Shown: piece by piece, positions 1 through 41,260 of the stretch
How positions within the stretch are numbered: position 1 is the first letter of the stretch
How the letters are laid out: each line of letters starts with the position of its first letter
Source: an uncultured Clostridia bacterium
Lineage (GTDB): Bacteria; Bacillota; Clostridia; Oscillospirales; JAAYOS01
Assembly (NCBI GenBank): GCA_947630675.1
Contig: CANRIN010000011.1
Coordinates: forward strand, 1-41,260
Length of the DNA stretch: 41,260 nucleotides
Direction: 5' to 3'
Program-made: the position numbers and the translations under genes
Notes under the pieces: generated by a model
Seen by the model: only the letters and a program-made list of their open reading frames with translations
Database searches by the model: none
Told to the model about the DNA's origin: nothing

Positions 1-184
1 CTTCCCCGCTAGATGGGAGTGGGGCAACAGGCCCCGCCGGGGGTGCGGGGGCAGTGCCCCCGCAAGGTGTCGGTAGAGCTCTGCTCTACCAAGGACGCGG
101 GGCCCGCCCCGCAAATGCTTGCGGGGCTTCCCCGCTAGATGGGTGTGGGCTTTGCCCGCTTGGTTGCGGGGCCCGCCCCACAGG
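1..184 (-). repeat. GC-rich palindromic 3'-flanking repeat, left copy
   Basis: This GC-rich block directly follows the stop codon of the exporter gene at 185 when read on the minus strand. It contains short palindromes, including GGTAGAGC/GCTCTACC (72-79 and 83-90) with a three-base loop. Its reverse complement closely resembles 40500-40848: both carry the phrase AAGCGGGCARAGCCCACACC and a GCGTCCTTGGTAGAGC hairpin block followed by CGACAC-TTGCGGGG. Relative to the neighbouring gene, both copies therefore have the same orientation, just 3' of a stop codon. No coding potential is convincing here. Confidence 0.7.
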
Positions 185-2353
185 TTACATCCTCTCCTGA
201 TCCTCTTCGGATATGTGCGCCGCCGTGAACTGGCTCTGCCACAGGTCGGCGTAGAAGCCGTTTGCGGCGAGCAGGCTCTCGTGCGTGCCCTGCTCCACGA
301 TGGTGCCGTGGTTCATGACGAGTATCAGGTCCGCGCCGCGTATCGTCGACAGACGGTGCGCTATGACAAAGCTCGTGCGGTTCTTCATCAGCTCGTTCAT
401 CGCGGTCTGTATCAGGACCTCGGTACGGGTATCGACCGAGCTCGTCGCCTCGTCGAGAATGAGTATCTCCGGGTCGGCGAGGAACGCGCGCGCTATCGTG
501 AGAAGCTGACGCTGTCCCTGGGAGATATTCGAGGCTTCCTCGTTTATCTCGGTGTTGTAGCCGTCCGGCAGAGTGCGGATGAAGTGGTCCGCGCGCGCCG
601 CGCGGCTCGCCGCGACTATCTGTTCTTCGGTGGCGTCCGGACGTCCGTAGGCTATGTTGTCGCGGATGCTGCCGCGGAAGAGCCATGTGTCCTGGAGCAC
701 CATTCCGAACATCGAGCGGAGGTTGCTCCGCGGCATGTCGCGGATGTCCACTCCGTCGACGGTGATGCCGCCGCCGGTGACGGGATAGCTGCGCCCCGCG
801 ATGTTCACCGCACCGTCCTGCACCTTGTAGACCGTGCCGTTTATCTTCACCTCTCCGCCGGAGACGGGATATTCCGTTCCGTCTACGGTGATAACGCGCC
901 TGCCGTTGACGTCGTAGAAGCGCATGAGGAGGTTCACGAGCGTGGTCTTGCCCGCGCCGGTCGGGCCGACTATCGCTATCGTCTCGCCGGGATGGACGTC
1001 GATGGACATGTCCTCCATGAGGATGTTGTCCTCGGTGTAGCCGAAGCGGACGTGCTCAAACTTGACGGCGCCCTGCGGCTTCTCGACGGTGATGGCGTTC
1101 GGGATGTCCGCCGGCTCCTCGACCTGGTCGAGTATCTCAAATATACGCTCCGCAGAGGCTATCGTCGACTGAAGGGTGTTCGCTATCGACGAGGTCTGCT
1201 GTATCGGCTGGTTGAACTGACGGACGTACTGCGTGAACGACTGTATCTCGCCGATACCGGGGAGCATGCCGTTCGACACGAGCATGCCGCCTATTACGCA
1301 GACGAGGACGTAGCCGGTGTTGCCGAGCATTCGGCTGATAGGCATTATCATGCCGGAGATGAACTGCGCGCTCACCGAGTAGGTGTAGTAGCGGTCGTTT
1401 ATCTCGTCGAACTCCTCGATGCTCTCGTCCTCACGGCCGTAGGCCTGGACTATCTTGTGGCCGGTGAACATCTCCTCGACGTGGCCGTTTATGTCGCCGA
1501 GCGCCGCCTGCTGGCCGACGAAGTACCGCTGGCTCTTCGGCGCTATGACGTAGACGACGAGGATGTAGAACGGCGTGATGCAGAGCACGACGAGGGTGAG
1601 TATCCAGCTTATCGTGAGCATCATCGCGAGGACGCCCACGAGGGTTATCACCGACGATATTATCTGCGTCATCGACTGCTGGAGGGTGTTCGAGACGTTG
1701 TCGATGTCGTTTGTGACGCGGCTGAGTATCTCGCCATGCGTGTTCTGGTCGAAGTACTTGAGCGGGAGCTTGGAGAGCTTCTCGTCGACGTCGCTGCGCA
1801 TCGTGCGGACGAGACGCTGCGAGACGCCTATCGCCGTCCACTGCTGGATAAACGAGAAGAGCGACGACGCGACGTATATCGCACCGAGAATGAGTATCCA
1901 CTGGAGCAGCGCCTTGGTGTCAAGCGTGCCGGTGCGGAACGCGCGGTCTATGACGTTTATCGCGAGACCCTGGACTCTCGGCGAGAAGATATTCGCTATC
2001 GACGAGAGCACGCAGAGCACCGCGACGAGCAGCAGCGCCCACTTGAACTTTCCGATGTAGACTATCGAGCGCTTGAGGCTGCCCTTGAAGTCCTTGGCCT
2101 TCTCACCGGGCATTCCGGGACGGCCAGGCGGGCCACCTCCGGGCCCTCCGCGGCGCATCGGACGGCGCGCGCCGGGCTTCTGTGCGTACTTGGACTGGAC
2201 GACTATCGGGTTGCCCTTCTTGTCGCGGAGAATGGCGGGCGCGCCCTGCGGGATGTTCTTGGGGTCGAAGCCCTTCGGCGCCTTCTTGGGGTCGAAGTCC
2301 TTCGGCGTGTTCTTCGGGTCAAAGCCCTTGGGAGGTGTGTTGTTGCTGTTCAT
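185..2353 (-). CDS. ABC exporter ATP-binding/permease protein, catalytic-site subunit of a heterodimer
   Basis: A 722-residue half-transporter: a six-helix membrane domain (about residues 95-400) followed by a nucleotide-binding domain. Walker A is GPTGAGKT (463-470), the Q-loop Gln is 554, the signature is ISQGQ (610-614), Walker B ends in Asp634-Glu635, and the switch His is 666. The intact catalytic Glu with an SQGQ signature is typical of the TM288/LmrD side of heterodimeric multidrug exporters, and the gene upstream supplies the matching partner. The start overlaps that partner's stop by 4 nt. Two oddities are an N-terminal tail with FDPK-type tandem repeats (residues 7-36) and a Gly/Pro-rich stretch, and an insertion of about 47 residues between Walker A and the Q-loop (483-529) made of short beta-like repeats. 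The substrate is unknown; the MarR neighbour suggests drug or toxic-compound efflux. Confidence 0.93.
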   Translation of the reverse strand: MNSNNTPPKGFDPKNTPKDFDPKKAPKGFDPKNIPQGAPAILRDKKGNPIVVQSKYAQKPGARRPMRRGGPGGGPPGRPGMPGEKAKDFKGSLKRSIVYIGKFKWALLLVAVLCVLSSIANIFSPRVQGLAINVIDRAFRTGTLDTKALLQWILILGAIYVASSLFSFIQQWTAIGVSQRLVRTMRSDVDEKLSKLPLKYFDQNTHGEILSRVTNDIDNVSNTLQQSMTQIISSVITLVGVLAMMLTISWILTLVVLCITPFYILVVYVIAPKSQRYFVGQQAALGDINGHVEEMFTGHKIVQAYGREDESIEEFDEINDRYYTYSVSAQFISGMIMPISRMLGNTGYVLVCVIGGMLVSNGMLPGIGEIQSFTQYVRQFNQPIQQTSSIANTLQSTIASAERIFEILDQVEEPADIPNAITVEKPQGAVKFEHVRFGYTEDNILMEDMSIDVHPGETIAIVGPTGAGKTTLVNLLMRFYDVNGRRVITVDGTEYPVSGGEVKINGTVYKVQDGAVNIAGRSYPVTGGGITVDGVDIRDMPRSNLRSMFGMVLQDTWLFRGSIRDNIAYGRPDATEEQIVAASRAARADHFIRTLPDGYNTEINEEASNISQGQRQLLTIARAFLADPEILILDEATSSVDTRTEVLIQTAMNELMKNRTSFVIAHRLSTIRGADLILVMNHGTIVEQGTHESLLAANGFYADLWQSQFTAAHISEEDQERM
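767..907 (-). repeat. Repeat insertion inside the nucleotide-binding domain
   Basis: Codons 483-529 of the exporter subunit encode about 47 extra residues where related proteins run straight from RFYDV to a GxITVDGVDI-type strand. The insert has three degenerate units of about 13-16 residues: ITVDGTEYPVSGG, VKINGTVYKVQDG and VNIAGRSYPVTGG. The ordinary ITVDGVDIRDM strand follows. The unit resembles that native strand, so local duplication is a plausible origin (inference). Confidence 0.75.
2246..2335 (-). repeat. In-frame tandem repeat encoding FDPK-type units
   Basis: Residues 7-36 of the exporter subunit are tandem units of about nine residues with consensus K-(G/D)-F-D-P-K-x-x-P. At DNA level this is a 27-bp tandem repeat of three to four imperfect copies. 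It lies in the cytoplasmic N-terminal tail ahead of the first membrane helix. Copy number could vary between strains. Confidence 0.7.
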
Positions 2354-4104
2354 GCTATATCCTCCTCCTTGAGCTGGCTTGCGACGATCTCGCGGTAGAC
2401 CTGGCAGGATTCCATCAGCTCGGAATGCTTTCCGATGCCGACGAGCTTGCCCTCGTCGAGGACGAGTATACGGTCGGCCGACATGACGGTGCTGACGCGC
2501 TGCGCGACGATGAGCACCGTGCTCTCGCGCGAGATGGGCCGCAGCGCCTCGCGCAGCGCGGCGTCGGTCTTGAAGTCGAGCGCTGAGAAGCTGTCATCAA
2601 AGATGTATATTTCGGGGCGGCGGACGAGTGCGCGCGCTATCGAGATGCGCTGCTTCTGACCGCCGGAGACGTTCGTCGCGTCCTGCGCGAGCATCGAGTC
2701 AAAGCCCTCCGGCATCGCCTCGATGAAGTCGAGCGCCTGCGCTATGCGCGCGGCGTCGCGGACCTCATCGTCGGTGGCGTCCGGCTTGCCGTAGCGGATG
2801 TTCTCGGCTATCGAGCCGGTGAAGAGCAGAGCCTTCTGCGGGATGTAGCCGATGCGGCCGCGGAGGTCGTTCTTCCGCATGTCGCGGACGTCCACGCCGT
2901 CGACCTTGACCGAGCCCTCCGCCACGTCGTAGAAGCGCGGTATGAGGTTTATCAGCGTGCTCTTGCCCGAGCCGGTGGAGCCGATTATGGCGACAGTCTC
3001 GCCCGGGTTGGCGGTGAAGGATATGTCCTCGAGAACGGCATTTTCCGCGCCGGGATAGCGGAAGGTGACGTGGTCGAAGGTGACCTTGCCGTGTATCTTC
3101 TCGGAGGGGGAGATCGGCTTTGCCGGGTCCTCTACGCTCGGGGTCTCCTCGAGAACGGCGCCGATACGGTTTATCGAGACCATGGCGCGCGGGATCATCG
3201 TGAACATCATCGAGGCCATCATGACGCTCATGAGTATCTGCATGAGGTACTGCGTGAACGCCATCAGGTCGCCGGCGGAGATGTTGCCTTCTGCCGCCCG
3301 CCAGCCGCCGAACCACAGGACTGCCAGCGCCGCGCCGTTGAAGATGAGCATGTTGAGCGGCTGCATGAGCGTCATGCGGTGCATGGCCTTCAACGAGGTG
3401 CCGGTCAGGTCGTAGTTCGCATCGTCAAAGCGCTTGCGCTCGCGGTCGACGTTGTTGAACGCGCGGATGACGCGCATACCGGAGAGCTTCTCGCGGAGCA
3501 CGCGGTTGAGGGTGTCCAGCTTCGTCTGCATGACCTTGAAGAGCGGGGTCGTTACCTTGATATTGAGAACGACGACGAGGGCGAGCAGCGGCATCGCTAT
3601 CGCGACTATCCACGCGAGGCTCGGGGCCTTCGTCACCGCCATGATGATGCCGCCGATGAGGTTCAGGGGCATATTGACCATCATGCGCAGGCCGAAGGAG
3701 AGCATCATCTGGACCTGTCCGACGTCGTTTGTTGTACGGGTGATGAGCGACGAGGTGCCGAATTTGTCGACCTCGTGCAGGGAGTAGCTGCTTACCTTGC
3801 GGAAGACGTCGCCGCGCAGGTCGCGGCCGAAGCCCATCGAGGAGCGGGCGGCGATGTAATTCGCGCCGAAGTCGGTAAGCGACACGAGCAGGCTCGTGAG
3901 CAGCATGTACACACCGATGCGTATTATCGTTCCGGTGTCGCCGACTACCTCGCCCGCCTCGTTCGTCGCGCCGATGCCCTTGTTGACGATGTCGCTCATC
4001 AGGCTCGGCAGATAGAGCTCAAACATTGCCGAGGCGAAGAGCAGCACCAGCGTCAGAAAGACGAGCAGCCGGTAGGGCTTGAGTTTGTGAAGAATGAGTC
4101 GCAA
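2350..4104 (-). CDS. ABC exporter ATP-binding/permease protein, degenerate-site subunit of a heterodimer
   Basis: A 584-residue half-transporter with an N-terminal six-helix membrane domain (about 10-310) and a C-terminal nucleotide-binding domain. Walker A is GSTGSGKS (375-382) and the signature VSGGQ (479-483) is canonical. The Walker B carboxylate pair is Asp503-Asp504, so the usual catalytic Glu is Asp, and the switch His is replaced by Gln535. This is the pattern of the TM287/LmrC-type subunit, which forms a non-hydrolysing site and lends a good signature motif to its partner. The start is TTG at 4104: an in-frame stop lies just upstream and GGAG sits 9 nt ahead. It follows marR by 20 nt and overlaps the next gene by 4 nt, so the three genes form one operon. 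Confidence 0.93.
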   Translation of the reverse strand: MRLILHKLKPYRLLVFLTLVLLFASAMFELYLPSLMSDIVNKGIGATNEAGEVVGDTGTIIRIGVYMLLTSLLVSLTDFGANYIAARSSMGFGRDLRGDVFRKVSSYSLHEVDKFGTSSLITRTTNDVGQVQMMLSFGLRMMVNMPLNLIGGIIMAVTKAPSLAWIVAIAMPLLALVVVLNIKVTTPLFKVMQTKLDTLNRVLREKLSGMRVIRAFNNVDRERKRFDDANYDLTGTSLKAMHRMTLMQPLNMLIFNGAALAVLWFGGWRAAEGNISAGDLMAFTQYLMQILMSVMMASMMFTMIPRAMVSINRIGAVLEETPSVEDPAKPISPSEKIHGKVTFDHVTFRYPGAENAVLEDISFTANPGETVAIIGSTGSGKSTLINLIPRFYDVAEGSVKVDGVDVRDMRKNDLRGRIGYIPQKALLFTGSIAENIRYGKPDATDDEVRDAARIAQALDFIEAMPEGFDSMLAQDATNVSGGQKQRISIARALVRRPEIYIFDDSFSALDFKTDAALREALRPISRESTVLIVAQRVSTVMSADRILVLDEGKLVGIGKHSELMESCQVYREIVASQLKEEDIA

Positions 4105-4124
4105 AAATCGTCACTCCTTTTGAA

Positions 4125-4643
4125 TCAGTCCGAATACTGTTTTTCTTTTTCGTTGAAGAACTCACAGGTCTTTGCGATGAGCTCCGTGAGCTTTTCCGCG
4201 TCCCCGCCGCCGAGATATTCGGCAAACTCGCGGAAGTTCTGCGCGAGCACGTCCCGATGACCCTCCAAGGTCTCATTGCCGAGCTCGGTGAGGGCGATGT
4301 GTACCTCGCGCTTGTCCTTCGGGGACTGCTCGCGCAGGACGAGCCCGCGGCTCTCAAGCGAGTTGATGTGCTGGGTTATCGTGGGCGAACTCACGCGGAG
4401 CATGCGGCTGAGGTCGCGTACGCGTATCGGCTTCCCGCTGTGCTCGCTGCCTCGGACGGCAAAGAGTATCCGCGTCTCCGAGTTCGTGAGGCCGGGGGCG
4501 GGGACCTTCATCCACGGCGTGTGCATGAGCCGGAAGAACATACTGATGAGTCTCAGCTCGACCGGCTCGGACGGGTCGGGCATGGGCGGTTCGGGCGGAC
4601 GTTTGCCTTCCGGCCCGGGGGGTTCGGGAAAGGGCTGTCTCAC
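4125..4643 (-). CDS. MarR-family transcriptional regulator
   Basis: A 172-residue winged-helix regulator. The central part (about 50-140) has the MarR order: TNSETRILFAV, then a recognition helix region RVSSPTITQHINSLESRGLV, then the wing with DKREVHIALTELG. The N-terminus (about 30 residues) is unusually rich in Pro and Glu. The start is GTG at 4643, preceded by AAAGGAGG at a normal distance. The gene is first in an operon with two ABC exporter genes. Its own promoter carries an inverted repeat over the -10 box, so the likely role is ligand-released repression of itself and the exporter (inference from family and context). Confidence 0.92.
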   Translation of the reverse strand: MRQPFPEPPGPEGKRPPEPPMPDPSEPVELRLISMFFRLMHTPWMKVPAPGLTNSETRILFAVRGSEHSGKPIRVRDLSRMLRVSSPTITQHINSLESRGLVLREQSPKDKREVHIALTELGNETLEGHRDVLAQNFREFAEYLGGGDAEKLTELIAKTCEFFNEKEKQYSD

Positions 4644-4693
4644 TCTCTTGGATCCTCCTTTCTGAATTGTTAAGAAACCTATTATTTTGCTTA

Positions 4694-4711
4694 CCTACTT
4701 ATTTTAGTAGG
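4694..4711. promoter_or_regulatory. Candidate MarR operator over the -10 box
   Basis: A perfect inverted repeat CCTACT-N6-AGTAGG covers the -10 element. It is bracketed by two direct copies of TTGCTTACCTA (4687-4697 and 4712-4722), 25 bp apart. A dimeric winged-helix protein bound here would block polymerase, so this fits autoregulation by the adjacent MarR protein (inference). Confidence 0.7.
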
Positions 4712-4729
4712 TTGCTTACCTAATGTCAA
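4701..4729 (-). promoter_or_regulatory. Promoter of the marR-exporter operon
   Basis: On the minus strand TTGACA (4724-4729) is followed after exactly 17 nt by TAAAAT (4701-4706), a near-consensus vegetative sigma promoter about 60 nt upstream of marR. Confidence 0.85.
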
Positions 4730-4838
4730 GGACTTTTTCAAAATATTTCAGATTCGGCTATATGCACCAAAAGCAGGGGAATTCAGCGGAAGCTCCTGCG
4801 CGATTTGACGGGGCTCCGTGCCCGGAGAATGCACACCC

Positions 4839-4866
4839 TTGCAAAATACGCAAAATATGATACAAT
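4839..4866 (+). promoter_or_regulatory. Promoter of hflX
   Basis: TTGCAA (4839-4844), a 16-nt spacer and TACAAT (4861-4866) lie about 130 nt upstream of hflX. The rest of the marR-hflX gap shows only a small CTCCG/CGGAG hairpin near 4813-4826 and no gene. Confidence 0.65.
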
Positions 4867-4993
4867 AGCTATGTATTTTTGCTTGAATCAAGTATAAACG
4901 CGGAAAAGAAGTACGTCCACGACAGATCATACGGTTTTTGTTGTGTTGATGTCAAACAAGGGAAAACAGCTGCTCCCGCGATAAGGAGAATAT

Positions 4994-6250
4994 ATGGAAG
5001 AAACAAAAAGAAAAGAAGTTGAGCGGGCCGTGCTCGTGGGCCTCGACTGTCCGCTCCTTGAGCATGACAGCTCGGACTACGAGAGCATGGAGGAGCTTGC
5101 ACAGCTCCTCGAGGCGGCGGGCGGAGAATGCGTCGGCTCGGTGCTCCAGCGCCGTCCCGCGCCGGACGCCGCGACGTTCATAGGCGAGGGCAAGGCCGAG
5201 GAGGTAAAGAAGCTCGCGGAGGACAGCGGAGCGGAGCTAGTCATCTTTGACAACGAGCTGTCGCCGAGCCAGCTGCGGAACCTCTCGAAGGCGCTCGACG
5301 CGACCGTTCTCGACCGCCCCGCGCTGATACTTGACATCTTTGCCGGCCGCGCCCGCACGAGCGAGGGTCGACTGCAGGTCGAGCTCGCACAGTACAGGTA
5401 CATGCTCTCGAAGCTCTCGGGACTCGGAACGGCGATGAGCCGCCTCGGCGGCGGCATAGGCACGCGCGGCCCGGGCGAGAGCAAGCTCGAGAGCGACCGG
5501 CGGCACATCCGCCGGAGGATAGCGCACCTCGAGGAGGAGTTCGAGCGCGTCCGCCGCGTGCGCGGCACGCAGCGCGAACGGAGGGTGAAGAGCGGCGTGC
5601 CGACGGTGGCGATAGTCGGCTACACGAACGCGGGGAAGTCGACGCTTCTCGGCGCGCTCTGCGGCGGCGTCACCGGACGGGACAGGCTCTTTGACACCCT
5701 CGACCCGACGACGCGCGCCTACACCGCGCCGGACGGGTTCCGGCTTATATTTTCGGACACGGTCGGGTTCGTGCGCAAGCTGCCGCACACGCTTGTCGAG
5801 GCGTTCAAGGCGACGCTCGAGGAGCTGGAGTACGCGGACGCCATACTGCATATAATCGACTACTCGTCGCCCGAGTGGGAGCGACAGGCGGAGGTCACCG
5901 AGTCGCTTATAGAGGAGCTCGGGGCGGCGGCTACGCCGAGGATACGTGTTTTCAACAAGATGGATCTCTGCACGGAGCCCGCGCCGCTCCGCGAATATGA
6001 CGTCGCGGTCTCGGCGGCGGCGGGCGAGGGGATGGACAGGCTCGTTGCGTCGCTGCGGGCGGCGCTCGCGAAGCCGAAGCGCCCGGTGACGTTTGCACTC
6101 GAATATTCGCAGCTCGGGCTTGTTGAATGGCTGCGCGAAAGAGCCGGGGCGGTCGAGGTCGAGTACGAGCCGGGGACGGTGACGGTCAGGGCGGAGTGCG
6201 ACGAGCCGACCGTGCAGTATCTCAAAAGCAGGGGAGCGGTCGAGAGATGA
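4994..6250 (+). CDS. hflX: GTPase HflX
   Basis: A 418-residue HflX GTPase, which binds the large ribosomal subunit and rescues or splits stalled ribosomes under stress. The N-terminal HflX domain contains FIGEGKAEEV (about 62-71) and the Gly-rich GGIGTRGPGE linker, followed by a coiled helical stretch. The G domain has G1 GYTNAGKST (209-217), G3 DTVGF (255-259) and G4 NKMD. Length is normal for the family. The ATG is preceded by AAGGAGA at good distance. The stop overlaps the next start as ATGA, so translation is probably coupled to the YigZ-family gene. Confidence 0.96.
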   Translation: MEETKRKEVERAVLVGLDCPLLEHDSSDYESMEELAQLLEAAGGECVGSVLQRRPAPDAATFIGEGKAEEVKKLAEDSGAELVIFDNELSPSQLRNLSKALDATVLDRPALILDIFAGRARTSEGRLQVELAQYRYMLSKLSGLGTAMSRLGGGIGTRGPGESKLESDRRHIRRRIAHLEEEFERVRRVRGTQRERRVKSGVPTVAIVGYTNAGKSTLLGALCGGVTGRDRLFDTLDPTTRAYTAPDGFRLIFSDTVGFVRKLPHTLVEAFKATLEELEYADAILHIIDYSSPEWERQAEVTESLIEELGAAATPRIRVFNKMDLCTEPAPLREYDVAVSAAAGEGMDRLVASLRAALAKPKRPVTFALEYSQLGLVEWLRERAGAVEVEYEPGTVTVRAECDEPTVQYLKSRGAVER

Positions 6251-6879
6251 ACGACGAATACTTTGTTCCGTTTCTCGAGTACGCGGAGGACGAGTTTACC
6301 GAGAAACGCTCGCGGTTTATCGGCAGGCTCTGGCGCGTCGAGAGCGAGGCGGAAGCGCAGGAGATAATAGCCGGTACGAAGAAGAAGTTCTGGGACGCTT
6401 CGCACAACGTCTCGGCATGGTCGCTTGCGGGCGGCGTCACCCGCTGTTCGGACGACGGCGAACCGTCCGGCACGGCGGGGCGCCCGGTGCTCGAGGTGCT
6501 TACGCGCGAGGGTGTGACGAACTGCCTCTGCATCGTGACGCGGTACTTCGGCGGGATACTCCTCGGCGCGGGCGGGCTCATCCGCGCCTACGCGCACGGC
6601 GCGAAGATAGCGCTCGACGCGGCGGGTGTCGCCGCAATGAAAAAGGTGAGCGTCTACTCCACGCGCGTCGACTACACCTTTTTCGAGCGGATGCGCCTCG
6701 AGATCGAGGCCGCCGGAGGCGGGCTCGACGGTACGGAGTACGCCGACGCCGTCACCCTGGATTACTGGATACCCGGCGGGGAGGAGGAGAGGTTCCGCCT
6801 CCGCGCCGTCGAGCTGACGGCGGGGGCGGTCGACCCGCGTCCCTGCGGTGAGCGGCGGCGCGCGGTGCGGATAAAGTAA
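6247..6879 (+). CDS. YigZ/IMPACT-family protein
   Basis: A 210-residue member of the YigZ (UPF0029/IMPACT) family. The N-terminal domain shows the family features KRSRFIG, DASHNVSAW, a SDDGEPSGTAG segment, then TRYFGGILLGAGGLIRAY. The C-terminal about 80 residues match the position of the ferredoxin-like DUF1949 domain. The start is set by the ATGA overlap with hflX; no start further upstream is needed to give a full-length protein. Bacterial YigZ proteins have no firmly known reaction; IMPACT homologues affect translation control, which would suit coupling to hflX (inference). Confidence 0.93.
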   Translation: MNDEYFVPFLEYAEDEFTEKRSRFIGRLWRVESEAEAQEIIAGTKKKFWDASHNVSAWSLAGGVTRCSDDGEPSGTAGRPVLEVLTREGVTNCLCIVTRYFGGILLGAGGLIRAYAHGAKIALDAAGVAAMKKVSVYSTRVDYTFFERMRLEIEAAGGGLDGTEYADAVTLDYWIPGGEEERFRLRAVELTAGAVDPRPCGERRRAVRIK

Positions 6880-6940
6880 CTCTGCCGGAAGATTCGCCGC
6901 CGTGAAGAGTGTCGAACTTTTTTGCGGCGGAAAAGAGTGT

Positions 6941-6969
6941 TTCGACAAGCGGGCGGCGTAATATATAGT
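6941..6969 (+). promoter_or_regulatory. Possible promoter of dgt-dnaG-rpoD
   Basis: TTCGAC (6941-6946), 17 nt, TATAGT (6964-6969) sits 20 nt upstream of dgt. The -35 is weak, so the assignment rests mainly on spacing and the -10 box. Confidence 0.4.
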
Positions 6970-6988
6970 AGGACGGAGATGATGCGCC

Positions 6989-7993
6989 ATGACCCTGAGA
7001 GAGCACTATGAGGAGCTGGAGCGCGCGACGCTTGCGGACTACGCGACGCTTGCCGCAAATTCCGCCGGTAGAGCGCGGGAGGAGGAGCCGTGTCCGATAC
7101 GCACCTGCTTCCAGCGCGACATCGACAGAGTCATACATTCAAAGGCGTTTCGGCGCCTCAAGCACAAGACGCAGGTCTTTCTGCGCCCGGAGGGCGACCA
7201 CTACCGCACGCGCCTCACGCACACGCTGGAGGTCGCGCGGATAGCGCGCACCATCGTGCGCGGCCTGCGATTAAACGAGGACCTTGTCGAGGCGCAGGCG
7301 CTCGCGCACGACCTCGGACACACGCCGTTCGGCCACGCGGGTGAGTACGCCCTCGATGAGGTCGTCCCGGGCGGGTTTGCTCACAACGAGCAGTCCGCGC
7401 GCGTCGTAGAGATACTCGAGCGGAACGGAAAGGGCCTGAACCTCTCGGCGGAGGTAGTCGACGGCGCGCTCTGCCACAGCGGAGACGCCGAGGCGATGAC
7501 ACCGGAGGGGCGCGTGCTGAAGTTTGCGGACAGGATAGCGTACATAAACCACGATATAGACGACGCGATACGCGCCGGCATCCTCCGCGAGGAGGACATA
7601 CCGAAGCGCCTGCGTGACACGCTCGGCGAGACTTACAGCGAGCGGATAAACACGATGGTCCTCGACGTCATACTCTCGAGCGACGGAGGGGAGATACGCA
7701 TGAGCGATACGGTCGGGCCCGCCATGAACGAGCTGCGCGACTTCATGTTCGAGCGCGTCTACCGCAACCCGGTGGCGAAGGGCGAGGAGGGCAAGGCCAA
7801 GGAGATGCTGAAGATGCTCTACTGCTACTACGCGGAGCACCCGGAGGCGCTTCCCGAGGACGACCGGTACCTTGTCGATGAATACGGCGCGGAGCGCGCG
7901 GCGGCGGACTACATCTCCGGCATGACCGACAACTACGCCGTCGAACGCTTTACCGAACTGTTTATACCCTATGGGTGGACAAAGCACAGCTGA
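6989..7993 (+). CDS. dgt: dGTP triphosphohydrolase-like HD-domain protein
   Basis: A 334-residue dNTP triphosphohydrolase of the short Dgt-like type, expected to cut dNTPs to nucleoside and triphosphate. The N-terminal segment FQRDIDRVIHSKAFRRLKHK is the family hallmark. The HD core follows: RTRLTHTLEV supplies the first His and QALAHDLGHTPFGH supplies the His-Asp pair and a further His. HNEQSARV and SAEVVDGALCHSG also match the family. It precedes dnaG and rpoD, the standard order in many Clostridia. Confidence 0.94.
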   Translation: MTLREHYEELERATLADYATLAANSAGRAREEEPCPIRTCFQRDIDRVIHSKAFRRLKHKTQVFLRPEGDHYRTRLTHTLEVARIARTIVRGLRLNEDLVEAQALAHDLGHTPFGHAGEYALDEVVPGGFAHNEQSARVVEILERNGKGLNLSAEVVDGALCHSGDAEAMTPEGRVLKFADRIAYINHDIDDAIRAGILREEDIPKRLRDTLGETYSERINTMVLDVILSSDGGEIRMSDTVGPAMNELRDFMFERVYRNPVAKGEEGKAKEMLKMLYCYYAEHPEALPEDDRYLVDEYGAERAAADYISGMTDNYAVERFTELFIPYGWTKHS

Positions 7994-8087
7994 AACAGCT
8001 TGCATTTCCCCGCAAATGGCGGGTTATGAATATTTTTCCGCCGCGTTGGAGATTATTTTAACGCGCGGCGGGAGGGAGGAGGACAGG

Positions 8088-9830
8088 GTGCCGATACCTC
8101 AGTCGTTTTTGGACGAGCTTGTCGAGCGCAGCGACATAGTGGATGTCGTCAGCGAATATGTCGAGCTGAAGCAAAAGGGAACGAATCTCTTCGGACTTTG
8201 TCCCTTCCACTCGGAAAAGACGCCGTCCTTCTCGGTGAACCGTGACAAGCAGATATTCCACTGCTTCGGCTGCGGCGAGGGAGGCGGAGTCATAACCTTT
8301 ATAATGAAGGCGGAGAACCTCGGCTTTGTGGACGCGGTCAAGCACCTTGCGGCGCGCGTGGGCATGACCGTCCCCGAGGACGGAGACGCCGACACGTCGA
8401 AGCGGCGCGCGCAGGTGCTCGCGCTCAACAAGGAAGCGGCGCGCCGGTTCCACGCGAATCTGTATTCGCCCGGAGGCAGGAGAGGACTGGAGTATTTCTA
8501 CTCGCGCGGACTCACGGACAGGACGATAAAGCGTTTCGGCCTCGGATGGGCGCCGGACAGCTGGGACGACCTTCTCGGCGGGATAAAGGGCTACGAGAAG
8601 TCGCTTTTCCTTGAGGCGGGGCTTGCCGTCGCGAACAGGAAGGGCGGGCTTTACGACAGGTTCCGGGGCAGGGTGATGTTCCCGATAATTGACCTGCGGG
8701 GCGAGGTCATAGGCTTCGGAGGGCGGGTGCTTGACGACTCGCAGCCGAAGTACCTCAACAGTCCGGAGACGATAGCGTTCTCAAAGAGCCGCAACCTGTT
8801 TGCGATGAACCTCGCAAAGAAGTCGACCTACCCCGCGATGATACTCGCGGAGGGGTATATGGACGTCATAAGCCTGCACCAGGCGGGATTTTCGAGCGCG
8901 GTCGCGTCGCTCGGCACGGCGCTCACCGACGCGCAGGCGCGGCTCATATCACGGTATAAGCAGGAGGCGGTGATAGCCTACGACATGGACGCCGCGGGAC
9001 GCGGCGCCGCCGAGCGGGCAATAAAGCTCCTCGAGGACGCGGGCATAAAGGTGAAGCTCATAGACATGGCGGGCGCGAAGGACCCGGACGAGTTCATCAA
9101 GCGCTTCGGGGCGGACGCGCTCACGGCGCGGCTCACGCAGTCGGAGGGGCACATCGAGTACCGCCTCGGTACGCTCCGGGGAAAGCACGACCTCTCGAGC
9201 GACGAGGGGAGGATAAACTTCCTGCACGACGCGGCGGAGATGCTTGCGGAGCTGTCAAGCCCCGCAGAGCGCGCGGTGTACAGCTCGCGCGTCGCGGAGC
9301 TCGCGGGAGTGAGAGCGGAGGCCGTTGCCGACGAGGTGGCGCTCGCACGGAAGAAGAAAGCAGGCAAGGAGCGCTCGGCGGAGCGGCGGCGGGAGCTCAA
9401 TCCCGTGGCGGCGATGCAGCCGAAGGAGCGCGAGGTGCGGTATTCGGACACGAAGTCCGCGCGCGCGGAGGAGGGGCTTATCCGATGCATGTATTCGGAC
9501 GGCGAGCTTCTCCGAAAGGCGCGCGACGCTCTGCCGCCGGAGCACTTCAGCTCGGAGACGCTTGCAAAGGCGTATTCCGCCATGCTCGAGGCCGCAGACG
9601 AGGGCAGGCAGCCGTCGCCCGCAATATTCGAGGGCAGGCTGACGCCGGCGGAGCTGTCGCTTGTGATGAAGGTGCTGATGGACCCGGAGCCGGGCGGCGA
9701 GGCGGCGTTTTTAAGCTACATAGAGGTCGTGCGCGCCGGGTACGAGCGCAGGCAGGAGCCGGACGATCTCGTGGGAAGATGGCAGAAACTGAAAAAGACA
9801 AAGGGCTGGGAGGATAAAGAAGATGGCTAG
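8088..9830 (+). CDS. dnaG: DNA primase
   Basis: A 580-residue primase that makes RNA primers at the replication fork. The zinc-binding domain has Cys38, His41, Cys59 and Cys62. The catalytic core has the toprim motif AEGYMD (Glu about 255) and AYDMDAAG (Asp about 299 and 301). The C-terminal helical part (about 440-580) is in the position of the helicase-binding domain. GTG at 8088 is chosen as the start because GGAGGGAGGAGG lies just ahead and the protein then begins at the normal place. An in-frame ATG at 7971 would add 39 residues unlike the family and overlap dgt. The last 8 nt overlap rpoD. Confidence 0.95.
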
Positions 9831-11103
9831 TAATACACAGAAGACACCCTCGGAGGAGGGAAGGAAGGCTTTGCTCACAAACCTCATCGAGAGAGGCAAA
9901 GAGACGGGCAAGCTGGACAGCTCGGATATCAAGATGGTAATAGACGAGCTCGAGCTTGACGACGACCAGATAGAAAAGCTCTATGACACCCTCGAGGCGA
10001 ACTCGATAGAGGTCACGGTCGAGGACGAGGAGATCGAAGCGCTCGAAAGAATAGACGACGACATCGATGTCCCGCCGGAGGAGCTCGAGAACATCGAGGA
10101 GATAACCGAGGATGAGCTTGTCGACACGCAGTCGCTCGTCGACAGCTTTAAGCTCGATGACCCGGTGCGTATGTACCTCAAGGAGATAGGCTCGGTCGAC
10201 CTGCTTTCGAGCGCGGACGAGGAGATAGAGCTCGCGCAGGACATCGGCAAGGGATACGAGGCGCGCGACCTCCTCGCGAAGCTCGAGGCCGCGCGGAAGG
10301 CGGGCGGCGACCTGCCGGAGGAGCTTGCCGCTATAGACGAGGCAAAGGAGAAGGAGCTGAAGAGTGCCGTCGAGCGCGGCAACCGCGCAAAGAAGAAGCT
10401 CACCGAGGCGAACCTCCGCCTTGTCGTAAGCATAGCAAAGCGGTACGTCGGACGCGGAATGCTCTTCCTCGACCTCATTCAGGAGGGCAACCTGGGCCTT
10501 ATCAAGGCGGTCGAGAAGTTCGACTACACCAAGGGCTATAAGTTCTCCACCTACGCTACCTGGTGGATACGCCAGGCGATAACCCGCGCCATAGCTGACC
10601 AGGCGCGCACGATACGCATACCCGTTCACATGGTCGAGACGATAAACAAGGTCATTCGCGTCTCGCGTCAGCTCCTTCAGGAGCTCGGCCACGACCCGCA
10701 GCCGGAGGAGATAGCCGAGAGGATGGACATGCCGGTGGACAAGGTCCGCGAGATAATGAAGATAGCGCAGGAGCCGGTATCGCTTGAGACCCCGATAGGC
10801 GAGGAGGAGGACAGCCACCTCGGAGACTTCATCGAGGACGAGAGGGCGTCCGAGCCGGCGGAGGTCGCGAGCTTCTCGCTTCTTAAGGAGCAGCTCGTGG
10901 AGGTGCTTTCCACGCTGTCCCCGCGCGAGGAGAAGGTGCTCCGTCTCCGCTTCGGCATAGAAGACGGGCGCGCCCGCACGCTCGAGGAGGTCGGCAAGGA
11001 GTTCAACGTCACCCGCGAGCGTATCCGCCAGATAGAGGCAAAGGCGCTCCGCAAGCTCCGCCACCCCAGCCGCTCGAAAAAGCTGAAGGATTTCCTCAAC
11101 TGA
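9823..11103 (+). CDS. rpoD: Principal RNA polymerase sigma factor (sigma-70/SigA)
   Basis: A 426-residue primary sigma factor. An acidic N-terminal region 1.1 (about 1-95) is followed by region 1.2 ([12 protein letters not shown], 112-123). Region 2 (about 190-265) has [19 protein letters not shown] and [14 protein letters not shown], the core-binding and -10 recognition helices. Region 3 spans about 270-345, and region 4 (about 355-420) has [20 protein letters not shown], the -35 recognition helix-turn-helix. The ATG sits inside the end of dnaG (8-nt overlap) with GGAGG in dnaG coding sequence. The primase-sigma pair is the classic macromolecular synthesis operon. Confidence 0.97.
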
Positions 11104-11138
11104 GAGCTGACCCCGGCCCGCTGGGCGGGAAGTAGCGG

Positions 11139-11160
11139 GAAAAGTCCGTGGGGACTTTTC
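11139..11160 (+). terminator. Weak hairpin after rpoD
   Basis: GAAAAGTCC (11139-11147) pairs with GGACTTTTC (11152-11160) across a four-base loop, but no T-run follows. A second GC hairpin, CCCGC/GCGGG, lies just before it. It may terminate or attenuate transcription after rpoD. Confidence 0.4.
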
Positions 11161-11178
11161 GGAAACGCATATATGCCC

Positions 11179-11207
11179 TTGAAAAGGGCGGATATGTATG
11201 TTACAAT
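11179..11207 (+). promoter_or_regulatory. Promoter of yebC
   Basis: TTGAAA (11179-11184), 17 nt, TACAAT (11202-11207) lies about 50 nt upstream of the yebC start. Confidence 0.75.
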
Positions 11208-11257
11208 ATTCAGAGACGTACTAAGAAGTACCAGCATATTACGGAAGGTGTGTTTAG

Positions 11258-11986
11258 ATGTCCGGTCATTCCAAGTGGCATAACATTCAGGCCAAGAAGA
11301 GCAAGACAGACGCCCAGAAGGCGAAAATATTCACCAAGATGAGCCGCGAGATAATTCTTGCGGTGCGCGAGGGCGGAGCCAATCCCGACTCGAACGGCAA
11401 GCTCCGCGACATCATCGCGAAGGCGAAGGCGAACAATGTCCCCAACGACAACCTCAAGCGCGTCATAGAGCGCGCCTCCGGCGCGGCGGACGGCGCGAAT
11501 TACGAGAGCATTACTTACGAAGGCTACGGCCCGAACGGCGTGGCCGTAATAGTCGAGACTATGACAGACAACCGCAACCGCACCGCAAGCGAGGTGCGCC
11601 ACGCTTTCGACAAGTTCGGCGGCTCGCTCGGCGTCACCGGATGTGTGAGCTGGTCGTTTGATAAGAAGGGCTCGATAGTCATCGAGCGCGGCGAGCTCGA
11701 CGAGGACAAGGTCATGATGGACGCGATAGAGAGCGGCGCCGCCGAGTTCGAGGCAAACGAGGAGACCTTCGAGATATACACCGACCCGGACGACTTCAGC
11801 GCGGTGCTCGACGCCCTCGAAAAGCTCGGGTACACCTTCCTTGAGGCCGAGGTGGCAATGGTGCCGCAGACCTACGTTTCCATCGCGGACGAGGACAGCC
11901 GCAAGAGCATGCAGAAGCTGCTCGACTCGCTCGAGGACAACGACGATGTCCAGGAGGTCTGGCACAACTGGGAGGACGCCGAGTAA
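11258..11986 (+). CDS. yebC: YebC/PmpR-family protein
   Basis: A 242-residue YebC protein. It opens with the family signature SGHSKWHNIQAKK and continues with KIFTKMSREI and the PNDNLKRVIERASG segment. All three family domains are present, and the length is normal. YebC proteins have been described as DNA-binding regulators and, more recently, as factors easing ribosome stalling at proline runs; either role could apply. It has its own promoter and is followed after 4 nt by a NUDIX gene. Confidence 0.96.
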   Translation: MSGHSKWHNIQAKKSKTDAQKAKIFTKMSREIILAVREGGANPDSNGKLRDIIAKAKANNVPNDNLKRVIERASGAADGANYESITYEGYGPNGVAVIVETMTDNRNRTASEVRHAFDKFGGSLGVTGCVSWSFDKKGSIVIERGELDEDKVMMDAIESGAAEFEANEETFEIYTDPDDFSAVLDALEKLGYTFLEAEVAMVPQTYVSIADEDSRKSMQKLLDSLEDNDDVQEVWHNWEDAE

Positions 11987-11990
11987 TTCC

Positions 11991-12533
11991 ATGGAGAAGT
12001 GGAAGCGCATAAGCTCTAAGTACTACTATAAGTCGCCCTTCGGGAATCTCCGCTGTGACCGTGTGGAGCTTCCGAACGGGAAGGTGATCGAGGAGTACAA
12101 CGTCTGCGAGTACACCGACTGGGTGATAATCGCCGCCGTCACGCGGGATGGGCGCGTCCTGCTCGAACGGCAGTACCGCCATGCCCTCGGCGAGGTGATG
12201 ATCGAGGTCCCGGCGGGTACGCCAGAACCGGGCGAAGCTCCGGCGGAAACTGCGGCGCGCGAGCTTGCGGAGGAGACGGGGTATATATCCCCGCATGAGC
12301 CGGTGCTTCTGGGAAAATATGCGACAAATCCCGCGCGGAACAACAACTATATATGGATGTACCTGTTTACCGACTGTGAGAGGACAGGGGACACACACCT
12401 CGACGATACCGAGGAGATAGAGCTTTTCACCGCGTCCTTCGACGAAATAGAGAAGATGATATCCTCGGGAGAGATATACCAGCAGTCGACGGTGCTCGCC
12501 GTGGAGCGCGCCCGCCGCACACTCGGGATATAA
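11991..12533 (+). CDS. NUDIX hydrolase, ADP-ribose pyrophosphatase type
   Basis: A 180-residue NUDIX protein. The NUDIX box fits GX5EX7REUXEEXGU exactly, running from the Gly of GTPEPGE to RELAEETGY. The sequence before it (LERQYRHALGEVMIEVPAG) and the E-P-A-G context match ADP-ribose/nucleoside-diphosphate-sugar pyrophosphatases. The ATG at 11991 lies 4 nt after the yebC stop and gives a protein that starts normally; GGGAGGA within yebC serves as ribosome binding site. Substrate is inferred from family resemblance only. Confidence 0.9.
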   Translation: MEKWKRISSKYYYKSPFGNLRCDRVELPNGKVIEEYNVCEYTDWVIIAAVTRDGRVLLERQYRHALGEVMIEVPAGTPEPGEAPAETAARELAEETGYISPHEPVLLGKYATNPARNNNYIWMYLFTDCERTGDTHLDDTEEIELFTASFDEIEKMISSGEIYQQSTVLAVERARRTLGI

Positions 12534-12542
12534 GGAAACTAC

Positions 12543-12570
12543 AAAGGACAGCGCGGAGACGCTGTCCTTT
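12543..12570 (+). terminator. Terminator-like hairpin after the NUDIX gene
   Basis: AAAGGACAGCG (12543-12553) pairs perfectly with CGCTGTCCTTT (12560-12570). The same two arms recur with a different loop at 12937-12963, so this stem occurs as a direct repeat on each side of a structured repeat element. Confidence 0.6.
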
Positions 12571-12721
12571 GCCGGCTTGTCAAAAACCTCGTAGAGAATG
12601 CGCCCGTCAACATATACCGCACTGAACCTTCTACCGGGCGCATCAGCTTTCGGCGTGAAACGCCGAAAGCCCAACTTTCTGCTAATCGAAGGGCGCCAAT
12701 AGGCGCGAAATAGAGTCAAAT
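12571..12721. other. Intergenic segment with a GAA-loop hairpin
   Basis: No convincing gene. GCTTTCGGCGT-GAA-ACGCCGAAAGC near 12651-12675 is a perfect 11-bp hairpin. It shares its core GGCGT-GAA-ACGCC with the hairpin at 34825-34855. Confidence 0.6.
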
Positions 12722-12891
12722 TTATTTTTTCCGGTGGCGTGTACGGCGGAAAAAATACTTCTCGCGGAGCGAGCTTCGAAGCGCCGCAGGCGCGAGGAGC
12801 AGAGCGGAGCGTTGCCGCCGGCAGGGCTTAGCCCTGTCCGGCGGCCTCGCGGCGAATTGGTAAACGAGCGAAGCGAGTGCGATTCGCCGCG
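12722..12891 (-). repeat. Composite hairpin element, copy 1
   Basis: Read on the minus strand, this holds the four modules found at other gaps. A: outer stem CGCGGCGAAT/ATTCGCCGCG (12848-12857 and 12882-12891). B: a bulged hairpin (12814-12845) of 8 bp, one bulged A, 6 bp and a TAA loop. C: a spacer related to 14953-15015, including CTCCGCGAGAAGTATTTTT. D: a hairpin with 9-bp arms (12725-12733 and 12747-12755) around the loop GTACACGCC. Module A faces the GtaA-like gene. Confidence 0.75.
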
Positions 12892-12936
12892 TCAGTCTGC
12901 CAAAAAAGTTCGTAAGAACTTTTTTGGCAGACTGAC
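12891..12936. repeat. Perfect 21-bp inverted repeat
   Basis: Positions 12891-12911 and 12916-12936 are exact inverted copies with the loop GTAA. The arms contain a run of six A/T pairs. It abuts module A of copy 1 and the second AAAGGACAGCG hairpin. Confidence 0.9.
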
Positions 12937-12963
12937 AAAGGACAGCGCAAAACGCTGTCCTTT
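12937..12963. terminator. Second AAAGGACAGCG hairpin
   Basis: AAAGGACAGCG (12937-12947) pairs with CGCTGTCCTTT (12953-12963). The arms are identical to those at 12543-12570 but the loop is CAAAA. It lies 42 nt upstream of the next start codon, so it could also act in the leader of that gene. Confidence 0.5.
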
Positions 12964-13005
12964 GCGGATTTTACAAAGAAATATAAATTCAGGGAGGAAA
13001 ACATT

Positions 13006-14862
13006 ATGAAGATGCGTATGCCGTCCGTGCCGCTCATAACGGTCGACCCATACTTCTCGGTGTGGAGCCGGGACGAGATAAACCGCAGGTGGCCGGTCCA
13101 CTGGACCGGCAGCCGAAACGCCATACTCGGCACCGTCACGGTGGACGGGGAGACCTTCCGCTTCCTCGGCGGCGGGGAGGGAGAGACGATAGAGCAGAAG
13201 TCTCTCGACATAGACGCCGTGAGCACCACCGCCGTCTTTGCAAACGGGAAGATAGAGCTCACGGCTCGGTTCCTCTCGCCGATGCTCATCACCGACCTCT
13301 ACTATGCGTCTCGGCCGGTGAGCTACCTCGAGCTGAGCTATAAGAGCCTTGACGGCGCGGAGCATGACGTCCGCGCGAAGGTGTCGGTATCGGAGGAGCT
13401 CGTCCTCAACCGCGCGGGCGAGGGGCGCGCCTGCTCGCGAGACGTCCCGCTCGCGAACGGCTCCTGCGTCCGCATGGGAAGCGGCGCGCAGAAGGTCCTC
13501 TGGAGAAGCGGGGACGACGTGCGTATCGACTGGGGATACCTCTACCTCGCCGTCCGGGGCGCGGCGGAGACCGGAAACGAGGTCTTTGAGGACCTGTACG
13601 CGGTGTATGCCGAGACGGAGCTGCGTCCGTCGGCGCTCTTTGCCTTCGGGTACGACGACATATCGAGCCTCATATACTTCGGCGAGCCGGTGAAGGCTTA
13701 CTGGAAAAAGGACGGCAGGACGATAGAGCAGGTGATGGACGAGGCGCTTTCCGACTACGAAGAGATATCCGATCGGTGCGAAAAGTTCTCGGGCGAAATG
13801 CTCGGCGAGGCAGAGCGGAAGGGCGGAGAGAAATACGCAGAGATACTCGCCCTCGCGTACCGCCAGGTCATGGCGGCGCACAAGCTCGCGCTCGACCCGG
13901 AGGGGAATGTCCTCTACATATCGAAGGAGTGCTTCTCGAACGGATGCGCCGCGACGGTCGACCTAACGTATCCGTCCGCGCCGCTCTATCTGCGCTACAA
14001 CACCGAGCTGCTGCGCGGTATGCTCCGTCCGGTGCTGAAGTACGCGCGGAGCGACGCGTGGGAGTTCGACTTCGCTCCGCACGACGTCGGACAGTACCCG
14101 CTCGTGAACGGACAGGTCTACGGCGGGAACCGGCTCGAGTACCAGATGCCGGTGGAGGAGAGCGGGAACATCCTCATCGTGGTTGCGGCCATGTGCGAGC
14201 GGGACGGGAATGCGGACTTCGCCGCGGAGAACATGGACTTGCTCGATAAGTGGAGCCGCTACCTCGACCGCTATGGCCTCGACCCGGAAAATCAGCTCTG
14301 TACCGATGACTTCGCGGGCCACCTCGCCCACAACGTCAACCTCACGATAAAGGCGGCGATGGGCATGGCAGGTTACGCGAAGATACTCGCGCGGCTCGGC
14401 CGCGCGGCCGAGGCAAAGAAGGCCGAGGCGAAGTCGCGGGAGTTTGCGGAGTCGATGCTCCGCCGCGCCGCGAACGGCGACGGGAGCTTCCGTCTTGCGT
14501 TTGACCGCCCGGACACGTTCAGCCTCAAGTACAACGCCGTCTGGGACCTGCTTTGGGGTGCGAAGCTCTTCCCCGAGAGCTTCTATGCGGGCGAGCTCGC
14601 GCGATATCGCCGCGAGGCGCTGCCCTACGGAGTCCCGCTCGACAACCGGGAGAAGTACACCAAGTCGGACTGGGAGATGTGGGTCGCCTGCTTCGGTTCG
14701 CGGGAGGACTTTGAGTTCGTCGCGGACCTGCTCTGGCGCGCATACGACACGATGCGCACCCGCGTTCCGCTCACCGACTGGTACTATGCGGACACGAGCG
14801 AGCAGCGCGGCTTCCAGCACAGAACGGCGCAGGGCGGACTGTTTATGCGGCTAATGTTTTAG
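13006..14862 (+). CDS. Glutaminase A-like (GtaA/DUF4965) protein
   Basis: A 618-residue protein resembling the GtaA glutaminase group (DUF5127, DUF4965 and DUF1793 regions). The start PLITVDPYFSVWSRDEINRR is characteristic. The middle has CAATVDLTYPSAPLYLRYN and WEFDFAPHDVGQYPLVNG. The C-terminal helical part has QMPVEESGNILI and DDFAGHLAHNVNLTIKA, typical of a six-hairpin barrel. Fungal and Bacteroides relatives are secreted, whereas this one has no signal peptide and should be cytosolic. GGGAGG precedes the ATG. The gene stands alone, flanked by structured repeats in mirror orientation. Glutamine amidase activity is known for few members; many relatives act in unknown ways. Confidence 0.85.
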   Translation: MKMRMPSVPLITVDPYFSVWSRDEINRRWPVHWTGSRNAILGTVTVDGETFRFLGGGEGETIEQKSLDIDAVSTTAVFANGKIELTARFLSPMLITDLYYASRPVSYLELSYKSLDGAEHDVRAKVSVSEELVLNRAGEGRACSRDVPLANGSCVRMGSGAQKVLWRSGDDVRIDWGYLYLAVRGAAETGNEVFEDLYAVYAETELRPSALFAFGYDDISSLIYFGEPVKAYWKKDGRTIEQVMDEALSDYEEISDRCEKFSGEMLGEAERKGGEKYAEILALAYRQVMAAHKLALDPEGNVLYISKECFSNGCAATVDLTYPSAPLYLRYNTELLRGMLRPVLKYARSDAWEFDFAPHDVGQYPLVNGQVYGGNRLEYQMPVEESGNILIVVAAMCERDGNADFAAENMDLLDKWSRYLDRYGLDPENQLCTDDFAGHLAHNVNLTIKAAMGMAGYAKILARLGRAAEAKKAEAKSREFAESMLRRAANGDGSFRLAFDRPDTFSLKYNAVWDLLWGAKLFPESFYAGELARYRREALPYGVPLDNREKYTKSDWEMWVACFGSREDFEFVADLLWRAYDTMRTRVPLTDWYYADTSEQRGFQHRTAQGGLFMRLMF

Positions 14863-14867
14863 GCGTC

Positions 14868-15050
14868 GGCGCGAAATGTGCTCGGGCGATAAATCGCCCT
14901 GCGCACCCTTTCGCGCTGAGGGCACCGGACAGAGCTTTGCTCTGCCGGTGCCTTGCGCTCCGCTACGCGCCGAGTTTTCCGCCTTCGGCGAAAAATCGAC
15001 GCACGCTCCGCGAGAAGTATTTTTCCCGACGTACACGCCGTCGGGAAAAA
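14868..15050 (+). repeat. Composite hairpin element, copy 2
   Basis: Starts 6 nt after the GtaA-like stop. Module A: nested stems GCGCGAAA/TTTCGCGC (14869-14876, 14909-14916), GTGC/GCAC and GGGCGAT/ATCGCCC (14884-14890, 14893-14899). Module B: 14921-14952, 8 bp, bulged A, 6 bp, TTT loop. Module C: 14955-15003, which matches 34725-34773 over 49 bases with one difference. Module D: 11-bp arms (15020-15030, 15040-15050) around the loop GTACACGCC. Confidence 0.85.
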
Positions 15051-15345
15051 TGATTGAACCTTATTCGCCGCCTTCGACACACGCTCGGCGCCAACTCCCA
15101 TTTCCTCGAACATTGCTTCCATGTGCCGCCGGAGGTGGTCGCCTCCTTTGACGCATTCCAGTATAACGACAGTCCGATCTATGACGACGGCTCCGTGCCC
15201 CGGCGGCGGCGAAGCTCGCCCGCCGGGAGACGCAGTTTGCCGCCGATCTGCAAAATGCCCGCGGCGCAGGCAGAAGAATGGCGGAAAAGATCAATGCCGG
15301 GATGTAAGAGACTCCCGCACAGTTTCAATGACCGTGTCAGAATAC
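15051..15345. other. Gap with possible decayed coding fragment
   Basis: No intact gene. On the minus strand, a stretch ending near 15055 reads VVILECVKGGDHLRRHMEAM and then FEEMGVGAERVSKAANK, which has coding-like composition. It runs straight into repeat module D and has no credible start or family match. It may be the remnant of a gene cut by repeat insertion, or chance. Confidence 0.25.
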
Positions 15346-15359
15346 GCAGTCGTTTTCGT

Positions 15360-15396
15360 AAAACAGACCCACTCGCCGGGCGAGTGGGTCTGTTTT
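15360..15396. terminator. Bidirectional terminator 1
   Basis: A 16-bp perfect stem (15360-15375 and 15381-15396) with loop CCGGG, flanked by A4 and T4. It is back to back with a second terminator and lies 3' of the DUF362 gene. Confidence 0.85.
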
Positions 15397-15437
15397 GCAA
15401 AAAGAGGGCGGGACATCTTGTCCCGCCCTCTTTTTGC
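15397..15437. terminator. Bidirectional terminator 2
   Basis: A 19-bp perfect stem (15397-15415 and 15419-15437) with a three-base loop TCT and A5/T5 flanks. It lies 6 nt after the DUF362 stop codon and is the main terminator for that minus-strand gene. Confidence 0.92.
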
Positions 15438-15443
15438 GCTGAT

Positions 15444-16307
15444 TTACTTTACTTCGATGAGCTCGTACTCGCGCGAGCCGTAGCCGTGCTCGACGGCAGC
15501 CTCTATCGTGTGGATGCCGTGGCGGCTCTCGATGCGCTCGATGAGCGCGGGTTTGCCGGGGTCGTCCGAGCCGTACACGAGGTCGACGCACGCCTGGTCT
15601 ATCGCTATCGGGTCGACGGAGGCGAGAATGCCGATGTCGTGCATGCAGGGCGCGGAGGCGTGACCGTCGCAGTCGCAGTCGACAGAGAGGTTCTTCATGA
15701 CGTTGATGTAGGCGATGTTGCCCTTGAAGAACTCTATGACCGAGCCGGCCGCGTCCGCCATCGACTCGAGGAAGTCGTCCTGATTCGTCTGCCACATCTT
15801 GTCGGGATGGCCCGCGCCGTGGATGTTCGCCTTGCCGTGCGCGGAGGCGACGCCTATCGAGAGCTGCTTGAGCGCGCCGCCGAAGCCGCCCATCGCGTGA
15901 CCCTTGAAGTGCGAGAGGACGAGCATCGAGTCGTACTTCTTCATGTTCTTGCCGACGAAGTTCTGCTTTATCTTCTTGCCGTTCGGGATCTCAAGGACGT
16001 CGTCCGGACCCTCACTGTCGAGTATCTCGGTGGGGAACATCGTCCAGTGGTGGTCTTCGAGGGTCTTGAGGTGGACGTCGGTGGTGGCGCGGGAGCCGCC
16101 GTAGGCGGTGTTGGTCTCGACTATCGTGCCGCCGACGTGGTCAAACATCGGCTTCCAGAACTCGGGGCGAAGGAAGTTCTGATTGCCCATCTCGCCGGAA
16201 TGCACCTTGAGTGCGACCTTGCCCGGCAGCTCCTTGTGGAGCATATCGAACATTTCCACGACCTTTTCGGGGGTGATAGTGCGGGTGAAGTAGACTTTTG
16301 AAGCCAT
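15444..16307 (-). CDS. DUF362-domain protein
   Basis: A 287-residue DUF362 protein. Recognisable parts are KVALKVHSGEMGN near the N-terminus, ETNTAYGGSRATTDVH, then LSHFKGHAMGGFGGALKQLSIG. A Cys/His-bearing DCDCDGHASAPCMHDIGIL leads into DPIAIDQACVDLVY. The C-terminal pair of 4Fe-4S motifs seen in some relatives is absent; the Cys residues in the DCDCD...CMHD segment could bind a metal (inference). Reaction is unknown. The ATG is preceded by GGAGG. The gene is monocistronic, ending at a double terminator. Confidence 0.85.
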   Translation of the reverse strand: MASKVYFTRTITPEKVVEMFDMLHKELPGKVALKVHSGEMGNQNFLRPEFWKPMFDHVGGTIVETNTAYGGSRATTDVHLKTLEDHHWTMFPTEILDSEGPDDVLEIPNGKKIKQNFVGKNMKKYDSMLVLSHFKGHAMGGFGGALKQLSIGVASAHGKANIHGAGHPDKMWQTNQDDFLESMADAAGSVIEFFKGNIAYINVMKNLSVDCDCDGHASAPCMHDIGILASVDPIAIDQACVDLVYGSDDPGKPALIERIESRHGIHTIEAAVEHGYGSREYELIEVK

Positions 16308-16421
16308 TTCAATACCTCCATAGTATTTTTATAGTTGACGTCGGGAGATCCCGCCGCCGTATTTTTGCCCTCCGGGACATTTCCCGAAGGGAAATTTACG
16401 GGTAAAGCTTTCTTTGAATAC

Positions 16422-16452
16422 AGTATACACCCTGGAGCGTGCTATAAGTCAA
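16422..16452 (-). promoter_or_regulatory. Possible promoter of the DUF362 gene
   Basis: Minus strand TTGACT (16447-16452) and TATACT (16422-16427) with a 19-nt spacer, longer than ideal. The -35 overlaps the 3' end of rnmV. Confidence 0.4.
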
Positions 16453-17057
16453 CCCTTTCGGGAAATTTTATCCGAAAGCTCAAATAGTTCCTCACGGGTA
16501 AGAAGCACACGGAGGACGGAAAAGAGCGCGGGACCGCCGAGCTTTTCGGGAAGGTCAAGCTCGCGGCAGAGCGCCGCACGCCTCGCGGAGGCGTCCGCAG
16601 AACCGGAGAGACCTGCCGCTATCATGTCCACGCGGGTGAGGTCATCCTTTTGCTCCCGCGCGGCGTCCTCGCCGTCAAGAAAGGTCGCACCGGCGCGCCT
16701 GAGCGCGAGCAGTATCGTCTCGGGCGGCATCCCCTCCACGCCGATGAGTCCTGCCTTCGAGGGGGCACGCTTGCGGCGCTCCTTTCCGCGGACCTCCGGG
16801 ATGTACGCCTGCTTCACGCTGTCCTTCGGGAGCATCCCGAGAAGGTGGCCGCGTATGACGCTCCCAGCGCCGTCGCTGTCGGTGAGGAGCACGACGCCGC
16901 GTTCTTCCGCGAGGCGGCGTATGAGCGCGAGCTTTTCCGCGTCGGAAAACACGCCGAAGCCGGCGGTCTCGACGACGGCGGCGTCCACCGCCTGCAGCAG
17001 AGCGTTTCGGTCGTAGCGTCCCTCGACGACGACCGCCTCGCGTATGCGCGGCTTCAC
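16449..17057 (-). CDS. rnmV: Ribonuclease M5
   Basis: A 202-residue ribonuclease M5, which trims 5S rRNA precursors in Bacillota. The toprim domain opens with IREAVVVEGRYDRNALLQAV (catalytic Glu) and continues to VVLLTDSDGAGSVIRGHL, the DxD motif. The C-terminal half is the M5-specific region (DUF4093 type), with GVEGMPPETILLALR. The start is GTG at 17057, overlapping the holA stop as GTGA. A longer frame upstream would lie within holA and is not needed. Confidence 0.88.
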   Translation of the reverse strand: MKPRIREAVVVEGRYDRNALLQAVDAAVVETAGFGVFSDAEKLALIRRLAEERGVVLLTDSDGAGSVIRGHLLGMLPKDSVKQAYIPEVRGKERRKRAPSKAGLIGVEGMPPETILLALRRAGATFLDGEDAAREQKDDLTRVDMIAAGLSGSADASARRAALCRELDLPEKLGGPALFSVLRVLLTREELFELSDKISRKG

Positions 17058-18103
17058 CGCTCGAGCGCCGCGAGGCGTAGTATGAGCGTTTCGAGCATGG
17101 CACTGCGGTCGGCGGATGAGCTTTTCAGCGCGTAGTCGCACTCGACACAGAGCTTCATGGCCTCGCGGGCCCAGCGCGTCGTGAACCTACGCGCGAGGTC
17201 GAGCTGCTTCCTCGCGATATAGGGGGAGGGAATGTCCGCCTCGCGCGCGAGCCAGTCCTGCCCGAGGCCGTCGTCTATGGCGATGCGCCCGTAGAAGATC
17301 TGGCGTATCTGGCGCGAGAGCGCGCCCACGATGTAAATGGGGTCGTTCCGCATGGACGTGAGCTCGCGGGAGAGCTCGAGCGCCTCCGCAAACTTCCCGG
17401 CGGCGACGCAGTCGGTGAGGTCGTACACGACGGCGTCCGCTATCGGACTGCACACCGCGTCGATGTCGGTTCGGAGTATCCTGCTGCCGGCGGAGTACGC
17501 GGCGAGCTTTTCGACTTCGTTTACAAGCAGCGTCATCGATCGCCCGCAGACAAAGAGCATCTGTTCCGCCTCGGGGAAATCTATCTCCTTGCCGAGCGAA
17601 CGGAAGCGCCGGCGGAGCCACCCGACGAGCTCGCGGTCCTCCTGGAGCGCAAATTCCACGGCAAGTCCGTTCGCCGCGACGAGCTTGTGTATCTTCGCCC
17701 GCACGTCCGCCTTGTACTCCGCTGTGTCATATACAAAGACAAGCGTGGTGTACTCCGGCAGGTCGGAGAGGAGAGCTTCGAGCCGTTCCTTTCTGTCCGC
17801 GCCGGGACGGTAGATGTCGAGGTCGGTGACGGTGACGAGCTTCCGTTCGCTGAACGCCGGAAGCGCCTCCACAGCGTCCTCAAGCTCGTCCATGTCGAGC
17901 GACGCTCCGTCGAAGCGGAAGAGGTTGAAGTCCTCCATCCCCTCCGCGACGGCGGCCTTTTGCAGCTGCTCGAGGTAGTATTCGAGAAGGTACTTCTCCT
18001 CGCCGTAAAAAACGTAGAGGCTCCGCAGAGCTCCGCTTTCAAGCTCGCCCTTGAAGACGCGGAGATTCTGCGCGTCGCTCTGACCTTTTTTCTTTGGGGG
18101 CAT
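17054..18103 (-). CDS. holA: DNA polymerase III delta subunit
   Basis: A 349-residue HolA, the clamp-loader subunit that opens the sliding clamp. N-terminal FYGEEKYLLEYYLEQL matches the delta fold, the segment RKLVTVTDLDIYRP lies in domain I, and the central part has the SRILRTDIDAVCSPIADAVVYDLTDCVAAG stretch common to HolA. The ATG at 18103 is preferred over the GTG 9 nt upstream because AAGGGAG is then at normal spacing. Order comEC-holA is conserved in many Bacillota. It overlaps rnmV by 4 nt. Confidence 0.92.
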   Translation of the reverse strand: MPPKKKGQSDAQNLRVFKGELESGALRSLYVFYGEEKYLLEYYLEQLQKAAVAEGMEDFNLFRFDGASLDMDELEDAVEALPAFSERKLVTVTDLDIYRPGADRKERLEALLSDLPEYTTLVFVYDTAEYKADVRAKIHKLVAANGLAVEFALQEDRELVGWLRRRFRSLGKEIDFPEAEQMLFVCGRSMTLLVNEVEKLAAYSAGSRILRTDIDAVCSPIADAVVYDLTDCVAAGKFAEALELSRELTSMRNDPIYIVGALSRQIRQIFYGRIAIDDGLGQDWLAREADIPSPYIARKQLDLARRFTTRWAREAMKLCVECDYALKSSSADRSAMLETLILRLAALER

Positions 18104-18181
18104 GTCTGTCACTCCCTTGCGGTTTTTATCGGCTGCTCCGCCAGTTTGCTTTCCGTGCGGAGATCAGATATGGCTTTTGCC

Positions 18182-18197
18182 GAGAGTCCGGACTCTC
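18182..18197. promoter_or_regulatory. Perfect 16-bp palindrome between comEC and holA
   Basis: GAGAGTCCGGACTCTC reads the same on both strands and has no spacer. It lies in the 116-nt gap between comEC and holA. It could be a protein-binding site or a stem in the readthrough transcript; no regulator is recognised. Confidence 0.55.
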
Positions 18198-18219
18198 ACC
18201 TGTGATGACTCGGCCATAC

Positions 18220-20478
18220 CTATCCTACGCGGACATGAAGGTTCCCGCCAAGGTCGGTGCGGTATATGTCGCACCCGTGCGCCTCGAGCCGCGCTACGGT
18301 GTCCGGGTGCGGGTGCCCGTAGGTGTTGTAACCGACCGAGATGAGCGATACATCCGGCAGTATCCGGTCGAGCAGGTAGTCCGAGCTCGAGCCGCGCGAG
18401 CCGTGGTGACCCGCGACGAATACCTCCACCGAGGAAAGTCCCTCTCTGTCGGCAAGCACAGTCTCGCTCTTAGCGCCGAGGTCGCCCGTCATTAGCATCG
18501 AGAATTCGCCGCGCTCCGCAAGGATGCTTATGCCCTCCTCGTTCTCTCCAGACCCGTGGACCGGGCGGAGAAGTGTGAGCGACGCCTTCCCGAACGGAAG
18601 CGTGAGATCGTTGTCCTCGACGAAAACGACCTCCGCGCCGCTGTCCCTGAGCAGGGCTATGGTGTCGTTATCCGAGTCCTCGTAGGGAAGGGGAAGGAAA
18701 GCCGTGTCCACCGAGACGAAGCGGAGCAGGTCACTGATGCCGTTCGCGTGGTCGGTGTGGTAGTGGGTGAGAATGAGCGCGTCGAGATGCCGCGTGCCCT
18801 CGAGCATAAGACGTTCGGCGGCGATGCAGCCCGCGCCGCCGTAGCCGTCCCCGCCGCAGTCGACAAGCGCCGTGTCGCCGCCGCTGCGGAGAAGTATCGA
18901 CTCGCCCTGTCCGACGTCGAGGACAGTCGCCTCAAAGCCGTCGATGCGGCGGTTCACTTCGCCGAGGGTCATCGAGAGGACGAGCGCACAACCTGCGGCG
19001 GCGGCGCATACTGCGCCGCGTCGGTTCCCCTCCGGTGAGAAGCGCCATATCAGGAGAAGAACGTATCCGAACGCGAGCGCGCAGAGGTTGTACGGGTCGC
19101 GCGCGTCAACGATCGAGAAGGGGACGCGGCTGCATACATGCGCGTCGGCGCGAAGCGCGAGCACCGCGAGCGTCACGACGCGGCCGAGGGCATGAGCGGC
19201 GGGCATGGATACGAATGCGAGAAGTCCGCTGAGAAGTCCGCCGATGAGCGCCACGGGAACGAAAAACATCGCGAAAATGTTTGTAAATATTCCGAAAAGC
19301 GATATGCTGCCGAATGTGTATGCGATGAGCGGCGCGGTGTACACCGTGGCTATCGCCGTCATCGCAACGGCGGAGGAGACGGCCCTCCATAGCCGCGCGA
19401 GGAGCCGGTTCTTAGGTGAAAAGAGCTCTCGCAGCCGCTTGGAGACCGCGTCCATATTGCAGAGTATCCCGTAGGTGGAGAGAAAGCTCAGCTGCAAGCC
19501 GATGTCGGATATCGAGAACGGGTTTATCAGCAGCAGAAATATCAGCGCCGCGGAGATAGCGCTCTTCGGGTCGGCGTCCCGCCGGAGCAGGACCGCGCCG
19601 AGCGCGAGCGCGTGCATTATGAAGGCTCTTGCGGCGGAGGGAGACGCCCCGCTCGTCAGCACGAAAAGCAGCGCTGTTGCGAGGGCGAAGGGTATACCGC
19701 GCCGCCGCCTGTTTCCGAACGCCCGGAGGACCATGCCGCACAGGAGCGTGACGTGCAGTCCGCTTATCGCGAGCAGGTGCGATAGTCCGCTCGCGCGGAC
19801 CTCGAGGCGGAGCGCGTCCGACATGTCCGAACGGTCGCCGACGGTGAGAGCCTTCACGACGGAGAGAGTATCGCCGTCGTAGAGCCGCTCGAGCCGCAGG
19901 GAAAGGGCATGTCCGAACGCGGCGGGAAGAAAGCGGAGCGGGGTCCGCTCCGCGCGCTCCACGGAAATTATCTCGGTGACTTTTCCGCTGAGGAAGACAC
20001 GCTTTGCGCGGTAGTACTCAAGAAAGTCAAAGTCCGGAGAGGACTCGGGGCGGGTGAGCTCGGCTTCGACGGTCACAACGTCGCCCGGGCGGAAATCGGT
20101 ATCCTCATCGAACCGGAGCCGCGCACGCGCGCCGTTCGCCTCGCGTATCTCGGCCTCGACGCCCGAGCCGTAGCTGTACGGCTCTGAGTATCCGCGAACG
20201 ACTGCGGTAAACTGACCGTAGGAGCCGGCGAGCCGTACCGCCGGAGCGTAGAATATCAGCGAAAAGAGCAGATGCCAGAGCGCCGCCGCGACGGCGGCGC
20301 AGGAGAAAACAGCCGCCGAAGCGCGGAGGTGCGAGACCCCTGCGCTTCGGCGGACGAGGTACCATATCGTAAACGCTGCGGCGAGGACGCCCGCCGGTAT
20401 CAGGGCAAACGCCCCGATGTACTCGGAGAGCAGCAGCGAGGCGGCAAAGCCCAGCGCCGCGGGTACGAGCGGACGCAT
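18220..20478 (-). CDS. comEC: Competence protein ComEC/Rec2
   Basis: A 752-residue DNA-uptake channel. The N-terminal hydrophobic helices and OB-like region (DUF4131 position) are followed by the competence domain with GLSHLLAISGLHVTLLCGM (about 230-250) and many membrane helices to about residue 470. The C-terminal metallo-beta-lactamase-like domain starts near DGFEATVLDVGQGESILL and has the metal motif LTHYHTDHANG and later VAGHHGSRGSS. The full-length three-domain form suggests a working protein. Its ATG overlaps the HIT stop by one base (TGATG). Confidence 0.95.
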   Translation of the reverse strand: MRPLVPAALGFAASLLLSEYIGAFALIPAGVLAAAFTIWYLVRRSAGVSHLRASAAVFSCAAVAAALWHLLFSLIFYAPAVRLAGSYGQFTAVVRGYSEPYSYGSGVEAEIREANGARARLRFDEDTDFRPGDVVTVEAELTRPESSPDFDFLEYYRAKRVFLSGKVTEIISVERAERTPLRFLPAAFGHALSLRLERLYDGDTLSVVKALTVGDRSDMSDALRLEVRASGLSHLLAISGLHVTLLCGMVLRAFGNRRRRGIPFALATALLFVLTSGASPSAARAFIMHALALGAVLLRRDADPKSAISAALIFLLLINPFSISDIGLQLSFLSTYGILCNMDAVSKRLRELFSPKNRLLARLWRAVSSAVAMTAIATVYTAPLIAYTFGSISLFGIFTNIFAMFFVPVALIGGLLSGLLAFVSMPAAHALGRVVTLAVLALRADAHVCSRVPFSIVDARDPYNLCALAFGYVLLLIWRFSPEGNRRGAVCAAAAGCALVLSMTLGEVNRRIDGFEATVLDVGQGESILLRSGGDTALVDCGGDGYGGAGCIAAERLMLEGTRHLDALILTHYHTDHANGISDLLRFVSVDTAFLPLPYEDSDNDTIALLRDSGAEVVFVEDNDLTLPFGKASLTLLRPVHGSGENEEGISILAERGEFSMLMTGDLGAKSETVLADREGLSSVEVFVAGHHGSRGSSSDYLLDRILPDVSLISVGYNTYGHPHPDTVARLEAHGCDIYRTDLGGNLHVRVG

Positions 20479-20840
20479 CAGCCCGGGGGCCAGGTCATGT
20501 CACGCCCCGAGAGGACGTGGAAGTGAAGGTGCGGGACGCTCTGCCCCGCCTGCTCGCCCACGTTCGAGACGACGCGGAACCCGTCTCCGAGGCCGAGCTC
20601 CGCCGAGAGCTTCGCTATCACCTCGAAGATGTGGCCGACGACGGCGGAATTCGAGCCATCGACGGCGGCGCAGGACTTTATGTGCTCCTTCGGCACGACG
20701 AGGAAGTGGACGGGCGCCTGCGGGTCGATGTCCTTAAAGGCGTAGCAGACGTCATCCTCATAAACCTTTGATGAGGGTATTTCACCCGCGACTATCTTAC
20801 AGAACAGGCAGTCCGGGTCACGCTTGGTCATTTCAGGCAT
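20478..20840 (-). CDS. HIT-family nucleotide-binding protein
   Basis: A 120-residue Hint-like histidine-triad protein. It begins with DCLFCKIVAGEIPSSKVYED, whose CxxC spacing is typical, and ends with the triad HLHFHVLSGRDM (His-x-His-x-His). Such proteins hydrolyse adenosine phosphoramidates. ATG at 20840 is chosen because GGAGG lies 8 nt upstream; a GTG nearer the Shine-Dalgarno is too close. Confidence 0.94.
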   Translation of the reverse strand: MPEMTKRDPDCLFCKIVAGEIPSSKVYEDDVCYAFKDIDPQAPVHFLVVPKEHIKSCAAVDGSNSAVVGHIFEVIAKLSAELGLGDGFRVVSNVGEQAGQSVPHLHFHVLSGRDMTWPPG

Positions 20841-20858
20841 TTGTGTCACCTCCGATTG

Positions 20859-21035
20859 TTATATGAAGCGGTTCGCTGCGGTGTCGTACTCAAAGCCGGC
20901 GTCCGCGAGCTTTCTTTCGAGCGCCGCGCGGTCGACGCCGCACGCGGCGCACAGCTCGTCAAGGCTCGGATAGAAGTCGCGAAGGCGGGTGTTGACGACG
21001 CTGAGGAGTATCATGGGATCCTGAGGCAGGCTCAC
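20859..21035 (-). CDS. DUF4250-domain small protein
   Basis: A 58-residue protein that begins MSLPQDPMILLSVVNTRLRD and continues with DFYPSLDELCAACGVDR, ending near FEYDTAANRFI. This matches the small DUF4250 family of Clostridia, of unknown function. The start is GTG at 21035, overlapping the alaS stop as GTGA; the PQDPMILLS segment before the internal ATG belongs to the family, so the GTG is right. It follows alaS and precedes the HIT gene by 18 nt. Confidence 0.85.
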   Translation of the reverse strand: MSLPQDPMILLSVVNTRLRDFYPSLDELCAACGVDRAALERKLADAGFEYDTAANRFI

Positions 21036-23677
21036 AGTCCGAGCTTCTCCGTAACGTAGTCGTCGACTATGGCGAGCGCATCGTCGACCTTGTTCGGGTC
21101 CTTGCCGCCGCCCATCGCGCTCGACGGCTTGCCGCCGCCGGAGCCTCCGGCGACCTTGCAGACCTCGCGCACGAGGTCGCCGGCCTTGATGCCGGCCTTC
21201 ACGGCGTCCGGCCCGCAGACGGCAAGGAAGGTGACCTTTCCGTCCGCGACGGAGCTCAGTACCGCGACTACGGCGTTCTCCTTCGAGAGTATCTGGTCGC
21301 CCAGCTGGCGGAGGGTATTAGCATCGGCGCTGCCGACGACGGAGGTGAACAGCTTGAGCCCGCCGATGCTCTTTGCGCTCATGAGGAAGCGGTCGATGCC
21401 GGCAGCCGCGTCCTTCAGGCGGAGACGCTCGAGCTCGCGGCGGAGCGACTTGGTCTCCTCGAGCTGTGCGCGGGCACGGTCGACAAGGTCGGCCGGCGTC
21501 GTCTTCAGCTCGGCTGCGACGGCGTGGAGTATCTTTTCGGTGTTCGCGAGGGTGTTCAGGGCCTCCTCGCCGACTATCGCCTCGATGCGGCGGACGCCGG
21601 AAGCGACCGAGCCCTCGCTTGTGATGTGGAACGGGCCGACCTTCGCGGTGTTGTCGAGGTGGGTGCCGCCGCAGAGCTCCATGGAGTAGTCGCCGCCCAT
21701 GCGGACGACGCGGACGACGTCGCCGTACTTCTCGCCGAAGAGGGCGGTGGCGCCTATGGCCTTCGCCTCGTCTATCGGCATCTCGTCGGTGCGTATCTCG
21801 AGACCCGCGAGAATATGGCGGTTGACCTCATGCACGACGTCGGCTATCTCGTCCGGCGTCATGGCGCTGAAGTGGGTGAAGTCGAAGCGGAGCCTGTCCG
21901 GCTCGACGAGGCTGCCCGCCTGCTCGACGTGAGTGCCGAGACGGCTGCGGAGCGCCTTCTGGAGCAGATGGGTGGCGGAGTGAGCACGGCGTATCGCGGC
22001 GCGGCGCTCGGCGTCTATCGAGACGGAGACGGTGTCGCCGAGCTTTATCTCTCCGCTCACGACTTTTCCGTAGTGCATGAACTTGCCGCCCTTGTTCTTC
22101 TGGACGTCGGTGACCTCGAACCTGCCGCCCGCGCACTCTATCACGCCGTGGTCGGCGACCTGGCCGCCCATCTCGGCGTACATCGTCGTGCGGTCGAGGA
22201 CTATCAGCGCCTCGACTCCGGAGGCTATCTCGTCGCGGAACTCATCGTCCGCGACTATCGCGAGGACCTTGCCCTCGGTCGTGTCCTTCGTGTACCCTTC
22301 AAAGACGGTCTCGGGCATGTCCTTGCCGAACTCTATGCCGGCCCAGCCGAGGTCGCCGAGCGCTTCGCGCGCCTTGCGGGCGCGGACGCGCTGCTCCTCC
22401 ATGAGGCGGCGGAACTCCTCATGGTCTACGGTGAGTCCCTTCTCGCCGACTATCTCTTCGGTGAGCTCGACGGGGAAGCCGTAGGTGTCGTAGAGCTTGA
22501 AGGCGTCGGCTCCGCCGAAGACCTTCTCGCCCTTTTCGAGGTGTCCGTCGACAAGGCTCGTGAGTATGCCGAGGCCGGAGTCTATCGTGCGGGCGAAGTT
22601 CTCCTCCTCCATGCGGACTATCTTTGCGATGTACTCCTGCTTTTGGCGGAGCTCGGGGTAGGCACTCTCGTTCTCGTTTATGACGGTGTCCACGACCTCG
22701 TAGAGGTAGGGATGGTGTACGCCGAGCAGACGGCTGTGGCGCGCCGCACGGCGGAGCAGGCGGCGGAGGACATAGCCGCGTCCCTCGTTGGAGGGGAGAA
22801 CGCCGTCAGAGATCATCATGACCGAGGCGCGGATGTGGTCGGTGATGATGCGGAGCGACACGTCGCTCTTTGCGTCCTCATGGTATTTCACGCCGGCGTA
22901 CTCGGACACCTTATTTGTAATGTTTATGACCGTGTCGACGTCGAAGAGCGACCCGACGTCCTGCATAACGCAGGCGAGGCGCTCGAGACCCATGCCGGTG
23001 TCGATGTTCTTCTGCTTCAGCTCGGTGTAGTTGCCCTCGCCGTCGTTGTTGAACTGCGAGAAGACGATGTTCCAGACCTCGATGTAGCGGTCGCAGTCGC
23101 AGCCGACGGTGCAGGTGGGCTTGCCGCAGCCGTACTTCTCGCCGCGGTCGTAGTATATCTCGGAGCAGGGACCGCAGGGACCCGCGCCGTGCTCCCAGAA
23201 GTTGTCCTCACGGCCGAAGCGGAATATCCGCTCGGCGGGGATGCCCATTTCCTTGTTCCATATCTCGAACGCCTCCTCGTCCTCCTCGTATATCGAGGGG
23301 TAGAGGCGGTCGGGGTCGAGACCCATCCACTCCTTGCCGGTGAGGAATTCCCACGCCCAGTGTATCGACTCGTGCTTGAAGTAGTCGCCGAACGAGAAAT
23401 TGCCGAGCATCTCGAAGTAGGTGCCGTGGCGGTCGGTCTTGCCGATGTTCTCAAGGTCCTCGGTGCGGATGCACTTCTGGCAGGTCGTGACGCGGTGGCG
23501 CGGCGGCTCCTGCTCGCCAGTGAACCACGGCTTCAGCGGCTGCATTCCCGCAACGACGAGGAGGACCGACTTGTCTCCCTGCGGAATGAGCGGGAAGCTC
23601 GGCAGGCGGAGATGCCCCTTCGTCTCAAAGAACGTGAGAAATTTCTCCCGTATCTCGTTAAGACCCATGTAGCTCAT
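21032..23677 (-). CDS. alaS: Alanine-tRNA ligase
   Basis: An 881-residue full-length alanyl-tRNA synthetase. The aminoacylation domain opens with EIREKFLTFFETKGH and includes the class II motif 2 region HRVTTCQKCIRTEDLENIGK. The editing domain has HSATHLLQKALR (the HxxxH zinc site) and SMELCGGTHLDNT (CxxxH). The C-terminal DHHA1 domain has GGSGGGKPSSAMGGGKDP. All regions and length are normal. It has its own promoter and leads the minus-strand run to rnmV. Confidence 0.98.
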   Translation of the reverse strand: MSYMGLNEIREKFLTFFETKGHLRLPSFPLIPQGDKSVLLVVAGMQPLKPWFTGEQEPPRHRVTTCQKCIRTEDLENIGKTDRHGTYFEMLGNFSFGDYFKHESIHWAWEFLTGKEWMGLDPDRLYPSIYEEDEEAFEIWNKEMGIPAERIFRFGREDNFWEHGAGPCGPCSEIYYDRGEKYGCGKPTCTVGCDCDRYIEVWNIVFSQFNNDGEGNYTELKQKNIDTGMGLERLACVMQDVGSLFDVDTVINITNKVSEYAGVKYHEDAKSDVSLRIITDHIRASVMMISDGVLPSNEGRGYVLRRLLRRAARHSRLLGVHHPYLYEVVDTVINENESAYPELRQKQEYIAKIVRMEEENFARTIDSGLGILTSLVDGHLEKGEKVFGGADAFKLYDTYGFPVELTEEIVGEKGLTVDHEEFRRLMEEQRVRARKAREALGDLGWAGIEFGKDMPETVFEGYTKDTTEGKVLAIVADDEFRDEIASGVEALIVLDRTTMYAEMGGQVADHGVIECAGGRFEVTDVQKNKGGKFMHYGKVVSGEIKLGDTVSVSIDAERRAAIRRAHSATHLLQKALRSRLGTHVEQAGSLVEPDRLRFDFTHFSAMTPDEIADVVHEVNRHILAGLEIRTDEMPIDEAKAIGATALFGEKYGDVVRVVRMGGDYSMELCGGTHLDNTAKVGPFHITSEGSVASGVRRIEAIVGEEALNTLANTEKILHAVAAELKTTPADLVDRARAQLEETKSLRRELERLRLKDAAAGIDRFLMSAKSIGGLKLFTSVVGSADANTLRQLGDQILSKENAVVAVLSSVADGKVTFLAVCGPDAVKAGIKAGDLVREVCKVAGGSGGGKPSSAMGGGKDPNKVDDALAIVDDYVTEKLGL

Positions 23678-23724
23678 TGAAATATCTCTCCCAGTACATT
23701 ATAATATAGTAGTAAGCTCCATAT

Positions 23725-23753
23725 ATTTTATACTCTATCCGCCGCGCTGTCAA
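23725..23753 (-). promoter_or_regulatory. Promoter of alaS
   Basis: Minus strand TTGACA (23748-23753), 17 nt, TAAAAT (23725-23730), about 50 nt ahead of alaS. The leader is too short for a T-box riboswitch. Confidence 0.85.
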
Positions 23754-23760
23754 TCCCCGG

Positions 23761-24092
23761 GCGGAAAGGAAGCAAAAAAGCCGCGCCCGGAACAGATTTC
23801 CAAAGTAATCGTTATCAAAAAACGCGCGTTCGCCTTTGAATGAGTTTTTTGCATTTATGCGAAGTTAGCTTTCCGGGCAAAACGGATTTTTTGCAGATAT
23901 GCCTGCGAAAATGACGATTTGCGCATGGTGCACAAAAAATACAGACCTTTTGCCGAATTTAAAGGACAAAATTTCGCACAAATTGCACGTCCATAAAAAC
24001 GGGAAAATCCGTCAAAATTGCAATTTTAGCTTAGCAATTGTCATGTTGCAAAAAATCGGAAATAAAATTTTGTGAAAAATAGCAAAAAGGTC
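23761..24092. other. AT-rich intergenic region with TGCAA-type palindromes
   Basis: No gene seen. This stretch is much more AT-rich than the rest of the window and is dense in TTGC/GCAA motifs. It includes a perfect 14-bp palindrome AAAATTGCAATTTT (24014-24027) and nearby AGCAATTG, GCACAAATTGCAC and TTGCAATTTGCAC. These may be operator sites for the downstream permease genes (inference). Confidence 0.6.
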
Positions 24093-24121
24093 TTGCAATT
24101 TGCACAAAGACATAGTACAAT
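24093..24121 (+). promoter_or_regulatory. Promoter of the two-permease operon
   Basis: TTGCAA (24093-24098), 17 nt, TACAAT (24116-24121), leaving a leader of about 100 nt before the first permease. Confidence 0.7.
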
Positions 24122-24225
24122 ATTCATGTAAGTTAACCAAACCAACGTACCGGCACGCATGGTGGTGAAGGCGCCGTGCGTTTCTGTTCGTTCAAGTTTG
24201 GGAAAACCTAGTAAGGAGGTTAGTC

Positions 24226-25200
24226 ATGGCTGGTAAAACTGAGAAAGTCGCGCCGGTGCAGAAGGAGAGAAAGTGGACTATCCGTGCGGTCAGGCGCGAC
24301 ATCAAAATGAACTGGCAGATCTATCTGCTGGCAATACCGATCCTCGCGTATTTCATAGTTTTCAACTACATACCGATGGCCGGTCTTGCAATGGCGTTCC
24401 AGGCGTACGACATGAAGAAGGGCTTCATAGGGCCCGGCATTGATTGGGTCGGCTTCAAGTGGTTTGCCGAGTTCGTCTCGGGTCCGTTCTTCTGGCGTAC
24501 CTTCCGCAACACGTTCCTTATAAGCTTCTATTCGCTCCTGTTCTCGTTCCCGATGCCGATCATCTTCGCGCTGATGCTCAACGAGGTCAAGAATACGTAC
24601 TTTAAGAAGACGATTCAGACCATGAGCTATCTGCCGTACTTCATCTCGATGGTCGTTATCTGCGGCCTTATCAAGGACTTCTGCGAAGTCGGCGGTATGC
24701 TTTCGACTCTCGTTCAGAGCCTTGGCGGCTACGGCGGAACCGCGGTCAGCCTCCTCGAGAAGAAGGAACTGTTCCGCGTTATCTACGTCGGTTCGGATAT
24801 ATGGCAGGGCATAGGCTTCGGCTCGATAATCTACCTCGCCGCTCTTTCGTCCATCGACCAGGAGCTCTACGAGGCGGCCGTTATCGACGGTGCCGGACGT
24901 TGGAAGCAGACCTGGCACATCACCCTTCCGGGTATTGCTCCGACCATCATCATCATGCTCATCATGCGTATGGGCAGCCTGTTCAGCGTCGGCTTCGAGA
25001 AGATCATACTTCTCTACAACGACCTGACCATGGAAGTGGCGGACGTTATTTCGAGCTACGTCTATCGCGTCGGCATTCAGGTGAGCGCGCGTTACGACTA
25101 CTCGACCGCCGTCGGCCTCTTCAACTCGGTTATAAACTTTGCGCTCCTTATCATCACCAACGCCATCTCGCGCAAGGTTTCCGAAACCAGTCTGTTCTAA
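24226..25200 (+). CDS. Carbohydrate ABC transporter permease, LplB type
   Basis: A 324-residue permease of the CUT1 family, LplB-like subgroup. A cytoplasmic lysine-rich N-terminus is followed by six predicted helices starting at IYLLAIPILAYFIVFNYIPM. The loop that contacts the ATPase is present as LYEAAVIDGAGRWKQTWHITLPGI (EAA motif). The start MAGKTEKV follows AAGGAGG. LplB/YtcP pairs usually import oligosaccharides with an adjacent lipoprotein and a shared MsmK-type ATPase encoded elsewhere. Neither is here: the partner permease follows after 14 nt and a terminator ends the operon. Confidence 0.93.
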   Translation: MAGKTEKVAPVQKERKWTIRAVRRDIKMNWQIYLLAIPILAYFIVFNYIPMAGLAMAFQAYDMKKGFIGPGIDWVGFKWFAEFVSGPFFWRTFRNTFLISFYSLLFSFPMPIIFALMLNEVKNTYFKKTIQTMSYLPYFISMVVICGLIKDFCEVGGMLSTLVQSLGGYGGTAVSLLEKKELFRVIYVGSDIWQGIGFGSIIYLAALSSIDQELYEAAVIDGAGRWKQTWHITLPGIAPTIIIMLIMRMGSLFSVGFEKIILLYNDLTMEVADVISSYVYRVGIQVSARYDYSTAVGLFNSVINFALLIITNAISRKVSETSLF

Positions 25201-25214
25201 TGGAGGTGTAGAAG

Positions 25215-26108
25215 ATGGTACAAAGAAGAACAGTCGGTAAAACCGTATTCGATATCATTAACTACACGGTGCTCGCGGCAATAGGAATTGCCTGTATTCT
25301 CCCGATGTGGCACGTTCTTGCCGCCTCGTTCAGCCAGCCCGCAAAGCTGCTCGCTGCCCGCGGCACCATACTCTGGCCGCTCGGAAACGCCACCGCCGAA
25401 GGCTATCGCCTGGTGTTCAACAACACCAACATCGCCACCGGCTACGGCAACACGCTTATCTATGTCGTGTGCTACACCGTTATCGGCCTTATCGGTACGC
25501 TTATCGCCGGTTACATCCTTTCCCGTCCGTACTTCATGTTCAAGAACATCATAGTGTTCATAGTCACCTTCACGATGATGTTCAACGGCGGCATGGTCCC
25601 GACCTTCATAGTCATCCGCGACCTGCACATGTACGACACAAGATGGGCAATAATCCTGCCCGGCGCAATATCGGTGTTCAACATCATAATCATGAGAACA
25701 TCGATACAAGGTATACCGAACAGCCTTGAGGAATCGGCAAAGCTCGACGGAGCCGGAAACATGACGATACTGTTCCGGATATTCGTCCCGCTGCTGAAGG
25801 CGACCATCGCGGTCATCATCCTCTACCTCGCGGTCGGCATGTGGAACAGCTGGTTCCAGGCCATGCTGTACATCCGCACCACCGAGCTCCGTCCGCTTCA
25901 GCTCGTCCTCCGCGAGATACTCATCCGTAACGACACCACGACGATCATGCAGCAGGGCGGCATGGATAACCGTCAGGATATCGACCAGTATCAGCGTCTC
26001 GTGCAGTACTGCACCACCATCGTTGCTACTCTCCCGATACTCTGCATCTATCCGTTCGTTCAGCGCTTCTTCGTCACCGGCGTCATGATCGGCTCGCTGA
26101 AGGGCTGA
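25215..26108 (+). CDS. Carbohydrate ABC transporter permease, YtcP type
   Basis: A 297-residue CUT1 permease of the YtcP/LplC type, partner of the preceding gene. It opens with TVFDIINYTVLAAIGIACILPMWH and has the EAA-type loop LEESAKLDGAGNMTILFRI. It ends with the YtcP-typical YPFVQRFFVTGVMIGSLKG. Six helices are expected. GGAGGTG precedes the ATG. No solute-binding protein gene follows; the operon terminates about 40 nt downstream. Confidence 0.93.
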   Translation: MVQRRTVGKTVFDIINYTVLAAIGIACILPMWHVLAASFSQPAKLLAARGTILWPLGNATAEGYRLVFNNTNIATGYGNTLIYVVCYTVIGLIGTLIAGYILSRPYFMFKNIIVFIVTFTMMFNGGMVPTFIVIRDLHMYDTRWAIILPGAISVFNIIIMRTSIQGIPNSLEESAKLDGAGNMTILFRIFVPLLKATIAVIILYLAVGMWNSWFQAMLYIRTTELRPLQLVLREILIRNDTTTIMQQGGMDNRQDIDQYQRLVQYCTTIVATLPILCIYPFVQRFFVTGVMIGSLKG

Positions 26109-26146
26109 TTTACCGGGATACGGTTTCGCAGTCGAACAAATCTGCA

Positions 26147-26185
26147 AACGGGACACTGCCCATCGGGCGGTGTCCCGTTCTTTTT
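26147..26185 (+). terminator. Terminator of the two-permease operon
   Basis: AACGGGACACTGCCC pairs with GGGCGGTGTCCCGTT (one G-T pair) across loop ATC, then TTCTTTTT follows. Confidence 0.92.
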
Positions 26186-26218
26186 GTGCTTCCGCGTCGG
26201 ATATTGTTATTATTTCTG

Positions 26219-26247
26219 TTGCGCGGCGTCCCGCGTTGTGGTAAAAT
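26219..26247 (+). promoter_or_regulatory. Promoter of the NupBPQ-like operon
   Basis: TTGCGC (26219-26224), 17 nt, TAAAAT (26242-26247), close to the start of the ATPase gene. Confidence 0.65.
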
Positions 26248-26250
26248 TAT

Positions 26251-26269
26251 TGTGTATTTTATATACACA
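26251..26269. promoter_or_regulatory. Candidate operator at the transcription start
   Basis: TGTGTAT-N5-ATACACA is a perfect 7-bp inverted repeat starting 4 nt after the -10 box, so it should span the transcription start. This layout suits a repressor site; the regulator is not in the window. Confidence 0.6.
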
Positions 26270-26295
26270 TATTCCTGGGGGGAGTGGAAACGGGT

Positions 26296-27825
26296 TTGAG
26301 CGAATACATCGTAGAAATGCGGGGCGTGACAAAGCGGTTCCCCGGCATCGTCGCAAACGACAATGTTTCGATAGCGATAAAAAAGGGGGAAATCTACGCG
26401 CTGCTCGGCGAGAACGGCGCGGGAAAGAGCACGCTGATGAGCATGCTCTTCGGCCTGTACGAGCCGGACGAGGGCGAGATATATGTGCGCGGGGAAAAAG
26501 TTACGCTGGAAAGCCCCGCCGCTGCCGCAAAGCTCGGCATAGGGATGGTGCATCAGCACTTCCGGCTTATCTCCAACTACACGATAGCGCAGAACATAGT
26601 CCTCGGTATAGAGCCGAAGAAACGTCTCCTGGGCTTCCTGCCGACGTTGGACATCAAAAAAGCGAACCGCGACATCGCGGAGCTCAGCCGCCGCTACGGC
26701 CTCGAGGTCGACCCGACGCAGAAAATTGAGGACGTCGGGGTCTCGGTGCAGCAGCGTGTCGAGATACTCAAGATGCTCTACCGCGAGGCGGAAATACTCA
26801 TCTTCGACGAGCCCACCGCTATGCTCACTCCTCAGGAGATAGAGTTTCTGCTGAAGATAATCCTTGAGCTGCGGGCGGGCGGCAAGACGATAATCCTCAT
26901 CACCCACAAGCTCGAGGAGATAAAGCAGGTGGCCGACCGCTGCGCGGTGCTCGCGCGCGGAAAGCTGATCGGCGTCATAGACGCCGCGACGACTTCCACC
27001 CGCGAGATGGCGAACATGATGGTCGGCCGCGAAGTGGAGACCGAGATAGAGAAGAAGCCCGCGAACTTCGGCAGGGAGATACTGAAGGTCGAGGGCCTTA
27101 CCGTGAAGAATGACGACGGGCTCGAGGTCGTGCAGGACGTCGGGTTCTCGGTGAGGGCGGGAGAGATATTTGCGGTCGCCGGCGTGTCCGGCAACGGGCA
27201 GATAGAGCTTGCAGACGCAGTCGCCGGGCTTGCAAAGACGTCGGGCGGGCGGATATTCCTCGACGGAGAGGAGATAACCCACGCCTCTGTGCGCGACCGT
27301 ATCCTGAGAGGCATGAGCTACATTCCGGAGGACCGGCAGAACGTCGGCCTCGTGCTCGACTTCGACCTCGCGGAAAACCTCGCGCTCAAGAGCTACTTCA
27401 AGGAGCCGTTCTGCCGAAAGGGCTTCCTCAACAAGTCGGCGTTCGAGGAACACGGGAACAGGCTCATCGAAGAGTACGACATCCGCTCGGGACAGGGAAT
27501 ACATACCCAGGTCCGCTCGATGAGCGGCGGCAACCAGCAGAAGGCGATAATCGCAAGAGAGATAGAGCTCGAGTCGAAGCTGATGATATTTGTCCAGCCG
27601 ACGCGCGGCCTCGACATCGGCGCGATAGAGAACATCCGGCGACAGATACTCGCCGAGCGGGACGCGGGGCGCGCGGTGCTCCTCATCTCCCTCGAGCTTG
27701 ACGAGATAATGGCGCTCGCGGATACGATAGGCGTCATATACCGTGGGAAGCTCCTCAAGACCGCGCCGGCGGCGGAGCTCACGAGCCGCAAGGCCGGCGA
27801 GTACATGATGGGGGTGAGCGCATGA
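26296..27825 (+). CDS. Nucleoside-type ABC transporter ATP-binding protein, NupB-like
   Basis: A 509-residue tandem ATPase of the BMP (basic membrane protein) importer type. The first domain has Walker A GENGAGKST, LGIGMVHQHFRL as Q-loop region, a VSVQQRVEILK signature-like segment and IFDEPTAML as Walker B. The second has SGNGQIELAD in place of Walker A and the signature MSGGNQQKAI, the usual asymmetry in this family. TTG at 26296 is preferred because the protein then starts MSEYIVEM like relatives; the GTG at 26284 is too close to the Shine-Dalgarno. The stop overlaps the first permease start by 4 nt. Confidence 0.92.
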   Translation: MSEYIVEMRGVTKRFPGIVANDNVSIAIKKGEIYALLGENGAGKSTLMSMLFGLYEPDEGEIYVRGEKVTLESPAAAAKLGIGMVHQHFRLISNYTIAQNIVLGIEPKKRLLGFLPTLDIKKANRDIAELSRRYGLEVDPTQKIEDVGVSVQQRVEILKMLYREAEILIFDEPTAMLTPQEIEFLLKIILELRAGGKTIILITHKLEEIKQVADRCAVLARGKLIGVIDAATTSTREMANMMVGREVETEIEKKPANFGREILKVEGLTVKNDDGLEVVQDVGFSVRAGEIFAVAGVSGNGQIELADAVAGLAKTSGGRIFLDGEEITHASVRDRILRGMSYIPEDRQNVGLVLDFDLAENLALKSYFKEPFCRKGFLNKSAFEEHGNRLIEEYDIRSGQGIHTQVRSMSGGNQQKAIIAREIELESKLMIFVQPTRGLDIGAIENIRRQILAERDAGRAVLLISLELDEIMALADTIGVIYRGKLLKTAPAAELTSRKAGEYMMGVSA

Positions 27826-29033
27826 AGAAGAAATCGGGAAGCGGCTTCCGCCGCGCCGTCCTCGCCGTATTCGGAGACGAGCGCAGACAGTCGATAACGA
27901 TACCGGTGTTCGCGGTCGTGCTGAGCCTTCTCGCCTCCGCCGTGATGCTCCTCGCCCTCGGCAAGGACCCGATAAATGCGTTTCTCGGGATGCTGCGCGG
28001 CTGCGGCATAATCCCTAAAGCAAACTACGCCGCGCGGACGGGTATGCTCACCGACTTCATGAGCTTCCTCAACGTCCTCGCGCCGATGATATTTGCGGCG
28101 CTCGCTGTGGCGGTCGCGTCCAAGACCGGACTTTTTAACATTGGTATCTCCGGACAGATGCTCTTTGCCGGATTTATCGCCACGGTGGTCGTGGGATACA
28201 GCGACCTTCCGGCGGCCGCAGCGCTGCCGCTCGTGATAATCATCGGGATCGTCGCAGGGGCGCTCATCGGCGGCATAATCGGGTTCCTGAAGTATAAGTT
28301 CAACATTAACGAGGTCGTAAGCTCAATAATGCTGAACTACATAATCCAGTACGTGGTGTCCTTCTTTATAAATATGTACTATGTAGACCCGGTGTCGCGC
28401 CAGTCAATGTATATAAGCGACGCGTCCCGGCTCACCGTCACCGGCGTCGAGATATTCGGCATGAAGGCCGACCTGCCGCTCGCGATGCTGCTCGTCCCTC
28501 CTGCGATAATCTTTGCAAAGGTGCTTTTTGACCGCACGAAGATCGGGTATGAGATGAAGAGCGTCGGCCTCAGCCGCAACGCCGCGCGGTACGCGGGCAT
28601 GAGCGTTGGCAAGAACATGGTCCTGTCGATGCTTGTTTCCGGTGCGCTTGCCGGTCTTGCGGGAGTGGCGTACTACCTCGGTTACTTCAACTCCATACAA
28701 CCGGGCGTGCTCACGAGCGTCGGCTTTGACTCGATAGCGGTGTCGATACTCGGAAACTACAACCCGCTTGGCATATTCTTCTCGTCCTTCCTCATAACGA
28801 TAGTCTCCAAGGGCAGCACCTATATGTCAAGCTCCGCCGCCATCCCGCAGGAGATAGCCTCGATAATCACGGGACTTATCCTTGTCGTGAGCGCGTGTAC
28901 CTTTTTCATACGCACGAAGCTCGCGAGGATGAGCGAGCGCGAGCTCGAGAGCCGCAGAGCCGCGGAGGCGGCGGAAACGCCGCGGCCTGCGGTCCCGGCG
29001 GCGGACGACGACAGCAAAGGAGGCGAGCGGTAA
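27822..29033 (+). CDS. Nucleoside-type ABC transporter permease, NupP-like
   Basis: A 403-residue BMP-family permease with about eight to ten membrane helices. FAALAVAVASKTGLFNIGISGQM is the family hallmark, and KFNINEVVSSIMLNYI and RYAGMSVGKNM also match. It has a charged C-terminal tail rich in Ala, Glu and Arg. It starts in the ATGA overlap with the ATPase and its stop abuts the next start (TAAATG). Substrate by family would be purine nucleosides or related simple molecules; the exact one is not visible. Confidence 0.92.
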   Translation: MKKKSGSGFRRAVLAVFGDERRQSITIPVFAVVLSLLASAVMLLALGKDPINAFLGMLRGCGIIPKANYAARTGMLTDFMSFLNVLAPMIFAALAVAVASKTGLFNIGISGQMLFAGFIATVVVGYSDLPAAAALPLVIIIGIVAGALIGGIIGFLKYKFNINEVVSSIMLNYIIQYVVSFFINMYYVDPVSRQSMYISDASRLTVTGVEIFGMKADLPLAMLLVPPAIIFAKVLFDRTKIGYEMKSVGLSRNAARYAGMSVGKNMVLSMLVSGALAGLAGVAYYLGYFNSIQPGVLTSVGFDSIAVSILGNYNPLGIFFSSFLITIVSKGSTYMSSSAAIPQEIASIITGLILVVSACTFFIRTKLARMSERELESRRAAEAAETPRPAVPAADDDSKGGER

Positions 29034-29978
29034 ATGGAAACCTTTATAAGCGACGGTCTTTCCTTCGCGCTGCCGCTCTTTGTCATAGCGATAGGCGGCA
29101 TCTACAGCGAGCGGAGCGGCATAACTAACCTTGCCCTCGAGGGTATGCTCGGAATGGGTGCGTTCGTCGGCGCGCTCGCGGTCGTGCTCTTCACGAACGG
29201 AGCGTTTGCGGGGGAGTTCTACCTTGCAATGCTCTTTGCACTCCTCGGCGGCGCACTGTTTGCCGTAATCCATGCGGTACTCTGCATCAACTTCCGCGCA
29301 AATCAGGTCATAAGCGGCGTCGTTATCAACATACTTGCGACGGCGCTCGCGGCATTCCTCGCAAAGCTGATAAACTCCGCCGTGTTCGGGCAGAACTCCA
29401 ACAAGTTCCAGCTCAGCACCGCGCCGACGCTCGGGGCGATATTCCCCGGTATAAGCGGCGTCCCGGTCCTCGGAAGAATGTATGTGTTCGTTCCGATAAT
29501 ACTTGTCGTGGCGCTGGCAGCGTGGTTCGTCCTCTACAAGACCCGCTTCGGAATGCACCTCCGCGCCTGCGGCGACAACCCCCACGCGGTCGACGCGGCG
29601 GGAGGGAACGTCGCGCGCACCCGCTTTATCGCGGTCATAGCTTCCGGAGCGCTGAGCGGCATCGGCGGCATCTGCTTTGCATATTATATCGCTGCAAACT
29701 TTTCGCCTAGCATCTTCATGGGCTACGGCTATCTGTCGATAGCGGCGCTGATATTCGGCAACTGGCGCGTCATGCCGACTCTTGCGGCGTGTCTGCTCTT
29801 CGGCTTCGCACGCTCGGGCGGATACGCCGTGGCGAAGATACTGGAGCTTCCGAGCACCTTCTCGAACCTAATAATGACGCTGCCGTATATCGTCACGCTG
29901 CTGCTGTTGGTGTTCTTCTCGAAGTCGAACCGTGCGCCGCGCGCCCTCGGAGAGATATACGACAAGGGAAAACGGTAA
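29034..29978 (+). CDS. Nucleoside-type ABC transporter permease, NupQ-like
   Basis: A 314-residue second permease of the same importer. SERSGITNLALEGMLGMGAFVG and NFRANQVISGVVINI are typical, followed by KTRFGMHLRACGDNPHAVDAAG. The operon ends here without a BMP binding lipoprotein, which normally leads such operons. A composite hairpin element follows 7 nt after the stop. Confidence 0.92.
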   Translation: METFISDGLSFALPLFVIAIGGIYSERSGITNLALEGMLGMGAFVGALAVVLFTNGAFAGEFYLAMLFALLGGALFAVIHAVLCINFRANQVISGVVINILATALAAFLAKLINSAVFGQNSNKFQLSTAPTLGAIFPGISGVPVLGRMYVFVPIILVVALAAWFVLYKTRFGMHLRACGDNPHAVDAAGGNVARTRFIAVIASGALSGIGGICFAYYIAANFSPSIFMGYGYLSIAALIFGNWRVMPTLAACLLFGFARSGGYAVAKILELPSTFSNLIMTLPYIVTLLLLVFFSKSNRAPRALGEIYDKGKR

Positions 29979-29984
29979 ACACAA

Positions 29985-30239
29985 TCGCGGCGAATCGCAC
30001 TCGCGGACGACCCATTTCATGCAATGTCGGGACGTCGGCGCGAAGCGCCGAGGTCTGATGCGCCCGGTAGGCATCCGGATGAGGTATCGGTTTGCAAGCG
30101 CATTTTTACCAATTCGCCGCGAGACCACCGAACAGGACAAAGCCCTGTCGGTGGCGAGCACCCGGCTTTGTCCCTCGCTACGCTCGAAACACGCCGGGCG
30201 ATAGGTGTAAATTTCGCCGTACACGCCGCCGAAATTTAC
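29985..30239 (+). repeat. Composite hairpin element, copy 3
   Basis: Module A: outer stem TCGCGGCGAAT/ATTCGCCGCGA (29985-29995, 30112-30122) with a long inner part that includes TCGGCGC-GAA-GCGCCGA (30035-30051). Module B: 30125-30154, 7 bp, bulged A, 6 positions with one mismatch, AAA loop. Module C is divergent. Module D: 10-bp arms GTAAATTTCG/CGAAATTTAC (30207-30216, 30230-30239) with the conserved GTACACGCC in the loop. Confidence 0.8.
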
Positions 30240-30298
30240 TGATTGGAATCTATTTTGCGCCTGTCGGCGCGAAACTTTACAAAGTCTTTCGACAAGAT

Positions 30299-30321
30299 GG
30301 GCAGGAGGATGTATCCTGCCC
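30299..30321 (+). promoter_or_regulatory. Leader hairpin upstream of uxaC
   Basis: GGGCAGGA pairs with TCCTGCCC across a seven-base loop, about 45 nt ahead of uxaC. No T-run follows. It may be part of a leader or mark the end of the upstream operon. No clear promoter was identified in the gap. Confidence 0.4.
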
Positions 30322-30367
30322 TGATGTCTACCTGATGTATAGATGTATATAAGTAAGGAGCGCAGAA

Positions 30368-31756
30368 ATGAAAGAAAACGTTTTTTTGAGAAGCTCGGCT
30401 GCTGAGAGGCTCTACGCCGGAGTAAAGGACCTGCCGATAGTCGACTTCCACTGCCACCTCTCCCCGGAGGAGCTGTACCTTGACCGTCCGTTTGAGAACA
30501 TCGGCGAGATGTGGCTTTCGGGCGACCACTACAAGTGGCGGCTCATGCGCGAGGCGGGCATAGACGAGCGACTCGTCACCGGCGACGCGACGTGGGAGGA
30601 GAAGTTCGAAGCCTACGCCGGGTGTGTTGAGCTCGCCGTCGGGAACCCGCTCTACCACTGGACGGCGCTCGAGCTTGAGCGCTACTTCGGCGTGACCGAG
30701 CCGCTCACGGCGGAGAACGCGCGCGAAATATACGCAAAGGTCGGAGAGAGGATAAAGGAGACGCGGCTTTCGCCCCGAAAGTGCGTCGAGATGATGAAGG
30801 TCGAGTATGTCTGCACGACCGACGACCCGGCGGACGACCTCGTCTGGCACCGCCGCTTCGAGGATGACCGCAGGGCGGGACGAAACCCGCTTCCGGCAAG
30901 GATAGCGCCCGCGTTCCGTGCGGACAACGTGGCAAACGTCCGCAGAAAGGGTTACGGAGAGTACATAGAAAGACTGGGACGCACGGCGGAAGTCGAGATA
31001 AGGTCTCTCGACGGCCTGGAGGATGCGCTTCGCCGCCGGCTGGACGACTTCTGCGCGCTCGGGTGCCGGTTCGCGGACGTCGGAGTGGAGGGATTGCCCT
31101 CCGCCGAGTGCTCACGCGGGCGCGCCGAGGAGATATTCGAGGGTGCCGTCGAGGGACGGTACGAGACAGGAATGCCGAAGGACGACTACTCCGCATGGCT
31201 CGGGTATATCTACCGCTTCCTCGCGGGGGAGTACGCGGCGCGCGGGATGGTGTCGCAGCTCCACTTCGCGGCAAAGCGCAACCCGCGCACGTCGCTCTTT
31301 GAGAGCTTCGGCCCGGACGCGGGGACCGACTGTGCCGCGGATGCAGTGACTCCTTCGGTGCTCGCGGATTTCCTTGACAGCTGCGAGCGTGGAGCGGGTC
31401 TGCCGGAGACGATAGTCTACACGCTCGAACCCTCGAACGCTCCGGCGCTCGCGAGTGCGGCGTCCAGCTTCCCGCGTGTGAGGATGGGCGCTGCCTGGTG
31501 GTTCCATGACACGCTCGGCGGTATAGCCCGCCAAATAGAGACGGTGGCGGAGGCGGGATACCTCGCTTCCTTCCCCGGGATGCTCACCGACAGCCGCAGC
31601 TTTCTCTCCTATCCGCGCCACGACTTCTACCGCCGTATCGCCGCGAGCGTGCTCGGCGAGTGGGTAGAGCGCGGAGAGGCTGAGGAGGCCGCGTGCGAGA
31701 AGGTGATGCGCAGGATATGTTACGAAAACGCCGCGAAAATGGCGTTCGGGAAATAA
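30368..31756 (+). CDS. uxaC: Uronate isomerase
   Basis: A 462-residue uronate isomerase, converting D-glucuronate to D-fructuronate and D-galacturonate to D-tagaturonate. IVDFHCHLSPEEL carries the HxH metal motif of the amidohydrolase fold; EYVCTTDDPADDLVWH and QLHFAAKRN are family signatures, and the end MLTDSRSFLSYPRHDFYRRI is typical. Length is normal. GGAGCG lies ahead of the ATG. It leads a cluster with two sugar isomerase/epimerase genes and an oxidoreductase; the usual uronate dehydrogenase and dehydratase genes are absent here. Confidence 0.96.
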   Translation: MKENVFLRSSAAERLYAGVKDLPIVDFHCHLSPEELYLDRPFENIGEMWLSGDHYKWRLMREAGIDERLVTGDATWEEKFEAYAGCVELAVGNPLYHWTALELERYFGVTEPLTAENAREIYAKVGERIKETRLSPRKCVEMMKVEYVCTTDDPADDLVWHRRFEDDRRAGRNPLPARIAPAFRADNVANVRRKGYGEYIERLGRTAEVEIRSLDGLEDALRRRLDDFCALGCRFADVGVEGLPSAECSRGRAEEIFEGAVEGRYETGMPKDDYSAWLGYIYRFLAGEYAARGMVSQLHFAAKRNPRTSLFESFGPDAGTDCAADAVTPSVLADFLDSCERGAGLPETIVYTLEPSNAPALASAASSFPRVRMGAAWWFHDTLGGIARQIETVAEAGYLASFPGMLTDSRSFLSYPRHDFYRRIAASVLGEWVERGEAEEAACEKVMRRICYENAAKMAFGK

Positions 31757-31805
31757 GCCGAGACTTCCGGTCGAGGCAACAACAATACCGTAAGGAGGGA
31801 TACGT

Positions 31806-32570
31806 TTGATAGTAGGAGCACAGGGCTACACCGTCCGGGCATTTGCGCAGGACGAGGCGGGCATAGCGGAGACGATGAAGAAGATAGCCGCAATAGGCTA
31901 CAGAACCTTGCAGGTATCGGCGTTCGCGCCGATAGCCCCGGAGCGGATGCGCGAGCTCGCGGACGAGGCGGGGCTTCAGATAGTCGTCACCCACACGAAC
32001 CAGGACCGCATAATGAACGAGCCGGAGGCGGTCGCGCGCGAGCACGCGATCTACGGATGCAAAAACGTCGGAATAGGCATGATGCCGCAGAAGTACGTCG
32101 GCAGCGTGGAGGGGATGCGCGCGTTTCTCCGCGACTTCGACCGGGCGGCGCGGGTCTTCCGCGAGCGCGGGATGAAGCTGCACTACCACAACCACTGCTT
32201 TGAGTACCAGCGCTTCGGAGGTACGCCGCTTATCGACATCATGGCGGACGAGATGGACCCCGACCTCTGGGGCTTCATCCTCGACCTCTTCTGGGTACAG
32301 GCCGGCGGGAGGAACCCCGCAAGCGAGCTCCGCCGCTTCGAGGGGCGGGTGGACGTCTGCCACTTTAAGGACTACGCCGTCGAGGGCTGGGACAAGCGCT
32401 TTGCGCCGATAATGGAGGGCAACCTCGAGTGGGACGAGATATTCGAGACGTGCCGTGACACCGGCGTCGAATACGCGATGGTCGAGCAGGACGACTCCTA
32501 CGGGCGCGACCCGTTCGACGAGCTGCGCATAAGCTATGAAAATCTGAAGAAAGCGGGGCTGAAGTTCTGA
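31806..32570 (+). CDS. Sugar phosphate isomerase/epimerase (TIM barrel) 1
   Basis: A 254-residue AP-endonuclease-2-like TIM barrel. Likely metal ligands are Glu in HYHNHCFEY, Asp in FILDLFWVQAGG, His in VCHFKDY and Glu in MVEQDDS. Start is TTG at 31806, directed by AAGGAGGG; no better start is nearby. It follows uxaC by 49 nt. The family includes xylose isomerase-like, inosose and ketose epimerase enzymes, so the substrate is open; a keto-uronate or its reduced product is plausible from position (inference). Confidence 0.87.
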   Translation: MIVGAQGYTVRAFAQDEAGIAETMKKIAAIGYRTLQVSAFAPIAPERMRELADEAGLQIVVTHTNQDRIMNEPEAVAREHAIYGCKNVGIGMMPQKYVGSVEGMRAFLRDFDRAARVFRERGMKLHYHNHCFEYQRFGGTPLIDIMADEMDPDLWGFILDLFWVQAGGRNPASELRRFEGRVDVCHFKDYAVEGWDKRFAPIMEGNLEWDEIFETCRDTGVEYAMVEQDDSYGRDPFDELRISYENLKKAGLKF

Positions 32571-33424
32571 TGACCGATTTCAGACTTTGTGCGTTTGCCG
32601 ACGAGGCGTCGGGAGACCTCGCGGGGCAGATCGAGGCGCTCCGACGGAACGGTATGCGCCTTATAGAGATACGGAACGTCGGGCGGAAGGCCGTCACCGA
32701 CCTCTCGGACGAAGAGCTGGACGACGTCGCGAAGACCCTTCATGCCGCGGGCATAGAGGTGTGGAGCATCGGGTCGCCGCTCGGCAAGACACGCCTTGAG
32801 GACACGGAGGAGAACCGCCGCCGCTTCGAGCGGTCTGTAGAGGCGGCAAAGCGCCTCGGCACGACGCAGGTGAGGATGTTCAGCTACTATGTCTCCGAGG
32901 AGGAGGCGGACGGAACGGCGGACGCGATATTCGCGGAGCTCCGGCGGATGGCGGAGCTCGCCGAAAAGGAGGGCATCCTTCTCTGCCATGAGAATGAGAA
33001 GGGAATATACGGCGCGACGGCGGAACGGACTCTCCGCCTGCTCGAGGCCGTGCCGCCGCTCGGCTCGGTCTTCGACCCGGCAAACTACATACAGTGCGGC
33101 GAGCGTCCGGACGCGATCTTCCCGCGCTTTGCCGCGAGGACGACCTATCTGCACATCAAGGACGCGCTCGCTGAGGACGGCACGGTCGTGCCGTCCGGCG
33201 AGGGGGACGGAGGCGTCGCGAAGATAATAGACATGTTCGCGGAGAAGGGGAGCGGGCGCGTGCTCACGCTCGAACCGCACCTTTTCAGCTTCATCGGGCT
33301 GAAGAACTTACAGACCGAGGAACTGCGGCACAAATTCAGCTACTCCACGCCGGGCGAGGCTTTCGACGCCGGCGCGGACGCGCTGAAAGGAATACTTGAC
33401 AGAGGAGGATACAGCTATGAGTGA
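32570..33424 (+). CDS. Sugar phosphate isomerase/epimerase (TIM barrel) 2
   Basis: A 284-residue TIM barrel, a distant relative of the preceding gene. Likely metal ligands are Glu in CHENEKGIYG, Asp in SVFDPANYIQCG, His in YLHIKDA and Glu in TLEPHLFSF. Its ATG overlaps the upstream stop by one base. Two adjacent members of this family with little mutual identity suggest successive steps or different substrates. It overlaps the oxidoreductase by 8 nt. Confidence 0.87.
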   Translation: MTDFRLCAFADEASGDLAGQIEALRRNGMRLIEIRNVGRKAVTDLSDEELDDVAKTLHAAGIEVWSIGSPLGKTRLEDTEENRRRFERSVEAAKRLGTTQVRMFSYYVSEEEADGTADAIFAELRRMAELAEKEGILLCHENEKGIYGATAERTLRLLEAVPPLGSVFDPANYIQCGERPDAIFPRFAARTTYLHIKDALAEDGTVVPSGEGDGGVAKIIDMFAEKGSGRVLTLEPHLFSFIGLKNLQTEELRHKFSYSTPGEAFDAGADALKGILDRGGYSYE

Positions 33425-34592
33425 ACTGAACGTAGGCATCATCGGCATAGGCAACATGGGAAGCGCTCATTCAAAAAACATCCTTGCGGGCAAGGTAGAG
33501 GGCATGCGCCTTGCGGCGGTGTGCGACATCTCACCCGCGAAGCTCGACTGGGCTAAGGAAAATCTGCCGGACGTACCGCGCTTCTCGGACGCGCATGAGA
33601 TGATAAAGAGCGGGCTCATCGACACGATGATCGTCGCGACGCCGCACTACTTCCATCCGCCGCTTGCGATGGCGGGCTTCGACGCGGGGCTGAACGTGCT
33701 CATAGAGAAGCCGGCGGGCGTGTACACTTCCGCCGTCGAGAAGATGAACGAGGCGGCGAAGAAGAGCGGAAAGGTTTTCGGGATAATGTTCAACCAGCGC
33801 ACGAACCCGCAGTTCCGCAAGATACGCGAGATGATACGCTCCGGCGAGATAGGCGAGCCGAAGCGCCTCGTGTGGATAATCACAAACTGGTACCGTACCC
33901 AGAGCTATTACGACTCCGGCTCGTGGCGCGCCACATGGGCGGGCGAGGGCGGCGGCGTCCTGCTGAATCAGGCCCCGCACCAGCTCGACCTCTGGCAGTG
34001 GATGTTCGGCATGCCGCAGAGAGTCTGGGCGCGCTGCCGCTACGGTCACTGGCACAACGTCGAGATAGAGGATGACGTGACTGCTTACGCCGAGTACGAC
34101 AACGGCGCGAGCGCGACCTTCATAACTACCACCGGCGAGTATCCCGGCACGAACCGCCTAGAGATAAGCGGCGACCGGGCGAAGCTCGTCTGGGAGGGCG
34201 GAAAGCTTCACATGTGGAAGCTTGACGAGCCGGAGCGTGAGGTCTGCTTTACATCAAAGCAGGGCTTCGCGACGCCGCCCGTCACCGAGCTCGAGCCGGA
34301 GTGTCCCGGCGTCGAGACCGCGCACGTCGGCATACTTCAGAACTTTGCGAACGCCGTTCTGCACGGCGAGGAGCTGATAGCTCCCGGCTATGACGGCATA
34401 AACGGCCTCACCCTCTCGAACGCCATGCACCTCAGCGACTGGACGGGAAAGATGGTCGAGCTGCCGCTTGACACCGAGCTCTTTGAGAGGTATCTTGACG
34501 AGCGCCGCAAAACCTCCAGGATAAAGGCGGAGGTCGAGGGCGCGCCGGAGGACATACGCGGCACCTACAACGACAGGTGGAATGTAAGATAA
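33417..34592 (+). CDS. Gfo/Idh/MocA-family oxidoreductase
   Basis: A 391-residue NAD(P)-dependent sugar oxidoreductase. The N-terminal Rossmann fold has VGIIGIGNMGSAHSKNI, and NVLIEKPAGVYTSA contains the family Glu-Lys-Pro motif with its catalytic-region Lys. The C-terminal beta-sheet domain carries GGVLLNQAPHQLDLWQWMFG, which includes the usual D/H region. ATG at 33417 is set by GGAGG 8 nt upstream. As the only redox enzyme of the cluster, it may reduce the keto-uronate from UxaC or oxidise a related sugar acid (inference). Confidence 0.93.
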   Translation: MSELNVGIIGIGNMGSAHSKNILAGKVEGMRLAAVCDISPAKLDWAKENLPDVPRFSDAHEMIKSGLIDTMIVATPHYFHPPLAMAGFDAGLNVLIEKPAGVYTSAVEKMNEAAKKSGKVFGIMFNQRTNPQFRKIREMIRSGEIGEPKRLVWIITNWYRTQSYYDSGSWRATWAGEGGGVLLNQAPHQLDLWQWMFGMPQRVWARCRYGHWHNVEIEDDVTAYAEYDNGASATFITTTGEYPGTNRLEISGDRAKLVWEGGKLHMWKLDEPEREVCFTSKQGFATPPVTELEPECPGVETAHVGILQNFANAVLHGEELIAPGYDGINGLTLSNAMHLSDWTGKMVELPLDTELFERYLDERRKTSRIKAEVEGAPEDIRGTYNDRWNVR

Positions 34593-34596
34593 AAAG

Positions 34597-34773
34597 TCGC
34601 GGCAAATTGCGGGCGCGGATTTCATCCGCGCCCTTACCAATTTGCCGCGAGACGTTCACTTGAAATTGCACAGGCGCAATTTCAAGTGAAGCTGTCGGGT
34701 AGGGCGAAGCCCTACCGACAGCAAGCGCTCCGCTACGCGCCGAGTTTTCCGCCTTCGGCGGAAAATCGACGCA
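34597..34773 (+). repeat. Composite hairpin element, copy 4 (modules A to C)
   Basis: Module A: perfect nested stems, outer 34598-34609/34638-34649 (12 bp) and inner 34611-34620/34624-34633 (10 bp, TTC loop). An extra 15-bp hairpin follows (34655-34669/34676-34690). Module B: 34691-34722, 8 bp, bulged G, 6 bp, GAA loop. Module C: 34725-34773, near identical to copy 2. Module D is missing and other hairpins follow instead. Module A starts 5 nt after the oxidoreductase stop and could terminate it. Confidence 0.85.
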
Positions 34774-34776
34774 ATT

Positions 34777-35225
34777 CCCAAACGGTCAGTAGACCGTTTG
34801 GGAGCCCTTCCGATTGAAATGCTTTCCCCAAGCGGCGTGAAACGCCGCTTGGGGAACCCTCTAATTGAAATGCTCGCCGGAAGTGAATTCCGGCTGCGCG
34901 ATGTTGCCTTTGGCAACATCAACCGCGCGAACCGGCGCGGAAACACGAGGGCACACACAAATTCTTCATCGGCACATATTCAGCCCTCGTGAGCTTTACC
35001 CGCTTCGCGGGCAAAGCCAAACACTGTACAGAATTGCCTGCGCGAAGTTGCTTGCCATAGGCAAGCAACTTTAACCGCTGCGAACAGCGAGGGCTCAAGC
35101 CAATTCTTTATCCGACATTCTACCGCCATCGCCAGCAATATTCGCTTTGCGAATATTGCCCGACATTGAGCTAATTAGAATGCGAACCGCCTTCGGCGGA
35201 AAATCGACGCACGCGCCGCGAAGTA
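34777..35225. repeat. Tandem array of unrelated perfect hairpins
   Basis: At least seven hairpins in a row, no gene. CCCAAACGGTC at 34777-34802; a 15-bp stem with GAA loop at 34824-34856; GCCGGAA at 34876-34894; GATGTTGCC with TTT loop at 34900-34920; GCTTT-CCCGC with TTC loop at 34993-35017; a 12-bp stem with ATA loop at 35045-35071; GCAATATTCGC with TTT loop at 35135-35159. The linkers share ATTGAAATGCT (34813 and 34864). It ends with a partial module C (35187-35225). Confidence 0.8.
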
Positions 35226-35300
35226 CAATGTTGGGACGTCGGCGCGGAGAGCCTGATACGGTAAAAGTTCGCGGACAAAGTATGTGGTTTCGGAAAGCGG

Positions 35301-35339
35301 AAAAAGGCGTGCGGAATATCCTGTTCCGCACGCCTTTTT
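35301..35339. terminator. Bidirectional terminator 3' of the GH106-like gene
   Basis: A 16-bp perfect stem (35301-35316 and 35324-35339) with A5/T5 flanks, 14 nt past the stop of the minus-strand gene. Confidence 0.92.
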
Positions 35340-35353
35340 GCGTTTTCATAATG

Positions 35354-38032
35354 TCAGAATTTAAGCACGGGATCGCGGAGCAGGCCGGACGGCACGGTGA
35401 ACTCCGCGCCGGTGAAGTAGCTCGGCGCGGCGCCGCTCATGGCGTTTGCGAGCGTATTCGTGACCTCTATCGCGATATGGTTCCTGCCGGAGACAAGGCG
35501 GCCGGAGCAGTTGAAGCGGTAGGGCGGCGCTATGCGCGAGCCGGCCTTTTCGCCGTTTATCCAGACCTCGGCAAACTCAAACGCCTCCGGAAGCTCTAGC
35601 ACGGCGTCATCGTGCGCGCGGTCGAGCGTGAAGTCGAGCTCATACCGCGCCGTGCCGGCAAAGCCGGGCTTCAGCACTTCAAGGTTCTGAAGCTCGGTCA
35701 TCCTTATCGCGCCGGAGAAGGTCGGGTACTCCTTAGCGGAGGCGAAGGCGACCGTCCACTCGCCACTGAGAGTGAGCGAGCTGCCGGTGAGCTTCGGGGT
35801 GCGGGCGACAAGCCCGATGGCATCCTCCGCAAAGTCGACTATCACCGACTCGTAGGGTTCGAGGCGGAGACGCACCGAGACCCCTCCGTCGCCTTCGCGG
35901 AAGTCCGCCGCGCGGAGGACGTTTTCGTATCCGTCATAGATGACAGGCGTTCCGGAGACGGGGAAGAACACCTCGCCGTCGAACACGTCTCCCGCGCTCT
36001 CGTTTGAGAGCATGTAGAGGTGGTCGCCCTTCTCGTAGTGGTAGACGCGGAGGTCGGGGAAGAAGCGGTCGGGCGTGACCTCCGCAAGTCCCTTCTTTAT
36101 GAGAATGTCCGCGAGCGCATCGGTCGGGACGACCTCCGCCGCGCGAAGGCCCTCGAACGCGGCGGCGTTCTCCTCGGTAGAGCCGCCGAGGACGCCGAGC
36201 GGCATCCTCTCGGTGATGTACACGGCAAAGCCGGACTTCGCCGCCTCCGCCGCGAACCTTGCCGCATGGTACGGGACGTAGTCGCAGCCGGGGATTATGA
36301 GACAGTCGTAGACTTCGTCCGCGACATGGAGGCGTCCGTCGAAGGAGTGCGGATAGCCCTCGCGGTCGTCCCAGACGTCGGAGGGGAGGAAGTCGAAGTC
36401 TATCTGACGCTCCGCGAGCGCCCGCGCGGGCTTCTGCATGAACTGAACGTCGCCCATCCACTGGCTCTCGCCGTGGTAGAGTATCGCCGCGCGGCAGCGG
36501 TGCGTGCCGCCCGAGAGGATGTGGCACATCCTGTTCATGTACCGCGCAAGCAGCCCGAAGGGACGGTAGAGCGGGTTGTTCCCGCGCGCGTAGAAGTGCG
36601 GCGGGCAGTCCGGGTCGGGGTACTCCATCGGGGAGAAGGCGTGCGGGACGAAGCGGTTCGTGCCGCGCACGAGGAAGTGGTCGGCAAGGTACTTCATCAG
36701 GCGCGTGCCTTCGCTCCAGCCGTAAGCGCCGAATATCTCGCACATCGTTCTCCCCTCCTTGCGCGGGTCGATGTGCCCGAGCGAGGAGCCGAGCTTGCCG
36801 AGCGCGTAGTGGTAGAACTCGCAGTCGCGGTCGCTGAAGAACCCGGCGCGCCTGCCACTGCCGCCGCCGAAGGTGACCTGTCCGCCGATGTCGTCAATGC
36901 CGGACATGTGCTGGCCGCGCAGCGCGCGGAAGAAGTGACCCATGCTCGAGCCGAGGCGGGCGTGCTGATTCTCATCCTCGATGATGTGGCCGATGTACTC
37001 GACGCCGCGCTCCGCGCACCAGTCGCCGATGGCTCGGCTGAAGTTGCGCTCGATAAGCCTCGTGAGCGCGTCCATATATGCGCGGCGGACTTCCGCCGTG
37101 TGTGCCCTGTCCGAGGTCTCGCGCCAGAGCGCGGGAAGATCCTCCTCAAACGTCCCGCCGAGCGACTTGCGCAGCGCGGAGATGAGCTCCTCGGAGTAGG
37201 GGAGAGCCATGTCGTTGCGGCCGATGTCCTCGTTGAACATGAAGCCGACGCAGTTGTCTATGCAGGGCTCGTCCGAGAAGAAGCCCGCTATCGTCTTGCC
37301 AAACTCCGCAGAATAGTGCTCCCAGTGCGGCTCGTAGACCGCGGAGATCTGGAGCGCGGCGCTCTCCGCATCCGCCCAGTTGAGGTAGCTCGCGCGTCCG
37401 CCGCCGGTGCGGCTCACTACTATGAAGAAGACGCGCCATTCGCCGCCCGGAACGTCCCATGTGAGGACGCCGTCCGATATGTATTCGTCGAGCAGGACGG
37501 CCTCGCCGAGTGACCCGTCCCGCTCCATACGCCGCGCGACGGCGGCGAAGAGAAAGTCGTCCTTGGGGAGCTCGGGACTGACGAGCCCGTTGCTCATCAT
37601 GGCCGACAGGTCAAAGCCCATGCTCGGCATGGCAGGAGGATTCAGCAGCGAGCCGACGTTGAACCTTGCTCCGGGCAGAGGACCAACGACGATGACCTCG
37701 TTGAACTTGAGATACTGCTTTGTCTTGTCGGCGTTGCCCTTGGCGAGCGCGCCGTTAGCGTAGCCGGTGGGGAAGTGCGCGTCGTCAAGTATCCAGACCT
37801 TCATGCCGCGCTTCTTCGCCTCGTCGAGTATGATGTCCATGTCGTGCCACCAGCCGTCGCCGCAGAAGTCGGGGTGCGGGCGCGCCTCGACGCAGAACGC
37901 CTCGATGCCGCACTCCTGTATCTTTGCTATCTCCTCACGCAGGACGGACTCGCTTTCACCGTGCTGCCAGAAAAAGGGAAGAAGATAGTTCCCGTTTTCA
38001 CCGCGCAGGGCTTCAAGAATGCTCTTTTCCAT
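35354..38032 (-). CDS. GH106-like glycoside hydrolase
   Basis: An 892-residue glycosidase resembling family GH106 (alpha-L-rhamnosidases) and its relatives. The TIM-barrel start LLPFFWQHGESESVLREEI, then MKVWILDDAHFPTGYANG, is typical. GFFSDEPCIDN (about 251-260), IGHIIEDENQHA (about 347-358) and CEIFGAYGWSEG (431-442) hold likely active-site acids. The C-terminal about 90 residues form a GH2-like jelly-roll sugar-binding domain with AEVWINGEKAG and GRNHIAIEVTN. There is no signal peptide, so it should act in the cytoplasm on imported oligosaccharides. Family is clear; substrate is not, and rhamnose is only the family default. Confidence 0.82.
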   Translation of the reverse strand: MEKSILEALRGENGNYLLPFFWQHGESESVLREEIAKIQECGIEAFCVEARPHPDFCGDGWWHDMDIILDEAKKRGMKVWILDDAHFPTGYANGALAKGNADKTKQYLKFNEVIVVGPLPGARFNVGSLLNPPAMPSMGFDLSAMMSNGLVSPELPKDDFLFAAVARRMERDGSLGEAVLLDEYISDGVLTWDVPGGEWRVFFIVVSRTGGGRASYLNWADAESAALQISAVYEPHWEHYSAEFGKTIAGFFSDEPCIDNCVGFMFNEDIGRNDMALPYSEELISALRKSLGGTFEEDLPALWRETSDRAHTAEVRRAYMDALTRLIERNFSRAIGDWCAERGVEYIGHIIEDENQHARLGSSMGHFFRALRGQHMSGIDDIGGQVTFGGGSGRRAGFFSDRDCEFYHYALGKLGSSLGHIDPRKEGRTMCEIFGAYGWSEGTRLMKYLADHFLVRGTNRFVPHAFSPMEYPDPDCPPHFYARGNNPLYRPFGLLARYMNRMCHILSGGTHRCRAAILYHGESQWMGDVQFMQKPARALAERQIDFDFLPSDVWDDREGYPHSFDGRLHVADEVYDCLIIPGCDYVPYHAARFAAEAAKSGFAVYITERMPLGVLGGSTEENAAAFEGLRAAEVVPTDALADILIKKGLAEVTPDRFFPDLRVYHYEKGDHLYMLSNESAGDVFDGEVFFPVSGTPVIYDGYENVLRAADFREGDGGVSVRLRLEPYESVIVDFAEDAIGLVARTPKLTGSSLTLSGEWTVAFASAKEYPTFSGAIRMTELQNLEVLKPGFAGTARYELDFTLDRAHDDAVLELPEAFEFAEVWINGEKAGSRIAPPYRFNCSGRLVSGRNHIAIEVTNTLANAMSGAAPSYFTGAEFTVPSGLLRDPVLKF

Positions 38033-38094
38033 AATGACCTCCCTGAAACATACCGGCGGAGCGCCTCGCCGGATATTTGCGATTTATTGACACT

Positions 38095-38123
38095 ATTGTA
38101 GCACACGGTGGCGGCGTTTTCAA
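38095..38123 (-). promoter_or_regulatory. Promoter of the GH106-like gene
   Basis: Minus strand TTGAAA (38118-38123), 17 nt, TACAAT (38095-38100), about 60 nt ahead of the start. It is back to back with the GH2 promoter, about 55 bp apart. Confidence 0.8.
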
Positions 38124-38175
38124 TGACCGCCGCATTATCGCAACGCTTTCGGGCAAGGTTGGCGGGGATTTGCGC

Positions 38176-38204
38176 TTGTGCTCCTACCCGACTGATGGTA
38201 TAAT
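38176..38204 (+). promoter_or_regulatory. Promoter of the GH2 gene
   Basis: TTGTGC (38176-38181), 17 nt, TATAAT (38199-38204), 39 nt ahead of the ATG. The consensus -10 box and divergent partner promoter make shared regulation possible. Confidence 0.75.
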
Positions 38205-38243
38205 TTTATCATAACCATATTACCTGTACGGGAGGGAAACAAA

Positions 38244-40496
38244 ATGCGAAAGGTCATACCGATAAACGACAACTGGAAATTCGTAAAGAGTGACGCGCCG
38301 TCCGCTCCGGCGGACGCCGTGTGGGAGAGCGTTACGCTTCCGCACAGCTGGAACGCCGTGGACGGCATGGACGGCAGCCGTCCGTGGCGCGGCTCCGCGT
38401 GGTACGAGCGTGAGATAGAAATCCCGCGCGAGCCGACGGCGGGCGGACGCCTCTACGTCGAGGTCGGCGCCGCGCCGCTTGCGGCGGAGGTCTATCTGAA
38501 CGGAAAGCCCGCCTGTACCCACAAGGGAGGCTACGCTGCCTTCCGCGCGGAGCTCACCGGGCTTGTGGCGGCGGAGGGGAAAAATGTCCTCTCGATACGC
38601 GTCGACAACAGCGACTTCCCGGACATCTACCCGAGGACTGCGGACTTCACCTTCTACGGCGGACTCACGCGCGGGGTGAAGCTCATATCTGTCCCCGCGA
38701 CGCACTTCGCGCTCGGTCACTACGGCTCGGCGGGCATCGCCGTCACGCCGTCCGTGAAGGACGGCAGTGCCTCCGTCCGCTGCGAGGCGTGGCTTGAGGG
38801 CGCGACCGACGGAATGTCGGTCTGCTTCGAGATACGCGACGGCGAGGGAAAGAAGGCCGCCGAGGTATGGCGTCCCGCATCGGAGCACGTCTCCGCGGAG
38901 ATACCGCTTGAGAACGCTCACCTTTGGTCGACGGATGACCCGTATCTCTACACCGCGACGGCGCGGCTCTTCGTCCACAACGAGGGGCTTGACGAGGTGA
39001 CGGCGCGCTTCGGCGTCCGCACCTTCTCGGTCGATCCGCAGAAGGGCTTCTTCCTCAACGGCAAGCTCACCGTTCTGCGCGGCGTCGCGCGCCATCAGGA
39101 CAGAATGTACAAGGGGAGCGCCGTTTCGCCGGAGGACCACATTGAGGACGCAGACCTTATCTGCGAGGTCGGCGCGAACACCGTCCGCTGCGCGCACTAC
39201 CAGCACAGCCCCGAGTTCTACGATCTCTGCGACGAGCGCGGGCTTGTCGTCTGGGCGGAGATACCTTATATAAGCGTGCAGTCGGAGGACCCGAACGCGC
39301 ATGAAGTCGCAAAGAATATGCTCCGCGAGCTGATAATACAGAACTACAACCACCCTTCGATATGCTTCTGGGGCATCTCGAACGAAATCCTCATCGGCGG
39401 CGAACGCGAGGGCGTGGTGGAAAATCACCGTGAGCTCAACGAGCTGGCCAAGTCGCTCGACCCGACCCGCCTCACCACGATGGCGCACGTCAGCTTCACA
39501 GAGGGCGACCATCCGATACACGGCATCACCGACGTCGAGGCGTACAACCAGTACATGGGCTGGTACGGCGGCAAGGTGGAGGACAACGGGCCGTGGCTTG
39601 ACAGCTACCACGCGCAGTACCCCGACCGCGCGCTCGGACTCAGCGAGTACGGCGCGGAGGGCATCGTCTCCTACCACTCGGAGACGCCGGAGTGCAAGGA
39701 CTACACCGAGGAATATCAGGCACTCTACCACGCGGAGATGTGCAAGGTGCTGGAGGAGAGACCGTGGGTTTGGGCGTCGCACGTCTGGAATATGTTCGAC
39801 TTCGGCTGCTCCGCGCGGGACGAGGGCGGCGTCAAGGGACGCAACAACAAGGGCCTCGTCACGAGCGACCGCAAAATTAAGAAGGATTCGTTCTACGTCT
39901 GCAAGGCACACTGGTCAAAGGAACCTTTCGTCCACGTCTGCGGCGCGCGGTACGCGTGCCGGTCGGGGGAGACGACGCGCGTCGTCGTCTGCTCGAACGC
40001 GGGTGAAGTAGTGCTGTACGCGAACGGAGCGGAGGTCGGACGCTCGGACGAGCGCGTCGCGACGTTTGAGGGCGTCCCGCTCCGCGAGGGAACGAACATC
40101 ATTCGCGCGGAGGCGGGCGGCCTTGCCGACTTCATATCGGTGGAAAAGGTCGAGGCGGAGCCCGCAAGTTACACCGTCCCCGCCGACCAGCGCGAGAGCG
40201 CGCACCGCAGAGGCGGCGAGGGCGTGAAGAACTGGTTTGAGGGCGTAGTCGAGCCGGAAAAGAAGACGCCTGAGTTTTCGACCGAGCACTTCTCGGTAAA
40301 GGACAAGATGGGCGACCTGCTCGCGAACCCAGAGGCAAAGAAATTCGTCACCGAGCTCATGGGGCAGGAGATACCCGAGGGCATGATGGCTATGATAAAG
40401 AGCATGACGCTTGAACGGAATCTCGCGTTCATAGGCGAGCTGCCGGAGGGCGCGCTCGAGACGATAGAGGCAAAGCTCGCAAAAATAAAGAAGTAA
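38244..40496 (+). CDS. GH2-family glycoside hydrolase
   Basis: A 750-residue retaining glycosidase of family GH2. The N-terminal sugar-binding domain starts INDNWKFVKS and has LPHSWNAVDG and YVEVGAAPLAAEVYLNG. An immunoglobulin-like domain follows, then the TIM barrel with NTVRCAHYQHSPEFYDLCDE. The acid/base is Glu381 in WGISNEI and the nucleophile Glu468 in LSEYGAEG. Residues about 560-645 look like a further beta domain, and 655-750 form a helical tail (VKNWFEGVV onward). The SEYG context suits beta-galactosidase-like members more than classical glucuronidases, but this is not decisive. No signal peptide. AGGGAGG precedes the ATG. Confidence 0.92.
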   Translation: MRKVIPINDNWKFVKSDAPSAPADAVWESVTLPHSWNAVDGMDGSRPWRGSAWYEREIEIPREPTAGGRLYVEVGAAPLAAEVYLNGKPACTHKGGYAAFRAELTGLVAAEGKNVLSIRVDNSDFPDIYPRTADFTFYGGLTRGVKLISVPATHFALGHYGSAGIAVTPSVKDGSASVRCEAWLEGATDGMSVCFEIRDGEGKKAAEVWRPASEHVSAEIPLENAHLWSTDDPYLYTATARLFVHNEGLDEVTARFGVRTFSVDPQKGFFLNGKLTVLRGVARHQDRMYKGSAVSPEDHIEDADLICEVGANTVRCAHYQHSPEFYDLCDERGLVVWAEIPYISVQSEDPNAHEVAKNMLRELIIQNYNHPSICFWGISNEILIGGEREGVVENHRELNELAKSLDPTRLTTMAHVSFTEGDHPIHGITDVEAYNQYMGWYGGKVEDNGPWLDSYHAQYPDRALGLSEYGAEGIVSYHSETPECKDYTEEYQALYHAEMCKVLEERPWVWASHVWNMFDFGCSARDEGGVKGRNNKGLVTSDRKIKKDSFYVCKAHWSKEPFVHVCGARYACRSGETTRVVVCSNAGEVVLYANGAEVGRSDERVATFEGVPLREGTNIIRAEAGGLADFISVEKVEAEPASYTVPADQRESAHRRGGEGVKNWFEGVVEPEKKTPEFSTEHFSVKDKMGDLLANPEAKKFVTELMGQEIPEGMMAMIKSMTLERNLAFIGELPEGALETIEAKLAKIKK

Positions 40497-40499
40497 ACC

Positions 40500-40848
40500 A
40501 ATTTGCAGGCAGAGCCCACGCCGCATAGCGGGGAAGCCCCCGCAAGCAAGCGGGCAGAGCCCACACCCCTCTAGCGGGGAAGCCCCCGCCGGTATCTGCG
40601 GGGGCGACCCCCGCGTCCCATCAGCGGGCGGAGCCCGCGACCTCTTTACTTATACGAAGTAAAACTTCGAGGTATTATTCGGAACCTAGAGGTTCCGGCA
40701 CATTTGCGGGGCTGTGCCGCCCCACCCCCATCCAGCGGGGAAGCCCCGCAGGTATCTGCGGGGGCGACCCCCGCGTCCTTGGTAGAGCGGAGCTCTACCG
40801 ACACTTTGCGGGGCTGTGCCGCCCCGCGCCCCTGCGTTACTTTTTGCT
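40500..40848 (+). repeat. GC-rich palindromic 3'-flanking repeat, right copy
   Basis: Begins just after the GH2 stop and resembles the reverse complement of 1-184. The block TATCTGCGGGGGCGACCCCC recurs inside it (near 40593 and 40752), so it holds about 160-bp tandem units. Hairpins include GGTAGAGC-GGA-GCTCTACC (40781-40799) and GGAACC/GGTTCC near 40681-40696. No gene. Confidence 0.75.
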
Positions 40849-40905
40849 CGCGCAAAAAGTAACCAAAAACGCGCTTAAGGGAGAGGGCTCCGCCCTCTCC
40901 CTTAA
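40836..40905. repeat. Two perfect hairpins at the edge of the GC-rich repeat
   Basis: GTTACTTTTTGC pairs with GCAAAAAGTAAC (40836-40847, 40852-40863; 12 bp). TTAAGGGAGAGGGC pairs with GCCCTCTCCCTTAA (40875-40888, 40892-40905; 14 bp) with a three-base TCC loop. Confidence 0.85.
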
Positions 40906-41143
40906 TAAACCCTCTCCCTATACAGACACAACACCATTACCCCCAGAGTATGACGATATTCTGTATCAAACAAATCTATCATCCGACCGGGTGAGTTTCT
41001 ATCCGACTTTCCCCATACATTCGACAACATCGAACGATTCCTGCGTCGTAGAGTCAAAAAGTCCGGTTCAACGCTCCAGCTATAGGCGTAATGCAGAGAG
41101 TACCCCAAGAAAACGGAACTGTCGGTTCTATGCAGAAAGTATA
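40906..41143. other. Non-coding or decayed segment
   Basis: Less GC-rich than its surroundings, with only short frames on both strands and no recognisable family. I see no promoter or RNA gene. Confidence 0.4.
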
Positions 41144-41173
41144 AGCGGGGAAGCTGATACCAGCTTCCCCGCT
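41144..41173. repeat. 13-bp perfect hairpin
   Basis: AGCGGGGAAGCTG (41144-41156) pairs with CAGCTTCCCCGCT (41161-41173), loop ATAC. No T-run follows. Confidence 0.8.
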
Positions 41174-41213
41174 CTTGGTGCGCGGTAGAGACTCAATATG
41201 TAGAAAGAGGGGT

Positions 41214-41256
41214 ACATAGGGGAGAAAACTTGGTTTTCTCCCCTATGTGTGTTTTT
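41214..41256 (+). terminator. Strong rho-independent terminator
   Basis: A 16-bp perfect stem (41214-41229 and 41233-41248) with a TTG loop, followed by GTGTTTTT. It points rightward, so a transcript enters it from inside the window, perhaps readthrough from the GH2 gene, or an unrecognised RNA from 40906-41213. Confidence 0.85.
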
Positions 41257-41260
41257 GGCT

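Follow-up and report, generated by a model that had tools for sequence, protein, structure and literature searches.

The window, the whole stretch of 41,260 nucleotides analysed here (contig CANRIN010000011.1 of an uncultured Clostridia bacterium), carries four elements that are built as chains of hairpin modules. Element 1 lies on the minus strand and, read in that direction, comprises a nested stem A (12847-12890) of the A family, a bulged hairpin B (12814-12845), which was matched by the covariance model of B at E=2.9e-17, a spacer or hairpin C (12758-12813), a module D (12723-12757), whose stem encloses a conserved GTACACGCC loop and covaries among D copies, a decayed module E (12688-12717), and a module F (12583-12677), which consists of two hairpins with the ends GGGCGCATT-CTCTaCGAGG, was placed by exact match and is present in other elements too. 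This element is not behind a stop codon; it is intergenic and sits between two copies of a 29-30-nt terminator-like hairpin on the plus strand (left copy 12543-12572, right copy 12937-12965). Orthologous sites L040 and L042 are empty and hold the terminator-like hairpin in a single copy, while L039 has the element.

The other three elements are on the plus strand, each directly behind a gene. Element 2 starts 3 nt past the TAG of a glutaminase-like gene (13006-14862) with an alternative first hairpin, A' (14866-14919; CGGCGCGAAATGTGCTC...), and continues with B (14921-14952, E=1.2e-15), C (14953-15017), D (15018-15052) and a truncated module E (15057-15072). In element 3, the 5' arm of module A (29985-30126) begins 6 nt past the TAA of a permease gene (29034-29978), an F block is placed inside the loop of A (30022-30104), and B (30124-30155, E=4.5e-12), C (30156-30205), D (30206-30241) and E (30246-30275) follow. 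Element 4 has its module A (34596-34650) 3 nt past the TAA of an oxidoreductase gene (33396-34592), followed by an extra hairpin A'' (34651-34690; TTCACTTGAAATTGC..), which precedes B in 23 of 119 copies, by B (34691-34722, E=9.9e-16) and by hairpin C (34723-34773), whose 36-nt core is found at 28 places in the same genome with at most 3 mismatches. Farther on are G blocks (34774-34940) and H pieces (34942-34964 and 35088-35182), both of which are known as extra blocks between orthologs, then a second C piece (35185-35228) and the start of an F module (35229-35249).

A preliminary description had seen one common order in four gaps, namely nested stem, bulged hairpin, spacer and, in three copies, hairpin D. 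The modules were recovered at these places in all four elements, with D in elements 1-3, but element 2 opens with the A' type, element 3 carries the F block within A, and two elements go past the ends given there, element 1 to about 12583 and element 4 to about 35249. Module B has a constant geometry in all four copies: 8 bp are followed by a single bulged base on the 5' side, then by 6 bp closed by a 3-nt loop. The differing stem bases are as quoted there. Elements 1-3 have A as the bulged base and element 4 has G; of 72 copies, with at least one locus counted twice, 69 have A and 3 have G. In the B hairpin of element 3, the eight outer letters are ACCACCGA, the outermost A of which is unpaired, and an A-C mismatch occurs within the inner stem.

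A covariance-model search of this genome and of related genomes showed that the family is real, far above chance and larger than first reported. In the 2.06 Mb Clostridia MAG that contains the window (G000), module B has 96 matches at E<=5e-10 among 150 scored out of 3534 first-look candidates; 22 more listed matches all have E values of 2.9e-6 or worse, and many of them are opposite-strand echoes. Within a 59-genome sample, the genus-mates G001, G003 and G004 contain at least 75, 90 and 88 B matches, which are lower bounds from 91 scored candidates per genome, while B is absent from the genus-mate G002 and from the other 54 genomes. An order-wide scan, in which 13 candidates were scored in each genome under strict filters that lose weak matches, found the family in 4 of 394 sampled genomes (own genome included) and in one of 168 genera, with no match in the remaining genus-mate, G002, or in the 389 others. 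Copies of the 3' end word WYTCTGCGAGGC number 111 in the own genome, where its reversed control has 2, and G002, which lacks the family, has one. Outside the genus, the same word reaches its maximum in G021, with 12 occurrences against 1 for its control. The close relatives that carry a name are uncultured Clostridia MAGs labelled 'Lapin', a label that presumably points to rabbit gut.

Comparison with Rfam gave no match of the window over the gathering cut-off among 4227 families, and a permissive search of three loci returned five microRNA-family matches far under the cut-off (E 0.15-0.97). Among the papers listed in searches of open-licence PMC, no description of this repeat family was seen. 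A possible viral copy, one exact match to the B pattern on viral contigs, was taken as chance, as no other modules were present in 501 bases. The elements are chains of modules A-E plus F, G and H blocks, 0.2-0.8 kb long, and the family is a genus-restricted dispersed mosaic repeat with about 100 sites per genome. All genomes are drafts, and the copies described below were pooled over related genomes and are not independent.

For placement relative to genes, A or A' modules flanked by 900 nt or more were pooled over several related genomes, and the resulting 92 element starts were compared with gene calls that had passed a codon-position filter, since long antisense ORFs in GC-rich genes mislead placement by the longest ORF. 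A same-strand stop codon lies within 15 nt of 49 of these starts, against 27 of 3000 random positions, and most of the stop-adjacent starts are 2-7 nt past the stop codon. The upstream gene call is on the same strand for 70 starts, on the opposite strand for 19 and missing for 3, and of the 70 same-strand starts, 21 are separated from the stop codon by more than 15 nt.

Comparison with the family-free G002 covered six element sites. At three of them (L080/L191, L164/L196 and L149/L188), the order in G000 is stop codon, element and terminator, and in the element-free G002 it is stop codon and terminator; at L154/L197, G002 has the stop codon followed by the ribosome-binding site of the next gene. 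Counter to this order, the G000 element is behind the terminator in L150 and ahead of the gene start in L007, and in L058 an element is likewise behind the terminator. Terminator-like hairpins were found past the last element end in 30 of 120 cases in sense and in 26 of 120 in antisense, compared with 11 of 600 random windows, and within 80 nt upstream in 6 of 72 A starts. Because these hairpins are enriched on both strands, they support nearness to terminators, not direction. As the elements are mostly between stop codon and terminator where an element-free ortholog is comparable, they are probably part of the transcript, as a 3' UTR made up of stable hairpins, and any effect of the elements on the mRNA would be putative.

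The stems covary strongly. In 32 copies of B, 98.0% of cells are paired versus 91.2% after shuffling, with 8 of 14 pairs changed on both sides; in 118 distinct copies, whose alignment was fitted to the covariance model and thus leans towards the structure, the values are 97.3% versus 88.6% and 12 of 14 pairs. The outer stem of B is 97.1% paired (81.4% shuffled) and the inner stem 99.1% (82.6% shuffled), although the outermost pair and copies without the core letters were excluded, so the absolute values for B are flattered. Similarly, with copies under a pairing threshold excluded and the absolute values flattered for that reason, pairing is 98.8% versus 86.4% in A, 96.0% versus 64.2% in D and 96.7% versus 76.7% in E, and at one A position each of the four Watson-Crick pairs occurs. 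Of 3911 stem cells, G-U accounts for 35 and A-C for 29, so that both are rare to about the same degree; module E alone leans to G-U (13 versus 6). The near-equal totals argue against pairing kept in RNA, where G-U should be clearly better tolerated than A-C.

In 32 pairs of orthologous B hairpins, some loci being counted in several species pairs, two-sided pair changes number 72 and one-sided ones 15; 35 pairs were available, and if the three that were misread and dropped are kept, the counts become 87 and 27. At least one two-sided change is present in 25 of the 32 pairs, and 5 are unchanged. L058 and L134 share an identical module A and nearly identical C and D but differ in three base pairs of B, which fits the exchange of whole hairpins.

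The loops of hairpins bear another mark. Perfect 7-bp stems with a 3-nt loop near B were grouped by stem, giving 20 stem sequences with at least four copies. The reverse complement of the dominant loop is found among the remaining loops in 12 of these 20 stems (shuffled mean 4.7, reached in 1 of 5000 shuffles), and reverse-complement loop pairs within stems number 25 (shuffled mean 13.2, reached in 0 of 5000), a statistic that comes from related, non-independent copies. Two loci have arms that match each other perfectly and a loop inverted relative to that of the ortholog. L138 of G003 is a perfect palindrome, ATTGGTAA..TTACCAAT, with loop TTT, and its ortholog L155 of G000 reads ATCGC..TTACCAAT with loop AAA; L130 of G003 carries ATTGGTAAAGGAGCGGGC-AAA and its ortholog L017 of G000 carries ATCGCAGGAGCGGGC-TTT. 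Since the asymmetric form is the common one (48 of 119), the symmetric form is probably derived.

According to the available text of PMC8794818, template switching can produce multi-base compensatory change in one event as well as stem correction, and homogenisation of arms together with inversion of the spacer is described for inverted repeats in the accessible part of PMC8604942. The overwritten arms and inverted loops match what template switching makes at inverted repeats, and we read template switching as the probable cause. Whereas the available part of PMC8794818 treats the histories of RNA genes, the like marks here are in a multi-copy bacterial repeat family. Judged from the sequences, the covariation looks largely like the work of template switching during replication, the putative cause, and of whole-hairpin exchange, not of slow compensatory RNA evolution.

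At orthologous sites, genus-mates have other modules, shorter forms or no element. A G block bounded by TCGACG is inserted in C (L145 versus L121), an H block is inserted in G (L088 versus L116), F units are repeated behind CTCTGCGAGGC (L154), and F-D chimeras are joined at GTACA (L155 versus L138). At the site of L067, L108 and L138 are very short but retain the two ends, and such forms may have arisen by internal deletion. A constant target duplication was not found; the direct repeats are TCGACG, GTACA or CTCTGCGAGGC at module insertions and 29-30 nt long at element 1. With regard to the features of MITEs, the element ends TTTCGC...GCGAGGC are weakly inverted and the length of direct repeats is variable.

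Three kinds of candidate mobiliser were sought in the five draft genomes of the genus. The Y1 transposase (PF01797) was found in none of the five, while the control search was positive in 5 of 14 known genomes, and the reverse transcriptase (PF00078) was also found in none, with 3 of 14 controls positive; a group II intron or other retroelement was rejected on the latter result. None of the five has an integron integrase (TIGR02249) over the cut-off, and weaker matches also occur in 14 of 14 control genomes, which marks them as general tyrosine recombinases. A tyrosine recombinase right behind a stop codon in L040 looked at first like a candidate; G003 and G004 contain several copies of its close relatives, but G000 has no match. 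In L178-L181, this recombinase is followed by an inverted-repeat pair of the ATCGACATTATTGGTATAATGTCGAT type ahead of another gene, and we therefore read it as an invertible-promoter (phase-variation) locus, not as machinery of the elements.

We consider it probable, at roughly 0.77, that the family is a genus-restricted, non-autonomous mosaic interspersed repeat, often placed behind stop codons, whose hairpins turn over by template switching and exchange and which is spread in trans. The composite order is A or A', an optional A'', then B, C, D and E, with F, G and H blocks nested or appended, and about half of the copies lie a few nucleotides past a stop codon in sense orientation. On this reading, an activity acting in trans would have spread the elements to about 100 sites per genome. 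Template switching in replication would rewrite one arm from the other and invert the loop, whole hairpins would be exchanged between copies, and both processes jointly would keep the arms matched while their sequences turn over. This is close to the earlier suggestion of a non-autonomous mobile element or a 3'-end structure. The constant geometry and covarying stems of a modular repeat, which the preliminary description emphasised, are borne out as well; its view of covariation as the mark of a conserved structure, in RNA or hairpin DNA, finds only partial support, given the near-strict Watson-Crick pairing, the two-sided changes between orthologs, the loop inversion and the arm overwriting. 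Much of the covariation can be attributed to template switching and unit exchange, with no per-copy selection for pairing needed.

The elements might need no dedicated transposase, and their hairpins might arise, be corrected and multiply mainly by replication template switching and single-strand exchange at stop and terminator regions, as a self-propagating DNA-hairpin family, or an unknown class of enzyme might move single-stranded hairpins to stop-codon/terminator junctions; we hold this to be possible but rather unlikely. A conserved functional RNA is unlikely; it would be a structure in the 3' UTR that selection maintains copy by copy because it serves mRNA stability, attenuation or protein binding, the latter perhaps through recognition of the bulged A in B. 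Sense orientation past stop codons, a predicted fold of very high stability (z -7.5 as RNA), the constancy of the bulged A (69 of 72 copies) and the strong covariation would all suit such an RNA, but the opposite strand folds equally well (z -7.7 as DNA), G-U is hardly favoured over A-C (35 versus 29), orthologs have modules swapped, truncated or missing, and one genus-mate does without the family.

Mobilisation as a REP/BIME family by a RAYT (Y1) transposase appears very improbable. Mosaic palindromic repeats in about 100 copies downstream of genes are like the REPs described in the available portion of PMC3733652, and against this stand the lack of Y1 matches in all five genus genomes with a control positive in 5 of 14, the absence, on reading by eye, of any unpaired GTAG/CGTC tag next to hairpins A, B, D and E, and modules that are larger and chained. 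The attC site of integrons is a bulged hairpin directly behind ORFs. A single-strand recombination site of that kind shares with the elements a hairpin with an extrahelical base, variable sequence and frequent placement past stop codons, yet no integron integrase over the cut-off is present in any of the five genomes, and in 24 comparisons with relatives the two flanking sides keep their aligned order, which means that adjacent genes are not shifted as cassettes; we regard this origin as barely conceivable, and the earlier proposal of a recombination site is thus unsupported. The genus-restricted repeat spread in trans is the reading that we prefer.

Covariation commonly counts as the strongest evidence that an RNA structure is under selection. 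The present family is a natural high-copy test case in which covarying stems carry the marks of mutational arm copying, namely loop inversion and little wobble excess, and in which covariation by itself could mislead a test of the R-scape type. It also adds to the gut Clostridia a mosaic extragenic repeat family that is often tight behind stop codons and for which no mobiliser was found among the enzymes searched for, and the spread of such repeats becomes testable by strain comparison.

Among known systems, REP sequences and BIMEs are described, in the available portions of PMC3733652 and PMC2817692, as palindromic units that occur in many copies, form mosaics, lie for the most part downstream of coding regions and are in many cases plausibly transcribed; the words Firmicutes and Clostridi are absent from the main text of both. 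The present family is alike in its high copy number (96 matches) and in its placement, with a same-strand gene upstream of 70 of 92 starts and 49 near a stop codon. It is unlike them in that no RAYT was found in the five genus genomes, in that the GTAG/CGTC tag is missing, as read by eye, from modules A, B, D and E, and in its many dissimilar modules in a preferred order. The strings CGTC and GGTAG do occur in module F, where they lie partly within a stem and within a loop. As place and number agree with REPs, but transposase and tag do not, we do not file the family as a REP member. Repeated hairpins across intergenic regions are likewise known as mitochondrial double-hairpin or repetitive hairpin-forming elements, which belong to organelle genomes and are likened here by partial description. 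The BOX element of Streptococcus pneumoniae is a boxA-boxB(n)-boxC composite, the stem-loops of which can form 3' adducts of operons, according to the accessible text of PMC3049150. It shares with our elements the separately recognisable hairpin modules in variable number, and differs, in a comparison by description and not by sequence, in its host and in the many copies 2-7 nt past stop codons, the nested inserts and the swapping of hairpins seen here. We therefore read the family as a mosaic interspersed palindromic repeat that resembles BIMEs and, by description, BOX, and file it as a member of neither.

The word WYTCTGCGAGGC, which forms the 3' end of the elements, occurs at 12 places in G021, a genome from another family of the same order, versus one place for the reversed control in the same word count. 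Despite these 12 places, the search for the bulged hairpin (module B) over the genome sample found none in G021.

Within element 4 (window 34596-35249, plus strand), big G and H blocks, each with its own hairpins, occupy 34823-35182, and at locus L088, compared with L116, H-like sequence forms an additional block inside G. As well, comparison of L067, a locus of the window's own genome (G000), with the short forms at its site, L108 and L138, suggests that the gene upstream keeps its reading frame open into the element, whose first bases seem to make up the final codons and stop codon of that gene.

The window also possesses a second, unlike repeat family, which is GC-rich and lies in inverted orientation near both window ends, at 58-179 and 40530-40813 (GGGGCGACCCCCGCG.., GGTAGAGC..GCTCTACC). 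Moreover, a 27-nt repeat is present three times in tandem at 2243-2323, apparently in a coding region.

Finally, multi-copy tyrosine recombinase genes are present closely downstream of other genes in the genus-mates G003 and G004 (loci L175-L181 and L184), several of these loci in G003 coinciding with contig ends. Such loci in the relatives occupy the sites of element 2 (window 14866-15072, plus strand; L040) and element 4 (L177 and L181). At L178-L181, the recombinase gene is followed by inverted repeats of the ATCGACATTATTGGTATAATGTCGAT type and then by another gene, and the recombinase loci look like invertible-promoter phase variation.

Follow-up and report, generated by a model that had tools for sequence, protein, structure and literature searches.

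Small mobile repeats of bacteria, MITEs as well as ERIC, Correia, RUP and bcr, are known to leave either no target duplication or a short one of 2-14 bp. In two reviews (PMC2229807, PMC10969869) such repeats are non-autonomous, dispersed, insertion-polymorphic and foldable, and P, one of the hairpin units reported here, is like them in these respects; however, its duplications lie at stop codons and, in place of the short, fixed-length duplication of a DDE-type MITE, they vary and are mostly 28-110 bp long. The REP, BIME and REPIN elements (PMC3733652, PMC3116915, PMC2817692) share with our array the high copy number, the extragenic palindromes, the mosaic arrangement and the similar arms of the terminal hairpins, whereas here no Y1/RAYT gene was found in the genus, the stems vary while the linkers are conserved, and P has long target duplications. 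The words Firmicutes and Clostridi are absent from the GTAG/CGTC survey (PMC3733652), and no unpaired GTAG or CGTC end tag was conspicuous in the array by eye. Bacterial families of repeated, stem-loop containing sequences have been catalogued (PMC2267715, PMC1590033), and the array resembles them in this. Finally, Monttinen and Loytynoja 2022 (PMC8794818) described hairpins that replication template switching creates and maintains, with multi-base compensatory changes in both arms and without wobble intermediates; their study deals with RNA genes, whereas the hairpins considered here belong to mobile repeats and terminators of one bacterial lineage.

The window is the whole 41,260-nt stretch of DNA that was analysed, from an uncultured Clostridia bacterium, and the array occupies positions 34597-35225. 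Its elements work like REPs and MITEs, as small non-autonomous palindromic repeats, and differ from REP/RAYT systems and DDE-type MITEs in defining features. We lean towards the view that the array consists of nested hairpin elements of three kinds, A0, P and B, which are small, mobile and non-autonomous and accumulate between genes, and whose insertion and stem upkeep would proceed via fold-back and template switching. The mode of insertion is possibly new; no description of the element was found in open-access papers, which is a weak result, as most subscription journals and all bioRxiv preprints lie outside that scope.

Hairpin density and repeat units

Counting perfect hairpins with a stem of at least 8 and a loop of 3-8, we found nine at 34597-35225, against a mean of 0.09 and a maximum of 2 in 500 dinucleotide-preserving shuffles, and 42 in the whole window, against 3-12 per shuffle. 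In 416 kb of the window's genome, the 106.6 kb of predicted intergenic DNA hold 300 hairpins (15.2 after shuffling), with 147 three-base and 100 four-base loops (1.8 and 4.0 in shuffled intergenic DNA). The density is 2.8 per kb in intergenic and 0.33 per kb in coding DNA, values that are no genome average, since the 416 kb were partly picked for carrying arrays. Gene models were based on a hexamer coding score built in this analysis, and because they miss some genes the intergenic lengths are upper bounds.

The hairpin cluster noticed in a preliminary description of this DNA is therefore real, and a chance origin, which that description had also excluded, is ruled out by the shuffles of the window and of the 416 kb: the shuffled control that it had named as able to overturn its claim reproduced neither the density nor the loop spectrum. 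The loops it listed are present, and the two linkers in which it saw ATTGAAATGCT are both P linkers. Among the similar hairpins that it placed elsewhere, those at 72-90, 40781-40799 and 40875-40905 have exactly these coordinates; the one placed at 12651-12675 exists, at 12646-12670, the stem at 30035-30051 is only 7 bp long, and for 14921-14952 there are other strong hairpins around 14.9-15.4 kb. The stems, taken to be unrelated, turned out to be recurrent modules of dispersed repeats, and longer-range stems had been overlooked, namely the outer stem of 34597-34650 and the long-loop stems with arms CACGAGGGC/GCCCTCGTG and GCGAGGGC. The description was right that some process creates or favours the hairpins, and it named template switching, but it did not recognise the array as nested repeats that are dispersed and insertion-polymorphic; for this reason the hairpin density comes mostly from the spread of repeats and not from local creation of hairpins.

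Compared with its own genome (2.06 Mb, 107 contigs), the 629-bp array gave 123 matching pieces at about 40 loci, and a second hairpin-rich repeat at 40560-40910 gave 129. The array loci are mosaic and combine units of three types. A0 consists of hairpins in series, starting near CGCGGCRAATYGC and ending near CTCTGCGAGGC. P, of about 120-230 bp and with 3-5 hairpins, consists in order of a terminal hairpin, a linker ending in ATTGAAATGCTC, a 7-bp hairpin with the loop RTGAA, the bases TGCGC, a second hairpin and AACCGCGCGAAC, and its ends bear similar hairpin arms. In B, a centre of about 250-300 bp is flanked by inverted ends that are rich in hairpins; its copies are frequent at contig ends of this MAG, so B probably breaks the assembly. 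The A0 unit of the array has two P units nested inside it, one truncated and the other complete, and an exact 25-bp repeat lies on both sides of this pair (Table 1). A covariance model of P, R1, was built from the alignment A1 of 36 P cores, and it has 35 matches at E<1e-4 in the 416 kb of the window's genome.

Table 1. Features of the array, its flanking genes and further hairpin-rich sites of the window
Positions	Strand	Feature	Remark
33396-34592	+	Flanking gene, 398 aa, convergent with the next gene	
34597-34724	+	A0 unit, left part: nested hairpin 34597-34650, hairpins 34655-34690 and about 34694-34724	Recurs at many loci
34745-34765	+	A0 hairpin TTTTCCGCC-TTC-GGCGGAAAA	
34749-34773	+	25-bp direct repeat around the P run, left copy	
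34776-34823	+	Truncated P unit, comprising the terminal hairpin 34776-34803 and a linker that contains ATTGAAATGCT	
34824-34940	+	Complete P unit: terminal hairpin 34824-34856, P core 34856-34940 (R1, 97 bits)	
34941-35186	+	Extended P part: long-loop stems, hairpins 35045-35071 and 35135-35159, weaker R1 match 34986-35092	
35187-35211	+	25-bp direct repeat, right copy	
35301-35339	-	Terminator-like hairpin of the minus-strand gene	Ortholog kept in a relative without the array
35354-38032	-	Flanking gene, 892 aa	
12542-12964		A0-type stretch between two copies of the terminator hairpin CAAAGGACAGCG	One copy and no stretch in G001
29979-30331		Further hairpin-rich stretch	Same flanks: 44 bp in G003, a different array in G001
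40560-41260		B-type repeat, cut by the contig end	

The arrays lie between genes, with only 178 of 15,147 array-matched bases overlapping coding sequence. Convergent gaps make up 17 of the 43 array gaps and 3 of 94 other gaps, a comparison set that includes short within-operon gaps. Judged by eye, arrays in tandem gaps have no clear orientation preference, and no gene family was found to recur beside arrays. A single unique structured RNA was rejected as an explanation, the modules being dispersed, and no Rfam family reached its gathering score for the array. An origin from a phage or plasmid was rejected as well, the array having no match in the phage and plasmid collections.

Presence and absence among relatives

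Arrays are present in three of four congeneric genomes, whereas in G002, of the same genus and 93% complete, neither the 629-bp array nor R1 found a match. The gap that holds the array at 34.6 kb measures 27 bp in G001 against about 700 in the window's genome, and several other orthologous gaps of G001 have no A0, P or B stretch or a shorter one; at 12.5 kb, the terminator hairpin that stands on both sides of the A0 stretch is single there. Short remnants of array ends persist in some of these gaps, so arrays are lost as well as gained. At L078 (3040-6480), the ortholog of the 34.6-kb gap in a relative, we saw a different insert with what by eye are tyrosine-recombinase-like and pilin-like genes, adjoining a remnant that resembles the end of A0.

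Beyond the genus, a search with R1 found P in 27 of 295 genomes of the order, belonging to six families (f1, f9, f12, f13, f17 and f23), and the model makes the P family easy to find. With no more than 14 candidates scored per genome, eight f13 genomes have at least nine matches each. Outside the window's genus, P is mostly solitary and lies at gene 3' ends near the stop codon. At L211, L212 and L220, around position 1500, P stands at the same lepA-like gene end (by eye) in f13 and f12 genomes, which may be a hot spot or an old insertion.

Pairing and change in the stems

The paired positions of A1 comprise 880 cells, of which 867 are Watson-Crick, none G.T, six A.C and seven other, so that 98.5% are standard pairs. 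Both bases depart from the commonest pair in 125 cells, and in no cell does only one of them. As a control, slid structures pair in 34-46%. In 69 P units of other families, 1584 of 1630 cells are Watson-Crick, 10 G.T, 15 A.C and 21 other, a pairing that is flattered because this alignment was fitted to the model. The acceptor and T stems of tRNAs on the same contigs (only 8 tRNAs) gave 10 G.U among 96 pairs. The stems of P thus covary, but the G.U intermediates are nearly absent, with G.T in 0/880 and 10/1630 cells. Loops are hypervariable.

Tandem copies of P at one gene end of G000 have near-identical surroundings and different hairpins in the same slots. A comparison of orthologous 3'-end hairpins between G000 and G001, in which near-perfect pairing was required in both species and some hairpins of convergent genes were counted twice, gave 17 two-sided and 6 one-sided changes, and 18 of 24 loops differ. 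Taken together, the observations suggest replacement or rewriting of hairpins in which the two arms change simultaneously, as PMC8794818 describes for template switching in RNA genes. Because the stems form a limited repertoire, swapped hairpins could stem from recombination between paralogous copies, and recombination between copies can explain part of the joint change.

Three processes had been offered at the outset for the hairpins. As to repeat-driven inversion, hairpin flipping is at most minor: a single slot has loops as well as their reverse complements, though in unequal numbers. Template switching fares better: replacement of whole hairpins or copying of an arm at the DNA level fits well, template switching itself being read from footprints. 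As judged from the sequences, covarying stems with next to no wobble fit such DNA-level copying of arms better than ordinary RNA selection.

The third process, selection for RNA structure, would hold that the 3' regions are transcribed and that stems are kept for folding, in termination or stability, through ordinary compensatory mutations. Strong covariation is what it predicts, the minus strand of P is sense with the adjacent gene in most loci of other families, and convergent gaps are enriched among array gaps; yet in A1 the standard changes are 125 two-sided and none one-sided, and the arrays of tandem gaps have the lack of orientation preference mentioned above. The mismatches point both ways. 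In A1 they are of the A.C type, equivalent to G.U on the minus strand, with no G.T, and a strand asymmetry of this kind is seen in slots S3, S6, S8 and S10, while the bias of slot S11 is opposite; as proof of RNA selection, the asymmetry is weakened by S11 and by the tiny numbers of G.T and A.C. Both mismatches are below 1% each, against 10% G.U in the tRNA stems, and because G.U pairs are almost absent we consider that RNA selection in its ordinary form fits poorly and is unlikely to be the explanation.

Gene ends around P and its possible movement

In the flanks of P outside the window's genus, direct duplications score at least 25 in 37 of 58 units and are mostly 28-110 bp long, while flanks paired from different loci gave a 95th percentile of 12 and a maximum of 25.5; tandem-P or tRNA-repeat situations account for about five of the 37. 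Of 32 loci examined further, 25 have a gene on the minus strand of P whose stop codon lies at most 5 nt from the start of the duplication, and in two more it lies further off. The neighbouring gene is left whole by the insertion, with the stop codon sometimes supplied by the insert. The bases adjoining P on one side also reappear inverted on the other, and none of 5000 among-locus permutations reached the observed mean.

The clearest case is L261, where P of G139 lies between two identical 77-bp copies. In G089, G061 and G213 the counterparts of the two flanks of this P share 77 bp, and in G294 the overlap is 71 bp; therefore, four congeners hold the target once, without P, and at this locus P was inserted with duplication of its target. 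At the remaining loci target duplication is probable from comparison of the flanks. Within the window's genus, P units of G000 and G001 stand between two copies of a gene end, with lengths of 107, 106 and 53 bp, and a bracketing repeat scoring at least 18 was found for 12% of 91 P units, against 3.5% in mixed control pairs. No long target duplication was found for A0, so one mechanism need not cover all elements.

The copies of gene ends differ mostly at synonymous sites, and some duplications may for this reason include transferred DNA. This would suit remnants of integrative elements that entered at gene 3' ends by a recombinase and carried a replacement gene end, and so would the restoration of gene ends including the stop codon. 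However, the same P unit hits dozens of different genes, the inserts of about 120-230 bp have no gene inside, and at L261 the two copies are identical and three relatives have the same 77-bp target; we regard this origin as quite improbable.

Under the reading that we favour, mobile hairpin elements maintained by template switching, P would insert at a gene 3' end near the stop codon, for the most part in one orientation. It would duplicate its target, mostly over 28-110 bp, and add a short copy of it in inverted form; since the gene end is duplicated, the neighbouring gene would stay whole. Insertion and stem upkeep would both depend on replication that folds back and switches template: the nascent strand would pair with a hairpin arm, copy it and resume on an earlier stretch of the template. 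Such a process would explain why duplications are long and variable, why there is an inverted copy, why the two arms change jointly and why loops are hypervariable. We infer how P moves, template switching included, from these footprints and not from an observed insertion step. A further proposal, which we make tentatively and ourselves find doubtful, is that P is the first member of a novel class of mobile DNA lacking an enzyme of its own. Such a hairpin element would enter DNA under replication at gene 3' ends, via fold-back and template switching, would duplicate up to about 110 bp of target and add an inverted copy, and the same process would rewrite both arms of its stems in single events.

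If the favoured reading is right, these repeats are a natural system in which compensatory stem changes can be watched as single DNA-level events, and P is a mobile repeat whose long, variable target duplication misfits the usual footprints of transposases. It would also be a practical warning that covariation, usually taken to prove an RNA functional, can arise in such repeats with hardly any wobble pairs.

Known enzymes were searched for as drivers. The Y1 transposase (Y1_Tnp, PF01797) had no match in G000-G004, the control genomes being positive, and the reverse transcriptase RVT_1 (PF00078) was not detected in G000-G004, in the P-rich G294, or in G241 and G273. RAYT and RVT_1 were accordingly rejected as drivers in the window's genus; among P-carrying genomes of other families, some have RVT_1 or Y1 genes and others do not. 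Retroposition, in which a reverse transcriptase would copy P RNA into a nicked target and leave variable duplications as eukaryotic LINE/SINE elements do, would agree with the range of 28 to 110 bp and with the fixed orientation of P relative to the gene, but besides the missing RVT_1 in these eight genomes neither a poly-A nor a conserved 3' tail was seen on P, and we hold it to be very unlikely. REP/REPIN-like elements moved by a Y1 (RAYT) transposase would share the high-copy extragenic palindromes, the mosaics and the similar terminal hairpins, but with Y1_Tnp undetected in G000-G004 and long target duplications, to our knowledge, not expected of this enzyme class, this already disfavoured reading is scarcely credible. 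G002, which has no arrays, offers a contrast for finding the driver.

Two further observations concern other hairpin elements. Downstream of P at L205 and L210, the end of an infB-like gene (by eye) occurs a third time, beside a different hairpin element; duplication of gene ends may thus extend to further element families. At L183 (G000:C1:123360-123805), a tandem series of hairpins, TTATAGCATATCGC...GCGATATGCTATAA, whose linkers are identical and which G001 lacks, makes up another hairpin family.
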